Made by a program: the position numbers and the translations under genes. The notes under the pieces are model-generated. The model did not search any database. It saw only the letters and a list, made by a program, of their open reading frames with translations, and was not told the DNA's origin. Below are positions 1 to 39,956 of a stretch of DNA of 39,956 nt, piece after piece. This DNA comes from an uncultured Gemmatimonadota bacterium (GTDB lineage Bacteria; Gemmatimonadota; Gemmatimonadetes; Longimicrobiales; Longimicrobiaceae), in assembly GCA_902805735.1 (NCBI GenBank), contig CADCTW010000062.1:1-39956 (forward strand). Reading direction: 5' to 3'. The first letter of the stretch is position 1. Every line of letters starts with the position of its first letter.

Positions 1-1
1 C

Positions 2-775
2 ACCAACACGGCCTCGGCCGTGCGGGCGTACATCATCGACACCGGCGTGCGCTCCACGCACGCCGAGTTCCGCAAGACCGACGGCACCTCCCGCGCCTCC
101 AACGTCTACAACGCCACCGGCGACGGCAACGCCTCGGACTGCAACGGGCACGGCACGCACGTGGCCGGCACCGTGGCCGGCAAGACGTACGGCATCGCCA
201 AGGCCGCGATGATCCGCGCCGTCAAGGTGTTCACCTGCTCCGGCGGCAGCGCCAACAGCACCATCATCGCCGGCATCGACTGGGTGACCGCCAACCACAT
301 CAAGCCGGCCGTCGCCAACCTGTCGCTGGGCGGCGGCGCCAGCCAGGCGACGGACGACGCGGTGAACCGCCTGTCGAACGCGGGCGTGTTCGTGGCCGTG
401 GCCGCGGGCAACTCCAACGTGGATGCCTGCACCTCGTCGCCGGCCCGCGCCAGCACGGTGACCACGGTGGCCTCGTCCACCAGCGGCGACGCCAAGTCGT
501 CGTTCAGCAACTGGGGAAGCTGCGTGGAGCTGTACGCGCCGGGCAGCAGCATCACCTCGGCCTGGTACACGGGCGACACGGTGACCAACACCATCAGCGG
601 CACCTCGATGGCCTCGCCGCACGTGGCGGGCGTGGGCGCGCTCTACAAGGGCACCTACGGCGACGCCGGGTACTCCACCATCCGCACCTGGCTGATCAAC
701 AACGCCACGGCCAGCGTGATCACCGGCAACGTGACGGGCACGCCCAACCGCCTGCTGTACAAGGCGGCCCTGTAA
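2..775 (+). CDS. Subtilisin-family (S8) serine protease, 5' end cut by window
   Basis: A peptidase that is probably secreted and hydrolyses proteins with an Asp-His-Ser triad. The reading frame is open from base 2, so the signal peptide, any inhibitor propeptide and the first part of the catalytic domain lie outside the window. All three catalytic blocks are visible: Asp in YIIDTGV (codon 38-40), His in NGHGTHVAGT (codon 149-151) and Ser in GTSMASPHVAG (codon 605-607). The spacing and the GTSMASPHVAG block fit the proteinase K/aqualysin branch. The protein ends soon after the catalytic domain, with no C-terminal PPC or sorting domain. A strong hairpin follows the stop. The GTG at base 20 is only an internal valine codon and should not be taken as the start. 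Confidence 0.93.
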   Translation, partial: TNTASAVRAYIIDTGVRSTHAEFRKTDGTSRASNVYNATGDGNASDCNGHGTHVAGTVAGKTYGIAKAAMIRAVKVFTCSGGSANSTIIAGIDWVTANHIKPAVANLSLGGGASQATDDAVNRLSNAGVFVAVAAGNSNVDACTSSPARASTVTTVASSTSGDAKSSFSNWGSCVELYAPGSSITSAWYTGDTVTNTISGTSMASPHVAGVGALYKGTYGDAGYSTIRTWLINNATASVITGNVTGTPNRLLYKAAL

Positions 776-797
776 TCGGTGCGGTTTCGGGCGACGG

Positions 798-826
798 AAG
801 GGCCGCGGCTTCGGCCGCGGCCCTTT
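798..826 (+). terminator. Intrinsic-type hairpin with UUCG tetraloop after the protease gene
   Basis: Bases 798-809 pair perfectly with 814-825 (12 bp, GC-rich) around a C(TTCG)G tetraloop. A short T run (824-826) forms the base of the stem. It begins 22 nt after the stop codon. The run of U is short for a classical Rho-independent terminator, but the stability and position make a terminator the best reading. Confidence 0.75.
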
Positions 827-852
827 CCCGTTCGCGGAGGCGGCGCTCCCCG

Positions 853-882
853 TTGACGCCACTCCGCCAGCGGCGGTAGTTT
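853..882 (+). promoter_or_regulatory. Candidate sigma-70-type promoter of mfd
   Basis: TTGACG (853-858) and TAGTTT (877-882) are separated by 18 nt. A transcript would begin near 889, which is almost on the first possible GTG of mfd (891). That favours the downstream GTG at 990 as the translation start, with a leader of about 100 nt. Seen by eye only; not scored against a genome-wide model. Confidence 0.4.
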
Positions 883-989
883 AGCTGTTTGTGCCGCGAT
901 CCGGCGCCGTTCAGGCGCCGGGCTTCTTTTCCCCCGCCGGACGCCCCTGCAGGCGCGCCGGCGCCGGGTTTTCGGCAACACGAAAGGCT

Positions 990-3900
990 GTGCCGCACCC
1001 CCTGCTCATCGACTCGGTCCAGACCGTCCCCGCGTTCCGCGAGCTGGCCGCCGGCCTGCCCCGCGCGGGCGAAGCGGTGGTCGCGTCGGGGCTGGCGGGG
1101 TCGGCGCCGCTGCTGCTGGTGGCCGGGCTCCATCGCGCGCGCCCGGAGCGCATGTGGCTGGTGGTGGGCGGCGGGCCCGAAGACGCCGAGATGGCCACCT
1201 CTGACCTGGAGGCGCTGCTGGGCGAGGCCTCGGTCTTCCTGTACCCGCAGCGCGAGTCGCTGCCGTACGAAGAGGGCGAGCCGCACCTGGAGATCGGCGG
1301 CACGCGGGTGGAAGCGCTGGAGGCCCTCCTCTCCGGGCGCGCCTCGCTGCTGGTGACCACGCCGCGCGCGCTGCAGGAGCTGGCGCCCGCCGTGGAGGGG
1401 CTGGACGACCTGCGGCTGGAGATTCGCACCGGCGAGGAGGTGCTCCTCACCGAGCTGGCGGCGCGGCTGGAGGGGATGGGCTTCGACCGCGTGCCCACGG
1501 TGGAAGCGGTGGGGCAGTTCGCGCTGCGGGGCGGGATCGTGGACGTGTTCGGCTTCGGCGCGCCGGAGCCCGCCCGCATCGAGTTCTTTGGCGACAGCGT
1601 GGAGTCGATCCGCTACTTCGACATCCTCACGCAGCTCTCCGTGAGGTCGGTGGAAGAGCTCCAGCTCCTTCCCGTGGACCTGCGCGCGCAGCGGCCGGAG
1701 GGGTCCAGGCCCGCCGCCCGCGCCACCGAGGGCACGGAGCGCCGCTCGCTGATGGACTACCTGCCGTCCGACGCGCTGATGGTGCACCTGGCCGGCGGCG
1801 GCACGTGGGGCGAGCTGGAGCGCACCTGGAGCGAGGTCCGCCGCCTCCACACCGCGGAAACGCAGCGCGGCAACCACCCGGAGCCGCCCGAGAACCTGTT
1901 CCTCCCCGCGGAAACGGCCGCGCGCCGGCTGCAGGGGTTCGCGCAGCTCTTCGTGGACGACACGGGCGACCTCCCCACGGACAGCACGACCCGCTTCCGC
2001 GCCCTGCCGCCGGAGGCCATCGACCGCGACATGGGGCGGCTGGGCGACGTGCTGCGCGGCGCCGCCGCGCGTGGCGAGCAGACGCTGATCCTGTGCGACA
2101 ACCAGGGTCAGCTCGAGCGCCTGCAGGAGCTGCTGGACGAGCTGCGCATCGCGCGGCAGGTGGAGCTGGGGATCGGCTCCATCGCGGGCGGCTTCGTGCT
2201 GGCCGACTCGGAGCCCCCGCTCCGCCTCCTCACCGACCACGAGATCTTCCGCCGCTCGCGCCGGGTGCGCAGGCGGCGCAGGTTCCGCGGCGGGGCGGCG
2301 CTGGAGAGCATCGCCGCGCTGAAGCCGGGGGAGTACGTCGTCCACATGGACCACGGCGTGGGGCAGTTCCGCCGCATGGAGCGGGTGCGGGTGGGGGAGG
2401 AGGAGTTCGAGACGCTGGTGATCGAGTACGCGGGGGGCGAGCTCCTGCGCGTGCCCGTGCACCGGGTGGACCTGATCGAGCGCTGGGTGAGCGATGCGGA
2501 CGAGGCGAACGCCGCGCCCAAGGTGCACCGCATCGGCGGCAAGGACTGGAGCCGGCAGAAGCAGCGCACCAAGAAGGCCATCGAGGAGATGACGGCCGAG
2601 CTGCTGGAGCTGTACGCCGCCCGCGCCGCCGAAAAGGGGTTCGCCTTTGCCGCCGATACCCGCTGGCAGCGGGAGATGGAGAGCGCCTTCCTCTTCGAAG
2701 ACACCCCGGACCAGCGGCAGGCCACCGAAGACGTCAAGCGCGACATGGAATCGCCCCGCCCCATGGACCGCCTCATCTGCGGCGACGTGGGGTACGGCAA
2801 GACGGAGATCGCCATCCGCGCGGCGTTCAAGGCGGTGCAGGACGGCAGGCAGGTGGCGGTGCTCGTGCCCACGACGATCCTGGCCGAGCAGCACATGCAC
2901 ACCTTCAGCGAGCGGCTGGCGGACTTCCCGGTGCGCATCGAGGCGCTCTCGCGCTTCCGCACCGCGAAGGAGCAGAGCGAGGTGCTGCGGCGCCTGGAGG
3001 CCGGCGAGGTGGACGTGGTGGTGGGGACGCACCGCATCCTCTCCCCCGACGTGAAGTTCAGGGAGCTGGGGCTGATCATCGTGGACGAGGAGCAGCGCTT
3101 CGGGGTGAAGCACAAGGAGCTCCTCAAGCAGCTCCGCCGCACGGTGGACGTGCTCACCCTGACGGCCACGCCCATCCCGCGCACCCTGCACTTCTCCATG
3201 CTGGGGCTGCGTGACATGACGCTGATCCAGACCCCGCCGCGCGACCGGCAGCCGGTGATCACCCACGTCCTCCCCTGGACGGACGCGATCATCGAAGACG
3301 CCATGCGCCGCGAGCTGGACCGCGGGGGGCAGGTGTTCTTCGTCCACAACCGGGTGGAGACGATCGACACCGTGGCGCAGCGGGTCCAGCGCCTGGTGCC
3401 CGAGGCCCGCATCGCCATCGCGCACGGGCAGATGAAGGAGAAGGAGCTGGAGGCGGTGATGACCGCCTTCCTGGACGGGGAGCGCGACATCCTGGTGGCC
3501 ACGGCCATCATCGAGAGCGGGCTGGACGTGCCCCGCGCCAACACGCTGATCGTGAACCGCGCGGACCACTTCGGCCTGTCGCAGCTGTACCAGATCCGCG
3601 GGCGCGTGGGCCGCAGCCACCACCGGGCCTTCTGCTACCTGCTGATCCCGGACGAGATCCAGGAAGACGCGGAGAAGCGCCTGCGCGTGCTGGAGCACTA
3701 CACCGAGCTGGGAAGCGGCTACCGCATCGCCCTCAAGGACCTGGAGCTGCGGGGCGCGGGTAACATCCTGGGCTCGCAGCAGAGCGGCTTCGTGCACGCC
3801 GTGGGGCTGGACACCTACATGCGCCTGCTGGACGACACCATCAAGCAGCTCAAGGGCGGCGGCAAGGACGTCTCCACCCTGCTCGCGGACGTGTCGGTGG

Positions 3901-4334
3901 ACGGCGCCGCGCTGATCCCGGACGACTACGTGCCGGACGAGGCGCAGAAGCTCAACTTCTACCGCCGCCTCTCGCGCGTGGAGACGGTGGAGGCGGCCGA
4001 CGCGATCCGCCGCGAGCTGCGCGACCGCTTCGGCCCCGTGCCGGCCGAGGTGGAGACGCTGCTCTCCACCGCGCAGCTCCGCCTGCTGGGCGGCGAGCTA
4101 GGGATGGAGCGGATCCTGGTGCGGCCGTGGGACGTGCGCATCAACTTCCGCCGGGGCAACGTGCCGCGCATGGCATCGCTGCAGAGCGCCTTCGCCTCGC
4201 ACCAGCTCGCCGTGGAGGTGCGCCGCCCGACGCCCCTGTCGCTGGCGCTCACCCGCCACGGCACCGAGCCCATCCTCCCCACGCTGGTCGCCGCCATCCG
4301 CGACCTGGCGTCGGAAGTGGCCAAGGCCGCATAA
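990..4334 (+). CDS. mfd: Transcription-repair coupling factor Mfd
   Basis: An ATP-driven DNA translocase that pushes stalled RNA polymerase off damaged DNA and recruits UvrA. Order of parts: an N-terminal UvrB-like module, the CarD-like RNA-polymerase-interacting domain (KPGEYVVHMDHGVG near base 2322), Walker A GDVGYGKTE (near 2782), DEEQ box (near 3085), TATPIPRTL (motif III region), a second RecA fold, the TRG region and a C-terminal TRCF domain. The frame is open from GTG 891, giving 1147 residues, close to the usual family length of about 1150. I prefer GTG 990 (1114 residues) because the first 33 residues are Arg/Pro-rich low-complexity sequence, GAAAGG lies just upstream of 990, and the likely promoter would start RNA near 889. 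The start is uncertain; the function is not. Confidence 0.96.
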   Translation: MPHPLLIDSVQTVPAFRELAAGLPRAGEAVVASGLAGSAPLLLVAGLHRARPERMWLVVGGGPEDAEMATSDLEALLGEASVFLYPQRESLPYEEGEPHLEIGGTRVEALEALLSGRASLLVTTPRALQELAPAVEGLDDLRLEIRTGEEVLLTELAARLEGMGFDRVPTVEAVGQFALRGGIVDVFGFGAPEPARIEFFGDSVESIRYFDILTQLSVRSVEELQLLPVDLRAQRPEGSRPAARATEGTERRSLMDYLPSDALMVHLAGGGTWGELERTWSEVRRLHTAETQRGNHPEPPENLFLPAETAARRLQGFAQLFVDDTGDLPTDSTTRFRALPPEAIDRDMGRLGDVLRGAAARGEQTLILCDNQGQLERLQELLDELRIARQVELGIGSIAGGFVLADSEPPLRLLTDHEIFRRSRRVRRRRRFRGGAALESIAALKPGEYVVHMDHGVGQFRRMERVRVGEEEFETLVIEYAGGELLRVPVHRVDLIERWVSDADEANAAPKVHRIGGKDWSRQKQRTKKAIEEMTAELLELYAARAAEKGFAFAADTRWQREMESAFLFEDTPDQRQATEDVKRDMESPRPMDRLICGDVGYGKTEIAIRAAFKAVQDGRQVAVLVPTTILAEQHMHTFSERLADFPVRIEALSRFRTAKEQSEVLRRLEAGEVDVVVGTHRILSPDVKFRELGLIIVDEEQRFGVKHKELLKQLRRTVDVLTLTATPIPRTLHFSMLGLRDMTLIQTPPRDRQPVITHVLPWTDAIIEDAMRRELDRGGQVFFVHNRVETIDTVAQRVQRLVPEARIAIAHGQMKEKELEAVMTAFLDGERDILVATAIIESGLDVPRANTLIVNRADHFGLSQLYQIRGRVGRSHHRAFCYLLIPDEIQEDAEKRLRVLEHYTELGSGYRIALKDLELRGAGNILGSQQSGFVHAVGLDTYMRLLDDTIKQLKGGGKDVSTLLADVSVDGAALIPDDYVPDEAQKLNFYRRLSRVETVEAADAIRRELRDRFGPVPAEVETLLSTAQLRLLGGELGMERILVRPWDVRINFRRGNVPRMASLQSAFASHQLAVEVRRPTPLSLALTRHGTEPILPTLVAAIRDLASEVAKAA

Positions 4335-4340
4335 AAGAAT

Positions 4341-4424
4341 CTCACACAGAGACACAGAGGCACAGAGGAAGGGGCTGCCTCTGCGCCGGTGGCTTATCTC
4401 TGTGTCTTTGTGCCTCTGTGTGAG
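4341..4424. repeat. P1 hairpin repeat, copy 1 (long loop)
   Basis: The left arm 4341-4367 and right arm 4398-4424 match at 24 of 27 positions. Two of the three mismatches would be G:U pairs in a rightward transcript. The loop is 30 nt, unlike the 7-9 nt loops of other full copies, so this copy has an insertion in the centre. It begins 7 nt after the mfd stop and precedes the parvulin lipoprotein gene. Confidence 0.9.
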
Positions 4425-4493
4425 ACATGTTGTTTGTTCCCGAGGCGCCCGCCGATCCGGCGGCGCCGCCCTTTCTTCCACCCGGAGATTCAG

Positions 4494-6002
4494 ATGAAGT
4501 TGTCCCGCTGGGCGTTGCCCGCCGCCGCGCTCGCGCTTGCAGGGTGCGGGTCCTTTGGCAAGGCGATGGGCGCCCATACCGATACGGTGGCCCAGGCCGC
4601 CGGCAAAGAGCTCAAGGTTGAGGAGGCCGCTTCGCTGCTGGCCGCCAACCCCCAGGTGCAGCCCACCGAAGACCTCGTGGGCGAGCTGGCCGGGATGTGG
4701 GTGGACTACACCCTGCTCGCCACCGCCGCCGCCGAAGACACCACCCTCGCCGTGCTCGACTTCGACAAGCTGATCGAGCCCACGCGCGACGAGATGATCC
4801 TGCAGCGCTTCATCACCGGCGCGGTGCCCATCGACACCACGTTCACCGAGGCGGAGCTGGACCAGAAGTGGAACACCGAGGGGCCCGGCTCGCAGGTGCG
4901 CGCCCGCCACATCCTCCTCAAGGTGCCGGGTGACGCCGCCCCCGCCGCGCGCGAGGCCGCCCGCCGCCGCGCCGAGGGGATCCAGGCCCAGGCCGCCGGC
5001 GGCGCCGACTTCGCCGCGCTCGCCCGCCAGCACTCCGAAGACACCTCCAAGGACCAGGGCGGCGACCTCGGCTTCTTTGGCCGCGGGCAGATGGTGCCCA
5101 CCTTCGAGGAGGCAGCCTTCGCGCTGCAGCCCGGCCAGGTGAGCAAGGTGGTGGAGAGCCCCTTCGGCTACCACGTGATCAAGGTGGAGGAGAAGAAGTC
5201 GCAGCCCCTCCCCGTCGAGCAGCGCCCGCAGTTCCGGCAGATGCTGGTGCGCCAGACGCAGGGCCAGTCCGTGCAGAAGTTCGTGGACTCGCTGTCTACG
5301 GCCGCCAAGGTGACGGTGCAGCCCGGCGCCGTGAAGCTGCTCAAGGAGATGGCGGGCCAGAAGGGCGCCGACGTGACCCCCAGGGGCCGCGCCGCTTCGC
5401 GCGCGCTGGTGGAGTACCAGGGCGGCGAGCTCACCGCCGGCGAGATCGCCGAGGTGATCGGGCAGATCCCGCCCGCGCAGCGCGGGCAGGCGGCCAACGC
5501 GCCGGACCAGCAGGTGGAGGACTTCCTCAAGCAGCAGACCACGCGGGAGGTGCTGCTGGTGGAGGCCAAGAAGCGCAACGTCACCCTTTCGCGCGCGGCG
5601 ACCGACTCCATCCGCACCGAGGCGCGCGGCGCCATCCGCCAGCTCCTGCAGGCCACCGGCCTGGGGCAGCAGCGCGTGCCCAAGGGCTCGGCGGGCAACG
5701 CGGTGATCGAGGAGCAGGTGCGCGGCCTGATCCAGGGCTTCATCTCCGGCCAGCGCCAGCTGGTGCCGCTGGGCCGCCTGGCGATCGCGCTCAAGAACGC
5801 GTACGGCCACGAGCTCAACGAGGCCGCCTTCCCCCGCGTGGTCGAGCGTATGAAGGCCATCCGCGCCACCATGCCGCAGCCGCAGATGCCGCAGGGCCAG
5901 CAGATGCCGCCGCAGGGCATGCCGCCGCAGGGCATGCCGCCGCAGGGAATGCCGCCGCAGGGCCAGCCCGCCCCGCAGCCGCAGCAGCCGGCGCAGCCGT
6001 AA
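4494..6002 (+). CDS. Parvulin-type peptidyl-prolyl isomerase, lipoprotein (PrsA/PpiC-like)
   Basis: Predicted to help fold exported proteins by cis-trans isomerisation of proline bonds. The start ATG 4494 has GGAG about 7 nt upstream and gives 502 residues. It opens with a lipoprotein signal (basic KLSR, hydrophobic stretch, lipobox LAGC), so the mature protein is lipid-anchored. A single parvulin domain occupies roughly residues 125-230 (RARHILLKV, a GGDLGFFGRGQM-type block, SPFGYHVIKVEE). A long helical C-terminal region follows and ends in MPPQG repeats rich in Pro, Gln and Met. The next gene encodes a second parvulin protein, and the pair lies between mfd and pdxA; surA next to pdxA is a known arrangement in proteobacteria. 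An in-frame extension to 4389 runs through the P1 repeat and is unlikely to be translated. Confidence 0.9.
   Translation: MKLSRWALPAAALALAGCGSFGKAMGAHTDTVAQAAGKELKVEEAASLLAANPQVQPTEDLVGELAGMWVDYTLLATAAAEDTTLAVLDFDKLIEPTRDEMILQRFITGAVPIDTTFTEAELDQKWNTEGPGSQVRARHILLKVPGDAAPAAREAARRRAEGIQAQAAGGADFAALARQHSEDTSKDQGGDLGFFGRGQMVPTFEEAAFALQPGQVSKVVESPFGYHVIKVEEKKSQPLPVEQRPQFRQMLVRQTQGQSVQKFVDSLSTAAKVTVQPGAVKLLKEMAGQKGADVTPRGRAASRALVEYQGGELTAGEIAEVIGQIPPAQRGQAANAPDQQVEDFLKQQTTREVLLVEAKKRNVTLSRAATDSIRTEARGAIRQLLQATGLGQQRVPKGSAGNAVIEEQVRGLIQGFISGQRQLVPLGRLAIALKNAYGHELNEAAFPRVVERMKAIRATMPQPQMPQGQQMPPQGMPPQGMPPQGMPPQGQPAPQPQQPAQP
5904..5963 (+). repeat. Four tandem 15-nt units coding MPPQG
   Basis: Units begin at 5904, 5919, 5934 and 5949 and read ATGCCGCCGCAGGG(C/A), coding Met-Pro-Pro-Gln-Gly. 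They lie near the 3' end of the parvulin lipoprotein gene. Near-identity at the DNA level suggests recent slippage expansion, so copy number may vary between strains. Confidence 0.9.
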
Positions 6003-6007
6003 CAGCA

Positions 6008-6075
6008 GGCTCACACAGAGACACAGAGGCACAGAGATGAGTCGTTCTCTGTGCCTCTGTGTCTCTGTGTGAGCC
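6008..6075. repeat. P1 hairpin repeat, copy 2 (perfect 30-bp stem)
   Basis: The left arm 6008-6037 and right arm 6046-6075 are exact reverse complements over 30 bp with an 8-nt loop (TGAGTCGT). It starts 6 nt after the stop of the first parvulin gene and ends about 75 nt before the second. Confidence 0.97.
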
Positions 6076-6149
6076 CCGCTGTTTGGAACCCCCGCCGCTC
6101 TCCGGCATACAACACTGCGACTCCTTCCCGCTGACCCAAGAACGCATCT

Positions 6150-7460
6150 ATGCGCAACTCAATCGCGGCGCTCGCCGCCCTGTTCGCCCTTTCCGCCGCG
6201 CCGCTGGCCGCGCAGGGCCCGCCCGCCCAGCAGCCGGGCGAGGAGCTGGTGGACCGCGTGGTGGCGGTGGTGGGCGACACCACCCTGCTTTACTCCGACG
6301 TCGTCCAGGCGCTGGAGCAGCTCCGCGAGAGCGGGCAGACGGTGCCCACCGACCCGGCCCAGCGCGACCTCTTCGTGCGCCGCGTGGTGGAGCAGCGCGT
6401 CAGCGACCTGGTGCTGCTGGAAGCCGCGCGCGCCTCCGGCCTCGCGGTCACCGAGGCAGACGTGGCCGACGTGGTGGAGCGGCAGGTCGCGCAGGTACGG
6501 CAGCGCTTCAACAACTCGGACACGGAGATGGCCCGCGCGCTCCTGCAGTCGGGGCGCACGGTGGACGAGTTCCGGCGCGACATCACGCGCCAGGCCATCG
6601 ACCGCACCATGATCCAGCGCTTCACGGCCGCGCAGATGGCCAAGCTGCCGCGCCCCACCGTGTCCGACGAGGAGGCGCGCGCCTACTTCGAGACGGTGCG
6701 CGCCCAGGTGGGGCAGCGCCCCGCCAACGTGTCGTTCGAGCAGGCGCTGGTGAAGCCCGTGCCCTCCGACTCCGCGAAGGCGCGCGCCCGCCGCACCGCC
6801 GTGGAGGTGCTCGCCGAGCTGGGCCGCGGCGGCGACTTCGAGGTGCTGGCGCGCCGCTACTCGGCCGACGCGTCCAAGGAGCAGGGGGGCAGCCTGGGGT
6901 GGTTCCGCGAGGGGCAGATGGTGCGCCCCTTCGAGGCCGCCGCTTTCTCCATGCGCCCGGGGCAGACCTCGGACATCGTGGAGACGGAGTTCGGCTACCA
7001 CATCATCCGCCTGGACCGCATCCGCGGGCCGGAGCGGCAGGCGCGCCACATCCTGATCCGCCCGGAGATCACCCCGGAAGACGTGGCCCGCGCCCGCACC
7101 CGCGCGGACTCCATCGCCGCGGCGGTGCGCGCCGGGGCGTCGCTCCCGCAGCTCGCCGCCACCACCAGCACGCCGGGCGACCAGCGGGTGAACCGCAACG
7201 TGCCCGTCGAGCAGCTTCCCCCCGCGTACGCGCTGCTGGGGACGGCGCAGACGGGCGCCGTGGTGGGGCCGTTCGAGATCCCCGACCCGCAGGGCTCCTC
7301 GTCGTTCGCGGTGGCGCGCGTCACCGCCCAGCAGGCGGCCGGGCAGCTCGAGTACGCGGACGTGGCGGACCGGGTGAAGGAGCGGCTCCAGGAGCAGCGC
7401 ATGCAGGAGCAGCTGCTGGCCGAGCTGCGCCGCAACACGCACGTCGCCATCCAGATCTGA
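6150..7460 (+). CDS. SurA-like periplasmic chaperone / peptidyl-prolyl isomerase
   Basis: A probable periplasmic chaperone for outer-membrane proteins with prolyl isomerase activity. It has 436 residues and starts at ATG 6150. The N-terminus is a Sec signal ending near PLAAQG. It is followed by a SurA-type N-domain beginning ELVDRVVAVVGDTTLLYSDV, a helical region, and a parvulin domain near residues 190-290 (YSADASKEQGGSLGWF, ETEFGYHIIRLD). A second region, starting at RQARHILIRPE, resembles the beginning of another parvulin repeat but lacks the later blocks. The layout (N-domain, parvulin, degenerate parvulin) resembles SurA. The S4-domain gene follows after 1 nt and pdxA is next. I leave the symbol blank because orthology to E. 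coli surA is not proven. Confidence 0.85.
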   Translation: MRNSIAALAALFALSAAPLAAQGPPAQQPGEELVDRVVAVVGDTTLLYSDVVQALEQLRESGQTVPTDPAQRDLFVRRVVEQRVSDLVLLEAARASGLAVTEADVADVVERQVAQVRQRFNNSDTEMARALLQSGRTVDEFRRDITRQAIDRTMIQRFTAAQMAKLPRPTVSDEEARAYFETVRAQVGQRPANVSFEQALVKPVPSDSAKARARRTAVEVLAELGRGGDFEVLARRYSADASKEQGGSLGWFREGQMVRPFEAAAFSMRPGQTSDIVETEFGYHIIRLDRIRGPERQARHILIRPEITPEDVARARTRADSIAAAVRAGASLPQLAATTSTPGDQRVNRNVPVEQLPPAYALLGTAQTGAVVGPFEIPDPQGSSSFAVARVTAQQAAGQLEYADVADRVKERLQEQRMQEQLLAELRRNTHVAIQI

Positions 7461-7461
7461 G

Positions 7462-7743
7462 ATGGACGAGGCGCTGCGGGTAGACGTACTCCTGCACCGG
7501 CTCTGCCTCACCAGGAGCCGCAGCGAGGCCAAGACGGCGTGCGAGGCGGGCGCCGTGTCGCTGGACGGGCGCGGCGCCCGCCCCAGCGACACCGTCCTCC
7601 CGGGGCGGCGGATCACGGTGCGCTACCCGCGCCGCACCCTGGAGGTGGAGCTGCTCGCGCTCCCCGGGAAGAGCACCTCGAAGGCCGCCGCGCGCGAGCT
7701 CTACCGGGTGCTGCGGGACGAGCGCACGGGCGACGAATTTTGA
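7462..7743 (+). CDS. Small S4-domain RNA-binding protein (Hsp15/RqcP type)
   Basis: A 93-residue protein made almost entirely of one S4 RNA-binding fold (LRVDVLLHRLCLTRSRSEAK, then GAVSLDGRGARPSDTVLPG), followed by a basic tail with KAAARELYRVL. In length and motif order it matches the Hsp15/HslR and RqcP (YabO) group, which bind ribosomes carrying stalled or obstructed 50S peptidyl-tRNA. RqcP genes lie close to mfd in Firmicutes, so its place downstream of mfd is suggestive. The ATG is 1 nt after the stop of the SurA-like gene, so translation is probably coupled. I cannot choose between Hsp15 and RqcP from sequence alone. Confidence 0.85.
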   Translation: MDEALRVDVLLHRLCLTRSRSEAKTACEAGAVSLDGRGARPSDTVLPGRRITVRYPRRTLEVELLALPGKSTSKAAARELYRVLRDERTGDEF

Positions 7744-7754
7744 CGATCACACAG

Positions 7755-7788
7755 AGACACGGAGACACGGAGGAGTGTCTCCGTGTCT
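7755..7788. repeat. P1 hairpin repeat, copy 3 (short, 14-bp stem)
   Basis: Bases 7755-7768 pair perfectly with 7775-7788 around the loop GGAGGA. Both arms carry the G-type variant (CACGGAG on the left, CTCCGTG on the right). The outer TCACACAGAG begins at 7748, but its right-hand partner is missing. It lies between the S4 gene and pdxA. Confidence 0.8.
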
Positions 7789-7804
7789 GTTTTGAGGATG
7801 ATCG

Positions 7805-8731
7805 ATGAAGCCACGCATCGCGGTTACGGTGGGAGACCCGCGGGGGATCGGGCCGGAGGTCACGGCCGCCGCGCTCGCGCACCCCGAGGTGAGCGGCGCG
7901 GCCGACTTCGTCCTGGTGGGGCCGCAGGGGATGGCGGAGGTGGCGGTGGGGCGCTGGATGCCGGAGGACGGCGCGGCGGCGGCGGGGCGAATCGCGGGCG
8001 AGGCGATCCAGAAGGCCACGGAGATGGCGCTGGCGGGGGAAGTGGACGCCGTGGTCACCGCGCCCATCGACAAGTCCGCCTTCCACGCCGGGGGCTGGCA
8101 CTTCCCCGGGCACACCGAGATGCTGCGCGACCTGGCCGGCGTGCCCGAGGTGGCGATGATGATGGCGGCCGAGCGCACGGCGCTGGGCGGCCCGCTGCGC
8201 GTGGTGCTGGCGACCACGCACCTGGCGCTGCGCGACGTCCCCGCCGCGCTCTCGGCGGATCTCCTCGTCCGCCAGGCGGAGCTGGTCCATCACGCCCTGC
8301 GCACGCACTGGGGGATCGCGAGCCCGCGTGTGGCCCTCTGCGCGGTCAACCCGCACGCCTCCGACGGCGGCCTCTTCGGCGACGAGGAGGAGCGCATGGT
8401 GGAGCCGGCGCTGCGCACGCTGGCGGAGCGTGGGATCGGCGCGGCGGGGCCCATCCCGGCCGACACGGTGTTCACGCGCGCGGTGCGTGGCGAGTTCGAC
8501 GCGGTGATCGCGCCCTATCACGACGTGGGGATGGCGGCGTTCAAGACGGCGGCGTTCGGGAGCGGGGTCAACGTCACCCTGGGGCTCCCCTTCCCCCGTA
8601 CCTCGCCGGACCACGGGACGGCGCTCGGCATCGCCGGCAAGGGGGTGGCGGACGCGTCGTCCATGCGCGAGGCGGTGCTCCTGGCCGTGCGCATGAGCAG
8701 ACCCTTTGACAGCGGCGCGGAACGCGGCTAA
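7805..8731 (+). CDS. pdxA: 4-hydroxythreonine-4-phosphate dehydrogenase PdxA
   Basis: Oxidises 4-phosphohydroxy-L-threonine in the deoxyxylulose-dependent route to pyridoxal 5'-phosphate (vitamin B6). It has 308 residues, close to the usual 310-330. The family blocks are all present: TVGDPRGIGPEV at the N-terminus, TAPIDKSAF, PGHTEML, NPHASDGGLFG, GPIPADTVF, APYHDVGM and TSPDHGTA. The conserved histidines in PGHTE, YHDVG and SPDHG include the metal ligands of this family. The start ATG 7805 has GAGG 7 nt upstream, immediately after the short P1 hairpin. ftsE follows after 47 nt. PLP is also the cofactor of GlyA encoded further right, but the two genes are not in one operon. Confidence 0.97.
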   Translation: MKPRIAVTVGDPRGIGPEVTAAALAHPEVSGAADFVLVGPQGMAEVAVGRWMPEDGAAAAGRIAGEAIQKATEMALAGEVDAVVTAPIDKSAFHAGGWHFPGHTEMLRDLAGVPEVAMMMAAERTALGGPLRVVLATTHLALRDVPAALSADLLVRQAELVHHALRTHWGIASPRVALCAVNPHASDGGLFGDEEERMVEPALRTLAERGIGAAGPIPADTVFTRAVRGEFDAVIAPYHDVGMAAFKTAAFGSGVNVTLGLPFPRTSPDHGTALGIAGKGVADASSMREAVLLAVRMSRPFDSGAERG

Positions 8732-8778
8732 GTTCGATCCACACCGACAGATCCCCCCAGCAGTCCCCCGGTCCTCCC

Positions 8779-9477
<699 letters not shown>

Positions 9478-9479
9478 AC

Positions 9480-10337
9480 ATGCCGTACGCGATCCGCGAG
9501 GCGCTCACCGCCTTCCGCCGCACGCCGCTGCTGACGATGCTGTCGGTGGTGGCGATCGCCTTTTCGCTCTTCATCGTGGGCCTCTTCGGCCTCACCGCCT
9601 TCAACATCTCGCAGGCCGTGCGCGAGGTTGAGAACAAGGTGGAGGTGGTGGGCTACCTCCGCGACGACGCCGCCCCGGTGCAGCTGCAGGTGGCGCAGGA
9701 CGAGCTGCGCCGCCTCCCGGAGGTGCAGGAGCTTCGCTACGTCACCAAGACGGAAGCGCTCGCCAGCGCCATGGAGGAGATGAAGGAGTTCCGCGACGTC
9801 TTCACCGACCTGGAGAGCAACCCGCTCCCCGCGTCGCTGGAGGTGCGCCTGCGCCCCGGGCAGAGCTCGCCCGAGGCCGTGGCCCGCGTGGCCAAGCGGA
9901 TGCAGGCGTACGGCTTCGTGGAAGAGGTGGACTTCGGCGACGGGTGGGTGGAGAAGATCTACACCATCCGCCGCCTCTTCGGCGCGGCGGCCACGGCCAT
10001 CGGCGGGGCGTTCGCCCTGGTGGCGGCCATCATCATCGCCACCGCCATCCGCATCGCGGTCTTCGCGCGGCGCGAAGAGATCTCCATCATGCGCCTGGTG
10101 GGCGCCACCGACGGCTTCGTGGAGCGTCCCTTCCTGCTGGAGGGGATCTTCACCGGCTTCGTGGGCGGTCTGGCGGCGGCGGGGCTCACCTATCTCTCCT
10201 TCGGCATCCTCAACCGCTACCTCTTCGCCCTGCAGTGGATCCCCTCCGAGTGGCTGGCGGGCTTCGTGGTCGCGGGCACGGTGTTCGGCTTCCTGAGCAG
10301 CATGGTGGCGGTGCGGCGCCACCTGGAGGCGGTCTGA
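9480..10337 (+). CDS. ftsX: Cell-division permease-like protein FtsX
   Basis: The integral membrane partner of FtsE, 285 residues from ATG 9480 (2 nt after ftsE). The layout is diagnostic: one N-terminal membrane helix (LLTMLSVVAIAFSLFIVGLF), an extracytoplasmic domain with the FtsX pattern (VEVVGYLRDDA, a VTKTEAL block, NPLPASLEVRL), then three helices with the cytoplasmic loop RREEISIMRLVGAT between them. It has no catalytic function itself; it passes a conformational signal to an external hydrolase activator. The gene immediately downstream encodes such an activator. An open extension upstream (to 8706) overlaps ftsE and is not the gene. Confidence 0.96.
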   Translation: MPYAIREALTAFRRTPLLTMLSVVAIAFSLFIVGLFGLTAFNISQAVREVENKVEVVGYLRDDAAPVQLQVAQDELRRLPEVQELRYVTKTEALASAMEEMKEFRDVFTDLESNPLPASLEVRLRPGQSSPEAVARVAKRMQAYGFVEEVDFGDGWVEKIYTIRRLFGAAATAIGGAFALVAAIIIATAIRIAVFARREEISIMRLVGATDGFVERPFLLEGIFTGFVGGLAAAGLTYLSFGILNRYLFALQWIPSEWLAGFVVAGTVFGFLSSMVAVRRHLEAV

Positions 10338-10338
10338 A

Positions 10339-11589
10339 GTGAGCGCCCGGAGGGTACGCGCCGCCCTGCTGCTGATCGCCTGCGCGCTGCCGCTGGCCGC
10401 CCAGCAGCGCGCGCCGCAGCAGGAGATCAGCGACAGCCGCCGCCGGCTGCAGGAGATCCGCCAGGAGCGGCAGGAGCTGCGCGGCCAGCTCTCCCGCATC
10501 CGCGGCCAGGTGCACGACGTGAGCGGCGAGCTGCGCATCATCCGCCGCCAGGCCACCCTGTCGGCCTCGCTGGTGCGCGAGCTGAACCTGCAGCTCGCCG
10601 AAACGCAGAAGAAGATCGACGCCACCACGCAGGAGCTCACCGAGGCCGAGGTGCGGCTGGCGGAGAAGAAGGCGCTGCTGGACCGCCGCCTGCGCGACCT
10701 GTACAAGCGCGGCCCGCTGCACGCCGCCGAGGTGCTCCTCTCGTCGCGCACCTTCGCCGATCTCCTCAACCGCTACAAGTACCTGCACCTGGTGGCGCAG
10801 CGCGACCGCGGGCTGGTGGGCGAGGTGGAGGAGCTTTCCCGCCAGCTCGCCCTGCGCGAGCAGGAGCTGCGGCGGAGCTACTCGGACATCCAGTACCTGC
10901 AGAACGAGCGCGCGGACGAGCACAGCCAGCTCCAGTCGCTGCAGGGCCAGCGCGGCGAAACGCTTTCCGTGCTCCAGAAGCACGAGCAGTCCACGGCCGC
11001 GCGCCTGGCCGAGCTGGCCCGCGACGAGCGCCGCCTGACGGGGCTGGTCGCCACGCTGGAGGCGCGCCGCCGCGAGGCCGAGCGCCGCGAGCGCGACCGG
11101 GTGGCCGCCGCGGCGCGCAATCGCCCCGCCAACGCCCCCGCCGCGCCCGCGGCCCCGTCGCGCACCCCCACGTCCACCCTGACCACGGCGGACGTGGGGA
11201 ACCTGGGGTGGCCCGTGGGCGGGCGCCTGGTGTACCGCTTCGGCCGCGTGACGCAGCCCAACGGCACGGCCGTGCGCTACAACGGCGTGGGGATCGGCGC
11301 CGCTGCGGGCTCGCCGGTGCGCGCGGTGGAGGCGGGGACGGTGGAGATGGCCGCGCCCTTCGAGGGGTACGGGCCCACGGTGGTGGTGAGCCACGGCGGC
11401 GGCTACTACTCGCTCTACCTGTACCTGGGCGAGGTGCAGGTGAAGCAGGGCACCACCATCGCCAAGGGGCAGGTGATCGGCACCGTGGGCGGGCAGAACA
11501 CGCCCGAGGGGGCGCACATCGAGTTCCAGATCCGCGCCCCGGGCGGGCAGGCGGTGGACCCGCTCAACTGGCTTCGCGGGCAGCGCTGA
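10339..11589 (+). CDS. EnvC-like murein hydrolase activator (degenerate LytM/M23)
   Basis: 416 residues from GTG 10339, 1 nt after ftsX. A signal peptide (ALLLIACALPLAAQ) is followed by about 230 residues of coiled coil rich in Arg, Glu, Gln and Leu (RLQEIRQERQELRGQLSRI and onward), a Pro/Ala linker, and a C-terminal LytM/M23 domain starting NLGWPVGGRLVYRFG. The zinc ligands of active M23 peptidases appear lost: the usual HxGxD block reads YNGVG, the HLH block reads HIE, and the AHL block reads YLYL. Loss of zinc binding is the hallmark of EnvC-type activators, which are held off by their own coiled coil and switched on by FtsEX. Gene order ftsE-ftsX-this gene supports that role. The amidase it would activate is not in the window. 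Confidence 0.9.
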   Translation: MSARRVRAALLLIACALPLAAQQRAPQQEISDSRRRLQEIRQERQELRGQLSRIRGQVHDVSGELRIIRRQATLSASLVRELNLQLAETQKKIDATTQELTEAEVRLAEKKALLDRRLRDLYKRGPLHAAEVLLSSRTFADLLNRYKYLHLVAQRDRGLVGEVEELSRQLALREQELRRSYSDIQYLQNERADEHSQLQSLQGQRGETLSVLQKHEQSTAARLAELARDERRLTGLVATLEARRREAERRERDRVAAAARNRPANAPAAPAAPSRTPTSTLTTADVGNLGWPVGGRLVYRFGRVTQPNGTAVRYNGVGIGAAAGSPVRAVEAGTVEMAAPFEGYGPTVVVSHGGGYYSLYLYLGEVQVKQGTTIAKGQVIGTVGGQNTPEGAHIEFQIRAPGGQAVDPLNWLRGQR

Positions 11590-12746
11590 TGGCGCTGGCG
11601 CCCGTGTACGGCCACGAAGACGTCCGCGGCGTGCTGGTGGCGGCCGCGCGGGCGGGGACGCTCGCGCAGTCGCTCCTGCTGCACGGGCCCGCGGGGGTGG
11701 GGAAGCAGCGGGTGGGGCTGTGGATGGCGCAGCAGCTCATGTGCGAATCTCCCGCGCCGGACGGGCTGGCGTGCGGGCGCTGCCAGAGCTGCCGCATGAC
11801 CGCGCGGCTGGAGCACCCCGACGTGCACTGGTTCTTCCCCCTTCCCCGCCCCGACGCGGCCACGCCGGAGAAGCTGCGCGAGAAACTGGAGGAAGCGCGC
11901 GGCGCCGAGCTGGCCGCCCGCCGCGCGGACCCCTTTCACGTCCCGGCGTACGACCGCGCCCCCGCGTATTTCATGGGGACGATCCAGAACCTGCAGCGCT
12001 TCGCCACCGTGCGCCCGGCCATGGGGTCGCGCAAGGTGTTCGTGGTGGGCGACGCGGAGGCCATGGTGCCGCAGGAGTCCTCGCCCGAGGCCGCCAACGC
12101 CTTCCTCAAGCTGCTGGAAGAGCCCCCGGCGGACACGACGCTGATCCTCACCTCGTCCAACCCCGGCGCCCTCCTCCCCACCATCCGCTCGCGCGTCCTG
12201 CCCGTGCGGCTGCTGCCGCTGCCGATGCAGCAGGTGGCGGACTTCATGGAACGCGAGAAGGGGATGCCGCGTGCGGACGCGGAGCGGGTGGCCGCCATCT
12301 CGGCGGGCTCCATCGGCAAGGCGCTGCGCCTGCTGCCCGGCGCGGGCGGGGCCGGCGTCCTCCAGCGCCAGCGCGAGGCGGGGCGCTCGCTGCTCCAGGC
12401 CGCCACCTCCACCTCCGCCGCCGACCGGCTGGCCGCCGCCAACGCGGTGGCCCCCGCCGGCGCGCGCGGCGAGTTCACGGGCACCCTGGAAGCGCTCTCC
12501 CTCTGGCTGCGCGACCTGATGGCCGTGGCCGCGGGCGCGTCCGACTCGCTGGCGTACACGGACGACGTGGCGCTCCTGCAGGGCATCGTCACCCGCTGCC
12601 GGGTGGAGGCGGCCAGTGTGGCCTCGGCGCTCCTGCGCGTGCAGGAGGCGCGCGACCTGGCTTCCGGCAACGTCAACCCGCAGCTCATCGTCGCCGACCT
12701 GCTGCGCGGCATCCGGCTGGACCTGGGCCCTCACCCGGCGGCCTGA
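11589..12746 (+). CDS. holB: DNA polymerase III clamp-loader subunit delta'
   Basis: Part of the clamp loader that places the sliding clamp on primed DNA. It has 385 residues; the ATG overlaps the previous stop (TGATG). Walker A-like GPAGVGKQR is near residue 36, a four-cysteine zinc module (MCES, then ACGRCQSC) is near residues 53-70, and the LLEEPP/LTSSNPGALLPTIRSR block marks the sensor region. The arginine-finger motif SRC of the family reads SRV here, which is also seen in other delta' proteins. The last codons (GPHPAA and stop) lie inside a P2 repeat copy starting at 12725, so the repeat has supplied the C-terminus. An open extension upstream to 11208 overlaps the envC-like gene and is rejected. 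Confidence 0.92.
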   Translation: MALAPVYGHEDVRGVLVAAARAGTLAQSLLLHGPAGVGKQRVGLWMAQQLMCESPAPDGLACGRCQSCRMTARLEHPDVHWFFPLPRPDAATPEKLREKLEEARGAELAARRADPFHVPAYDRAPAYFMGTIQNLQRFATVRPAMGSRKVFVVGDAEAMVPQESSPEAANAFLKLLEEPPADTTLILTSSNPGALLPTIRSRVLPVRLLPLPMQQVADFMEREKGMPRADAERVAAISAGSIGKALRLLPGAGGAGVLQRQREAGRSLLQAATSTSAADRLAAANAVAPAGARGEFTGTLEALSLWLRDLMAVAAGASDSLAYTDDVALLQGIVTRCRVEAASVASALLRVQEARDLASGNVNPQLIVADLLRGIRLDLGPHPAA

Positions 12747-12780
12747 CAGCCGCCACCCTCTCCCAGAAACAGCCCTGGGG
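12725..12780. repeat. P2 repeat, forward, contains the holB stop codon
   Basis: Same layout as the copy at 26582: GGGCCCTCACCCGGC, a small hairpin, then CCACCCTCTCCCAGAAAC and a CTGGG return. The small hairpin is GGCGGC/GCCGCC here but GGCAGCT/AGCTGCC at 26596, a paired change in both arms. The holB TGA lies in its loop. Confidence 0.85.
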
Positions 12781-12788
12781 GCGCCGCC

Positions 12789-12846
12789 GGGCCCTCACCC
12801 CCCCGACCCCCCTCTCCCAAACAGCTGGGCGAGGGGGGCGCATCTT
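12789..12846. repeat. P2 repeat, forward
   Basis: GGGCCCTCACCCCCCCGACC followed by CTCTCCC, the loop AAACAG and the return CTGGGCGAG. Close to the copy at 26686, which has the same AAACAGCTGGG centre. Second forward copy of the 12.7-13.1 kb cluster. Confidence 0.85.
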
Positions 12847-12911
12847 CGGTACTGGCTGGTGATTTCCGTTCCTTCGCGGCCGCGCCGCCGACGTCCTAGT
12901 GACGTGAGGAT

Positions 12912-12972
12912 GCGTGGAAATCGCCCCCCTCTCCCGTTATCGGGAGAGCGGGGGTCGGGGGGGTGAGGGCCC
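12912..12972. repeat. P2 repeat, reverse
   Basis: Reads GGAAATCGCCCCCCTCTCCC, the loop GTTATC, GGGAGAG, then GGGGGTCGGGGGG and TGAGGGCCCC. It is the reverse complement of the 20399 copy, including the CGATTTCC flank. The 450 bp between holB and moaC (12747-13196) hold only this cluster and one P1 copy; I see no gene there. Confidence 0.88.
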
Positions 12973-13005
12973 CCGTCAGCACGAGCGAACACTGGGCACG
13001 GCACG

Positions 13006-13061
13006 CAGTTCTCCCCCTCCCCCGTACGGGGGGGCGGGGGGCGGGGGATGGCGCCCCCGAC
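13006..13061. repeat. P2 repeat, reverse, degenerate
   Basis: AGTTCTCCCCCTCCCCCGTA followed by a long G-rich return and GGCGCCCCCGACC. The inner hairpin CCCCCGTACGGGGG is self-complementary. It lacks the TGAGGGCCC end, so it is a diverged or truncated reverse copy. Confidence 0.65.
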
Positions 13062-13076
13062 CTGCAACAATAGTTG

Positions 13077-13139
13077 TCACACGGAGACACGGAGGCACGG
13101 AGAAGTTGCTTTTCTCCGTGCTTCCGTGTTTTCGTGTGA
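13077..13139. repeat. P1 hairpin repeat, copy 4 (G-variant arms)
   Basis: The left arm 13077-13104 and right arm 13112-13139 pair at 25 of 28 positions with a 7-nt loop. The left arm carries CACGGAG units and the right arm carries CTCCGTG, so the A-to-G variant is matched in both arms. The three mismatches are all G:U compatible in a rightward transcript. It is 58 nt before moaC and 330 nt after holB, the only full copy not directly behind a stop codon. Confidence 0.92.
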
Positions 13140-13196
13140 GGCACGTGTCGTTGGGACGCACGCAAGAGGCATGGATGCCACACCCCGCGAGGAGCG

Positions 13197-13700
13197 ATGA
13201 ACGAGAGCGGATTCACCCACCTGGACGAGGGGGGGCGGCCCCGGATGGTGGAAGTAGGGGACAAGGTGGTGACGCGGCGGGTGGCGGTGGCGGAGGGGCG
13301 TATCCGCATGTCCGCCGACACCTTGGAGGCGGTGGTGGAGGGGCGCGCGGCCAAGGGCGGCGTCCTCACGGTGGCCGAGATCGCGGGGATCATGGGGGCG
13401 AAGAAGACCGCCGACCTGATCCCCCTCTGCCACCCCATCCCCCTCACCTCCGTGCTCGTGGAGCTGGAGCCGGACCACGCGCTCCCCGGTATCCGGGCGC
13501 GTGCCACCACGCGGACGGATGGGAAGACCGGGGTGGAGATGGAAGCGTTAACAGCGGTAAGCTGCGCGCTCCTCACCGTTTACGATATGTGCAAATCTCG
13601 CGACCGCGGGATGGCGATTCTGGAGGTACGTTTGCTGCACAAGGAGGGGGGACAGAGCGGGGTATGGAGCAGCGCGGCCGGGTCGGTAGACCCCCCGTGA
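13197..13700 (+). CDS. moaC: Cyclic pyranopterin monophosphate synthase MoaC
   Basis: Converts 3',8-cyclo-7,8-dihydro-GTP to cyclic pyranopterin monophosphate, the second step of molybdenum cofactor synthesis. It has 167 residues, normal for the family. The diagnostic blocks are [30 protein letters not shown] and [20 protein letters not shown]. No other moa genes are in the window, so the remaining cofactor genes must be elsewhere. The tail after [10 protein letters not shown] is short and variable, as is usual. The lytic transglycosylase gene starts 39 nt downstream and could share the transcript. Confidence 0.97.
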
Positions 13701-13739
13701 CGTTTCCCCGCTCGCGGAAACCAGAACCTGGAGGCTGGC

Positions 13740-14408
13740 ATGCAGTCTCTCCTGTTGAAGCTTCAGAACGAGATCGAGTCTCGCAAGAAACCACGCCTGG
13801 ACCTCGGTCCGGTGGTTCGCAGCGCGATCGTGGGCAGCCTGCTGGTCATCACCGCGTTCATGCTGGGCGCGCGCACGGCGAGCAGCAGCACCGGCTCGTC
13901 GTCGGTGATCCGCGCCATGGTGGAGCCCGCCGCGGGGCTGGGTGACCTGCAGTCCGTCGAGATCGCCCGTCTGAAGCGCATCACGGAGTATTCGTCCCGC
14001 TACGAGATCCCGGCCGACATGGCGGAGCGCATCGTAGACATCGCCCGCTCCGAGGGGATCGAGCCCGACCTGGCCTTCGGCCTGGTGCGCGCCGAGAGCG
14101 AGTTCAACCACCGCGCGGTGAGCCGCGTGGGCGCCGTGGGCCTCACGCAGCTGATGCCGTCGACCGCCAAGTACTTCCGCGTCAACGGCACCAACCGGCA
14201 CAACCTTTACGACCGCGACACCAACCTGCGCATCGGCTTCCGCTACCTGAAGACGCTGCTCGACAAGTACGACGGCAACGTGCGCCTGGCGCTGCTGGCC
14301 TACAACCGCGGCCCCGAGCGCGTGGACCAGCTCCTCCGTGCCGGCCACAACCCGAACAACGGCTACGTCGAGATGGTGATGAAAAAGCGCTCCGGCAGGC
14401 ACAACTAA
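13740..14408 (+). CDS. Membrane-anchored lytic transglycosylase (SLT fold)
   Basis: Cleaves the MurNAc-GlcNAc bond of peptidoglycan with formation of 1,6-anhydroMurNAc. It has 222 residues, and ATG 13740 has TGGAGG 5 nt upstream. There is a short cytoplasmic N-terminus, one membrane helix near residues 27-43 (SAIVGSLLVITAFMLGA), a linker, then a goose-lysozyme-like SLT domain. The catalytic glutamate is probably E119 in VRAESEF. Supporting blocks are GAVGLTQLMPSTA, NLRIGFRYLKTLLDKY and ALLAYNRGP. The signal is an anchor rather than a cleaved or lipid type. It converges on fbp with a P1 hairpin exactly between the two stop codons. Confidence 0.94.
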   Translation: MQSLLLKLQNEIESRKKPRLDLGPVVRSAIVGSLLVITAFMLGARTASSSTGSSSVIRAMVEPAAGLGDLQSVEIARLKRITEYSSRYEIPADMAERIVDIARSEGIEPDLAFGLVRAESEFNHRAVSRVGAVGLTQLMPSTAKYFRVNGTNRHNLYDRDTNLRIGFRYLKTLLDKYDGNVRLALLAYNRGPERVDQLLRAGHNPNNGYVEMVMKKRSGRHN

Positions 14409-14414
14409 AAAGCC

Positions 14415-14484
14415 GGGCTCACACAGAGACACAGAGGCACAGAGATCAGTTCTTCTCTGTGCCTCTGTGTCTCTGTGTGAGCCC
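14415..14484. repeat. P1 hairpin repeat, copy 5 (perfect 31-bp stem)
   Basis: The left arm 14415-14445 and right arm 14454-14484 are exact reverse complements with an 8-nt loop (TCAGTTCT). It sits 6 nt after the transglycosylase stop and 7 nt before the fbp stop on the other strand, so it could end transcription from both sides. Confidence 0.97.
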
Positions 14485-14491
14485 CAATCGG

Positions 14492-15517
14492 TCAGACCAG
14501 CGCGGCGACCCCTGACCCAGCCAGGAAGCGCTCGGCCATCTGCACGTACTCCTTGGTGCCGATGTACAGCGGGGTGCGCTCGTGCAGCGAGGTGGGGATC
14601 ACCTCCATGATGCGCCCCTCGCCCGTGGAAGCAGCGCCGCCGGCGTGCTCGGCGATCATCGCCAGGGGGGCGGCCTCGTACAGGAGGCGCAGCTTGCCGC
14701 CGGGGCACTTGGAATCGGCCGGGTACATGAACATCCCGCCGTACAGCAGGTTGCGGTGGAAGTCCGCCACCAGCGAGCCGATGTAGCGCGAGCTGAACGG
14801 CTTGGGGTTCTCGCCGTCCGGGCCCTTGAGGTGGTCGACCAGGCGGCGCTGGTCTTCGGACCACAGGGAGTAGTTCCCCTCGTTGCAGCTGTAGATCCGC
14901 TGCCCCGGGTTGGGGATGCGGATGTTGGGGTGCGAGAGGAGGAACTCGCCGATGGAGGGCTCCAGCGTGAAGCCGTGCACCCCGTTCCCCGTGGTGTACA
15001 CCAGCATCGTGGACGAGCCGTACACGATGTACCCCGCCGCCACCTGCCGCGTCCCCGCCTGCAGGCAGTCGTCCACGCAGCCGCGCTCGTGGTCGCTCAC
15101 CTTGCGGTGCACCGAGAAGATGGTGCCCACGCTCACGTTGGCGTCGATGTTGGACGACCCGTCCAGCGGGTCGAAGAGCACGCAGTACTTCCCGGTGGGG
15201 AAGCGGTCGGGGATGGGGATGAAGTCCTCCACCTCTTCCGACGCCATCCCGCACAGGTGCCCCGTGTGGTCCAGCGCCTTGAAGATCACCTCGTTGGCGA
15301 ACTCGTCCAGCTTGCGGACCTCCTCGCCCTGCACGTTCACCTCGCCCGTCAGCCCAAGGATGTCGGCCAGGCCGGCGCGCCGCACCTCGCGCGCGATCAT
15401 CTTGGCGGAGAAAGCCAGGTCATAGAGGATGTTGCTGAACGCGCCCGTCGCCTCGGGGAACTCGCGCTCCGCCTCGATGATGTGGCGCTCGATGGTGACC
15501 AAGCCTTTTCCAGTCAC
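14492..15517 (-). CDS. fbp: Fructose-1,6-bisphosphatase, class I
   Basis: Hydrolyses fructose 1,6-bisphosphate to fructose 6-phosphate in gluconeogenesis or the pentose cycle. It has 341 residues, usual for class I. The metal and phosphate site FDPLDGSSN lies near residues 118-126, preceded by SEEVEDF. Further family blocks are [39 protein letters not shown] and [16 protein letters not shown]. The start is GTG 15517, and its first bases overlap the stop of the upstream HExxH gene (GTGA). It is the last gene of a minus-strand operon comEC - HExxH protein - fbp. The coupling of a DNA-uptake gene with a gluconeogenic enzyme has no obvious functional reason. Confidence 0.97.
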
Positions 15518-15909
15518 GCGTTCCTCGGGGTTGTTGGTATCCGGGGAAAGGCCCTTTCGGCCTCCGCCCGCGCCTCTACTTCATAACGGTTCTGCAGGTA
15601 TCCGTGGCGGATGGACTGCAGCGTGTATTTCAGGGGAAAGAGCCGGTCCTCCCCCCACTGCCGGACGTGCGTGAGCTCGTGCACCAGCAGCCCCGGCGAA
15701 AGCTCCACCCGCGGGTGGACGACGATGGTGCGCCCCAGCGTGACGGCCGCGGCCGGCCCGCCCATGCGCCCCAGCACCCCGCCGATCGCGGGAATCAGCG
15801 GCCCCGCACGAAAGGTAACGCCCGCCGGCACCGCCTCCGCCGGCACGGAGCTGGGGGGCGGGACCACGGGGCCGAGCACCGCGTCCAGGAGCCGGTTCCA
15901 GAGCATCAC
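15514..15909 (-). CDS. Small HExxH zincin-like protein of unknown role
   Basis: 131 residues. The centre holds [12 protein letters not shown], a zinc-binding HExxH helix, and about 20-25 residues later comes [12 protein letters not shown], which could give the third ligand (Glu) of a gluzincin. The N-terminal half is Pro/Ala/Gly-rich and has no clear signal peptide or membrane helix. The HELTHVRQW plus YEVEARA pattern resembles the short DUF4157-like and related peptidase-like domains; I cannot name the family with certainty. The start is GTG 15909 or the adjacent ATG 15906; both overlap the comEC stop, and the 3' end overlaps the fbp GTG. Tight coupling on both sides suggests fixed stoichiometry or shared history rather than a recent insertion. 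Confidence 0.8.
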
Positions 15910-18260
15910 GGCTTCACCCGCTCCCAGAACGCGCCACCCGGCTCAACCCGCACGAGGATGGTGCCCTCCAGGTCCGTGCGCGCCACTGCGACCCCGCGGT
16001 GCGCCAGGCGCTCCAGCGCCTCGGGCGCGGGATGGCGGTAGCGGTTGCGTACGCCGCACGAGATCACGGCAAGCTCCGGTTGCACGGCGCGGAGGAATGC
16101 ATCCGAGGTGGCGGTGCGCGAGCCGTGGTGCCCCACCTTGAGCACCCCCGCCCGCAGCGCGGGGCCGTAGTGGGCGACCAGCCGCTCTTCGACCTCGCTG
16201 GGCGCGTCGCCGGTGAGGAGCGCCGCGAAGGCCCCGTACCGCAGGAGCACCACGGCGCTAATGTCGTTCGCGTCCGCGGGCGCGTCAAGCGACCTGGCGG
16301 TGGGCCAGAGGAACAGGAGTTCCACTCCGTCGATCCGCAAACTCCGGTCCCGCCGGGCCGCACTCCACGGCACCCGGCGCTCCTCTGTTTCGCGCAGCAG
16401 GTCCCGGTACATCGGCGTCCCGAACGGGAGCCCCGGCTCCACCACTCGCCCCACGGGTATGCCGCGGATCACCGCGCCCGCTCCCCCGATGTGGTCCGCG
16501 TGCGGATGGGTGAGGATCATCGCCTCCACCCGCGTGGCTCCGCGCGCGCGCAGGAAGGGAAGGACGCGCTTCTCCCCCGCGTCGTAGCGCTCCTCCGCCG
16601 GCCCCGCGTCCACCAGCAGCCAGCGCCCCGCCGGCGTGCGGATCGCGACCGCGTCGCCCTGCCCCACGTCGAGGAAGGCCAGCTCCAGCCCCCCGTCCGC
16701 CGCGGCCGCGACAGGGGCGAGGAGGAAGGCGGCGCAGGCGGCGCCCGTCCCCACCGCCCAGCGCACCCGGTCGCGCAGCCTGGCGCTCCACTCCATCGCC
16801 AGGAGGAAAACGAGCGCGGCGGCGCCCCACACGCCCCACCGCGGCCGGGCGACCGCCGCGTGCCCCCCGGGGAGCGCCGCCGCCGCGTCCACCACGCGCT
16901 GCACCCCATCCAGCATCGCCGACGCGCCCTCCGCGAACAGGCGTCCGAGCGGCGGGACGACAGGGGCCGTGGCGAGCGCCGCTCCCGTGCCCACCAGCGC
17001 CAGCGAAGTGAGCGGCACCGCGGGCAGGTTCGCGACGATCGACACCGGCGCCACCTGCCCGAAGTGGTGCGCGACCACGGGCGCCGTGAAGACGAACGCC
17101 GCCAGCGAGGTGACCAGCGACTCCGCGAGCGGCCCCCTCCACCACCCTTTCCGCCAGCCCAGCGGGATGCGCCGGAGCATGGCGGGGCGCAGGAGGATGA
17201 GCCCCAGGACGCCCGCGAACGAGAGCTGGAACCCTATGTCCAGCGCCGCCATCGGGTGAAGCGCCACGATCGCCAGCGCCGCCGCCGCCACCGGGGCGAG
17301 CGGCGCCGACGGCCTCTGCAGCACCGTCGCGGCCAGCGCGAGCGCCATCATGATCCCCGAGCGTACCGCCGAGGGCGGCGCGCCGATCACGGCGAGGTAC
17401 ACGCTGACCAGCATGACGGTCGCGACCACCGCGCGGTCACGTCGCAGCCGCGCCGCCCTCGCCAGCAGGAGGAGCACCGCCCCGATCAGCGCCACGTGCG
17501 TGCCGCTGATCGCCAGCAGGTGCACCAGCCCGCTCCGCGCGAAGCGCTCCGCCAGCTCGCGGTCCAGCGTCTCCCGCCGGCCGAGCAGGAGCGCGTCGGC
17601 GAGCGGGGCGTTGCGCGGGAAGAGCTTGGTGATCTGCCGCTCCGTGCGCCCGCGCAGGGTGAGGAGCGGGTGCGCGCGCAGGCTGGGTGGCGCCTGGACA
17701 TCCGCCTGCTTCGCGAACACGAACCCCGCGTACGCCGGGTCGGCGGGCCACGCGCCGGGCGCCACCGGGCGCGGCATCCTCCACCACGCCCCCTCCACCC
17801 GCAGCTCCGTCCCCGCGAGCAGCGGCCCCGTGCCCTTGGGCAGCCGCACGCGCGCCTCCACGCGGCACGCCGGCAACGGGCCGCTCGGCCCGTGCGCATC
17901 CTCGATCTCCAGCGGCAGCAGGGGGATGCGGCCGTCCGGCATGCGCACGAGGTTGGCGCCGAGCACGCCGCGCACCCGGATCGCCGCGCCATCCGCGAGC
18001 ACGGCCCGGCAGTCGCGCGCCGCGTCGAGACGCGCGCCGGCCCCCTGCCCCGCCCCCACCAGCAAGAGCGCCCCCAGGATCACGTGCAGCACGCGTCCCG
18101 CCGGCACGATCCCCAGCCGCGGCGCGCACGCGAGGACCGCCACGGCGGCGAACAGCGCCACGGAAGGCGGAATCGCCTCGACGCGGAGCCCGGCGAGCAC
18201 GCCGGCGAGGTACGCCAGGAACACGAGGACGATGGGCGGGCGGAAGTGGGAGCGGGTCAC
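15906..18260 (-). CDS. comEC: ComEC/Rec2-family DNA internalisation protein
   Basis: Forms the inner-membrane channel through which single-stranded DNA enters during natural transformation. With GTG 18260 it has 784 residues. Order: two or three N-terminal helices, a soluble OB-like DUF4131 region (near RVRGVLGANLVRMPDG), the Competence membrane domain (LLAISGTHVALIG, GAPPSAVRSGIMM, DIGFQLSFAGVLGLIL), and a C-terminal metallo-beta-lactamase domain (FLDVGQGDAVAI, LTHPHADHIGG, LLTGDA, VGHHGSR). The intact HxHxDH site is consistent with the proposed nuclease role of this domain. The frame is open up to 18383, but the added 41 residues (rich in Cys and Arg) precede the first membrane segment without family resemblance. 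No other competence genes are visible here. Confidence 0.93.
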   Translation of the reverse strand: MTRSHFRPPIVLVFLAYLAGVLAGLRVEAIPPSVALFAAVAVLACAPRLGIVPAGRVLHVILGALLLVGAGQGAGARLDAARDCRAVLADGAAIRVRGVLGANLVRMPDGRIPLLPLEIEDAHGPSGPLPACRVEARVRLPKGTGPLLAGTELRVEGAWWRMPRPVAPGAWPADPAYAGFVFAKQADVQAPPSLRAHPLLTLRGRTERQITKLFPRNAPLADALLLGRRETLDRELAERFARSGLVHLLAISGTHVALIGAVLLLLARAARLRRDRAVVATVMLVSVYLAVIGAPPSAVRSGIMMALALAATVLQRPSAPLAPVAAAALAIVALHPMAALDIGFQLSFAGVLGLILLRPAMLRRIPLGWRKGWWRGPLAESLVTSLAAFVFTAPVVAHHFGQVAPVSIVANLPAVPLTSLALVGTGAALATAPVVPPLGRLFAEGASAMLDGVQRVVDAAAALPGGHAAVARPRWGVWGAAALVFLLAMEWSARLRDRVRWAVGTGAACAAFLLAPVAAAADGGLELAFLDVGQGDAVAIRTPAGRWLLVDAGPAEERYDAGEKRVLPFLRARGATRVEAMILTHPHADHIGGAGAVIRGIPVGRVVEPGLPFGTPMYRDLLRETEERRVPWSAARRDRSLRIDGVELLFLWPTARSLDAPADANDISAVVLLRYGAFAALLTGDAPSEVEERLVAHYGPALRAGVLKVGHHGSRTATSDAFLRAVQPELAVISCGVRNRYRHPAPEALERLAHRGVAVARTDLEGTILVRVEPGGAFWERVKP

Positions 18261-18390
18261 CCGGCGAAGATGTACGCATCCGGGCGCATGCGCAAGTAAG
18301 CTGCGCTCCTGCATACACTTACACGCCGACGCACGAACAACACGGAGCAGTAGCTGGCGCGTTCGTGCCGTCACCGCTCCCAAACAGCAG

Positions 18391-18420
18391 TCTCACACAG
18401 AGACACAGAGGCACAGAGAA
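18391..18420. repeat. P1 repeat, copy 6 (left arm only)
   Basis: A complete left arm with the GAGAAGAAC loop start, but the right arm is missing. What follows is the leader of the lipoprotein gene at 18481. It lies between divergent genes (comEC and the lipoprotein), the only P1 copy placed upstream of both neighbours, and it cannot form the hairpin. Confidence 0.9.
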
Positions 18421-18480
18421 GAACGAGCCTGGCCCGTCGGTTGCACGATTCCCGGCCGGGAGCAACCATGGGAGGTGGGT

Positions 18481-18858
18481 ATGCGCAAGCACAGCATCGT
18501 GCTGGCCGCCGTGATGGCGCTGGCCGCGTGTGACGGCGGGAGCATCTTCGGCGCGACGCGGGTTCCGGCGGGGGGAGCGGGGAGGGGGTCGATCACCGGG
18601 CAGGTGCAGGCGGACGGCGGCGGCCTGGGCGGCGTGACCGTTCTCCTGGCGAACACCGACTCCACCCGCACGGACGCGTCGGGAGCTTTTGCGTTCCGCG
18701 ACCTCGCCTCGGCCACGTACACGCTCACGGTGCGCGTGCCGCTCGGCTACGCGCCCCCTGCGGGCGAGACGAACCAGCGCACCGTCACCATCCCGACCGC
18801 CGGCGGATCGCAGCAGACGAACTTCGTCCTGCAGCGGACGACGGGCGGGGCATTCTAA
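18481..18858 (+). CDS. Small lipoprotein with carboxypeptidase-regulatory-like domain
   Basis: 125 residues. GGAGGT is 4 nt before ATG 18481. A lipoprotein signal (MRKHSIVLAAVMALAAC, lipobox LAAC) gives a lipid-anchored mature protein. After a short Gly-rich linker comes one beta-sandwich of the carboxypeptidase regulatory type: GSITGQVQADGGGLGGVTV, then DSTRTDASGAFAFRDLASATY and a final hydrophobic strand. Such domains are common at the start of TonB-linked and surface proteins, but here it stands alone. No catalytic residues are seen. The function is unknown; a surface or periplasmic scaffold role is inference. A frame open upstream to 17350 runs antisense through comEC and is not real. Confidence 0.82.
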   Translation: MRKHSIVLAAVMALAACDGGSIFGATRVPAGGAGRGSITGQVQADGGGLGGVTVLLANTDSTRTDASGAFAFRDLASATYTLTVRVPLGYAPPAGETNQRTVTIPTAGGSQQTNFVLQRTTGGAF

Positions 18859-18867
18859 AAACCAGGG

Positions 18868-18931
18868 CTCACACAGAGACACAGAGGCACAGAGAAGAAC
18901 CAATCTCTGTGCCTCTGTGTCTCTGTGTGAG
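18868..18931. repeat. P1 hairpin repeat, copy 7 (perfect 28-bp stem)
   Basis: Arms 18868-18895 and 18904-18931, loop AGAACCAA (8 nt). Placed between the converging stops of the lipoprotein gene (9 nt) and miaB (8 nt). Confidence 0.97.
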
Positions 18932-18939
18932 ACCTGCGT

Positions 18940-20298
18940 TCAAACCAGCGCGCCCACGACCTCGGCGTTGAAGGTGGCGCCCGTGGTGCTCGTCAGCGTC
19001 ACGTCCACGAAGCTGCCGATCAGGTCGGGCGTGCCTTCCAGGTTCACCGTCTTGTTGGTCTCGGTGCGGCCCTGAACGCCGCCGCGCCGCCCTTCCTTCT
19101 CTACGAGCACCTCCACCGTGCGGCCGACCCAGGACTGGTTGACCTCCAGCATGATCTGGCGCTGCATGTTGATCAGCCGTAGCAGGCGCTCCTGCCCCTC
19201 CGCCTCGGGGATGAACTGCTCGGCGGGGAGGCGGGTGGCCGGCGTGCCGTCGCGCGGGGAGTAGCGGTACATGTACGCCTCGTCGAAGCGCACGTCACGC
19301 ATCAGGCGCAGCGTCTTCTCGTACTCCTCCTCCGTCTCGCCGGGGAAAGCCACGATCACGTCGGTGGAAAGGGCGATGCCGGGGATGGCCTCGCGCACCC
19401 ACTCCACCTTCTCCATGTACTCCTCCACCGTGTAGCGGCGCAGCATCCGCTTCAGCGTGCGATTGCTTCCGCTCTGCACGGGAAGGTGCAGCTGCTCGCA
19501 CACCTCGGGCTCCGTGGCCATCACCTCCACCAGCTCGCGGGTGAAGTCGTTGGGGTGCGGCGAGGTGAAGCGGACGCGGCGGATGCCGTCGGTGCGCGCG
19601 ACCTCTTTCAGCAGGCGCGGGAAGTTCCAGTCGCCGTGCTCGTACGAGTTCACCGTCTGCCCCAGCAGCACCACCTCGGGCACGCCCTGCTCCGCCAGCG
19701 CCCGCACCTCGTCCAGGATCGCCCGCGGATCGCGGTTCTTCTCGTCGCCGCGCACGTAGGGGACGATGCAGTAGGTGCAGCGGTAGTTGCACCCGCGCTG
19801 GATGGGCACCCACGCGGAAACGGCGGAGGCGCGCTTGGCCGCCACGCCTTCGTAGTTCTCGTGCGGATCGAATCCGAGCACGGTGAGGCCGCCGCGCGCG
19901 GGCGCCGGGGTCATCTGCGGGAGGGTGAGGAGCGTGGGCCTGGACTCCAGCGCGCCGAGCGCCGCCAGCTTCTCGGGGAGCTGGCGGTACGAATCGGGCC
20001 CCATCACCAGGTCCACGCCGCCGGCGCGGCCCAGGAGCGACTCGCCCATGCGCTGCGCCATGCACCCGGTGACGCCGATGAGAGCCCCGCGCCGCCGCTG
20101 CTCCTGGAGCTGCCCCACGCGCCCGATGACGCGCTGCTCCGCGTGGTCGCGGATGGCGCAGGTGTTCACCAGGATGACGTCGGCGTCTTCCGCCGTTTCG
20201 GTCGCGACGTAGCCACTCTCCGCGAGGATCCCGTGCATCAGCTCGGAATCCGCGGTGTTCATCTGGCAGCCGTACGTCTCGATGTAGGCTCGCTTCAT
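18940..20298 (-). CDS. miaB: tRNA-2-methylthio-N6-dimethylallyladenosine synthase MiaB
   Basis: A radical-SAM enzyme that adds the methylthio group to i6A at position 37 of tRNAs reading UNN codons. It has 452 residues from ATG 20298. The N-terminal UPF0004 domain carries the three cysteines of the auxiliary 4Fe-4S cluster (YGCQMNTADSE, NTCAIRDHAE, TGCMAQR). The radical-SAM cluster is CNYRCTYC near residue 170. Further blocks are LLGQTVNSY, RFTSPHPNDF, LHLPVQSGSN and TDVIVAFPGETEEEY. A TRAM domain closes the protein (VEVLVEKE, GRTETNKTVN). NSY in LLGQTVNSY and the GCQMNTADSE start favour MiaB over MtaB or RimO. The frame extends 97 codons upstream into P2 repeats, which I reject. Confidence 0.96.
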   Translation of the reverse strand: MKRAYIETYGCQMNTADSELMHGILAESGYVATETAEDADVILVNTCAIRDHAEQRVIGRVGQLQEQRRRGALIGVTGCMAQRMGESLLGRAGGVDLVMGPDSYRQLPEKLAALGALESRPTLLTLPQMTPAPARGGLTVLGFDPHENYEGVAAKRASAVSAWVPIQRGCNYRCTYCIVPYVRGDEKNRDPRAILDEVRALAEQGVPEVVLLGQTVNSYEHGDWNFPRLLKEVARTDGIRRVRFTSPHPNDFTRELVEVMATEPEVCEQLHLPVQSGSNRTLKRMLRRYTVEEYMEKVEWVREAIPGIALSTDVIVAFPGETEEEYEKTLRLMRDVRFDEAYMYRYSPRDGTPATRLPAEQFIPEAEGQERLLRLINMQRQIMLEVNQSWVGRTVEVLVEKEGRRGGVQGRTETNKTVNLEGTPDLIGSFVDVTLTSTTGATFNAEVVGALV

Positions 20299-20398
20299 GG
20301 GACTGCTGGCTTTACGGGGGACGGGGTGGAGGGGGTGCTTACACCGGAGGGGCGGGATGGTTCGGAAGAGGGGGAACGGGGGATACGAGCGCGCGGAG

Positions 20399-20453
20399 AG
20401 GGCCCTCACCCCCCGACCCCCTCTCCCGATAACGGGAGAGGGGGCGATTTCCG
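20399..20453. repeat. P2 repeat, forward
   Basis: GGGCCCTCACCCCCCGACCC, then CTCTCCC-GATAAC-GGGAGAG and GGGGGCGATTTCC. The inner stem is 7-8 bp. The 321 bp between the glyA stop and the miaB start (20299-20619) hold this copy, a reverse copy at 20529 and about 75 nt between them; no gene is visible. Confidence 0.9.
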
Positions 20454-20528
20454 ACCATCCAGCCGCAACCAGCCTCGGGCGGAGCCGCGGCTCAGACGAA
20501 AACCGCGGCCGCGAGCGACACAGAAGAT

Positions 20529-20580
20529 GCGCCCCCCTCTCCCATTCTTGGGAGAGCGGGGGTCGGGGGGGTGAGGGCCC
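20529..20580. repeat. P2 repeat, reverse
   Basis: GCGCCCCCCTCTCCC-ATTCTT-GGGAGAG, then CGGGGGTCGGGGGGGTGAGG and GCCC. Its inner loop differs from the forward copy while the CTCCC/GGGAG stem is kept. It ends 40 nt before the glyA stop. Confidence 0.9.
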
Positions 20581-20619
20581 TTTCAGCACGAGCCCCCCGT
20601 CTGCCCCGTCCCCCGCCGT

Positions 20620-21873
20620 TCAAGCCCGCGCCCACTCCGCGTACAGCGGGAAACGGTCGCACATCTCGCGGATCTCGCCGCGGACGGCCGCGCTGACGGT
20701 TTCGTCGTCGGGGGCGGTGACGACGCGGTCGATGAGGGCGGCGATGGCGCGCATCTCGTCGGGGCCCAGGCCGCGCGTGGTGAGGGCCGGGGTGCCGATG
20801 CGGATGCCGGAGGTGACGAAGGGGGACTCCGTCTCGCCCGGGACGGTGTTCTTGTTGACGGTGATGCCGGCGCGGTCCAGCGCCTTCTCGGCCACCTTGC
20901 CGGTTACGCCCTTGCTGCGCAGGTCCACCAGCACCAGGTGGTTGTCCGTGCCGCCGGAGACCAGCGTGAAGCCGCGCTCCACCAGCGCCTCGCCCAGCGC
21001 GCGCGCGTTCTCGATCACGCGGCCGCTGTAGAGGGCGAAGTCCGGCTGCAGCGCCTCGCCGAACGCGACGGCCTTGGCGGCGATCACGTGCATCAGCGGG
21101 CCGCCCTGCACGCCGGGGAAGATCTGCTTGTCGATGGACTTCGCGTGCTCCTCGCGGCACATGATCAGGCCGCCGCGGGGGCCGCGCAGCGTCTTGTGCG
21201 TGGTGGAGGTGACCACGTCCGCAAAGGGCACGGGCGAGGGGTGGTGCCCCGAAGCCACCAGCCCGGCGATGTGCGCCATGTCCACCACGAACTGCGCGCC
21301 GCACTCGCGGGCGATCTCGCCCATCGTCTCGAAGTCGATCTGGCGCGGGTACGCGCTCGCGCCCCCCACGATCACCTTGGGGCGCACCGTCATGGCCTGC
21401 TCGCGAAGCGCCTGGTAGTCGATGCGGTGGTCGTCCGGGCGCACGCCGTACGCGGCCACCTTGTACAGGCGCCCGCTGAAGTTGACCGGCGACCCGTGCG
21501 TCAGGTGCCCGCCCTCGGAGAGGTTCATCCCCAGGAGGGTGTCGCCGGGCTGCATCAGCGCGAAGTAGACGGCCATGTTGGCCTGCGCGCCCGAGTGCGG
21601 CTGCACGTTGGCGTGCTCCGCGCCGAAGAGGCGCAGGAGGCGCTCCTGCGCCAGCCGCTCCACCTCGTCCACCACCTCGCACCCGCCGTAGTAGCGCTTC
21701 CCGGGGTACCCTTCGGCGTACTTGTTGGTGAGCACGGAGCCCATCGCCTGGAGCACCGCCCGCGAGACGAAGTTCTCCGAGGCGATCATCTCCAGCTGGT
21801 GCTCCTGCCGTGCGGTCTCTTCGCCGATCAGGCGGTAGATGTCGGCGTCGGCGGCTTTCAGCGCGTCTTGCAT
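20620..21873 (-). CDS. glyA: Serine hydroxymethyltransferase
   Basis: A PLP enzyme that interconverts serine and glycine while charging tetrahydrofolate with a one-carbon unit. It has 417 residues, exactly in the bacterial range. Family blocks: [12 protein letters not shown] near the N-terminus, [40 protein letters not shown] and [14 protein letters not shown], whose Lys (near residue 227) binds PLP. The C-terminal block [20 protein letters not shown] is also intact. The start is ATG 21873. It is transcribed leftward toward miaB, with two P2 repeats in between. The 84 bp upstream to the PIN gene could contain its promoter, but I do not recognise a clear one. Confidence 0.98.
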
Positions 21874-21957
21874 GTCGGTGCGTCTCCGTGCGGCGGCGGT
21901 CGTTCGGAAGCCCCGGAAACTAGCGGGTCGAGGGCCGCGGGGCGAGTGCCCGGTTGT

Positions 21958-22362
21958 TCACGGGGTGATGAGATCAAGCCGCGGGTAGTAGCTCCTGTAA
22001 CGCGCCGCATCGCGCGTCAGGAGCCGCATCTGGCGAACCGCGGCGTGTGCGCCGATGTAGAAGTCCGGGAGGGGAGATCTGCGTTCGCCGCCGCGCCTGC
22101 GATACGCGAGAAAGCTCTTCCCCGCGAGGAACGCGGCCTCCCACGGGAGCGCGTCCCGCCGGAACCGGGACGCGGGCAGCGCCACATCGAGATCCTCCAC
22201 ACGATCGAAACCCACCGAGACTTCCGCGTAAATCACCGGGTTGATCACCAGCACCGCCTCATCCGCGCAACGCTCGAGCGTATCCGCCGACCAATCACCC
22301 CATGCGGGATCGTCGGTCAGCACGTCCAGGAGCACGTTGCTGTCGACGAGAACGCCACTCAA
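21958..22362 (-). CDS. PIN-domain toxin, VapC type
   Basis: A probable ribonuclease toxin of a toxin-antitoxin pair. It has 134 residues. The four acidic positions of the PIN fold are all present: D7 (VLVDSNVLLDV), E47 (NPVIYAEVSVG), D100 (LPDFYIGAHA) and D118 (LLTRDAARY). The conserved Asn next to D7 is present too. The start is TTG 22362, overlapping the antitoxin stop as TTGA; no ATG or GTG lies before D7, so TTG is the likely start. The rare start codon with overlap suggests translation is coupled to the antitoxin and kept low. It follows the helicase gene on the same strand, with a P1 half-copy between. Confidence 0.9.
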   Translation of the reverse strand: MSGVLVDSNVLLDVLTDDPAWGDWSADTLERCADEAVLVINPVIYAEVSVGFDRVEDLDVALPASRFRRDALPWEAAFLAGKSFLAYRRRGGERRSPLPDFYIGAHAAVRQMRLLTRDAARYRSYYPRLDLITP

Positions 22363-22589
22363 CCTTCACCGCGCGTGAGGGCCATGATCTCGTCCGTGGT
22401 CATCCCACCTTTCGCGCGCCCGCGCATGTGCTCCACGAGGGAGCGTCCGCGCGAGTGCCGCCCCAGAGCCTTTCTGAGCAACACACCGCCGTCCACCACG
22501 GTGAACTCAACCTCCGTATCCGGAAGCAGCCCGAGCTCCTCACGGATGTTCTGAGGAATGGTTACCTGTCCCTTCGTGCTGATTTTCAT
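22359..22589 (-). CDS. AbrB/MazE-type antitoxin
   Basis: 76 residues from ATG 22589. The N-terminal half is a SpoVT-AbrB DNA-binding fold: MKISTKGQVTIPQNIREELG, then LLPDTEVEFTVVDGGVLLRK. The C-terminal half (HSRGRSLVEHMRGRAKGGMT, then DEIMALTRGE) is the part expected to wrap the PIN toxin. It should neutralise the toxin and repress its own promoter. An open extension of 17 residues upstream (to 22640) lacks family resemblance. The stop overlaps the toxin TTG. Confidence 0.92.
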   Translation of the reverse strand: MKISTKGQVTIPQNIREELGLLPDTEVEFTVVDGGVLLRKALGRHSRGRSLVEHMRGRAKGGMTTDEIMALTRGEG

Positions 22590-22671
22590 GAATCGGTCTA
22601 GTAGGAGTGGGATTGGTAGGAATCTAACCACGCACGCCAAGCTTCACCATCCCGCTTCACACACGGTTTCA

Positions 22672-22716
22672 TCTCTGTGCCTCTGTGCCTCTGTGCCTCT
22701 GTGTCTCTGTGTGAGA
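22672..22716. repeat. P1 repeat, copy 8 (right arm only, with internal expansion)
   Basis: Only the right arm is present, and its CTCTGTGC unit is repeated three times in a row (8-nt direct repeats) before the normal CTCTGTGTCTCTGTGTGAG end. It cannot form the standard hairpin. It ends 7 nt from the helicase stop codon (22724), the usual P1 distance. Confidence 0.9.
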
Positions 22717-22723
22717 CTTCTGT

Positions 22724-25700
22724 TTACAGGGGCCAGACGTGGCACTGGGCGGCGACCGTGCCACCCTCCGGCGTGGGGAGATCCACCTGGCGCACGGGGC
22801 CGGAGGCGGCGCGGGCGTAGCCCTTCACGGCCAGCGACGCGCCCATCACCTGCTCGTCGCGGGGGAGAGTGCGCAGGACTTCCTGGCTGAGGAAGACGAC
22901 CAGCTTCGCCCTGGGGCGGGTGATGGCGACGTTGAAGCGGTTGGGGTTGAGCAGGAACGACGCTTCGCGCTCCGCGTACTCGCGGTCCGCGACGGCGTAG
23001 GAGACGACGATCATCTCGCGCTCGTTGCCCTGCATGCGCTCCACCGTGTCCACGACGGGGAGCTCGGCGCGGGGCCAGCCGCCGGCCACCAGCTCGCCCA
23101 GGATGGCGCTGTTCTGCGCGCGGTGCGGGGAGATGGCGGCGAACGCGTGGCTGCGGAAAGCGTCCGCCGTGTACGGCTCGCCCGTGGCCGGATCCAGCAT
23201 CCCGGCGCGGGCCAGGCGGGCGAGGCGGGCCACCAGCGCGGCCTCGAAGGGGTTGCGGGCGGTCGCGCGGACACCTTCGTACGTGCAGAAGACGACCGCC
23301 TCCTCCGGGCGGAAGAAGACGTTCCAGAGGAGCGCATCCACCCGATCGACGAAACTCCCGCCGGCGAGACGAAGCCGCCAGTCCGGCACCCTGGACACCA
23401 GACCCGGATAGAAGACGCGGCGCGGGTAGCGGACGAGCGCCTGGTTCATCCGCCGGCTCTCGCGCAGGGTAAAACGCCCGAACTTCTCCGCGAAATGCGT
23501 GAAGGCGGAGCCGAAGAGGGTGTTCTCCGGGTCGTAGCTGCCGCGGATAATGGGGGCGAGCTGCCGGTCGTCGCCGCACAGGATCACGCGGCCGCCGCGG
23601 CGGATGGACGAGAGCGCGATCAGCGAGTCCGCCACCTTCATCTGCGACGCCTCGTCGATCACCACCACGTCGAAGAGCGGGCGCACCGGCGCGCCGCTCT
23701 CTTCGTCGTCGGAAGAAGCGCCGTTCATCGCGCGCAACTGCTTCCACAGGGACCACACGGTGGAGCCGACCACGACCGGCTCGTTGGCGGCGTCGGAGGC
23801 GGCGAGGATGCGGGCGAGGTGCGTGTCCGGGACCACCTCCGCACGGACGCCGTCCAGGTCCGCGTCGGCCTCGCTCCCGCGCCCCGCCAGCTTCACCACG
23901 CGCAACGGATCGGGGATGCCGCTGGCCTCCAGCTCGCGCGCGATCCGCACCAGCACGTTGACGACGGCGCGGTGCGTGGCCGCGCTCACCAGGATGCGGC
24001 AGCGCCGCCCCGCGCGCTTCGCGGCCGCCGCGATGCCGATCAGCATCCACGCCAGCAGGTACGTCTTCCCCGTCCCTGGCGGGCCCCATACGACGGAGAT
24101 CTCGCGCTCGAACACCCCGCGCCACGCCGTTTCCTGCTCCGCGTTCAGCACGGGGCGTCCGAAGGCGTGCGCGGCGGGGCGCAGGGCGGCGTCCCAGCCC
24201 GCATCGGCGTCGAACGGCGCCAGGAGCCAGTCGGAGACCCGCTCGCCGTGCAGCAGCCGCGTCACGAACTCCGCCTCGCCGCGCCCGGCCGCCAGCGCGC
24301 GCAGGGTGGCGACGACGCGGCGGGTGTTGAAGTCGGCCTCCGCCCTGTCCAGCACGCACACGCGGCCGAAGTCCAGGAGCCGGTCGCGCTCGGCGGCCTT
24401 CCAGCCGTCCTCGGAGGCGAGCGTCATGCGCGGCGGGTCGGCGGCGAGGTCGAAATCCACCAGCTCAGCGCTCAGCTTGCGGCGCAGCCAGGGCTTGCGA
24501 TGCGTCTCGGTGAGGGTGCGGCCGTCGTCGTTGGTGAGGAGGAGCGCGAAGTCGCCCGGGCGGAACTTGGCCTCGCGGCACTCCGGATCGAAGGTGAAGA
24601 CGGCGCTGCGATCCTCGCGCATCTCCACCAGCTCCACACCGCGGATGCACTCGAAGCGGCTCGCGCGCTCATGCGTGGGGAGCGCGTGCAGCGAACGGAT
24701 GGCGGCGCTCTCCTCCGCCGCCTCCAGCTCCGTGAGCATGCGCAGCGATTCGAGGAGCGGATCGGCGATGGGATCGCCGGACGCGGCGCCGGGGAGCGCG
24801 GCAGGCTCCAGGCGCAGCCGCGGGTCTCCCTTGCGGCGCGCGGCGCGGTCGCGGACGGCGCGCACCAGCGAATCCAGCGCGGCCAGCTTGGATTCCACGG
24901 TCGCCACGATCTCGGCGCGCACCTCGTCGGGACCCTGCCCGCCGGCGGGGCGGCGGTTCCAGACGTTGTGGATGCGCTCGAACGCCACCTGGCTGGAGAA
25001 GGGCGATCCGTACGTGTCGCGCGGGCGGTGCACGGCGGGCGCGACGGCGGGCTGCAGCGCCTCGGAGACGCGCGCCAGGTCCCACGCGTACGGCACCGGG
25101 AGGGCGAAGAGCTCCGAGATGACGTCCAGCAGGATCGTCCCCGGCGCCGTGGAGGCGGGGCGCGCGCCTTCTCCGGGGAAGAGGAGCGCGGCAAGGGCGG
25201 CGATGGCCGGCTGCGCCTCCGCGTCCCCCAGGTGGCGCTGAAGGAGCCCGCGGAGGATCTCCATCTCCCCCGCATCGTACACGAAGAAGTGCACCGAGCG
25301 CCCCTCCGCCTCGCCCAGCGCCGCGCCCAGGTGCGCCAGGAAACCGCCCAGCATCCTCCGCTCGGCGGACGGCTTCCCCGCATCGCACACGAACACGCTC
25401 GCCGCGCGCCGCCCCAGCCCCTCCACGCGCACGCCGAGCGCGAAGCAGAGCCCCGTCACCGGGTCGCTTTCGGCGGAGAGGAGGACACGCACGCCCTCGC
25501 TCATCCCCATGCGGTGCGTGCGCCCCTCCACGTCGAACACCTTGCGGAAGGCGAGCGCCTGCACGCGCTGCTTGAGCTGCGCCGGGTTGGATTCCAGCGC
25601 GTGCGAGCCGGTGTAGATCCCCTTGCGGAACGACGCCTTCTGCAGCGCCGCCACGGTGCGGATCCCCTGCGCGTGGAGCGCCTGCCTGGCGACGGGGGTG

Positions 25701-26494
25701 ATCCCGTTGACGCGCGCCAGGTCGTCCGTGCGGTCCGCCTCGGCGCGGCAGTGCTCAAAGAAGCCGCACCCCGCGCACACCGGCAGCAGGTGCCACGCGG
25801 CCTCGCCGGGCGCGCACGCGGCCACGCGCGGCAGGTCTTCGCGGAACAGCTCCTCCACGTGGTGCCGGTAGGCGGCCAGCGCGAAGGGGCGCGGCTTGCG
25901 GGCGCCGCGCGTCCAGATCCACCCGCGCCGCGTCTCCGCGACGCCGTCCAGCCCTTCGGCGCGGCAGATCTCTGCGAGGACGAGCGAGTAGAAGGCGACC
26001 TGCGCGAAGTGCTGCAGCGTGCCGTTGCGGCTCCACTTGATGTCCACCACCCCGAAGCGCGGCCGCCCGTCCGCACCGCGGCGAATGCGGATCAGGTCCG
26101 GCTGCGCGGGCTGGATGGAGATGGATGGATCGATCCCGTGGCGCGCCGCGAACGCCGCGGGATCGGGGAGGACCAGCTCCGGCTGCACGATCCACCGCAC
26201 CTCACCCGGATCGCGCAGCGCCTCCACGACGCGCGCGTACGGCAGCTTCACCGCCTCCCCGTGCGGATTGCGCCCCGCCGCGAGCACCGCTCCGGGAAAG
26301 CGGCGCTCGAGCTGCGCGAGCCTGCGCTGCTCGAACAGGCGCCCGGCGCGCGTGAGCAGCCCCGTCCCCGGCCGCGCCAGGGACGCCGGGATCTCGCCGC
26401 CGCGCTCGGCCGCGGGCACCATCTCCCAGCGAAGGCGGCGGTCGCAGCGGAAGCGGAAGTGTTGTGCTGCGAGCGATCCGGTGAGGCGAAGCAT
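22724..26494 (-). CDS. TM0106-type fusion: Cas4-like RecB nuclease plus SF1 (Upf1/Dna2-like) helicase
   Basis: 1256 residues. The N-terminal part (to about residue 250) is a PD-(D/E)xK nuclease with an iron-sulfur cage: a Cys in FRFRCDRRLRWEM, the active-site pair QPDLIRI and GVVDIKWS (near residue 150), then CAGCGFFEHC (C-x2-C-x5-C), the Cas4/AddB/Dna2 pattern. A helix-hairpin-helix-like stretch (ARVNGITPVARQALHAQGIR) and an RNase H-like middle region follow. The C-terminal SF1B helicase has GPPGTGKTYLLAW (near 800), VVIDEASQM (near 946), CGDDRQLAPI, ESRRMN and a final motif VAITRPRAKLVVF. The architecture predicts a nuclease-helicase acting on nucleic-acid ends or flaps. Its role is not established; repair or defence are both possible. 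It is followed on the same strand by a toxin-antitoxin pair. Confidence 0.9.
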   Translation of the reverse strand: MLRLTGSLAAQHFRFRCDRRLRWEMVPAAERGGEIPASLARPGTGLLTRAGRLFEQRRLAQLERRFPGAVLAAGRNPHGEAVKLPYARVVEALRDPGEVRWIVQPELVLPDPAAFAARHGIDPSISIQPAQPDLIRIRRGADGRPRFGVVDIKWSRNGTLQHFAQVAFYSLVLAEICRAEGLDGVAETRRGWIWTRGARKPRPFALAAYRHHVEELFREDLPRVAACAPGEAAWHLLPVCAGCGFFEHCRAEADRTDDLARVNGITPVARQALHAQGIRTVAALQKASFRKGIYTGSHALESNPAQLKQRVQALAFRKVFDVEGRTHRMGMSEGVRVLLSAESDPVTGLCFALGVRVEGLGRRAASVFVCDAGKPSAERRMLGGFLAHLGAALGEAEGRSVHFFVYDAGEMEILRGLLQRHLGDAEAQPAIAALAALLFPGEGARPASTAPGTILLDVISELFALPVPYAWDLARVSEALQPAVAPAVHRPRDTYGSPFSSQVAFERIHNVWNRRPAGGQGPDEVRAEIVATVESKLAALDSLVRAVRDRAARRKGDPRLRLEPAALPGAASGDPIADPLLESLRMLTELEAAEESAAIRSLHALPTHERASRFECIRGVELVEMREDRSAVFTFDPECREAKFRPGDFALLLTNDDGRTLTETHRKPWLRRKLSAELVDFDLAADPPRMTLASEDGWKAAERDRLLDFGRVCVLDRAEADFNTRRVVATLRALAAGRGEAEFVTRLLHGERVSDWLLAPFDADAGWDAALRPAAHAFGRPVLNAEQETAWRGVFEREISVVWGPPGTGKTYLLAWMLIGIAAAAKRAGRRCRILVSAATHRAVVNVLVRIARELEASGIPDPLRVVKLAGRGSEADADLDGVRAEVVPDTHLARILAASDAANEPVVVGSTVWSLWKQLRAMNGASSDDEESGAPVRPLFDVVVIDEASQMKVADSLIALSSIRRGGRVILCGDDRQLAPIIRGSYDPENTLFGSAFTHFAEKFGRFTLRESRRMNQALVRYPRRVFYPGLVSRVPDWRLRLAGGSFVDRVDALLWNVFFRPEEAVVFCTYEGVRATARNPFEAALVARLARLARAGMLDPATGEPYTADAFRSHAFAAISPHRAQNSAILGELVAGGWPRAELPVVDTVERMQGNEREMIVVSYAVADREYAEREASFLLNPNRFNVAITRPRAKLVVFLSQEVLRTLPRDEQVMGASLAVKGYARAASGPVRQVDLPTPEGGTVAAQCHVWPL

Positions 26495-26581
26495 GCGATC
26501 GGGTTGCGGGTGTGCGGAATTAGAAACGCATGGTACCGGAAGGAGGGGGTGGGGTACAAGCGAAGAAAAGCCGAAGGAAGG

Positions 26582-26644
26582 GGGCCCTCACCCGGCAGCT
26601 TACAGCTGCCACCCTCTCCCAGAAACTGCCCTGGGAGAGGGGAC
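26582..26644. repeat. P2 repeat, forward, long type
   Basis: GGGCCCTCACCCGGCAGCTT, a 7-bp hairpin GGCAGCT-TAC-AGCTGCC, then CTCTCCCA-GAAACTGCCC-TGGGAGAG. Same subtype as the copy that ends holB. The 477 bp between the helicase and feoA starts (26495-26971) hold three P2 copies and the iron-responsive promoter region, and no gene. Confidence 0.88.
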
Positions 26645-26685
26645 CACTTCGCGTGCGGCGAGCATGGGAGTGGACGCGCGGACGG

Positions 26686-26742
26686 AGGCCCTCACCTCCC
26701 GACCTCCTCCCCCAAACAGCTGGGGGAGGAGGCGATTTCCAC
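26686..26742. repeat. P2 repeat, forward
   Basis: AGGCCCTCACCTCCCGACCT, then CCTCCCCC-AAACAG-CTGGGGGAGG and AGGCGATTTCC. The inner stem is CCTCCCCC/GGGGGAGG, where other copies have CTCTCCC/GGGAGAG. Confidence 0.88.
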
Positions 26743-26815
26743 ACGTCCTCGCGACGAAGCGGCCACTGCCCAGCCGCAGCCCGTGAGAGGCACAGCGCGG
26801 CTGGATGGCTGGAGT

Positions 26816-26870
26816 GCGCCCCCCTCTCCCAGTATTGGGAGAGCGGGGGTCGGGGGGGTGAGGGCCTGCC
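26816..26870. repeat. P2 repeat, reverse
   Basis: GCGCCCCCCTCTCCC-AGTATT-GGGAGAG, then CGGGGGTCGGGGGGGTGAGG. Nearly identical to the copy at 20529 outside its loop. Confidence 0.9.
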
Positions 26871-26927
26871 GTTCCCCGTTCTCAATCCTTGCGTACACCG
26901 CCATCCACGCTTTATCTTCGCATCGGT

Positions 26928-26942
26928 TGAAACTGATTCTCA
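26928..26942 (+). promoter_or_regulatory. Fur-box-like operator in front of the feo operon
   Basis: TGAAACT-G-ATTCTCA fits a 7-1-7 inverted repeat of the Fur type (TGAGAAT-N-ATTCTCA): the right half is perfect and the left half matches 5 of 7. It lies 29 nt before the feoA1 ATG in a short AT-richer stretch. A possible promoter (TTGCGT near 26889, TTTATC near 26911) would place the site at the transcription start. This would let iron-loaded Fur shut the operon. Seen by eye; the Fur motif of this phylum is unknown to me. Confidence 0.5.
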
Positions 26943-26971
26943 CCTTCAGCTCACCCGGCGGAACTCAGCAC

Positions 26972-27247
26972 ATGCTGAAGTTTATCTTTGGGCGCAAAGA
27001 AAAGGCGGCGGCACCCGGGTGTGGCGGGTGCCCGCTGGCCGCGTGCGCCACGGGGTGCAAAGCCGCCGTCCTCCGCATGGACTGCGAGCACGGCGAGGCG
27101 CACCGGCTGCGCGGGATGGGGCTCTTCGAAGGCTCCATGGTCCGCGTGCTGGACTCGCGCAACGGGATGCTGCTGGAGGTCAAGGGGTCGAAGCTTGCGC
27201 TGGGGCAGTCGCTGGCGTCGTCCATCCAGGTCCTCCCCGTCGGCTGA
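26972..27247 (+). CDS. feoA: FeoA-domain protein with N-terminal cysteine cluster (FeoA1)
   Basis: 91 residues from ATG 26972. The C-terminal 60 residues form an SH3-like FeoA domain (EAHRLRGMGLFEGSMVRVL, then LLEVKGSKLALGQSLASSI). FeoA is a small cytosolic partner of the FeoB iron transporter. The unusual part is the N-terminus: after a basic stretch come five cysteines, C17, C20, C25, C29 and C38 (CGGCPLAACATGC, then MDC), a spacing that could bind an iron-sulfur cluster or metal. Typical FeoA proteins of about 75-85 residues start directly with the SH3 fold. It is the first gene of feoA1-feoA2-feoB-small protein, 5 nt before feoA2. A frame open far upstream (to 22739) runs antisense through the helicase and is not real. 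Confidence 0.88.
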   Translation: MLKFIFGRKEKAAAPGCGGCPLAACATGCKAAVLRMDCEHGEAHRLRGMGLFEGSMVRVLDSRNGMLLEVKGSKLALGQSLASSIQVLPVG

Positions 27248-27251
27248 TCCG

Positions 27252-27476
27252 TTGGCGCGTACCCTGGCAGAGCTCGGCCCTGGAGAACGGGGCCGCGTCA
27301 CCTCGGTGGCCGGCGACGCGGACGCCACGCGGCGGCTGATGGACATGGGGCTGATCCGCGGGACCACGGTGGAAGTGGTGAGGCGAGCCCCGCTTGGCGA
27401 TCCCATGGAGGTGAAGCTGCGCGGCTTCATGCTCACCCTGCGCCGCTCCGAGGCGGAGCACATCACGGTGGAATAG
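27252..27476 (+). CDS. FeoA-domain protein (FeoA2)
   Basis: 74 residues if started at TTG 27252, the first usable start after the feoA1 stop, 4 nt on. The sequence is a complete FeoA domain: LAELGPGERGRVTSVAG, then ATRRLMDMGLIRGTTVEVV, RAPLGDPMEVKLRGFMLTLR and the ending SEAEHITVE. The motif MGLIRGTTVEV is the FeoA signature. It has no cysteines, so it is the plain form beside the Cys-rich FeoA1. Its TAG stop is followed directly by the feoB ATG. The open frame continues upstream inside feoA1 in another frame, but that part is not FeoA-like. The start codon is the least certain point. Confidence 0.88.
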   Translation: MARTLAELGPGERGRVTSVAGDADATRRLMDMGLIRGTTVEVVRRAPLGDPMEVKLRGFMLTLRRSEAEHITVE

Positions 27477-29657
27477 ATGGAAGTGACCGAACGCCGCGGC
27501 GCCGTCGCCGCACCGCCCACACCCTCGCCCGCCCTCGCAGCGCGCGAGGGTGTGCTGCATGTGGCGCTCATCGGCAACCCCAATACCGGCAAGAGCACGC
27601 TGTTCAACGCGCTCACCGGGATGCGGCAGCGCGTGGGCAACTACTCCGGCGTCACGGTGGAGCGCGTGGAAGGGCGCTACCGCGACGCCGAAGGACGGCC
27701 CGTGACGGTGCTCGACCTCCCCGGCACCTACTCGCTGAGCGCGGCGTCGCCCGACGAAGAGATCGCGCTGGGCGTGCTGCTGGGGCGCACCCCCGGGGCC
27801 GAGGCGCCGGACGTGGTGGTGGTGGTGCTCGACGCGCAGAACCTGGAGCGCAACCTTTTCCTCGCCACGCAGGTGCTGGAGCTGGGCCTCCCCACGGTGG
27901 TGGCGCTCAACCAGGTGGACGCGGCGGCGGCGGCCGGGCTCAAGGTGGACCCGGTGGAGCTCACGCTGGAGCTGGGCGCCCCCGTGATCGCCACCGTCGC
28001 CACCCGCGGCGAGGGGCTGGAGCTGCTCAAGCAGGCCGTGTCGCGGGCGGTGGACCTTCCCCTCCCCGGGCGCCGCTTCGAGCTCCCCGCCGAGGCCGAC
28101 GCGGCGCTGGCGCCGGTGGAGGCCGTGCTGGTGGCGGGCGGTCTGTCCCCCTCCGCCGCGGCCATGGAGGCGCTGCGGCTCCTCGCCGTGCAGCAGCCGG
28201 GGAAGCACCTGGCCGGGATCGCGGGGCTGGAAGAGGCGGTGGCCGCGGCGCACGCGCGGGTGGAGGCCGCGGGGATGGCCCCGCGCAGCCTGGAGGCGGA
28301 GATGCGCTACGGGTGGATCGCCGAGGTGACCGAGCGCGTGGTTACGCGCGCCGGGAGCGAGGGGCGTACCCTCACCGACCGCATCGACGCGGTGGCGCTC
28401 CACCGGGTGGCGGGGCCGCTGGTCTTCGTGTTGATGATGGGACTCGTCTTCCAGTCCATCTTCACCTGGGCCGAGCCGCTGATCGGCATCGTGGAAGGGC
28501 TGGTGGGGGGCGTGGGCGGCTGGGCGGAGACGATGCTCCCGCCGGGCGACCTGCGGTCGCTGGTGGTGGACGGGATCGTCGCGGGTGTCGGCTCCGTGCT
28601 CGTCTTCCTCCCGCAGATCGTCATCCTCTTCCTCTTCATCGGCTTCCTGGAAGACACCGGGTACATGGCCCGCGCGGCCTTCATTATGGACCGCTTCATG
28701 AGGAGCGTGGGGCTGCACGGGCGGTCGTTCATCCCCCTCCTCTCCGGGTACGCCTGCGCGGTTCCGGGGGTGATGTCCACGCGCACCATCGAGAGCCCCA
28801 AGGACCGGTTGGCGACCATCCTGGTCCTCCCGCTGATGAGCTGTTCGGCGCGCATCCCCATCTACGCGCTCCTGATCGGCACCTTCATCCCGCCCATCGC
28901 GGTGGCTGGCGTGTTCAACCTGCAGGGGCTCACCCTGCTGGCCATGTACCTGCTGGGGACGCTGACGGCGCTGGCGATGGCGGCGCTCTTCAAGGGCACG
29001 CTGATGCGCGGCAAGGCGCGCCCCATGATCATGGAGCTGCCGCCCTATCGCTTCCCCAACCCGCGCTCGCTCTTTCTGTCGGTGGGGCACCGCGCCAGCA
29101 TGTTCCTGAAGCGGGCGGGCACGCTGATCCTGGCGCTCTCCATCGTGCTGTGGGCGCTGGCCACCTACCCCAAGTCGCAGGCGCCGGCGGGGGCCAGCGA
29201 AGAGGCGGCGCAGGAGGCGCAGCTCGCCGGGAGCGCGCTGGGGCAGCTGGGGCACGCCATCGAGCCCGCCGTGCGCCCGCTGGGGTACGACTGGAAGATC
29301 GGCGTGGGGATCGTCTCGTCCTTCGCGGCGCGCGAGGTGTTCGTCTCCACCATGGGGACCATCTACGGCGTGGGCGCGGCGGACGAGGGCTCCTCTTCCC
29401 TGCGCGAGAAGCTGCGCGGCGAGCGGCACGCGGGGAGCGGCGCGCTGGTGTACACGCCGCTGGTGGCCGTGGGGCTGATGGTGTTCTACGTCTACGCGAT
29501 GATGTGCATGAGCACCGCCGCCGTGGTGGTGCGCGAGACGGGCGGCGGGTGGACCGGGCTGGGATGGGCCGGCTTCCAGTTCGCCTACATGCTGGCGCTG
29601 GCGTACCTTTCCGCCCTTCTGGTGTACCAGGGCGGCCGGGCGCTGGGCCTCGGCTAA
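27477..29657 (+). CDS. feoB: Ferrous iron transporter FeoB
   Basis: The main inner-membrane importer for Fe2+. It has 726 residues. The N-terminal G domain has G1 GNPNTGKST (33-41), G2 around NYSGVTVE, G3 DLPGTYSL and G4 NQVD (where NKxD is more usual). A helical GDI-like spacer leads to two Gate domains with about eight or more membrane helices. These include LHGRSFIPLLSGYACAVPGV (the Gate Cys motif), LMSCSARIPIYALLIG, and the second gate ending AAREVFVSTMGTIYG. The start ATG is directly after feoA2. Putative translational coupling of all three genes plus the upstream Fur-like site fit iron-regulated expression. No feoC gene is visible; a Cys-tailed 50-residue protein follows instead. Confidence 0.97.
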   Translation: MEVTERRGAVAAPPTPSPALAAREGVLHVALIGNPNTGKSTLFNALTGMRQRVGNYSGVTVERVEGRYRDAEGRPVTVLDLPGTYSLSAASPDEEIALGVLLGRTPGAEAPDVVVVVLDAQNLERNLFLATQVLELGLPTVVALNQVDAAAAAGLKVDPVELTLELGAPVIATVATRGEGLELLKQAVSRAVDLPLPGRRFELPAEADAALAPVEAVLVAGGLSPSAAAMEALRLLAVQQPGKHLAGIAGLEEAVAAAHARVEAAGMAPRSLEAEMRYGWIAEVTERVVTRAGSEGRTLTDRIDAVALHRVAGPLVFVLMMGLVFQSIFTWAEPLIGIVEGLVGGVGGWAETMLPPGDLRSLVVDGIVAGVGSVLVFLPQIVILFLFIGFLEDTGYMARAAFIMDRFMRSVGLHGRSFIPLLSGYACAVPGVMSTRTIESPKDRLATILVLPLMSCSARIPIYALLIGTFIPPIAVAGVFNLQGLTLLAMYLLGTLTALAMAALFKGTLMRGKARPMIMELPPYRFPNPRSLFLSVGHRASMFLKRAGTLILALSIVLWALATYPKSQAPAGASEEAAQEAQLAGSALGQLGHAIEPAVRPLGYDWKIGVGIVSSFAAREVFVSTMGTIYGVGAADEGSSSLREKLRGERHAGSGALVYTPLVAVGLMVFYVYAMMCMSTAAVVVRETGGGWTGLGWAGFQFAYMLALAYLSALLVYQGGRALGLG

Positions 29658-29669
29658 CGGGAGACGATC

Positions 29670-29822
29670 ATGTCCGGTGAGCTTCTACAGGGCGCCGCGG
29701 TCGGCGCCATCGTACTGGGCGCCGTCGCGAGCGTCGCCATGCGCGGCTGGCGCGTCGTATCCGCCGCCCGCGCCAAGCCCGACGACGGCTCGTGCGCCGG
29801 AGGGTGCGGCTGCAAGAGCTGA
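29670..29822 (+). CDS. FeoB-associated small Cys-rich membrane protein
   Basis: 50 residues, beginning at ATG 29670, 12 nt after feoB, with GGGAG upstream (29659-29663). One membrane helix covers about residues 8-24 (GAAVGAIVLGAVASVAM). A basic stretch follows (RGWRVVSAARAK), and the protein ends SCAGGCGCKS with C42, C46 and C48. Size, position and the Cys-rich tail match the FeoB-associated Cys-rich membrane protein family found behind feoB in many bacteria. The basic side suggests the tail is cytoplasmic, where it could accept or sense iron; that is inference. A P1 hairpin follows 11 nt after the stop. Confidence 0.85.
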   Translation: MSGELLQGAAVGAIVLGAVASVAMRGWRVVSAARAKPDDGSCAGGCGCKS

Positions 29823-29832
29823 ACAGATCGGG

Positions 29833-29895
29833 CTCACACAGAGACACAGAGGCACAGAGATGAAGTTGTCTCTGTGCCTCTGTGTCTCTTGTGAG
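29833..29895. repeat. P1 hairpin repeat, copy 9 (28-bp stem with one bulge)
   Basis: The left arm 29833-29860 pairs with the right arm 29869-29895, which has lost one nucleotide (CTCTTGTGAG for CTCTGTGTGAG type). Loop TGAAGTTG, 8 nt. It lies between the converging stops of the feo operon (10 nt) and the DUF5615 gene (4 nt). Confidence 0.95.
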
Positions 29896-29899
29896 ATCT

Positions 29900-30241
29900 T
29901 TACTGTCCTTGCGATAGCGCCAGGAAAGAGGCGTCCGCGTCCGCATAGAACGAGTGGACCACGACGGAACGGTCCCGCAGGAGCGTGGCCGTCTCGCCGA
30001 CGCTGCAGTTGCCGAGGCGGATCCAGATCACCTTGGGCGGATGGCCCAGGAGGAGGCTCCGCTGGTGGAAGTCCGCGTCCTTGGAGACGACGGTGAAGCC
30101 GAGCTCGGCCGCGTAGGCCCAGACTGCGGTGTCCGGCGCGGTGGCCATCCCGAGGCCGTGCACGTGCGCGGAGTCCGGGTAGAGGTCCGCGAGCAGACGC
30201 ACGAGGCGCGGTGACAGGTTCTGGTCGAACAGCAGCCTCAC
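29900..30241 (-). CDS. DUF5615-family PIN-like protein, probable toxin
   Basis: 113 residues. It has a compact PIN-like fold as in DUF5615 (Mut7-C/VapC45 relatives): MRLLFDQNLSPRLVRLLADL with D6 and N8, an HVHGLGMATAPDTAVWAYA block with D37, and VVSKDADF with D55 and D57, a typical acidic nuclease pocket. It ends after LLRDRSVVVHSFY. The start GTG 30241 overlaps the stop of the DUF433 gene (GTGA). The DUF433-DUF5615 pairing is a recurrent toxin-antitoxin arrangement; toxicity is inferred from that pairing, not from the sequence itself. Confidence 0.87.
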   Translation of the reverse strand: MRLLFDQNLSPRLVRLLADLYPDSAHVHGLGMATAPDTAVWAYAAELGFTVVSKDADFHQRSLLLGHPPKVIWIRLGNCSVGETATLLRDRSVVVHSFYADADASFLALSQGQ

Positions 30242-30465
30242 AGCTTCGGCACAGCCATCAGCTTGCGCTCGATGTCCGCCGCGAACGCGAGGGACGCGCG
30301 GATGTCCTCCGCCTCCAGGTAGGGGAAGTCGGCGAGGATCTCGGCTTCAGTCATGCCAGAGGCCAGGTAGTCGAGGACATCGTAGACCGTGATCCGCATG
30401 CCACGGATGCAGGGCTTACCCCCTCGCTTGTCCGGCTCGATGGTGATTCGCTCTTGGTAGTCCAT
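30238..30465 (-). CDS. DUF433-family antitoxin
   Basis: 75 residues from ATG 30465. The DUF433 pattern is clear: ITIEPDKRGGKPCIRGMRIT, VYDVLDYLASGMTEAEILAD, FPYLEAEDIRASLAFAAD. The fold is a small winged or three-helix DNA-binding module. It is expected to neutralise the DUF5615 partner, whose start codon overlaps its stop. A frame extension to 30660 crosses a palindrome and lacks family resemblance. Confidence 0.9.
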   Translation of the reverse strand: MDYQERITIEPDKRGGKPCIRGMRITVYDVLDYLASGMTEAEILADFPYLEAEDIRASLAFAADIERKLMAVPKL

Positions 30466-30572
30466 GGATAGACGGTAGACTAACCACGCGGTGAGGTCAA
30501 GCCGTCGTGCGAACACGGTCTGCCATGGATCGCGTTGCCCGCCCGCAGGCGCCAGATGGGCGCGCCGTGTCA

Positions 30573-30599
30573 GATTCAACGCCCGCCGGGCGTTGAATC
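30573..30599. repeat. Perfect 12-bp palindrome with 3-nt loop
   Basis: GATTCAACGCCC (30573-30584) pairs with GGGCGTTGAATC (30588-30599), loop GCC. It lies between divergent genes (DUF433 on the minus strand and a lipoprotein on the plus strand). It could be an operator for the toxin-antitoxin pair or a small mobile palindrome. No T run follows. Confidence 0.75.
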
Positions 30600-30635
30600 G
30601 ATACCTCGCTCGAACTCCCGCCACGGTGCCCTGCC

Positions 30636-30980
30636 ATGAAACGCTCATCTCTCGCTCCACTCCTCCTCGCGGCTTTCCTCGGGGCCTGCTCGCCGCTCTT
30701 TTCGGGGGAAGATGATACGCGGGACCCGGTGCGCGTCGGGTTCGTGTCGCGGCAGGGGGACGAGGTGAACGGGACGGGGGCGGTGGAGTGGTTCGGGATC
30801 GAGGGAGGGTTCTTTGCGATCCGGGGGGATGATGGGAAGGTCTATGATCCCATGAACCTGCCGCCCGGGTTCGCGCGCGACGGGCTGCGGGTGCGGTTCG
30901 AGGGGCGCATCCGGAGGGACGTGGGGAGCATTCGCATGGTCGGGGAGATCGTGGAGCTGAGGCGGATCGCGCTGCAGTGA
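30636..30980 (+). CDS. Small lipoprotein of unknown function
   Basis: 114 residues. The lipoprotein signal MKRSSLAPLLLAAFLGAC has the lipobox LGAC. The mature part is a short beta-rich domain with the pattern DPVRVGFVSRQGDEVN, GFFAIRGDDGKVYDPMNLPP and GLRVRFEGRIRRDVGSIRMV. The last block resembles small OB-like domains that end with a strand such as IVELRRI. No catalytic residues are visible. It converges on hrpB, with a truncated P1 copy between. I do not recognise a named family with confidence. Confidence 0.78.
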   Translation: MKRSSLAPLLLAAFLGACSPLFSGEDDTRDPVRVGFVSRQGDEVNGTGAVEWFGIEGGFFAIRGDDGKVYDPMNLPPGFARDGLRVRFEGRIRRDVGSIRMVGEIVELRRIALQ

Positions 30981-30989
30981 ACGGCGGGG

Positions 30990-31036
30990 CTCACACAGAG
31001 ACACAGAGGCACGGAGAACAGACCGGTTCTCCGTGC
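30990..31036. repeat. P1 hairpin repeat, copy 10 (right arm truncated)
   Basis: A full left arm from 30990, but only the inner 11 bp of the right arm remain: 31009-31019 pairs with 31026-31036. Both arms have the G-type variant (CACGGAG/CTCCGTG). The missing outer right arm is replaced by the hrpB stop (31040-31042) and coding sequence. Confidence 0.88.
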
Positions 31037-31039
31037 TTT

Positions 31040-33523
31040 TCATCGTGGGCGCACCCGGTGCGTGGGGGTGGCGGCGAGAGGGTCGTCGGGCCAGTAATGT
31101 TTGGGGTAGCGGCCCTTGAGGTCCTTTTTTACGTCGAAGTAGGTGGTGCGCCAGAAGCTGGCGAGGTCGCGAGTCACCTGCACCGGGCGGCGCGCGGGGG
31201 AGAGGAGGTGGAGGGTGAGGGGGACGCGGCCGCCCGCGATGCGCGGGGTCTCCGTCCAGCCGAACACCTCCTGAAGGCGCACGGCGAGCACCGGTGCGTC
31301 CGGGTCCGAGTAGTCCACCGGGATGCGGGAGCCGCTGGGGACTTCGACGTGCGTGGGGGCCTGCTCGTCCAGGCGGCGGCGCTGGTCCCAGGCGAGCATC
31401 GATTCCAGGATCATGGCGAGGTCCAGGCGGGCCAGCGCGGCCAGCGACGTGGCGCCGCTCAGGTAGGGAGCGAGCCAGTCTTCGAGGGTGGCGAGGAGCC
31501 CATCATCCGAAGCGTCGGGCCAGGACGGGTCGGAGCGGCGCAGGAAGACCAGGCGCTCCTGGAGCTGCCGCGCTACCCGCGTCCAGGGGAGCGCGACGGT
31601 GCCGCGCGTGCGTATCCCTTCCAGGAGCGCGGCGATGACGAGCTCCGGGTCCGCGTCGGACAGCGGGGACTCGCGCAGGACGAGCGCGCCCAGACGCTCG
31701 CGGCGGCGCGCGCGGACGGCGCCGGCTTCGTCGTCCCAGGCGACGGTGTCCTGCGTCTCGAGCTGACCGGCGAAGTGGGCTTCGAGGTCGGCCAGCTCCA
31801 CGGGCGCGGCCAGGAAGACGCGGCTCTCGCGGCCGTGCCCCGCCAGCTCGGCGGCGACGAGGTACGCGGCTTCGGCCAGCGGCTGCGGGTGCGCGAAGGC
31901 GGCCCCGCGGCCGTTGCGCAGGAGGAAGCGCCCGCCCCCGCCCTGCCGCCGCTGCGCGACGCGGTCCGGGTAGGCCAGCGCCAGGAGGATGCCGGCCGCG
32001 TCCGAGCTCCCCTCCCCCGCGCGGATGCCCAGGCCGCGGGCGAGCTGCCGCGCCTCCTCCCGCACCATGCGCACGGCGCCCTGGTCCACCGTCGCGGGGA
32101 CGTGGCGGCCCCGCAGCGCCTCCACGCGGAGGCGCACGTCGGCGTCGGGCGGCACGCCGTCGCGGGGGCGGAAGAGGTCGCGGTTGCCCAGCAGCGCCGC
32201 CAGCTCGCACGCGACGCCGCCCAGCCCCAGCTCGGCGCCGCGCAGGACCATGTGGGCGAGGCGGGGGTGGAGGCCCATCGCGCCCATGCGGCGGCCGTGC
32301 GGCGTGATGATGCCGGACGCGTCCAGCGCGCCGAGCTGGGCCAGGAGCTCGCGGGCCTGCGCGTAGGCCGCGGCGGGGGGCGGATCGAGCCAGGCCAGCT
32401 CCGCGGGATCGCGCACGCCCCAGGCGGCCAGCTCCAGCGCGAGCGGCGCCAGGTCCGCCTCCAGGATCTCGGGCACGCCGTGCGGCACCAGCGCCGCCTG
32501 CTCCCCTTCCGTCCACAGGCGGTAGCAGACGCCGGGGCCCACGCGCCCCGCCCGCCCCCGCCGCTGGTCCGCAGATGCGCGGGTCACGCGCACCGTCTCC
32601 AGGCGCGTCATCCCCGTGCGCGGCGCGAAGCGGGGGACGCGCATCCACCCGCCGTCCACCACCACGCGCACGCCCTCGATGGTGAGGCTCGTTTCCGCGA
32701 TGGAGGTGGCGAGCACCACCTTGCGCTCGCCCGGCCGGCTGGGCGCGACCGCCGCATCCTGCGCATCCTGCCCCAGCGTGCCGTGCAGCGGGGCGACGCG
32801 CACGCCGGGGCCAAGATCGTCATCCGCCAGCAGGCTCTCCACGCGGCGGATCTCCCCCGCGCCGGGGAGGAAGACGAGGAGGTCGCCCTCGTGCGCGTCC
32901 AGCGCGGCGCGGACGGCGCGCGCGATGGCCGGCTCGGTGTGGCCTTCGACGGGGCGCGGGAGGTAGCGCGTCTCCACGGGGTGGCTGCGGCCCTCGCTGG
33001 TCACGACCGGCGCGCCGCCCAGGAGCGCCGCGACGGGGCCGCCGTCCAGCGTGGCACTCATCACCAGCACGCGCAGGTCGTCGCGCAGCACGGCGCGGCT
33101 CTGCAGGGTGAGGGCGAGGCCCAGGTCGGCGTGCAGGCTGCGCTCGTGGAACTCGTCGAAAATCACCAGCCCGACGCCTTCCAGCGACGGATCGGACTGG
33201 AGCATGCGGGTGAGGACCCCCTCCGTGACCACCTCGATGCGCGTGTCCGGGCCCACCCGAGTGTCCATCCGCACGCGGTAGCCCACCGTGGCGCCCACGC
33301 GCTCGCCCAGCGTGTGCGCCATGCGCGCGGCGGCGGCACGCGCGGCGAGGCGGCGCGGCTCCAGCATCACGATCTTGCCGCCAAGCCACGGCTCGTCCAG
33401 CAGCGCCAGGGGCACGCGCGTGGTCTTTCCCGCGCCGGGCGGTGCCTGCAGCACGGCGGCGCCCGCATTGCGCAGGGCGTTTTTCAGCGGCGGAATGACG
33501 GGTTCGATGGGGAGAGCTTCCAT
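31040..33523 (-). CDS. hrpB: ATP-dependent helicase HrpB
   Basis: A DEAH-type RNA helicase of the HrpA/HrpB group. It has 827 residues from ATG 33523, close to the usual 810-850. Motif I is APPGAGKTT (27-35), motif II DEFH (123-126; HrpB has DEFH rather than DEAH), motif III MSATLDG, motif VI QRRGRAGRVGPGVCYRLW. The HA2/OB region and the HrpB C-terminal domain follow, ending ARRPVQVTRDLASFWRTTY and KGRYPKHYWPDDP, a signature of HrpB. Its cellular role is poorly known in general. The frame can be extended 31 codons upstream through Cys/His-rich sequence without similarity; I reject that part. No Shine-Dalgarno is evident. Confidence 0.95.
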   Translation of the reverse strand: MEALPIEPVIPPLKNALRNAGAAVLQAPPGAGKTTRVPLALLDEPWLGGKIVMLEPRRLAARAAAARMAHTLGERVGATVGYRVRMDTRVGPDTRIEVVTEGVLTRMLQSDPSLEGVGLVIFDEFHERSLHADLGLALTLQSRAVLRDDLRVLVMSATLDGGPVAALLGGAPVVTSEGRSHPVETRYLPRPVEGHTEPAIARAVRAALDAHEGDLLVFLPGAGEIRRVESLLADDDLGPGVRVAPLHGTLGQDAQDAAVAPSRPGERKVVLATSIAETSLTIEGVRVVVDGGWMRVPRFAPRTGMTRLETVRVTRASADQRRGRAGRVGPGVCYRLWTEGEQAALVPHGVPEILEADLAPLALELAAWGVRDPAELAWLDPPPAAAYAQARELLAQLGALDASGIITPHGRRMGAMGLHPRLAHMVLRGAELGLGGVACELAALLGNRDLFRPRDGVPPDADVRLRVEALRGRHVPATVDQGAVRMVREEARQLARGLGIRAGEGSSDAAGILLALAYPDRVAQRRQGGGGRFLLRNGRGAAFAHPQPLAEAAYLVAAELAGHGRESRVFLAAPVELADLEAHFAGQLETQDTVAWDDEAGAVRARRRERLGALVLRESPLSDADPELVIAALLEGIRTRGTVALPWTRVARQLQERLVFLRRSDPSWPDASDDGLLATLEDWLAPYLSGATSLAALARLDLAMILESMLAWDQRRRLDEQAPTHVEVPSGSRIPVDYSDPDAPVLAVRLQEVFGWTETPRIAGGRVPLTLHLLSPARRPVQVTRDLASFWRTTYFDVKKDLKGRYPKHYWPDDPLAATPTHRVRPR

Positions 33524-33841
33524 GGGATGAAATCTGCCTGCGCGAGCCCCGGGATTCCAGTGCCGGCGGGCTGGGCACGATGCGGAGCAGGATATGCAGT
33601 GGACCGAGGGCATCATACGGAAGCCGTGCAGGCCGCCCCATCGTCGTCATCCCGTGCGACGCCCCGGACGCGAGATGCGCCGCGGCCCCGGCGCCGAGCC
33701 GAAGGATCTACTGTCCGCCAGCTCGTGACCTGCTCGCGAGTGTCCGAGAGTAGATCCTCTGGACGCAAGCCGTGGGGCAGCTCCGGCAGGACCGCACGGG
33801 CTCCCAATCCGCGATAAGAGTCCGCTCTCACGGAGGAAGCC
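33524..33841. other. Gene-free interval between divergent hrpB and pfpI-like genes
   Basis: 318 bp with no plausible gene. It must hold both promoters, but I cannot pick convincing ones. The one clear structure is an inverted repeat, GGATCTACT (33704-33712) and AGTAGATCC (33749-33757), 36 nt apart, with partly complementary sequence inside (GCTCGTGAC, GCTCGCGAG). GGAGGA at 33833-33838 is the ribosome binding site of the next gene. Confidence 0.6.
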
Positions 33842-34456
33842 ATGTCCGCGAAGAAGATCCTGATGCTGGTGGGCGATTTCGTGGAGGATTACGAGGTGAT
33901 GGTCCCCTTCCAGGCGCTGCAGATGGTGGGGCTCGAGGTGCACGCCGTCTGCCCGGACCGGCGCGCGGGGCAGACGGTGCGCACCGCCATCCACGACTTC
34001 GAAGGCGACCAGACGTACACCGAGAAACCCGGGCACAACTTCGCGCTGAACGCCACCTTCGCGGAGGTGCGCGAGGAGGACTACGACGCGCTGGTCGTCC
34101 CTGGCGGGCGCGCGCCGGAGTACCTGCGCCTCAGCCCGCGCGTGCTGGAGATCGTGCGGCACTTCGCGGCGTCCGGGAAGCCGGTGGCGGCCATCTGCCA
34201 CGGCCTGCAGCTCCTGGCCGCCGCGGACGTGCTGCGGGGGCGGCGCTGCACGGCGTACCCGGCGTGCGGGCCCGAGGTCACCATGGCCGGCGGCGAGTAC
34301 GTGGAGGTTCCCGTGCACCAAGCCGTGGTGCACGGCAACCTGGTGACCGCGCCGGCGTGGCCCGCGCACCCGCAGTGGCTGGCGCGCTTCCTGGAGGTGC
34401 TCGGCGAGCGCCCGGACCGCCGTGGCAGGCTTCCGTCGGTGCAGGCAGAGGCCTGA
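33842..34456 (+). CDS. DJ-1/PfpI-family protein
   Basis: 204 residues from ATG 33842, with GGAGGA 3 nt upstream. It has the class I glutamine-amidotransferase-like fold of the DJ-1/PfpI superfamily: [18 protein letters not shown] with E15, [12 protein letters not shown], and the nucleophile elbow [13 protein letters not shown] with C119 followed by H120. This E15-C119-H120 set matches the PfpI/YhbO deglycase and peptidase branch. Substrates in this family range from glyoxal adducts to peptides, so I do not assign one. The protein is slightly longer than PfpI (about 170 residues), and the extra part is the C-terminus ([18 protein letters not shown]). It stands alone, followed by a P3 palindrome. 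Confidence 0.9.
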
Positions 34457-34485
34457 GAACAGCGGGCTCACACGCGACGCGGGGA

Positions 34486-34640
34486 CCGCCGCGTGCCGCA
34501 ACGCCGGGGGATGAATCCCCCGGCTGCAACGACGGGAAGCCCGCTGAAGCGGGCTCGGTCGCCTGACCGATGCGAGCCTGCTTCAGCGGGCTTCCCGTGG
34601 TTCCAGCGAGGGGATTATCCCCTCGCGGCGGCACGGCGTG
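34486..34640. repeat. P3 compound palindrome (GAAGCCCGCTGAAGCGGGC type)
   Basis: A long imperfect palindrome built from four small hairpins: GCCGGGGG-ATGAAT-CCCCCGGC (34503-34524), GCCCGCTGAAGCGGGC, its near mirror image with CTGCTTCAGCGGGCTTCCCG, and GCGAGGGGATTATCCCCTCGC (34606-34626). The outer ends (GCCGCGTGCCGC and GCGGCGGCACGGCG) also pair. It fills the gap between the converging pfpI-like and DUF3072 genes. A 10-nt P1 remnant (GGGCTCACAC) lies just before it at 34464. Confidence 0.85.
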
Positions 34641-34642
34641 AA

Positions 34643-34864
34643 TCAATCGATGCCGCGGCCGGTCTTTTCCTGCAGCTCGTCGATCTTCTTCGACGCCTCG
34701 GCCTTGGTGAGGTCGTCGCCGACTTCGACGTGGGCTTCTTCGGCCAGAGTGTTGAGGTAGGAGCGCTGGGCGCCGGTCATCGGCTGGTCGCCCGTGACCC
34801 ACTTGTCCGGGTCCTTGATGGTGTTGCTCTCCTCCCGGTGCTCCTGCGTCGCCTTGTCCGTCAT
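34643..34864 (-). CDS. DUF3072-family small protein
   Basis: 73 residues from ATG 34864, which has AGGGAG 6 nt upstream; the ATG at 34870 is directly against that site and less likely. The sequence is hydrophilic, beginning MTDKATQEHREESN, followed by IKDPDKWVTGDQPMTGAQRS, YLNTLAEEAHVEVGDDLTKA and EASKKIDELQEKTGRGID. MTGAQRSYLNTLAEEA is the DUF3072 core. The function is unknown. No membrane segment, signal or cysteine is present. It is divergent from the methyltransferase gene, with about 54 nt between the starts. Confidence 0.85.
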   Translation of the reverse strand: MTDKATQEHREESNTIKDPDKWVTGDQPMTGAQRSYLNTLAEEAHVEVGDDLTKAEASKKIDELQEKTGRGID

Positions 34865-34918
34865 ATCCATCTCCCTATGTGCGGTTTCTCGGCGTAAGTG
34901 CCACCTGAGCATCAGCTT

Positions 34919-35590
34919 ATGCAGGATGCGTACCAAATAAAAACCGAATGCCCGCTCTGCACGTCGGCCGACGTGGGAGCGTTCGCGGAGCTGCGCGGCG
35001 CGCGCTACTCCCGATGCGCGGTGTGCCGGCTGACCTTCCTCGCGCCGGAGCAGCGGCCGGGCGCGGAGGCCGAGCTCACGCACTACGGGACGCACGAGAA
35101 CGACGCGGCCGACCCGCGCTACCGCGCCTTCCTGGACCGGCTCGCGACTCCTCTCGCGGAGCGCCTGGCACCGGGCGCCGAGGGGCTGGACTTCGGCGCG
35201 GGGCCGGCGCCCGCGCTGGCGGAGATGCTGCGCGAGCGGGGGTTCAGCGTGCGCGTCTACGATCCGTTCTTCGCGCCCGACGACGAGGCGCTGCGCCGGA
35301 GCTACGACTTCATCGCCTGCTCCGAGACGGCCGAGCACTTCCACGCCCCGGCCACCGAGTTCGCGCGCATGGACAGGATGCTGCGCCCCGGCGGATGGCT
35401 GGGCGTGATGACCGAGATGCTGGGGGACGACGCGAGGTTCGCGGGATGGCGCTACGCACGCGATCCCACCCACGTCTGCTTCTACCGCGCGGAAACCATG
35501 CGGTGGCTCGCCGGGCACTTCGCCTGGGAGCTCCAGACCCCCGCGCGCCACGTCACGCTCTTCCGCAAAGCAACGGAGGCACGGAGATGA
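34919..35590 (+). CDS. Class I SAM methyltransferase with N-terminal zinc ribbon
   Basis: 223 residues from ATG 34919 (a GTG at 34898 would add seven). The N-terminus has a four-cysteine ribbon, CPLCTSADVG and RYSRCAVCRLTF, common in Methyltransf_23-type enzymes. The Rossmann part shows GLDFGAGPAPALAEML (motif I), SVRVYDPFFAPD, YDFIACSETAEHFHAP (motif IV, with ETAEHF) and RMLRPGGWLGVMTEML. The substrate is unknown; relatives modify sugars, lipids or small molecules. The final residues ATEARR and the TGA are coded inside a short P1 hairpin, so the repeat has replaced or trimmed the original 3' end. Confidence 0.87.
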   Translation: MQDAYQIKTECPLCTSADVGAFAELRGARYSRCAVCRLTFLAPEQRPGAEAELTHYGTHENDAADPRYRAFLDRLATPLAERLAPGAEGLDFGAGPAPALAEMLRERGFSVRVYDPFFAPDDEALRRSYDFIACSETAEHFHAPATEFARMDRMLRPGGWLGVMTEMLGDDARFAGWRYARDPTHVCFYRAETMRWLAGHFAWELQTPARHVTLFRKATEARR

Positions 35591-35606
35591 TGTCATCTCC
35601 GTGCCT
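35574..35606. repeat. P1 hairpin repeat, copy 11 (core only, holds a stop codon)
   Basis: GGAGGCACGGAGATGA pairs perfectly with TCATCTCCGTGCCTCC (16 bp) around a 2-nt loop. Both arms carry the G variant. The TGA in the left arm is the stop of the methyltransferase gene. The converging MBL-fold gene ends 20 nt further on. Confidence 0.92.
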
Positions 35607-35626
35607 CCACGCAAGCCCCCGCTGTT

Positions 35627-36550
35627 TCAGCGCCTGCGCAGCGCCGCTCCGATCGCTACGCCGGCGAGCGCGAACAGTCCCAGCCCGGCGACCAGCGTCA
35701 CCGGGTCGAGCACCGGCGGCGGCACCGAGATGACGCCCTCCTCGTCGAACACGGCCGGCGCGCGCACGTAGCGGCCATCTTCCGGAATGGCGAGCATCTC
35801 GAAGTCGCTGGCGAGCATGCGCAGGGCGGCGCGCATGGCTTCGCCGTGGAGGGGCGGGCCGTGGCCGGTGCCCACCGCCTCCGGCTCCAGGGCGGCGAGC
35901 GCCTCCACCGAGCGGCGGGCGGCGCCCCAGTCCTGCGTGAAGTACGCGGGCGGGCCGTTGACCTCCGGGCGCCACTGCATCACCGCCGTCATGGACTCCT
36001 GCTTCGTCGTCACGAAGGCGTCGCCCGCGAGCAGCGTGCGGTCCGCGTCGCGGAAGAGGGCGACGTGGCCCGGCGAGTGGCCCGGCGTGGGGATCCACCG
36101 CCACCCCGGCATCCCCGGCACCGACCCGTCGTCGGGGAGGATGCGCAGGCGCGGCCGGAAGTCGTAGGGGCCGCGCGGGTACAGGGGCGACATGCGCGCC
36201 ATCGCCCCGCCGCCCACGGTGGGGTCGGGCGGCGGATACGACTCGCGGCCGTCCAGGTAGGGAAGCTCCAGCGGGTGCGCGTAGATCAGCACGTCCCACA
36301 GCTCGGCCAGCGTGTGCAGCGCCCCCACGTGGTCGAAGTGGCCGTGGGTGAGGACGATGCACGCCGGCCGCGCGTCTCCGTACCGCGCCTTCGCCGCCGA
36401 CTCGATCCACGGCGCCGACCCGGGAATCCCCGCGTCCACCAGCACCCACTCCCGGTCCCCGGCCCCGGGCGCGCCGTAGAAGAACAGGTTCGCGATCGCC
36501 GTCCGCAGCGCCGCCACATCGGGGGTCACCGGCCAGGTATTCGTATCCAT
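35627..36550 (-). CDS. MBL-fold metallo-hydrolase with C-terminal membrane helix
   Basis: 307 residues. The metal site THGHFDHVG (H69, H71, D73, H74) is intact, followed by PTPGHSPGHV and LLAGDAFV with the bridging Asp, and a late GTGHGPPLHG His. This is the glyoxalase II / lactonase type arrangement with a binuclear metal centre. After the catalytic domain come a linker (FDEEGVISVPPPVLDP) and one helix, TLVAGLGLFALAGVAIGAAL, ending in RRR. The Arg end suggests that the tail is cytoplasmic; the protein would be tail-anchored, which is less common in this family. The substrate is unknown. The start is ATG 36550; a longer open frame in another register upstream is not real. Confidence 0.88.
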   Translation of the reverse strand: MDTNTWPVTPDVAALRTAIANLFFYGAPGAGDREWVLVDAGIPGSAPWIESAAKARYGDARPACIVLTHGHFDHVGALHTLAELWDVLIYAHPLELPYLDGRESYPPPDPTVGGGAMARMSPLYPRGPYDFRPRLRILPDDGSVPGMPGWRWIPTPGHSPGHVALFRDADRTLLAGDAFVTTKQESMTAVMQWRPEVNGPPAYFTQDWGAARRSVEALAALEPEAVGTGHGPPLHGEAMRAALRMLASDFEMLAIPEDGRYVRAPAVFDEEGVISVPPPVLDPVTLVAGLGLFALAGVAIGAALRRR

Positions 36551-36596
36551 CGCTGCTCCTTGTCGGGTTCGGCAGGCACCCTGTCAAACAACGTGC

Positions 36597-36661
36597 CTCA
36601 CACAGAGACACAGAGCCACGGAGAAGAACTTCATCTCTGTGGCTCTGTGTCTCTGTGTGAG
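36597..36661. repeat. P1 hairpin repeat, copy 12 (28-bp stem with paired G/C swap)
   Basis: The left arm 36597-36624 pairs with 36634-36661, with one G/T mismatch. Where other copies read GAGGCAC...GTGCCTC, this one reads GAGCCAC...GTGGCTC, a change on both sides that keeps pairing. The loop is 9 nt. It ends 11 nt from the phospholipase-D-type stop codon. Confidence 0.95.
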
Positions 36662-36672
36662 ATTCCTGTTCC

Positions 36673-37986
36673 TCAGAGCTGCTCCGCGAACGCCTCCCAG
36701 AAGCGCGCGCGGAGCTTGGGGAAGGGGCCGCGCGTGCGCCAGAAGTCGCGGGTGATCTCGCGGGCCTCCGCGAGGTCATCCAGGAAGGTGTCTTCGAGCT
36801 GCTTGCCGAACCCGCGGTCCATGATGCCGATCACGCTCTCCTGGTTCAGCTCCTTGGAGCGGATGTCCATGTTGGCGGAGCCCACGATGGACCACTTCCC
36901 ATCCACCACCAGCGCCTTGGAGTGGATCATGGTGCGCTGGTACTCGAAGATGCGCACCCCCGACTCCAGCAGCTCGCGGTAGTACGCGTGCCCCGCCCAG
37001 CGCACCACCGCCGCGTCCGTGTGGCGGCTGGGGAGAAGGAGGCGCACGTCGACCCCGGCGCGGGCGCGCTGGCGCAGGATGCGCCGCGTGGCCGGGTCGG
37101 GGACGAAGTAGGGCGAGGTGAGCCAGATGCGCTCGCGGGCGCAGGCGAAGCTGATGCAGAAGAAGATGCGCAGCGGATGCGACGCCTCGGCCGGCGACGA
37201 GATGACGTTGACGTGGCGCGTGACCTCCTCGCCCCCGCCGTCCTCCTCCAGGTCGCGCGGGTAGAAGTCGTCGCCCAGCAGGATCTCGCCACAGGTGTTG
37301 GCCCAGAGCTGCGTGAAGGCGGACTGCAGGTTGTGCGCGAGGCAGCCGCGCAGCTCCACCATCAGGTCGCGCCAGTGCGCCTCGTCCTCGGCGTCGCCCA
37401 GCCACTTGTCCCCCACCGCGGCGCCGCCGGTGAAGCCGATGCGCCCGTCGATCACGATGGCGCGCCGGTGGTTGCGCTTGTAGAAGGACGTCAGCTTCCC
37501 GAACTCCACCGCGTGGAACCACTGGAACGAGCCGCCGGCCTCCACCAGCTCCTCCACCCGCTCGCGCGGCACCATCACGGCGCCGAACGCGTCCAGCATC
37601 AGCCTCACCTTCACCCCCTCGCGCTGCTTGGCGATGAGGGCGTCGAACATCCGGTCCGAGACCCGGCCCGGCTCCCAGATGTAGCACATGAAGTTGATGG
37701 AGCGCCGGGCGCCGCCGATGGCGTCCAGGATGGCGGGGAAGATCTCCACCCCGTTGTTGAGGAGGCGCGCCGTGCCCCCCGATTGCAGCGGCGCGTTGAC
37801 GGTGCCGGAGATCCCCAGGAGGAACTCTTCGGAGCCCACCCCGGGGGTGTCGGTGACGTCGAAGCGGGTGGGGCGCCGGCCCCAGGCCACGAAGAGCTTG
37901 GAAAGCACGGTGACGGTGGCGGCGCCGCCGGCCATGGCCAGCCCCGCCACCCATGCGGGAGTGCCGCGCGGCTCGGGCGGGCTCAC
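36673..37986 (-). CDS. Phospholipase D-type enzyme, cardiolipin synthase-like
   Basis: Probably joins or transfers phosphatidyl groups at the membrane. It has 437 residues from GTG 37986. The N-terminal hydrophobic segment (PAWVAGLAMAGGAATVTVLS) is followed by two PLD domains. The second HKD motif is intact (HSKALVVDGKWSIVGSANMD). The first reads NHRRAIVIDGRIGFTGG, that is H-x-R instead of H-x-K, with the Asp kept. Conserved context such as FMCYIWEPGRVSDRM, WRDLMVELRGCLAHNLQSAF and RIWLTSPYFVPD is typical of cardiolipin synthases. The frame is open to 38190, but that extension lies in the P4 palindrome. Function is inferred from family; the Arg substitution makes activity a question. Confidence 0.87.
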   Translation of the reverse strand: MSPPEPRGTPAWVAGLAMAGGAATVTVLSKLFVAWGRRPTRFDVTDTPGVGSEEFLLGISGTVNAPLQSGGTARLLNNGVEIFPAILDAIGGARRSINFMCYIWEPGRVSDRMFDALIAKQREGVKVRLMLDAFGAVMVPRERVEELVEAGGSFQWFHAVEFGKLTSFYKRNHRRAIVIDGRIGFTGGAAVGDKWLGDAEDEAHWRDLMVELRGCLAHNLQSAFTQLWANTCGEILLGDDFYPRDLEEDGGGEEVTRHVNVISSPAEASHPLRIFFCISFACARERIWLTSPYFVPDPATRRILRQRARAGVDVRLLLPSRHTDAAVVRWAGHAYYRELLESGVRIFEYQRTMIHSKALVVDGKWSIVGSANMDIRSKELNQESVIGIMDRGFGKQLEDTFLDDLAEAREITRDFWRTRGPFPKLRARFWEAFAEQL

Positions 37987-38059
37987 GCGGCACCGGTGCC
38001 GGTGGGTGACCCCGCCACCCCAAGTGCGCCACGGGCACACCCGGAGCACCTGCCAGCCG

Positions 38060-38185
38060 GGCGAGTGAACTCGCGGCAACAACGGCACAAAGTCCGCCTG
38101 CGCGGACTCGTCCCCGGGGCACGGTGCCCGCGGTCGAGTCCGCGCAGGCGGACTTCGTGCTTTCGTTGCCGCGAGTTTACTCGCC
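38060..38185. repeat. P4 long palindrome (AGTCCGCCTGCGCGGACT type)
   Basis: Left arm 38060-38110, right arm 38135-38185, about 51 bp each with only a handful of mismatches, and a 24-nt GC-rich centre. The core AGTCCGCCTGCGCGGACT is itself a small hairpin in each arm, and both ends read CGAGT(G/A)AACTCG-like sequence. It lies between the RDD gene and the phospholipase-D-type gene (both minus strand). The 240-bp gap holds no gene. Confidence 0.88.
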
Positions 38186-38226
38186 CGCAACCTGCCGGTC
38201 CGCGGGAACTGGCCCGCGTACCCGGG

Positions 38227-39420
38227 TTAGACGGCGCCGTCCGCCGGCGGCCGGTGGTACGGGGGCGCCGGCGGGGGCGCCTGGCTGGTGTCACGCACGC
38301 GTACGACAACGGTCTCGGAGATCTTGTCGTGGATCGCCTGGCGGTTGCGGTCCCAGAACACCTGCGCGAAGCCCAGAAGCCCCGTCACCAGGCCGGCCGC
38401 GTATCCGCCGAAGCGCTCAAAGGAGGCCCACAGGCCCATCGGCTTCCCGTCCAGACGCAGGACCCGGACCCCCAGGAGCCGCTTGCCGGGCGTCTGCCCC
38501 TTCCAGAGCGAGGTGAAGGCCGTGAAGTAGAGGCCCGTCCACCCGAACCCGATCCCCAGGTCTTCCAGCAGGTCGCCGAGGCGCGCCATGATCCCCTTCC
38601 CCTTCGCCTCCTCCTCCGCCTTCTCCGCCCGCTGCTCCAGCGCCTCGTTTTCCTCGCGCAGCTCCTTCATCTCGTCGCGCAGGTGCGTGACGGTGTCGCG
38701 GGCCAGCGCCGCGGCCGCCAGGGGCCGCAGCGAGTCAGCCGCCGTGCTGTCCTTTGCGGTGACCGCCGCGGCGTAGCGCACCGCCAGCGACTCCGCGGGG
38801 ACGGCGGCGGGCGCCGGGGGGAGGGCCCCCTGCATCACCTTCTCCATCCACGGCTTCCCGCCCTCGCTCTCCATCTCGGTGAGCGCCGCGCGGATGGCCG
38901 CGTCGTCCATCCCCGTCTCGCGCATGCTCTTGATGACCCCGGGGGCCATGCGGAGCGCCTCCTCCTCCGTCTTCGCGTTGTGCAGCGCGATCACCCCGAT
39001 TCCCGTCTTCATCGCGGAGCGGAAGCCCGGCTCGGGGGGCGCCGCCGGCTTGCTGCCCGGCACGGACGCCCTGGCGACGGGGGGCTTGGCGTCGCCGAAG
39101 AAGCTCTCGCCGAAGCTGCGCGCCGCCCCGATGCTCTTGTTGACGATGATGAAGAGGATCAGCGCCGCCGCCGCGCGCACCGCGAAGCGCGTCTTCCACC
39201 CGGTGCCGCTCTTGGCCGCGAAGCGGAAGAAGGCGTACGACGCGGCGACGGCCAGCATGAAGCCACCCGCCGTCTGCACCAGGATGGCGACGATGAGCAG
39301 GTCGAGCAGGAGCGCCGCCAGGCGGCGCGAGGGCCGCGCCAGCTCCAGCCCCAGGAGCTGCGGGGCGAGCGCGAAGTGCTCCGGGCGGATGATGTGGCGG
39401 GCATCGGAGGTGCTGGACAT
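38227..39420 (-). CDS. RDD-family membrane protein with large central insert
   Basis: 397 residues from ATG 39420. The N-terminal ELARPSRRLAALLLDLLIVA has the R and D positions of the RDD family, followed by hydrophobic segments (GGFMLAVAASYAFF, AAAALILFIIVN). A long non-membrane stretch of about 190 residues then follows, with an Ala/Pro linker, a helical part and a coiled coil (HLRDEMKELREENEALEQRA). The C-terminal part returns to RDD sequence: GQTPGKRLLGVRVLRLDGKP, SFERFGGYAAGLVTGLLG and RQAIHDKISETVVV. Ordinary RDD proteins are about 150-200 residues without this insert. Transport of small molecules or ions has been proposed for some members; the role here is unknown. Confidence 0.85.
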   Translation of the reverse strand: MSSTSDARHIIRPEHFALAPQLLGLELARPSRRLAALLLDLLIVAILVQTAGGFMLAVAASYAFFRFAAKSGTGWKTRFAVRAAAALILFIIVNKSIGAARSFGESFFGDAKPPVARASVPGSKPAAPPEPGFRSAMKTGIGVIALHNAKTEEEALRMAPGVIKSMRETGMDDAAIRAALTEMESEGGKPWMEKVMQGALPPAPAAVPAESLAVRYAAAVTAKDSTAADSLRPLAAAALARDTVTHLRDEMKELREENEALEQRAEKAEEEAKGKGIMARLGDLLEDLGIGFGWTGLYFTAFTSLWKGQTPGKRLLGVRVLRLDGKPMGLWASFERFGGYAAGLVTGLLGFAQVFWDRNRQAIHDKISETVVVRVRDTSQAPPPAPPYHRPPADGAV

Positions 39421-39517
39421 CGCGGTGCCGGTAGGTGGGGGAAGGTGCGTCCCAGGTACGGCGGAGGTTCGGCGTGGAGATCGCCAATCCCAAAGGTAAC
39501 CACGGCAACGCTTTAGA

Positions 39518-39855
39518 TCAATCTCCCCGTGCTTCCGCCACCCACAGCCCCCACACCGCCCCGATCTTGCGCCGCCGCGCCCGCGTCACGCGCAGCCCCG
39601 CCTCCTCCAGCATCCCGCGCGCTTCGTCCTCCGCGTAGGTGCGCACCAGCGCGTGGCCGGTGATACGCAGCCACGCCTCCATCACGCGCATACTCGCGAA
39701 GTCGCGGGCCCAATCCATCAGCAGCACCCTCCCGCCCGGCGCCAGCACGCGCCGCATCTCCCGCAGCCCCGCGCGCGGCTCCGGCCAGTAGTGGAAGGAG
39801 GACGCGCTCACCACCGTGTCGAACGCCCCGTCGCGAAACGGCAGCGCCTCCGCCG
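39518..39855 (-). CDS. Class I SAM methyltransferase, 5' part lost in the homopolymer
   Basis: The visible part codes AEALPFRDGAFDTVVSASSF, HYWPEPRAGLREMRRVLAPG and GRVLLMDWARDFASMRVME, then a helical region ending AVWGLWVAEARGD. LPFRDGAFDTVVS and LAPGGRVLLMDW are motifs of ubiquinone/menaquinone-type and related Methyltransf_11 enzymes. The start and SAM-binding motif I (normally 40-60 residues upstream) are missing because the reading frame runs into the poly-C tract from 39856. The GTG near 39814 is an internal valine. The substrate is unknown. Confidence 0.82.
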
Positions 39856-39920
<65 letters not shown>

Positions 39921-39956
39921 GCCCCCGCCCCCGCGCCGCCCGCCGGGGTCCACCCC

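What the first reader, a model, noticed from the sequence alone, without database searches (positions are those of the whole stretch)
4341..36661. P1 hairpin family marks gene ends: 12 copies, most 4-12 nt from a stop codon
Seen in the sequence: 12 copies of one element (arm core CACAGAGACACAGAGGCAC) at 4341, 6008, 7755, 13077, 14415, 18391, 18868, 22672, 29833, 30990, 35574 and 36597. Full copies form 27-31 bp stems; loops are 7-9 nt except in the first (30 nt). Ten of twelve lie within about 12 nt of a stop codon, or overlap one, and every convergent pair except pfpI/DUF3072 has exactly one copy between the two stops. The elements lack a U-tract, so they are not textbook Rho-independent terminators. 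Inference: they act as bidirectional terminators or 3'-end stabilisers, or they are miniature elements that home to gene ends. The regular placement argues against random spread.
Basis: partly seen in the sequence, partly recalled or inferred. Interest (0 to 1): 0.72.

Follow-up and report, generated by a model that had tools for sequence, protein, structure and literature searches.

The report
Hairpin repeat capping bacterial gene ends
A short DNA repeat, present in perhaps fifteen hundred copies in one bacterium, sits a few bases after many of its genes and often folds into a hairpin, and it may have taken over the job of ending the RNA copies of those genes.

Summary
In 951 kb of this genome (16%) I found 246 copies against 2 and 0 in two controls, about 1,500 genome-wide by extrapolation. 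Of 231 placed copies, 185 lie within 25 nt of a stop codon; random placement of 246 gives 20 ± 4. Of 79 convergent gaps of 10-400 nt, 63 hold a copy. Two REP families linked to Y1 transposases (RAYTs) in the same genome show no such rule (3 of 30). 141 of 246 copies form hairpins, only 4 of them in divergent gaps; 105 do not. Tails after hairpins are T-enriched, so 'no U-tract' is only partly right. At 21 orthologous gene ends with a P1 hairpin here, a congener has another hairpin at 10, a half-copy at 2, nothing strong at 9. Copies are not tied to RAYTs: a relative with 113 arm matches has none. Best reading: a dispersed REP-like element whose hairpin form serves as a bidirectional 3'-end hairpin or terminator and stands in for ordinary ones. 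Function is inferred; there are no RNA data. The placement rule is known for other REPs.

The parts
4341..4425 (.). P1 copy with long loop, 6 nt after the stop of the Mfd-like helicase gene 990-4334
6008..6075 (.). P1 full hairpin, 30 bp stem, 8 nt loop, 5 nt after the stop of the PPIase gene 4566-6002
   Evidence: -73 kcal/mol for window 6000-6095, z -12.6
7747..7788 (+). P1 short hairpin (14 bp, 7755-7788) followed by GTTTTG, between gene 7462-7743 and PdxA-like gene 7805-8731
13077..13139 (.). P1 hairpin in a tandem gap, not near a called stop (330 nt after 12746)
14415..14484 (.). P1 full hairpin, 31 bp stem, between convergent SLT-domain gene and fructose-bisphosphatase gene, 6 and 7 nt from the stops
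   Evidence: other hairpins at these gene ends in several congeners
18391..18425 (+). P1 half-copy (single arm) in a divergent gap; does not fold
18863..18936 (.). P1 full hairpin between convergent genes, 4 and 3 nt from the stops
22672..22715 (-). P1 half-copy with extra 8-nt units, 8 nt after the stop of AAA-domain gene 22724-26419 (-); does not fold
29833..29893 (.). P1 hairpin between convergent FeoB-like and DUF5615 genes, 6 nt from the latter's stop
30990..31036 (.). P1 left arm plus short inner hairpin GCACGGAGAAC..GTTCTCCGTGC followed by TTTTC, between convergent genes
35574..35609 (.). P1 short hairpin overlapping the stop of the methyltransferase gene (34973-35590), convergent with a metallo-beta-lactamase-fold gene
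36597..36661 (.). P1 full hairpin with a matched C/G change in both arms, 11 nt from the stop of the PLD-like gene 36673-37950 (-)

Best explanation
P1 is a dispersed, non-coding, REP-like element with arms of the form AACRGCGGGGCTCAC-ACAGAG.., built of 8-nt units (CACAGAGR). In the part of the genome read, a copy lies at about half of the gene 3' ends that have room for one: a hairpin copy at a third, a half-copy at one in seven. Where both arms, or an inner part of them, are present, the RNA folds into a stable hairpin starting a few nt after the stop codon. I infer that this hairpin serves as a two-way 3'-end structure: a bidirectional terminator with a modest U-rich tail, and perhaps an exonuclease block. 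It stands where a congener often has an unrelated hairpin. Copies with one arm are not expected to terminate; some lie between adjacent genes, where the purine-rich inner end falls near the next start. How the element moves is unknown; it is not linked to the genome's Y1 transposases. Shown: repeat family, placement, predicted folding, tail enrichment, ortholog comparison, lack of RAYT link. Inferred: termination, RNA protection, mobility.
For: 246 loci in 951 kb vs 2 and 0 in Markov controls. Stop proximity 185 of 231 placed vs 20.4 ± 4.2 expected; convergent 77 vs 29.4 ± 4.9, divergent 18 vs 62.6, expectations for 246 draws. Hairpin-forming copies: 65 convergent, 69 tandem, 4 divergent, 3 at tile edges, of 141. 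At least 3 T in 5 nt in 70 of 113 downstream flanks vs 21% background, at least 4 T in 42 of 113 vs 3.6%. Gene 3' ends with 40 nt or more free: 170 of 498 with a hairpin copy and 68 with a half-copy only, 82 with another strong hairpin; in congener G006, 55 of 414 with a copy and 125 with another hairpin. Of 21 orthologous ends with a P1 hairpin here, G006 has another hairpin at 10, a half-copy at 2, nothing strong at 9. Matched changes in both arms 23 vs 7.0 ± 2.5 in 500 shuffles, maximum 18. In G064, of another order, 11 of 11 paired-arm units read lie within 40 nt of a called stop, some bracketing an ordinary hairpin.
Against: 105 of 246 copies form no hairpin yet many also sit just after stops, so stop proximity does not need the hairpin. 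The simple terminator scan does not flag the full hairpins. Among gene ends without P1, the share with another strong hairpin is about equal in both genomes (82 of 260 vs 125 of 359), so replacement is shown only at the orthologs compared, and 9 of those 21 have no strong hairpin in G006. Of the 10 'other hairpins' in G006, 2 look P1-like themselves by eye. Arm covariation can also come from palindrome correction, and 45 of 123 two-arm copies were dropped for lack of an anchor. In other genera read only 4 of 13 units lie within 40 nt of a facing stop.
Confidence: 0.58

Rival explanations
1. P1 is a selfish miniature element that inserts just downstream of stop codons, or survives only there; hairpin function is incidental and termination is done by Rho or other sites.
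For: Strong copy-number differences within one genus; half-copies obey the same placement; common unit sizes in G064 (~44 and ~160 nt between arm starts); patchy distribution, 32 of 395 genomes of the phylum.
Against: Hairpin copies are far more often convergent than half-copies (65 of 141 vs 12 of 105); tails are T-enriched; no target duplication was found; matched arm changes exceed shuffles.
Confidence: 0.27
2. P1 acts mainly on translation or mRNA decay: a stem starting within ~15 nt of the stop stalls terminating ribosomes or blocks 3' exonucleases, as proposed for E. coli REPs. This can be true together with termination.
For: Core edge to stop distance has a median of 12 nt for two-arm copies and the conserved CTCA precedes the core; -56 to -73 kcal/mol for four full copies with flanks; the E. 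coli precedent is described in passages of PMC12306157.
Against: Does not by itself explain the convergent-gap bias or the T-enriched tail; not tested here.
Confidence: 0.35
3. P1 is the repeat of a RAYT (REP-associated tyrosine transposase) system.
For: Two Y1_Tnp genes in the genome; P1 copies lie outside the inner repeats of one, on both sides.
Against: Both RAYTs are flanked by their own different inverted REPs; of 25 Y1 loci of relatives none has P1 next to the gene and 2 have one near the locus edge; G064 has 113 arm matches and no Y1_Tnp, G004 has 30 arms and none, G003 has 6 Y1 matches and 5 arms.
Confidence: 0.05
4. P1 is a DNA uptake sequence used in inverted pairs as a terminator, as in Neisseria and Pasteurellaceae.
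For: Over a thousand arm matches, frequent inverted pairing at gene ends; a gene with a Competence (ComEC-like) domain is in the window.
Against: Only 5 of 246 copies lie inside called genes; the arm is much longer than the 9-11 nt uptake signals described in PMC1852404 (passages); spread is patchy.
Confidence: 0.05

Closest known systems
GTAG- and CGTC-tagged REP families (PMC3733652, abstract and body passages seen)
   Same: Short high-copy palindromes, mostly between convergent or tandem genes; in the two families diagrammed there, most conv-REPs are <20 bp from the 3' ends of both flanking ORFs.
   Different: No GTAG/CGTC end tag above background, no RAYT link, arm built of 8-nt units, stems of about 30 bp, and a large class of half-copies.
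DNA uptake sequence terminators of Neisseria and Pasteurellaceae (PMC1852404 and PMC2267715, passages seen)
   Same: A high-copy oligonucleotide that in inverted pairs forms gene-end hairpins.
   Different: P1 is longer, almost absent from genes, and no uptake role is known.
E. coli REPs near stop codons (PMC12306157, abstract and passages seen; Liang et al. 2015 recalled, seen only as its ref. 17)
   Same: Hairpin within ~15 nt of the stop codon.
   Different: That paper counts 446 of 4,072 REPs within 15 nt (260 of 496 in the older study it cites); here 185 of 231 placed copies have the core edge within 25 nt. Sequence differs.
Miniature inverted-repeat elements (MITEs) in general (recalled)
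   Same: Non-coding, paired inverted arms, dispersed; common unit sizes with arms around different cores in other genera.
   Different: No target-site duplication detected in 78 G000 copies and no parent transposase found.

Membership tests
REP (GTAG/CGTC, RAYT-linked) | High-copy short palindrome outside genes | tested here: inconclusive
   high copy and outside genes are met; palindrome in 141 of 246 copies
REP (GTAG/CGTC, RAYT-linked) | GTAG or CGTC tag at one end | tested here: not met
   GTAG in 7, CTAC in 2, CGTC in 4, GACG in 10 of 156 outer 16-nt flanks (78 copies); background 3%, 2%, 10%, 8%
REP (GTAG/CGTC, RAYT-linked) | Linked RAYT gene flanked by the same repeat | tested here: not met
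REP (GTAG/CGTC, RAYT-linked) | Located next to ORF 3' ends | tested here: met
   185 of 231 placed copies within 25 nt
Rho-independent terminator | Stable hairpin shortly after the stop | tested here: inconclusive
   141 of 246 copies have a hairpin, 105 do not; of 8 window copies folded, 6 fold well and 2 do not
Rho-independent terminator | U-tract after the hairpin | tested here: inconclusive
   T-enriched (70 of 113) but shifted several nt from the stem in full copies; textbook tails on some short copies
Rho-independent terminator | RNA 3' end at the hairpin | not testable with these tools
   no RNA data
DNA uptake sequence | Genome-wide including coding regions (recalled for Neisseria and Haemophilus) | tested here: not met
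   5 of 246 inside called genes
DNA uptake sequence | Promotes DNA uptake | not testable with these tools
   needs an assay
MITE | Inverted terminal arms, common unit sizes | tested here: met
   G064
MITE | Target-site duplication | tested here: not met
   78 G000 two-arm copies, no excess over shuffles at k = 3-6; one 8-nt match, a number also reached by a shuffle; G064 flanks only read by eye
MITE | Parent transposase with the same ends | tested here: inconclusive
   only Y1_Tnp was searched; no gene-sized inverted arm pair seen by eye among the 100 of 113 G064 places listed

The most novel reading that the evidence does not exclude
An undescribed repeat family with (CACAGAGR)n arms, found in many phyla and independent of RAYTs, targets the few nucleotides after stop codons in this lineage and has replaced ordinary terminators there, so that about a third of the free gene ends of one genome rely on hairpin copies of a single mobile sequence; half-copies have been reused as operon spacers that supply ribosome-binding sites.
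Probability: 0.3. Interest if true: 0.72.

Novelty: new variant of a known kind. Interest (0 to 1): 0.5.

Why it matters
It offers a case where a dispersed repeat appears to have taken over 3'-end hairpins for a large part of a genome within one genus, with a congener that has other hairpins at some of the same gene ends. This makes two questions directly testable: how a repeat finds the few bases after a stop codon without a known transposase, and whether mobile palindromes can rewire termination genome-wide. It also warns that scans relying on an immediate U-tract can miss such gene ends.

Tried and rejected
First element definition (15-mer, up to 2 mismatches) gave 279 loci but 50 in a Markov control; replaced by the stricter one (246 vs 2 and 0). 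The built-in reversed-pattern control is not valid because the reversed core resembles the family.

Pre-existing palindrome model: the outer flanks of the two sides of 78 two-arm copies are no more complementary than shuffles, so there is no sign that P1 dropped into the middle of older hairpins here. Three copies read in G102 do have locus-specific outer inverted repeats, unexplained.

Target duplication: no excess. RAYT link: rejected. Rfam: no match at the gathering threshold in the window.

Of 42 with a facing stop only 12 were within 25 nt, 36 of 97 fell inside ORFs by a crude ORF caller, and 9 of 97 formed a short-loop hairpin. So the gene-end rule does not clearly hold outside this phylum.

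Script fault: 6 of 22 loci (L099, L101, L109, L117, L118, L119) were read on the wrong side because the match ran in reverse; I use the other 16 only. In one search the window gap 35590/35627 is counted as having no P1 because its copy overlaps the stop.

Literature: the arm strings gave no paper; searches on Longimicrobium plus palindromic, Gemmatimonadetes plus terminator plus intergenic repeats, and repeat/MITE/terminator gave nothing on this family by titles and starts of abstracts. The library holds open-licence PMC papers only. I suspect from memory that the host is a Gemmatimonadota (Longimicrobium-like) bacterium; no call named it.
Full report
What was checked. My own gene calls (a codon-usage caller, not an annotation) put 10 of 12 copies next to a stop, nine at 3-11 nt and one overlapping, and five of six convergent gaps hold one copy each. 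The two exceptions are 13077 and 18391. Pfam names for 19 of 20 neighbours scanned are.

Genome scale. I read 951,385 bases of the 5.79 Mb genome (window plus 60 tiles) and called 740 genes. With a strict arm definition there are 246 loci, against 2 and 0 in two Markov controls; extrapolated, about 1,500 in the genome. Of 246, 231 could be placed between two called genes, 5 fell inside genes and 10 lay at tile edges. Of the 231, 185 are within 25 nt of a stop; random placement of 246 copies in intergenic space gives 20.4 ± 4.2 (maximum 30 in 200 simulations). 77 are in convergent gaps (29.4 ± 4.9 expected) and 18 in divergent gaps (62.6 expected). Of 79 convergent gaps of 10-400 nt, 50 hold a two-arm copy and 13 a single arm. 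The two REP families that flank this genome's Y1 transposases obey no such rule: 1 of 10 and 2 of 20 placed copies within 25 nt. In congener G006, 42 of 76 placed P1 copies are within 25 nt of a stop (6.5 ± 2.3 expected for 82), but 17 convergent copies are no excess (14.2 expected).

Anatomy. Arms read AACRGCGGGGCTCAC, then ACAGAG and further 8-nt units (CACAGAGR), and a similar outer consensus appears on sides not near a stop, so it belongs to the element. In 78 of 123 two-arm copies that could be anchored (45 dropped), the commonest span is 64 nt (40 copies) with an 8-9 nt loop (52 copies) that varies more than the arms; changes matched in both arms number 23 against 7.0 ± 2.5 in 500 shuffles, maximum 18. 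This favours pairing but could also come from palindrome correction. Four full window copies fold at -56 to -73 kcal/mol with their flanks, z -7.8 to -13. By folding potential, 96 copies have long stems, 45 short ones and 105 none. Hairpin-forming copies are 65 convergent, 69 tandem, 4 divergent, 3 at edges; non-forming ones 12, 70, 14, with 2 inside genes and 7 at edges.

Tails. Over 113 downstream flanks of anchored two-arm copies, T is 30-54% at positions 7-12, and 70 of 113 have at least 3 T in 5 nt, against 21% of intergenic background; other strong hairpins in the same genome have 34 of 82 and in G006 57 of 125. Convergent flanks are partly shaped by the opposite gene's A-rich stop context, but the tandem ones (20 of 33) are not. 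Some short copies look like textbook terminators, such as AGGCACAGAGATGACTTCATCTCTGTGCCT-TTTTTCG and window 30990; of 25 short copies in tandem gaps, 12 have at least 3 T in 5 within 10 nt of the stem. The simple terminator scan still misses full copies, probably because the tail is shifted.

What stands at the same place in relatives. For three window gene ends (14408, 14492, 18940), 16 of 22 congener loci were read on the right side; by that script's score (10 or more) 9 of the 16 carry a strong unrelated hairpin: 3 of 3, 5 of 7 and 1 of 6. Among 69 reciprocal best hits with G006 (median 85.5% identity), 21 end in a P1 hairpin here; in G006 these are 10 another hairpin, 2 a half-copy, 9 nothing strong. 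Two of the ten look P1-like by eye. Of 8 that end in a half-copy here, G006 has 2 half-copies, 1 hairpin, 5 nothing. In the other direction one G006 P1 hairpin faces another hairpin here. Across free gene ends, P1 is at 238 of 498 here (170 hairpin, 68 half only) and 55 of 414 in G006, other strong hairpins at 82 and 125. This is consistent with displacement, but among P1-free ends the share with another hairpin is alike (82 of 260, 125 of 359), so P1 need not have chosen hairpin-bearing ends.

Half-copies. Single-arm copies also sit just after stops: 85 of 103 stop sides within 40 nt, 51 with the core on the gene's strand and 34 opposite. Of 36 non-folding, same-strand copies in tandem gaps, 16 have the core's inner end within 20 nt of the next called start, against 2 of 32 opposite-strand ones and 3 of 69 hairpin copies. 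Several show GGAG- or GAGGAG-like ends just before the start. A ribosome-binding role is a suggestion only; my start calls carry an SD bonus and favour such starts.

Spread and mobility. Within the genus the exact pattern CTCACACAGAGNCACRGAG counts 1,202 here and 283, 187, 37, 23, 10, 1, 0, 0, 0 in the other nine genomes held. Over 395 genomes of the phylum, 32 (this one included) have a three-unit arm. One of another order, G064, has 113 arm matches, mostly in inverted pairs with two common spacings, about 44 and 160 nt (100 of 113 places listed); the units carry different cores, some partly shared and some with an ordinary hairpin inside. The 11 units read there lie within 40 nt of a called stop (these are the first hits listed, not a random draw, with a gene caller trained on G000). 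In six other genera read in the same call only 4 of 13 units do. G064 has no Y1_Tnp; in the genus Y1 number and arm number do not go together. No target duplication and no GTAG/CGTC tag above background. The mover is unknown.

Prior art. GTAG- and CGTC-tagged REPs are described as mostly convergent or tandem and, in two families diagrammed, <20 bp from 3' ends (PMC3733652, passages). E. coli REPs within 15 nt of a stop are linked to ribosome stalling (PMC12306157, abstract and passages). Uptake sequences in inverted pairs form terminators (PMC1852404 and PMC2267715, passages). So the kind is known; this family and its take-over of gene ends I did not find in the searches made.

Verdict. The best-supported reading is a RAYT-independent REP-like element whose hairpin form acts as a bidirectional gene-end hairpin or terminator. 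Termination, RNA protection and movement remain inferred.

Noticed in passing
window 34505-34625: Inverted dimer of the REP family that flanks the Y1 transposase gene of locus L032, between the DJ-1/PfpI and DUF3072 genes; this is the one convergent gap of the window without P1.
   Followed up: yes
window 38058-38187: Inverted dimer of the second REP family, the one flanking the Y1 transposase gene of L031 (GGCGAGTGAACTCGCGGCAACAAC..AAAGTCCGCC).
   Followed up: partly
L035 13833-13889; also L066, L077, L082: Runs of the heptamer AGTGCCT (3 or more copies); 4 runs in 951 kb of this genome, none in 791 kb of G006. The L035 run lies in a convergent gap and forms a long hairpin.
   Followed up: no
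L205, L206, L207 (genome G102): Copies of the arm hairpin with further locus-specific inverted repeats outside the arms, different at each locus.
   Followed up: no
L204 1200-1733 (genome G264): Tandem array of about 160-nt units each bounded by CACAGAG arms.
   Followed up: no
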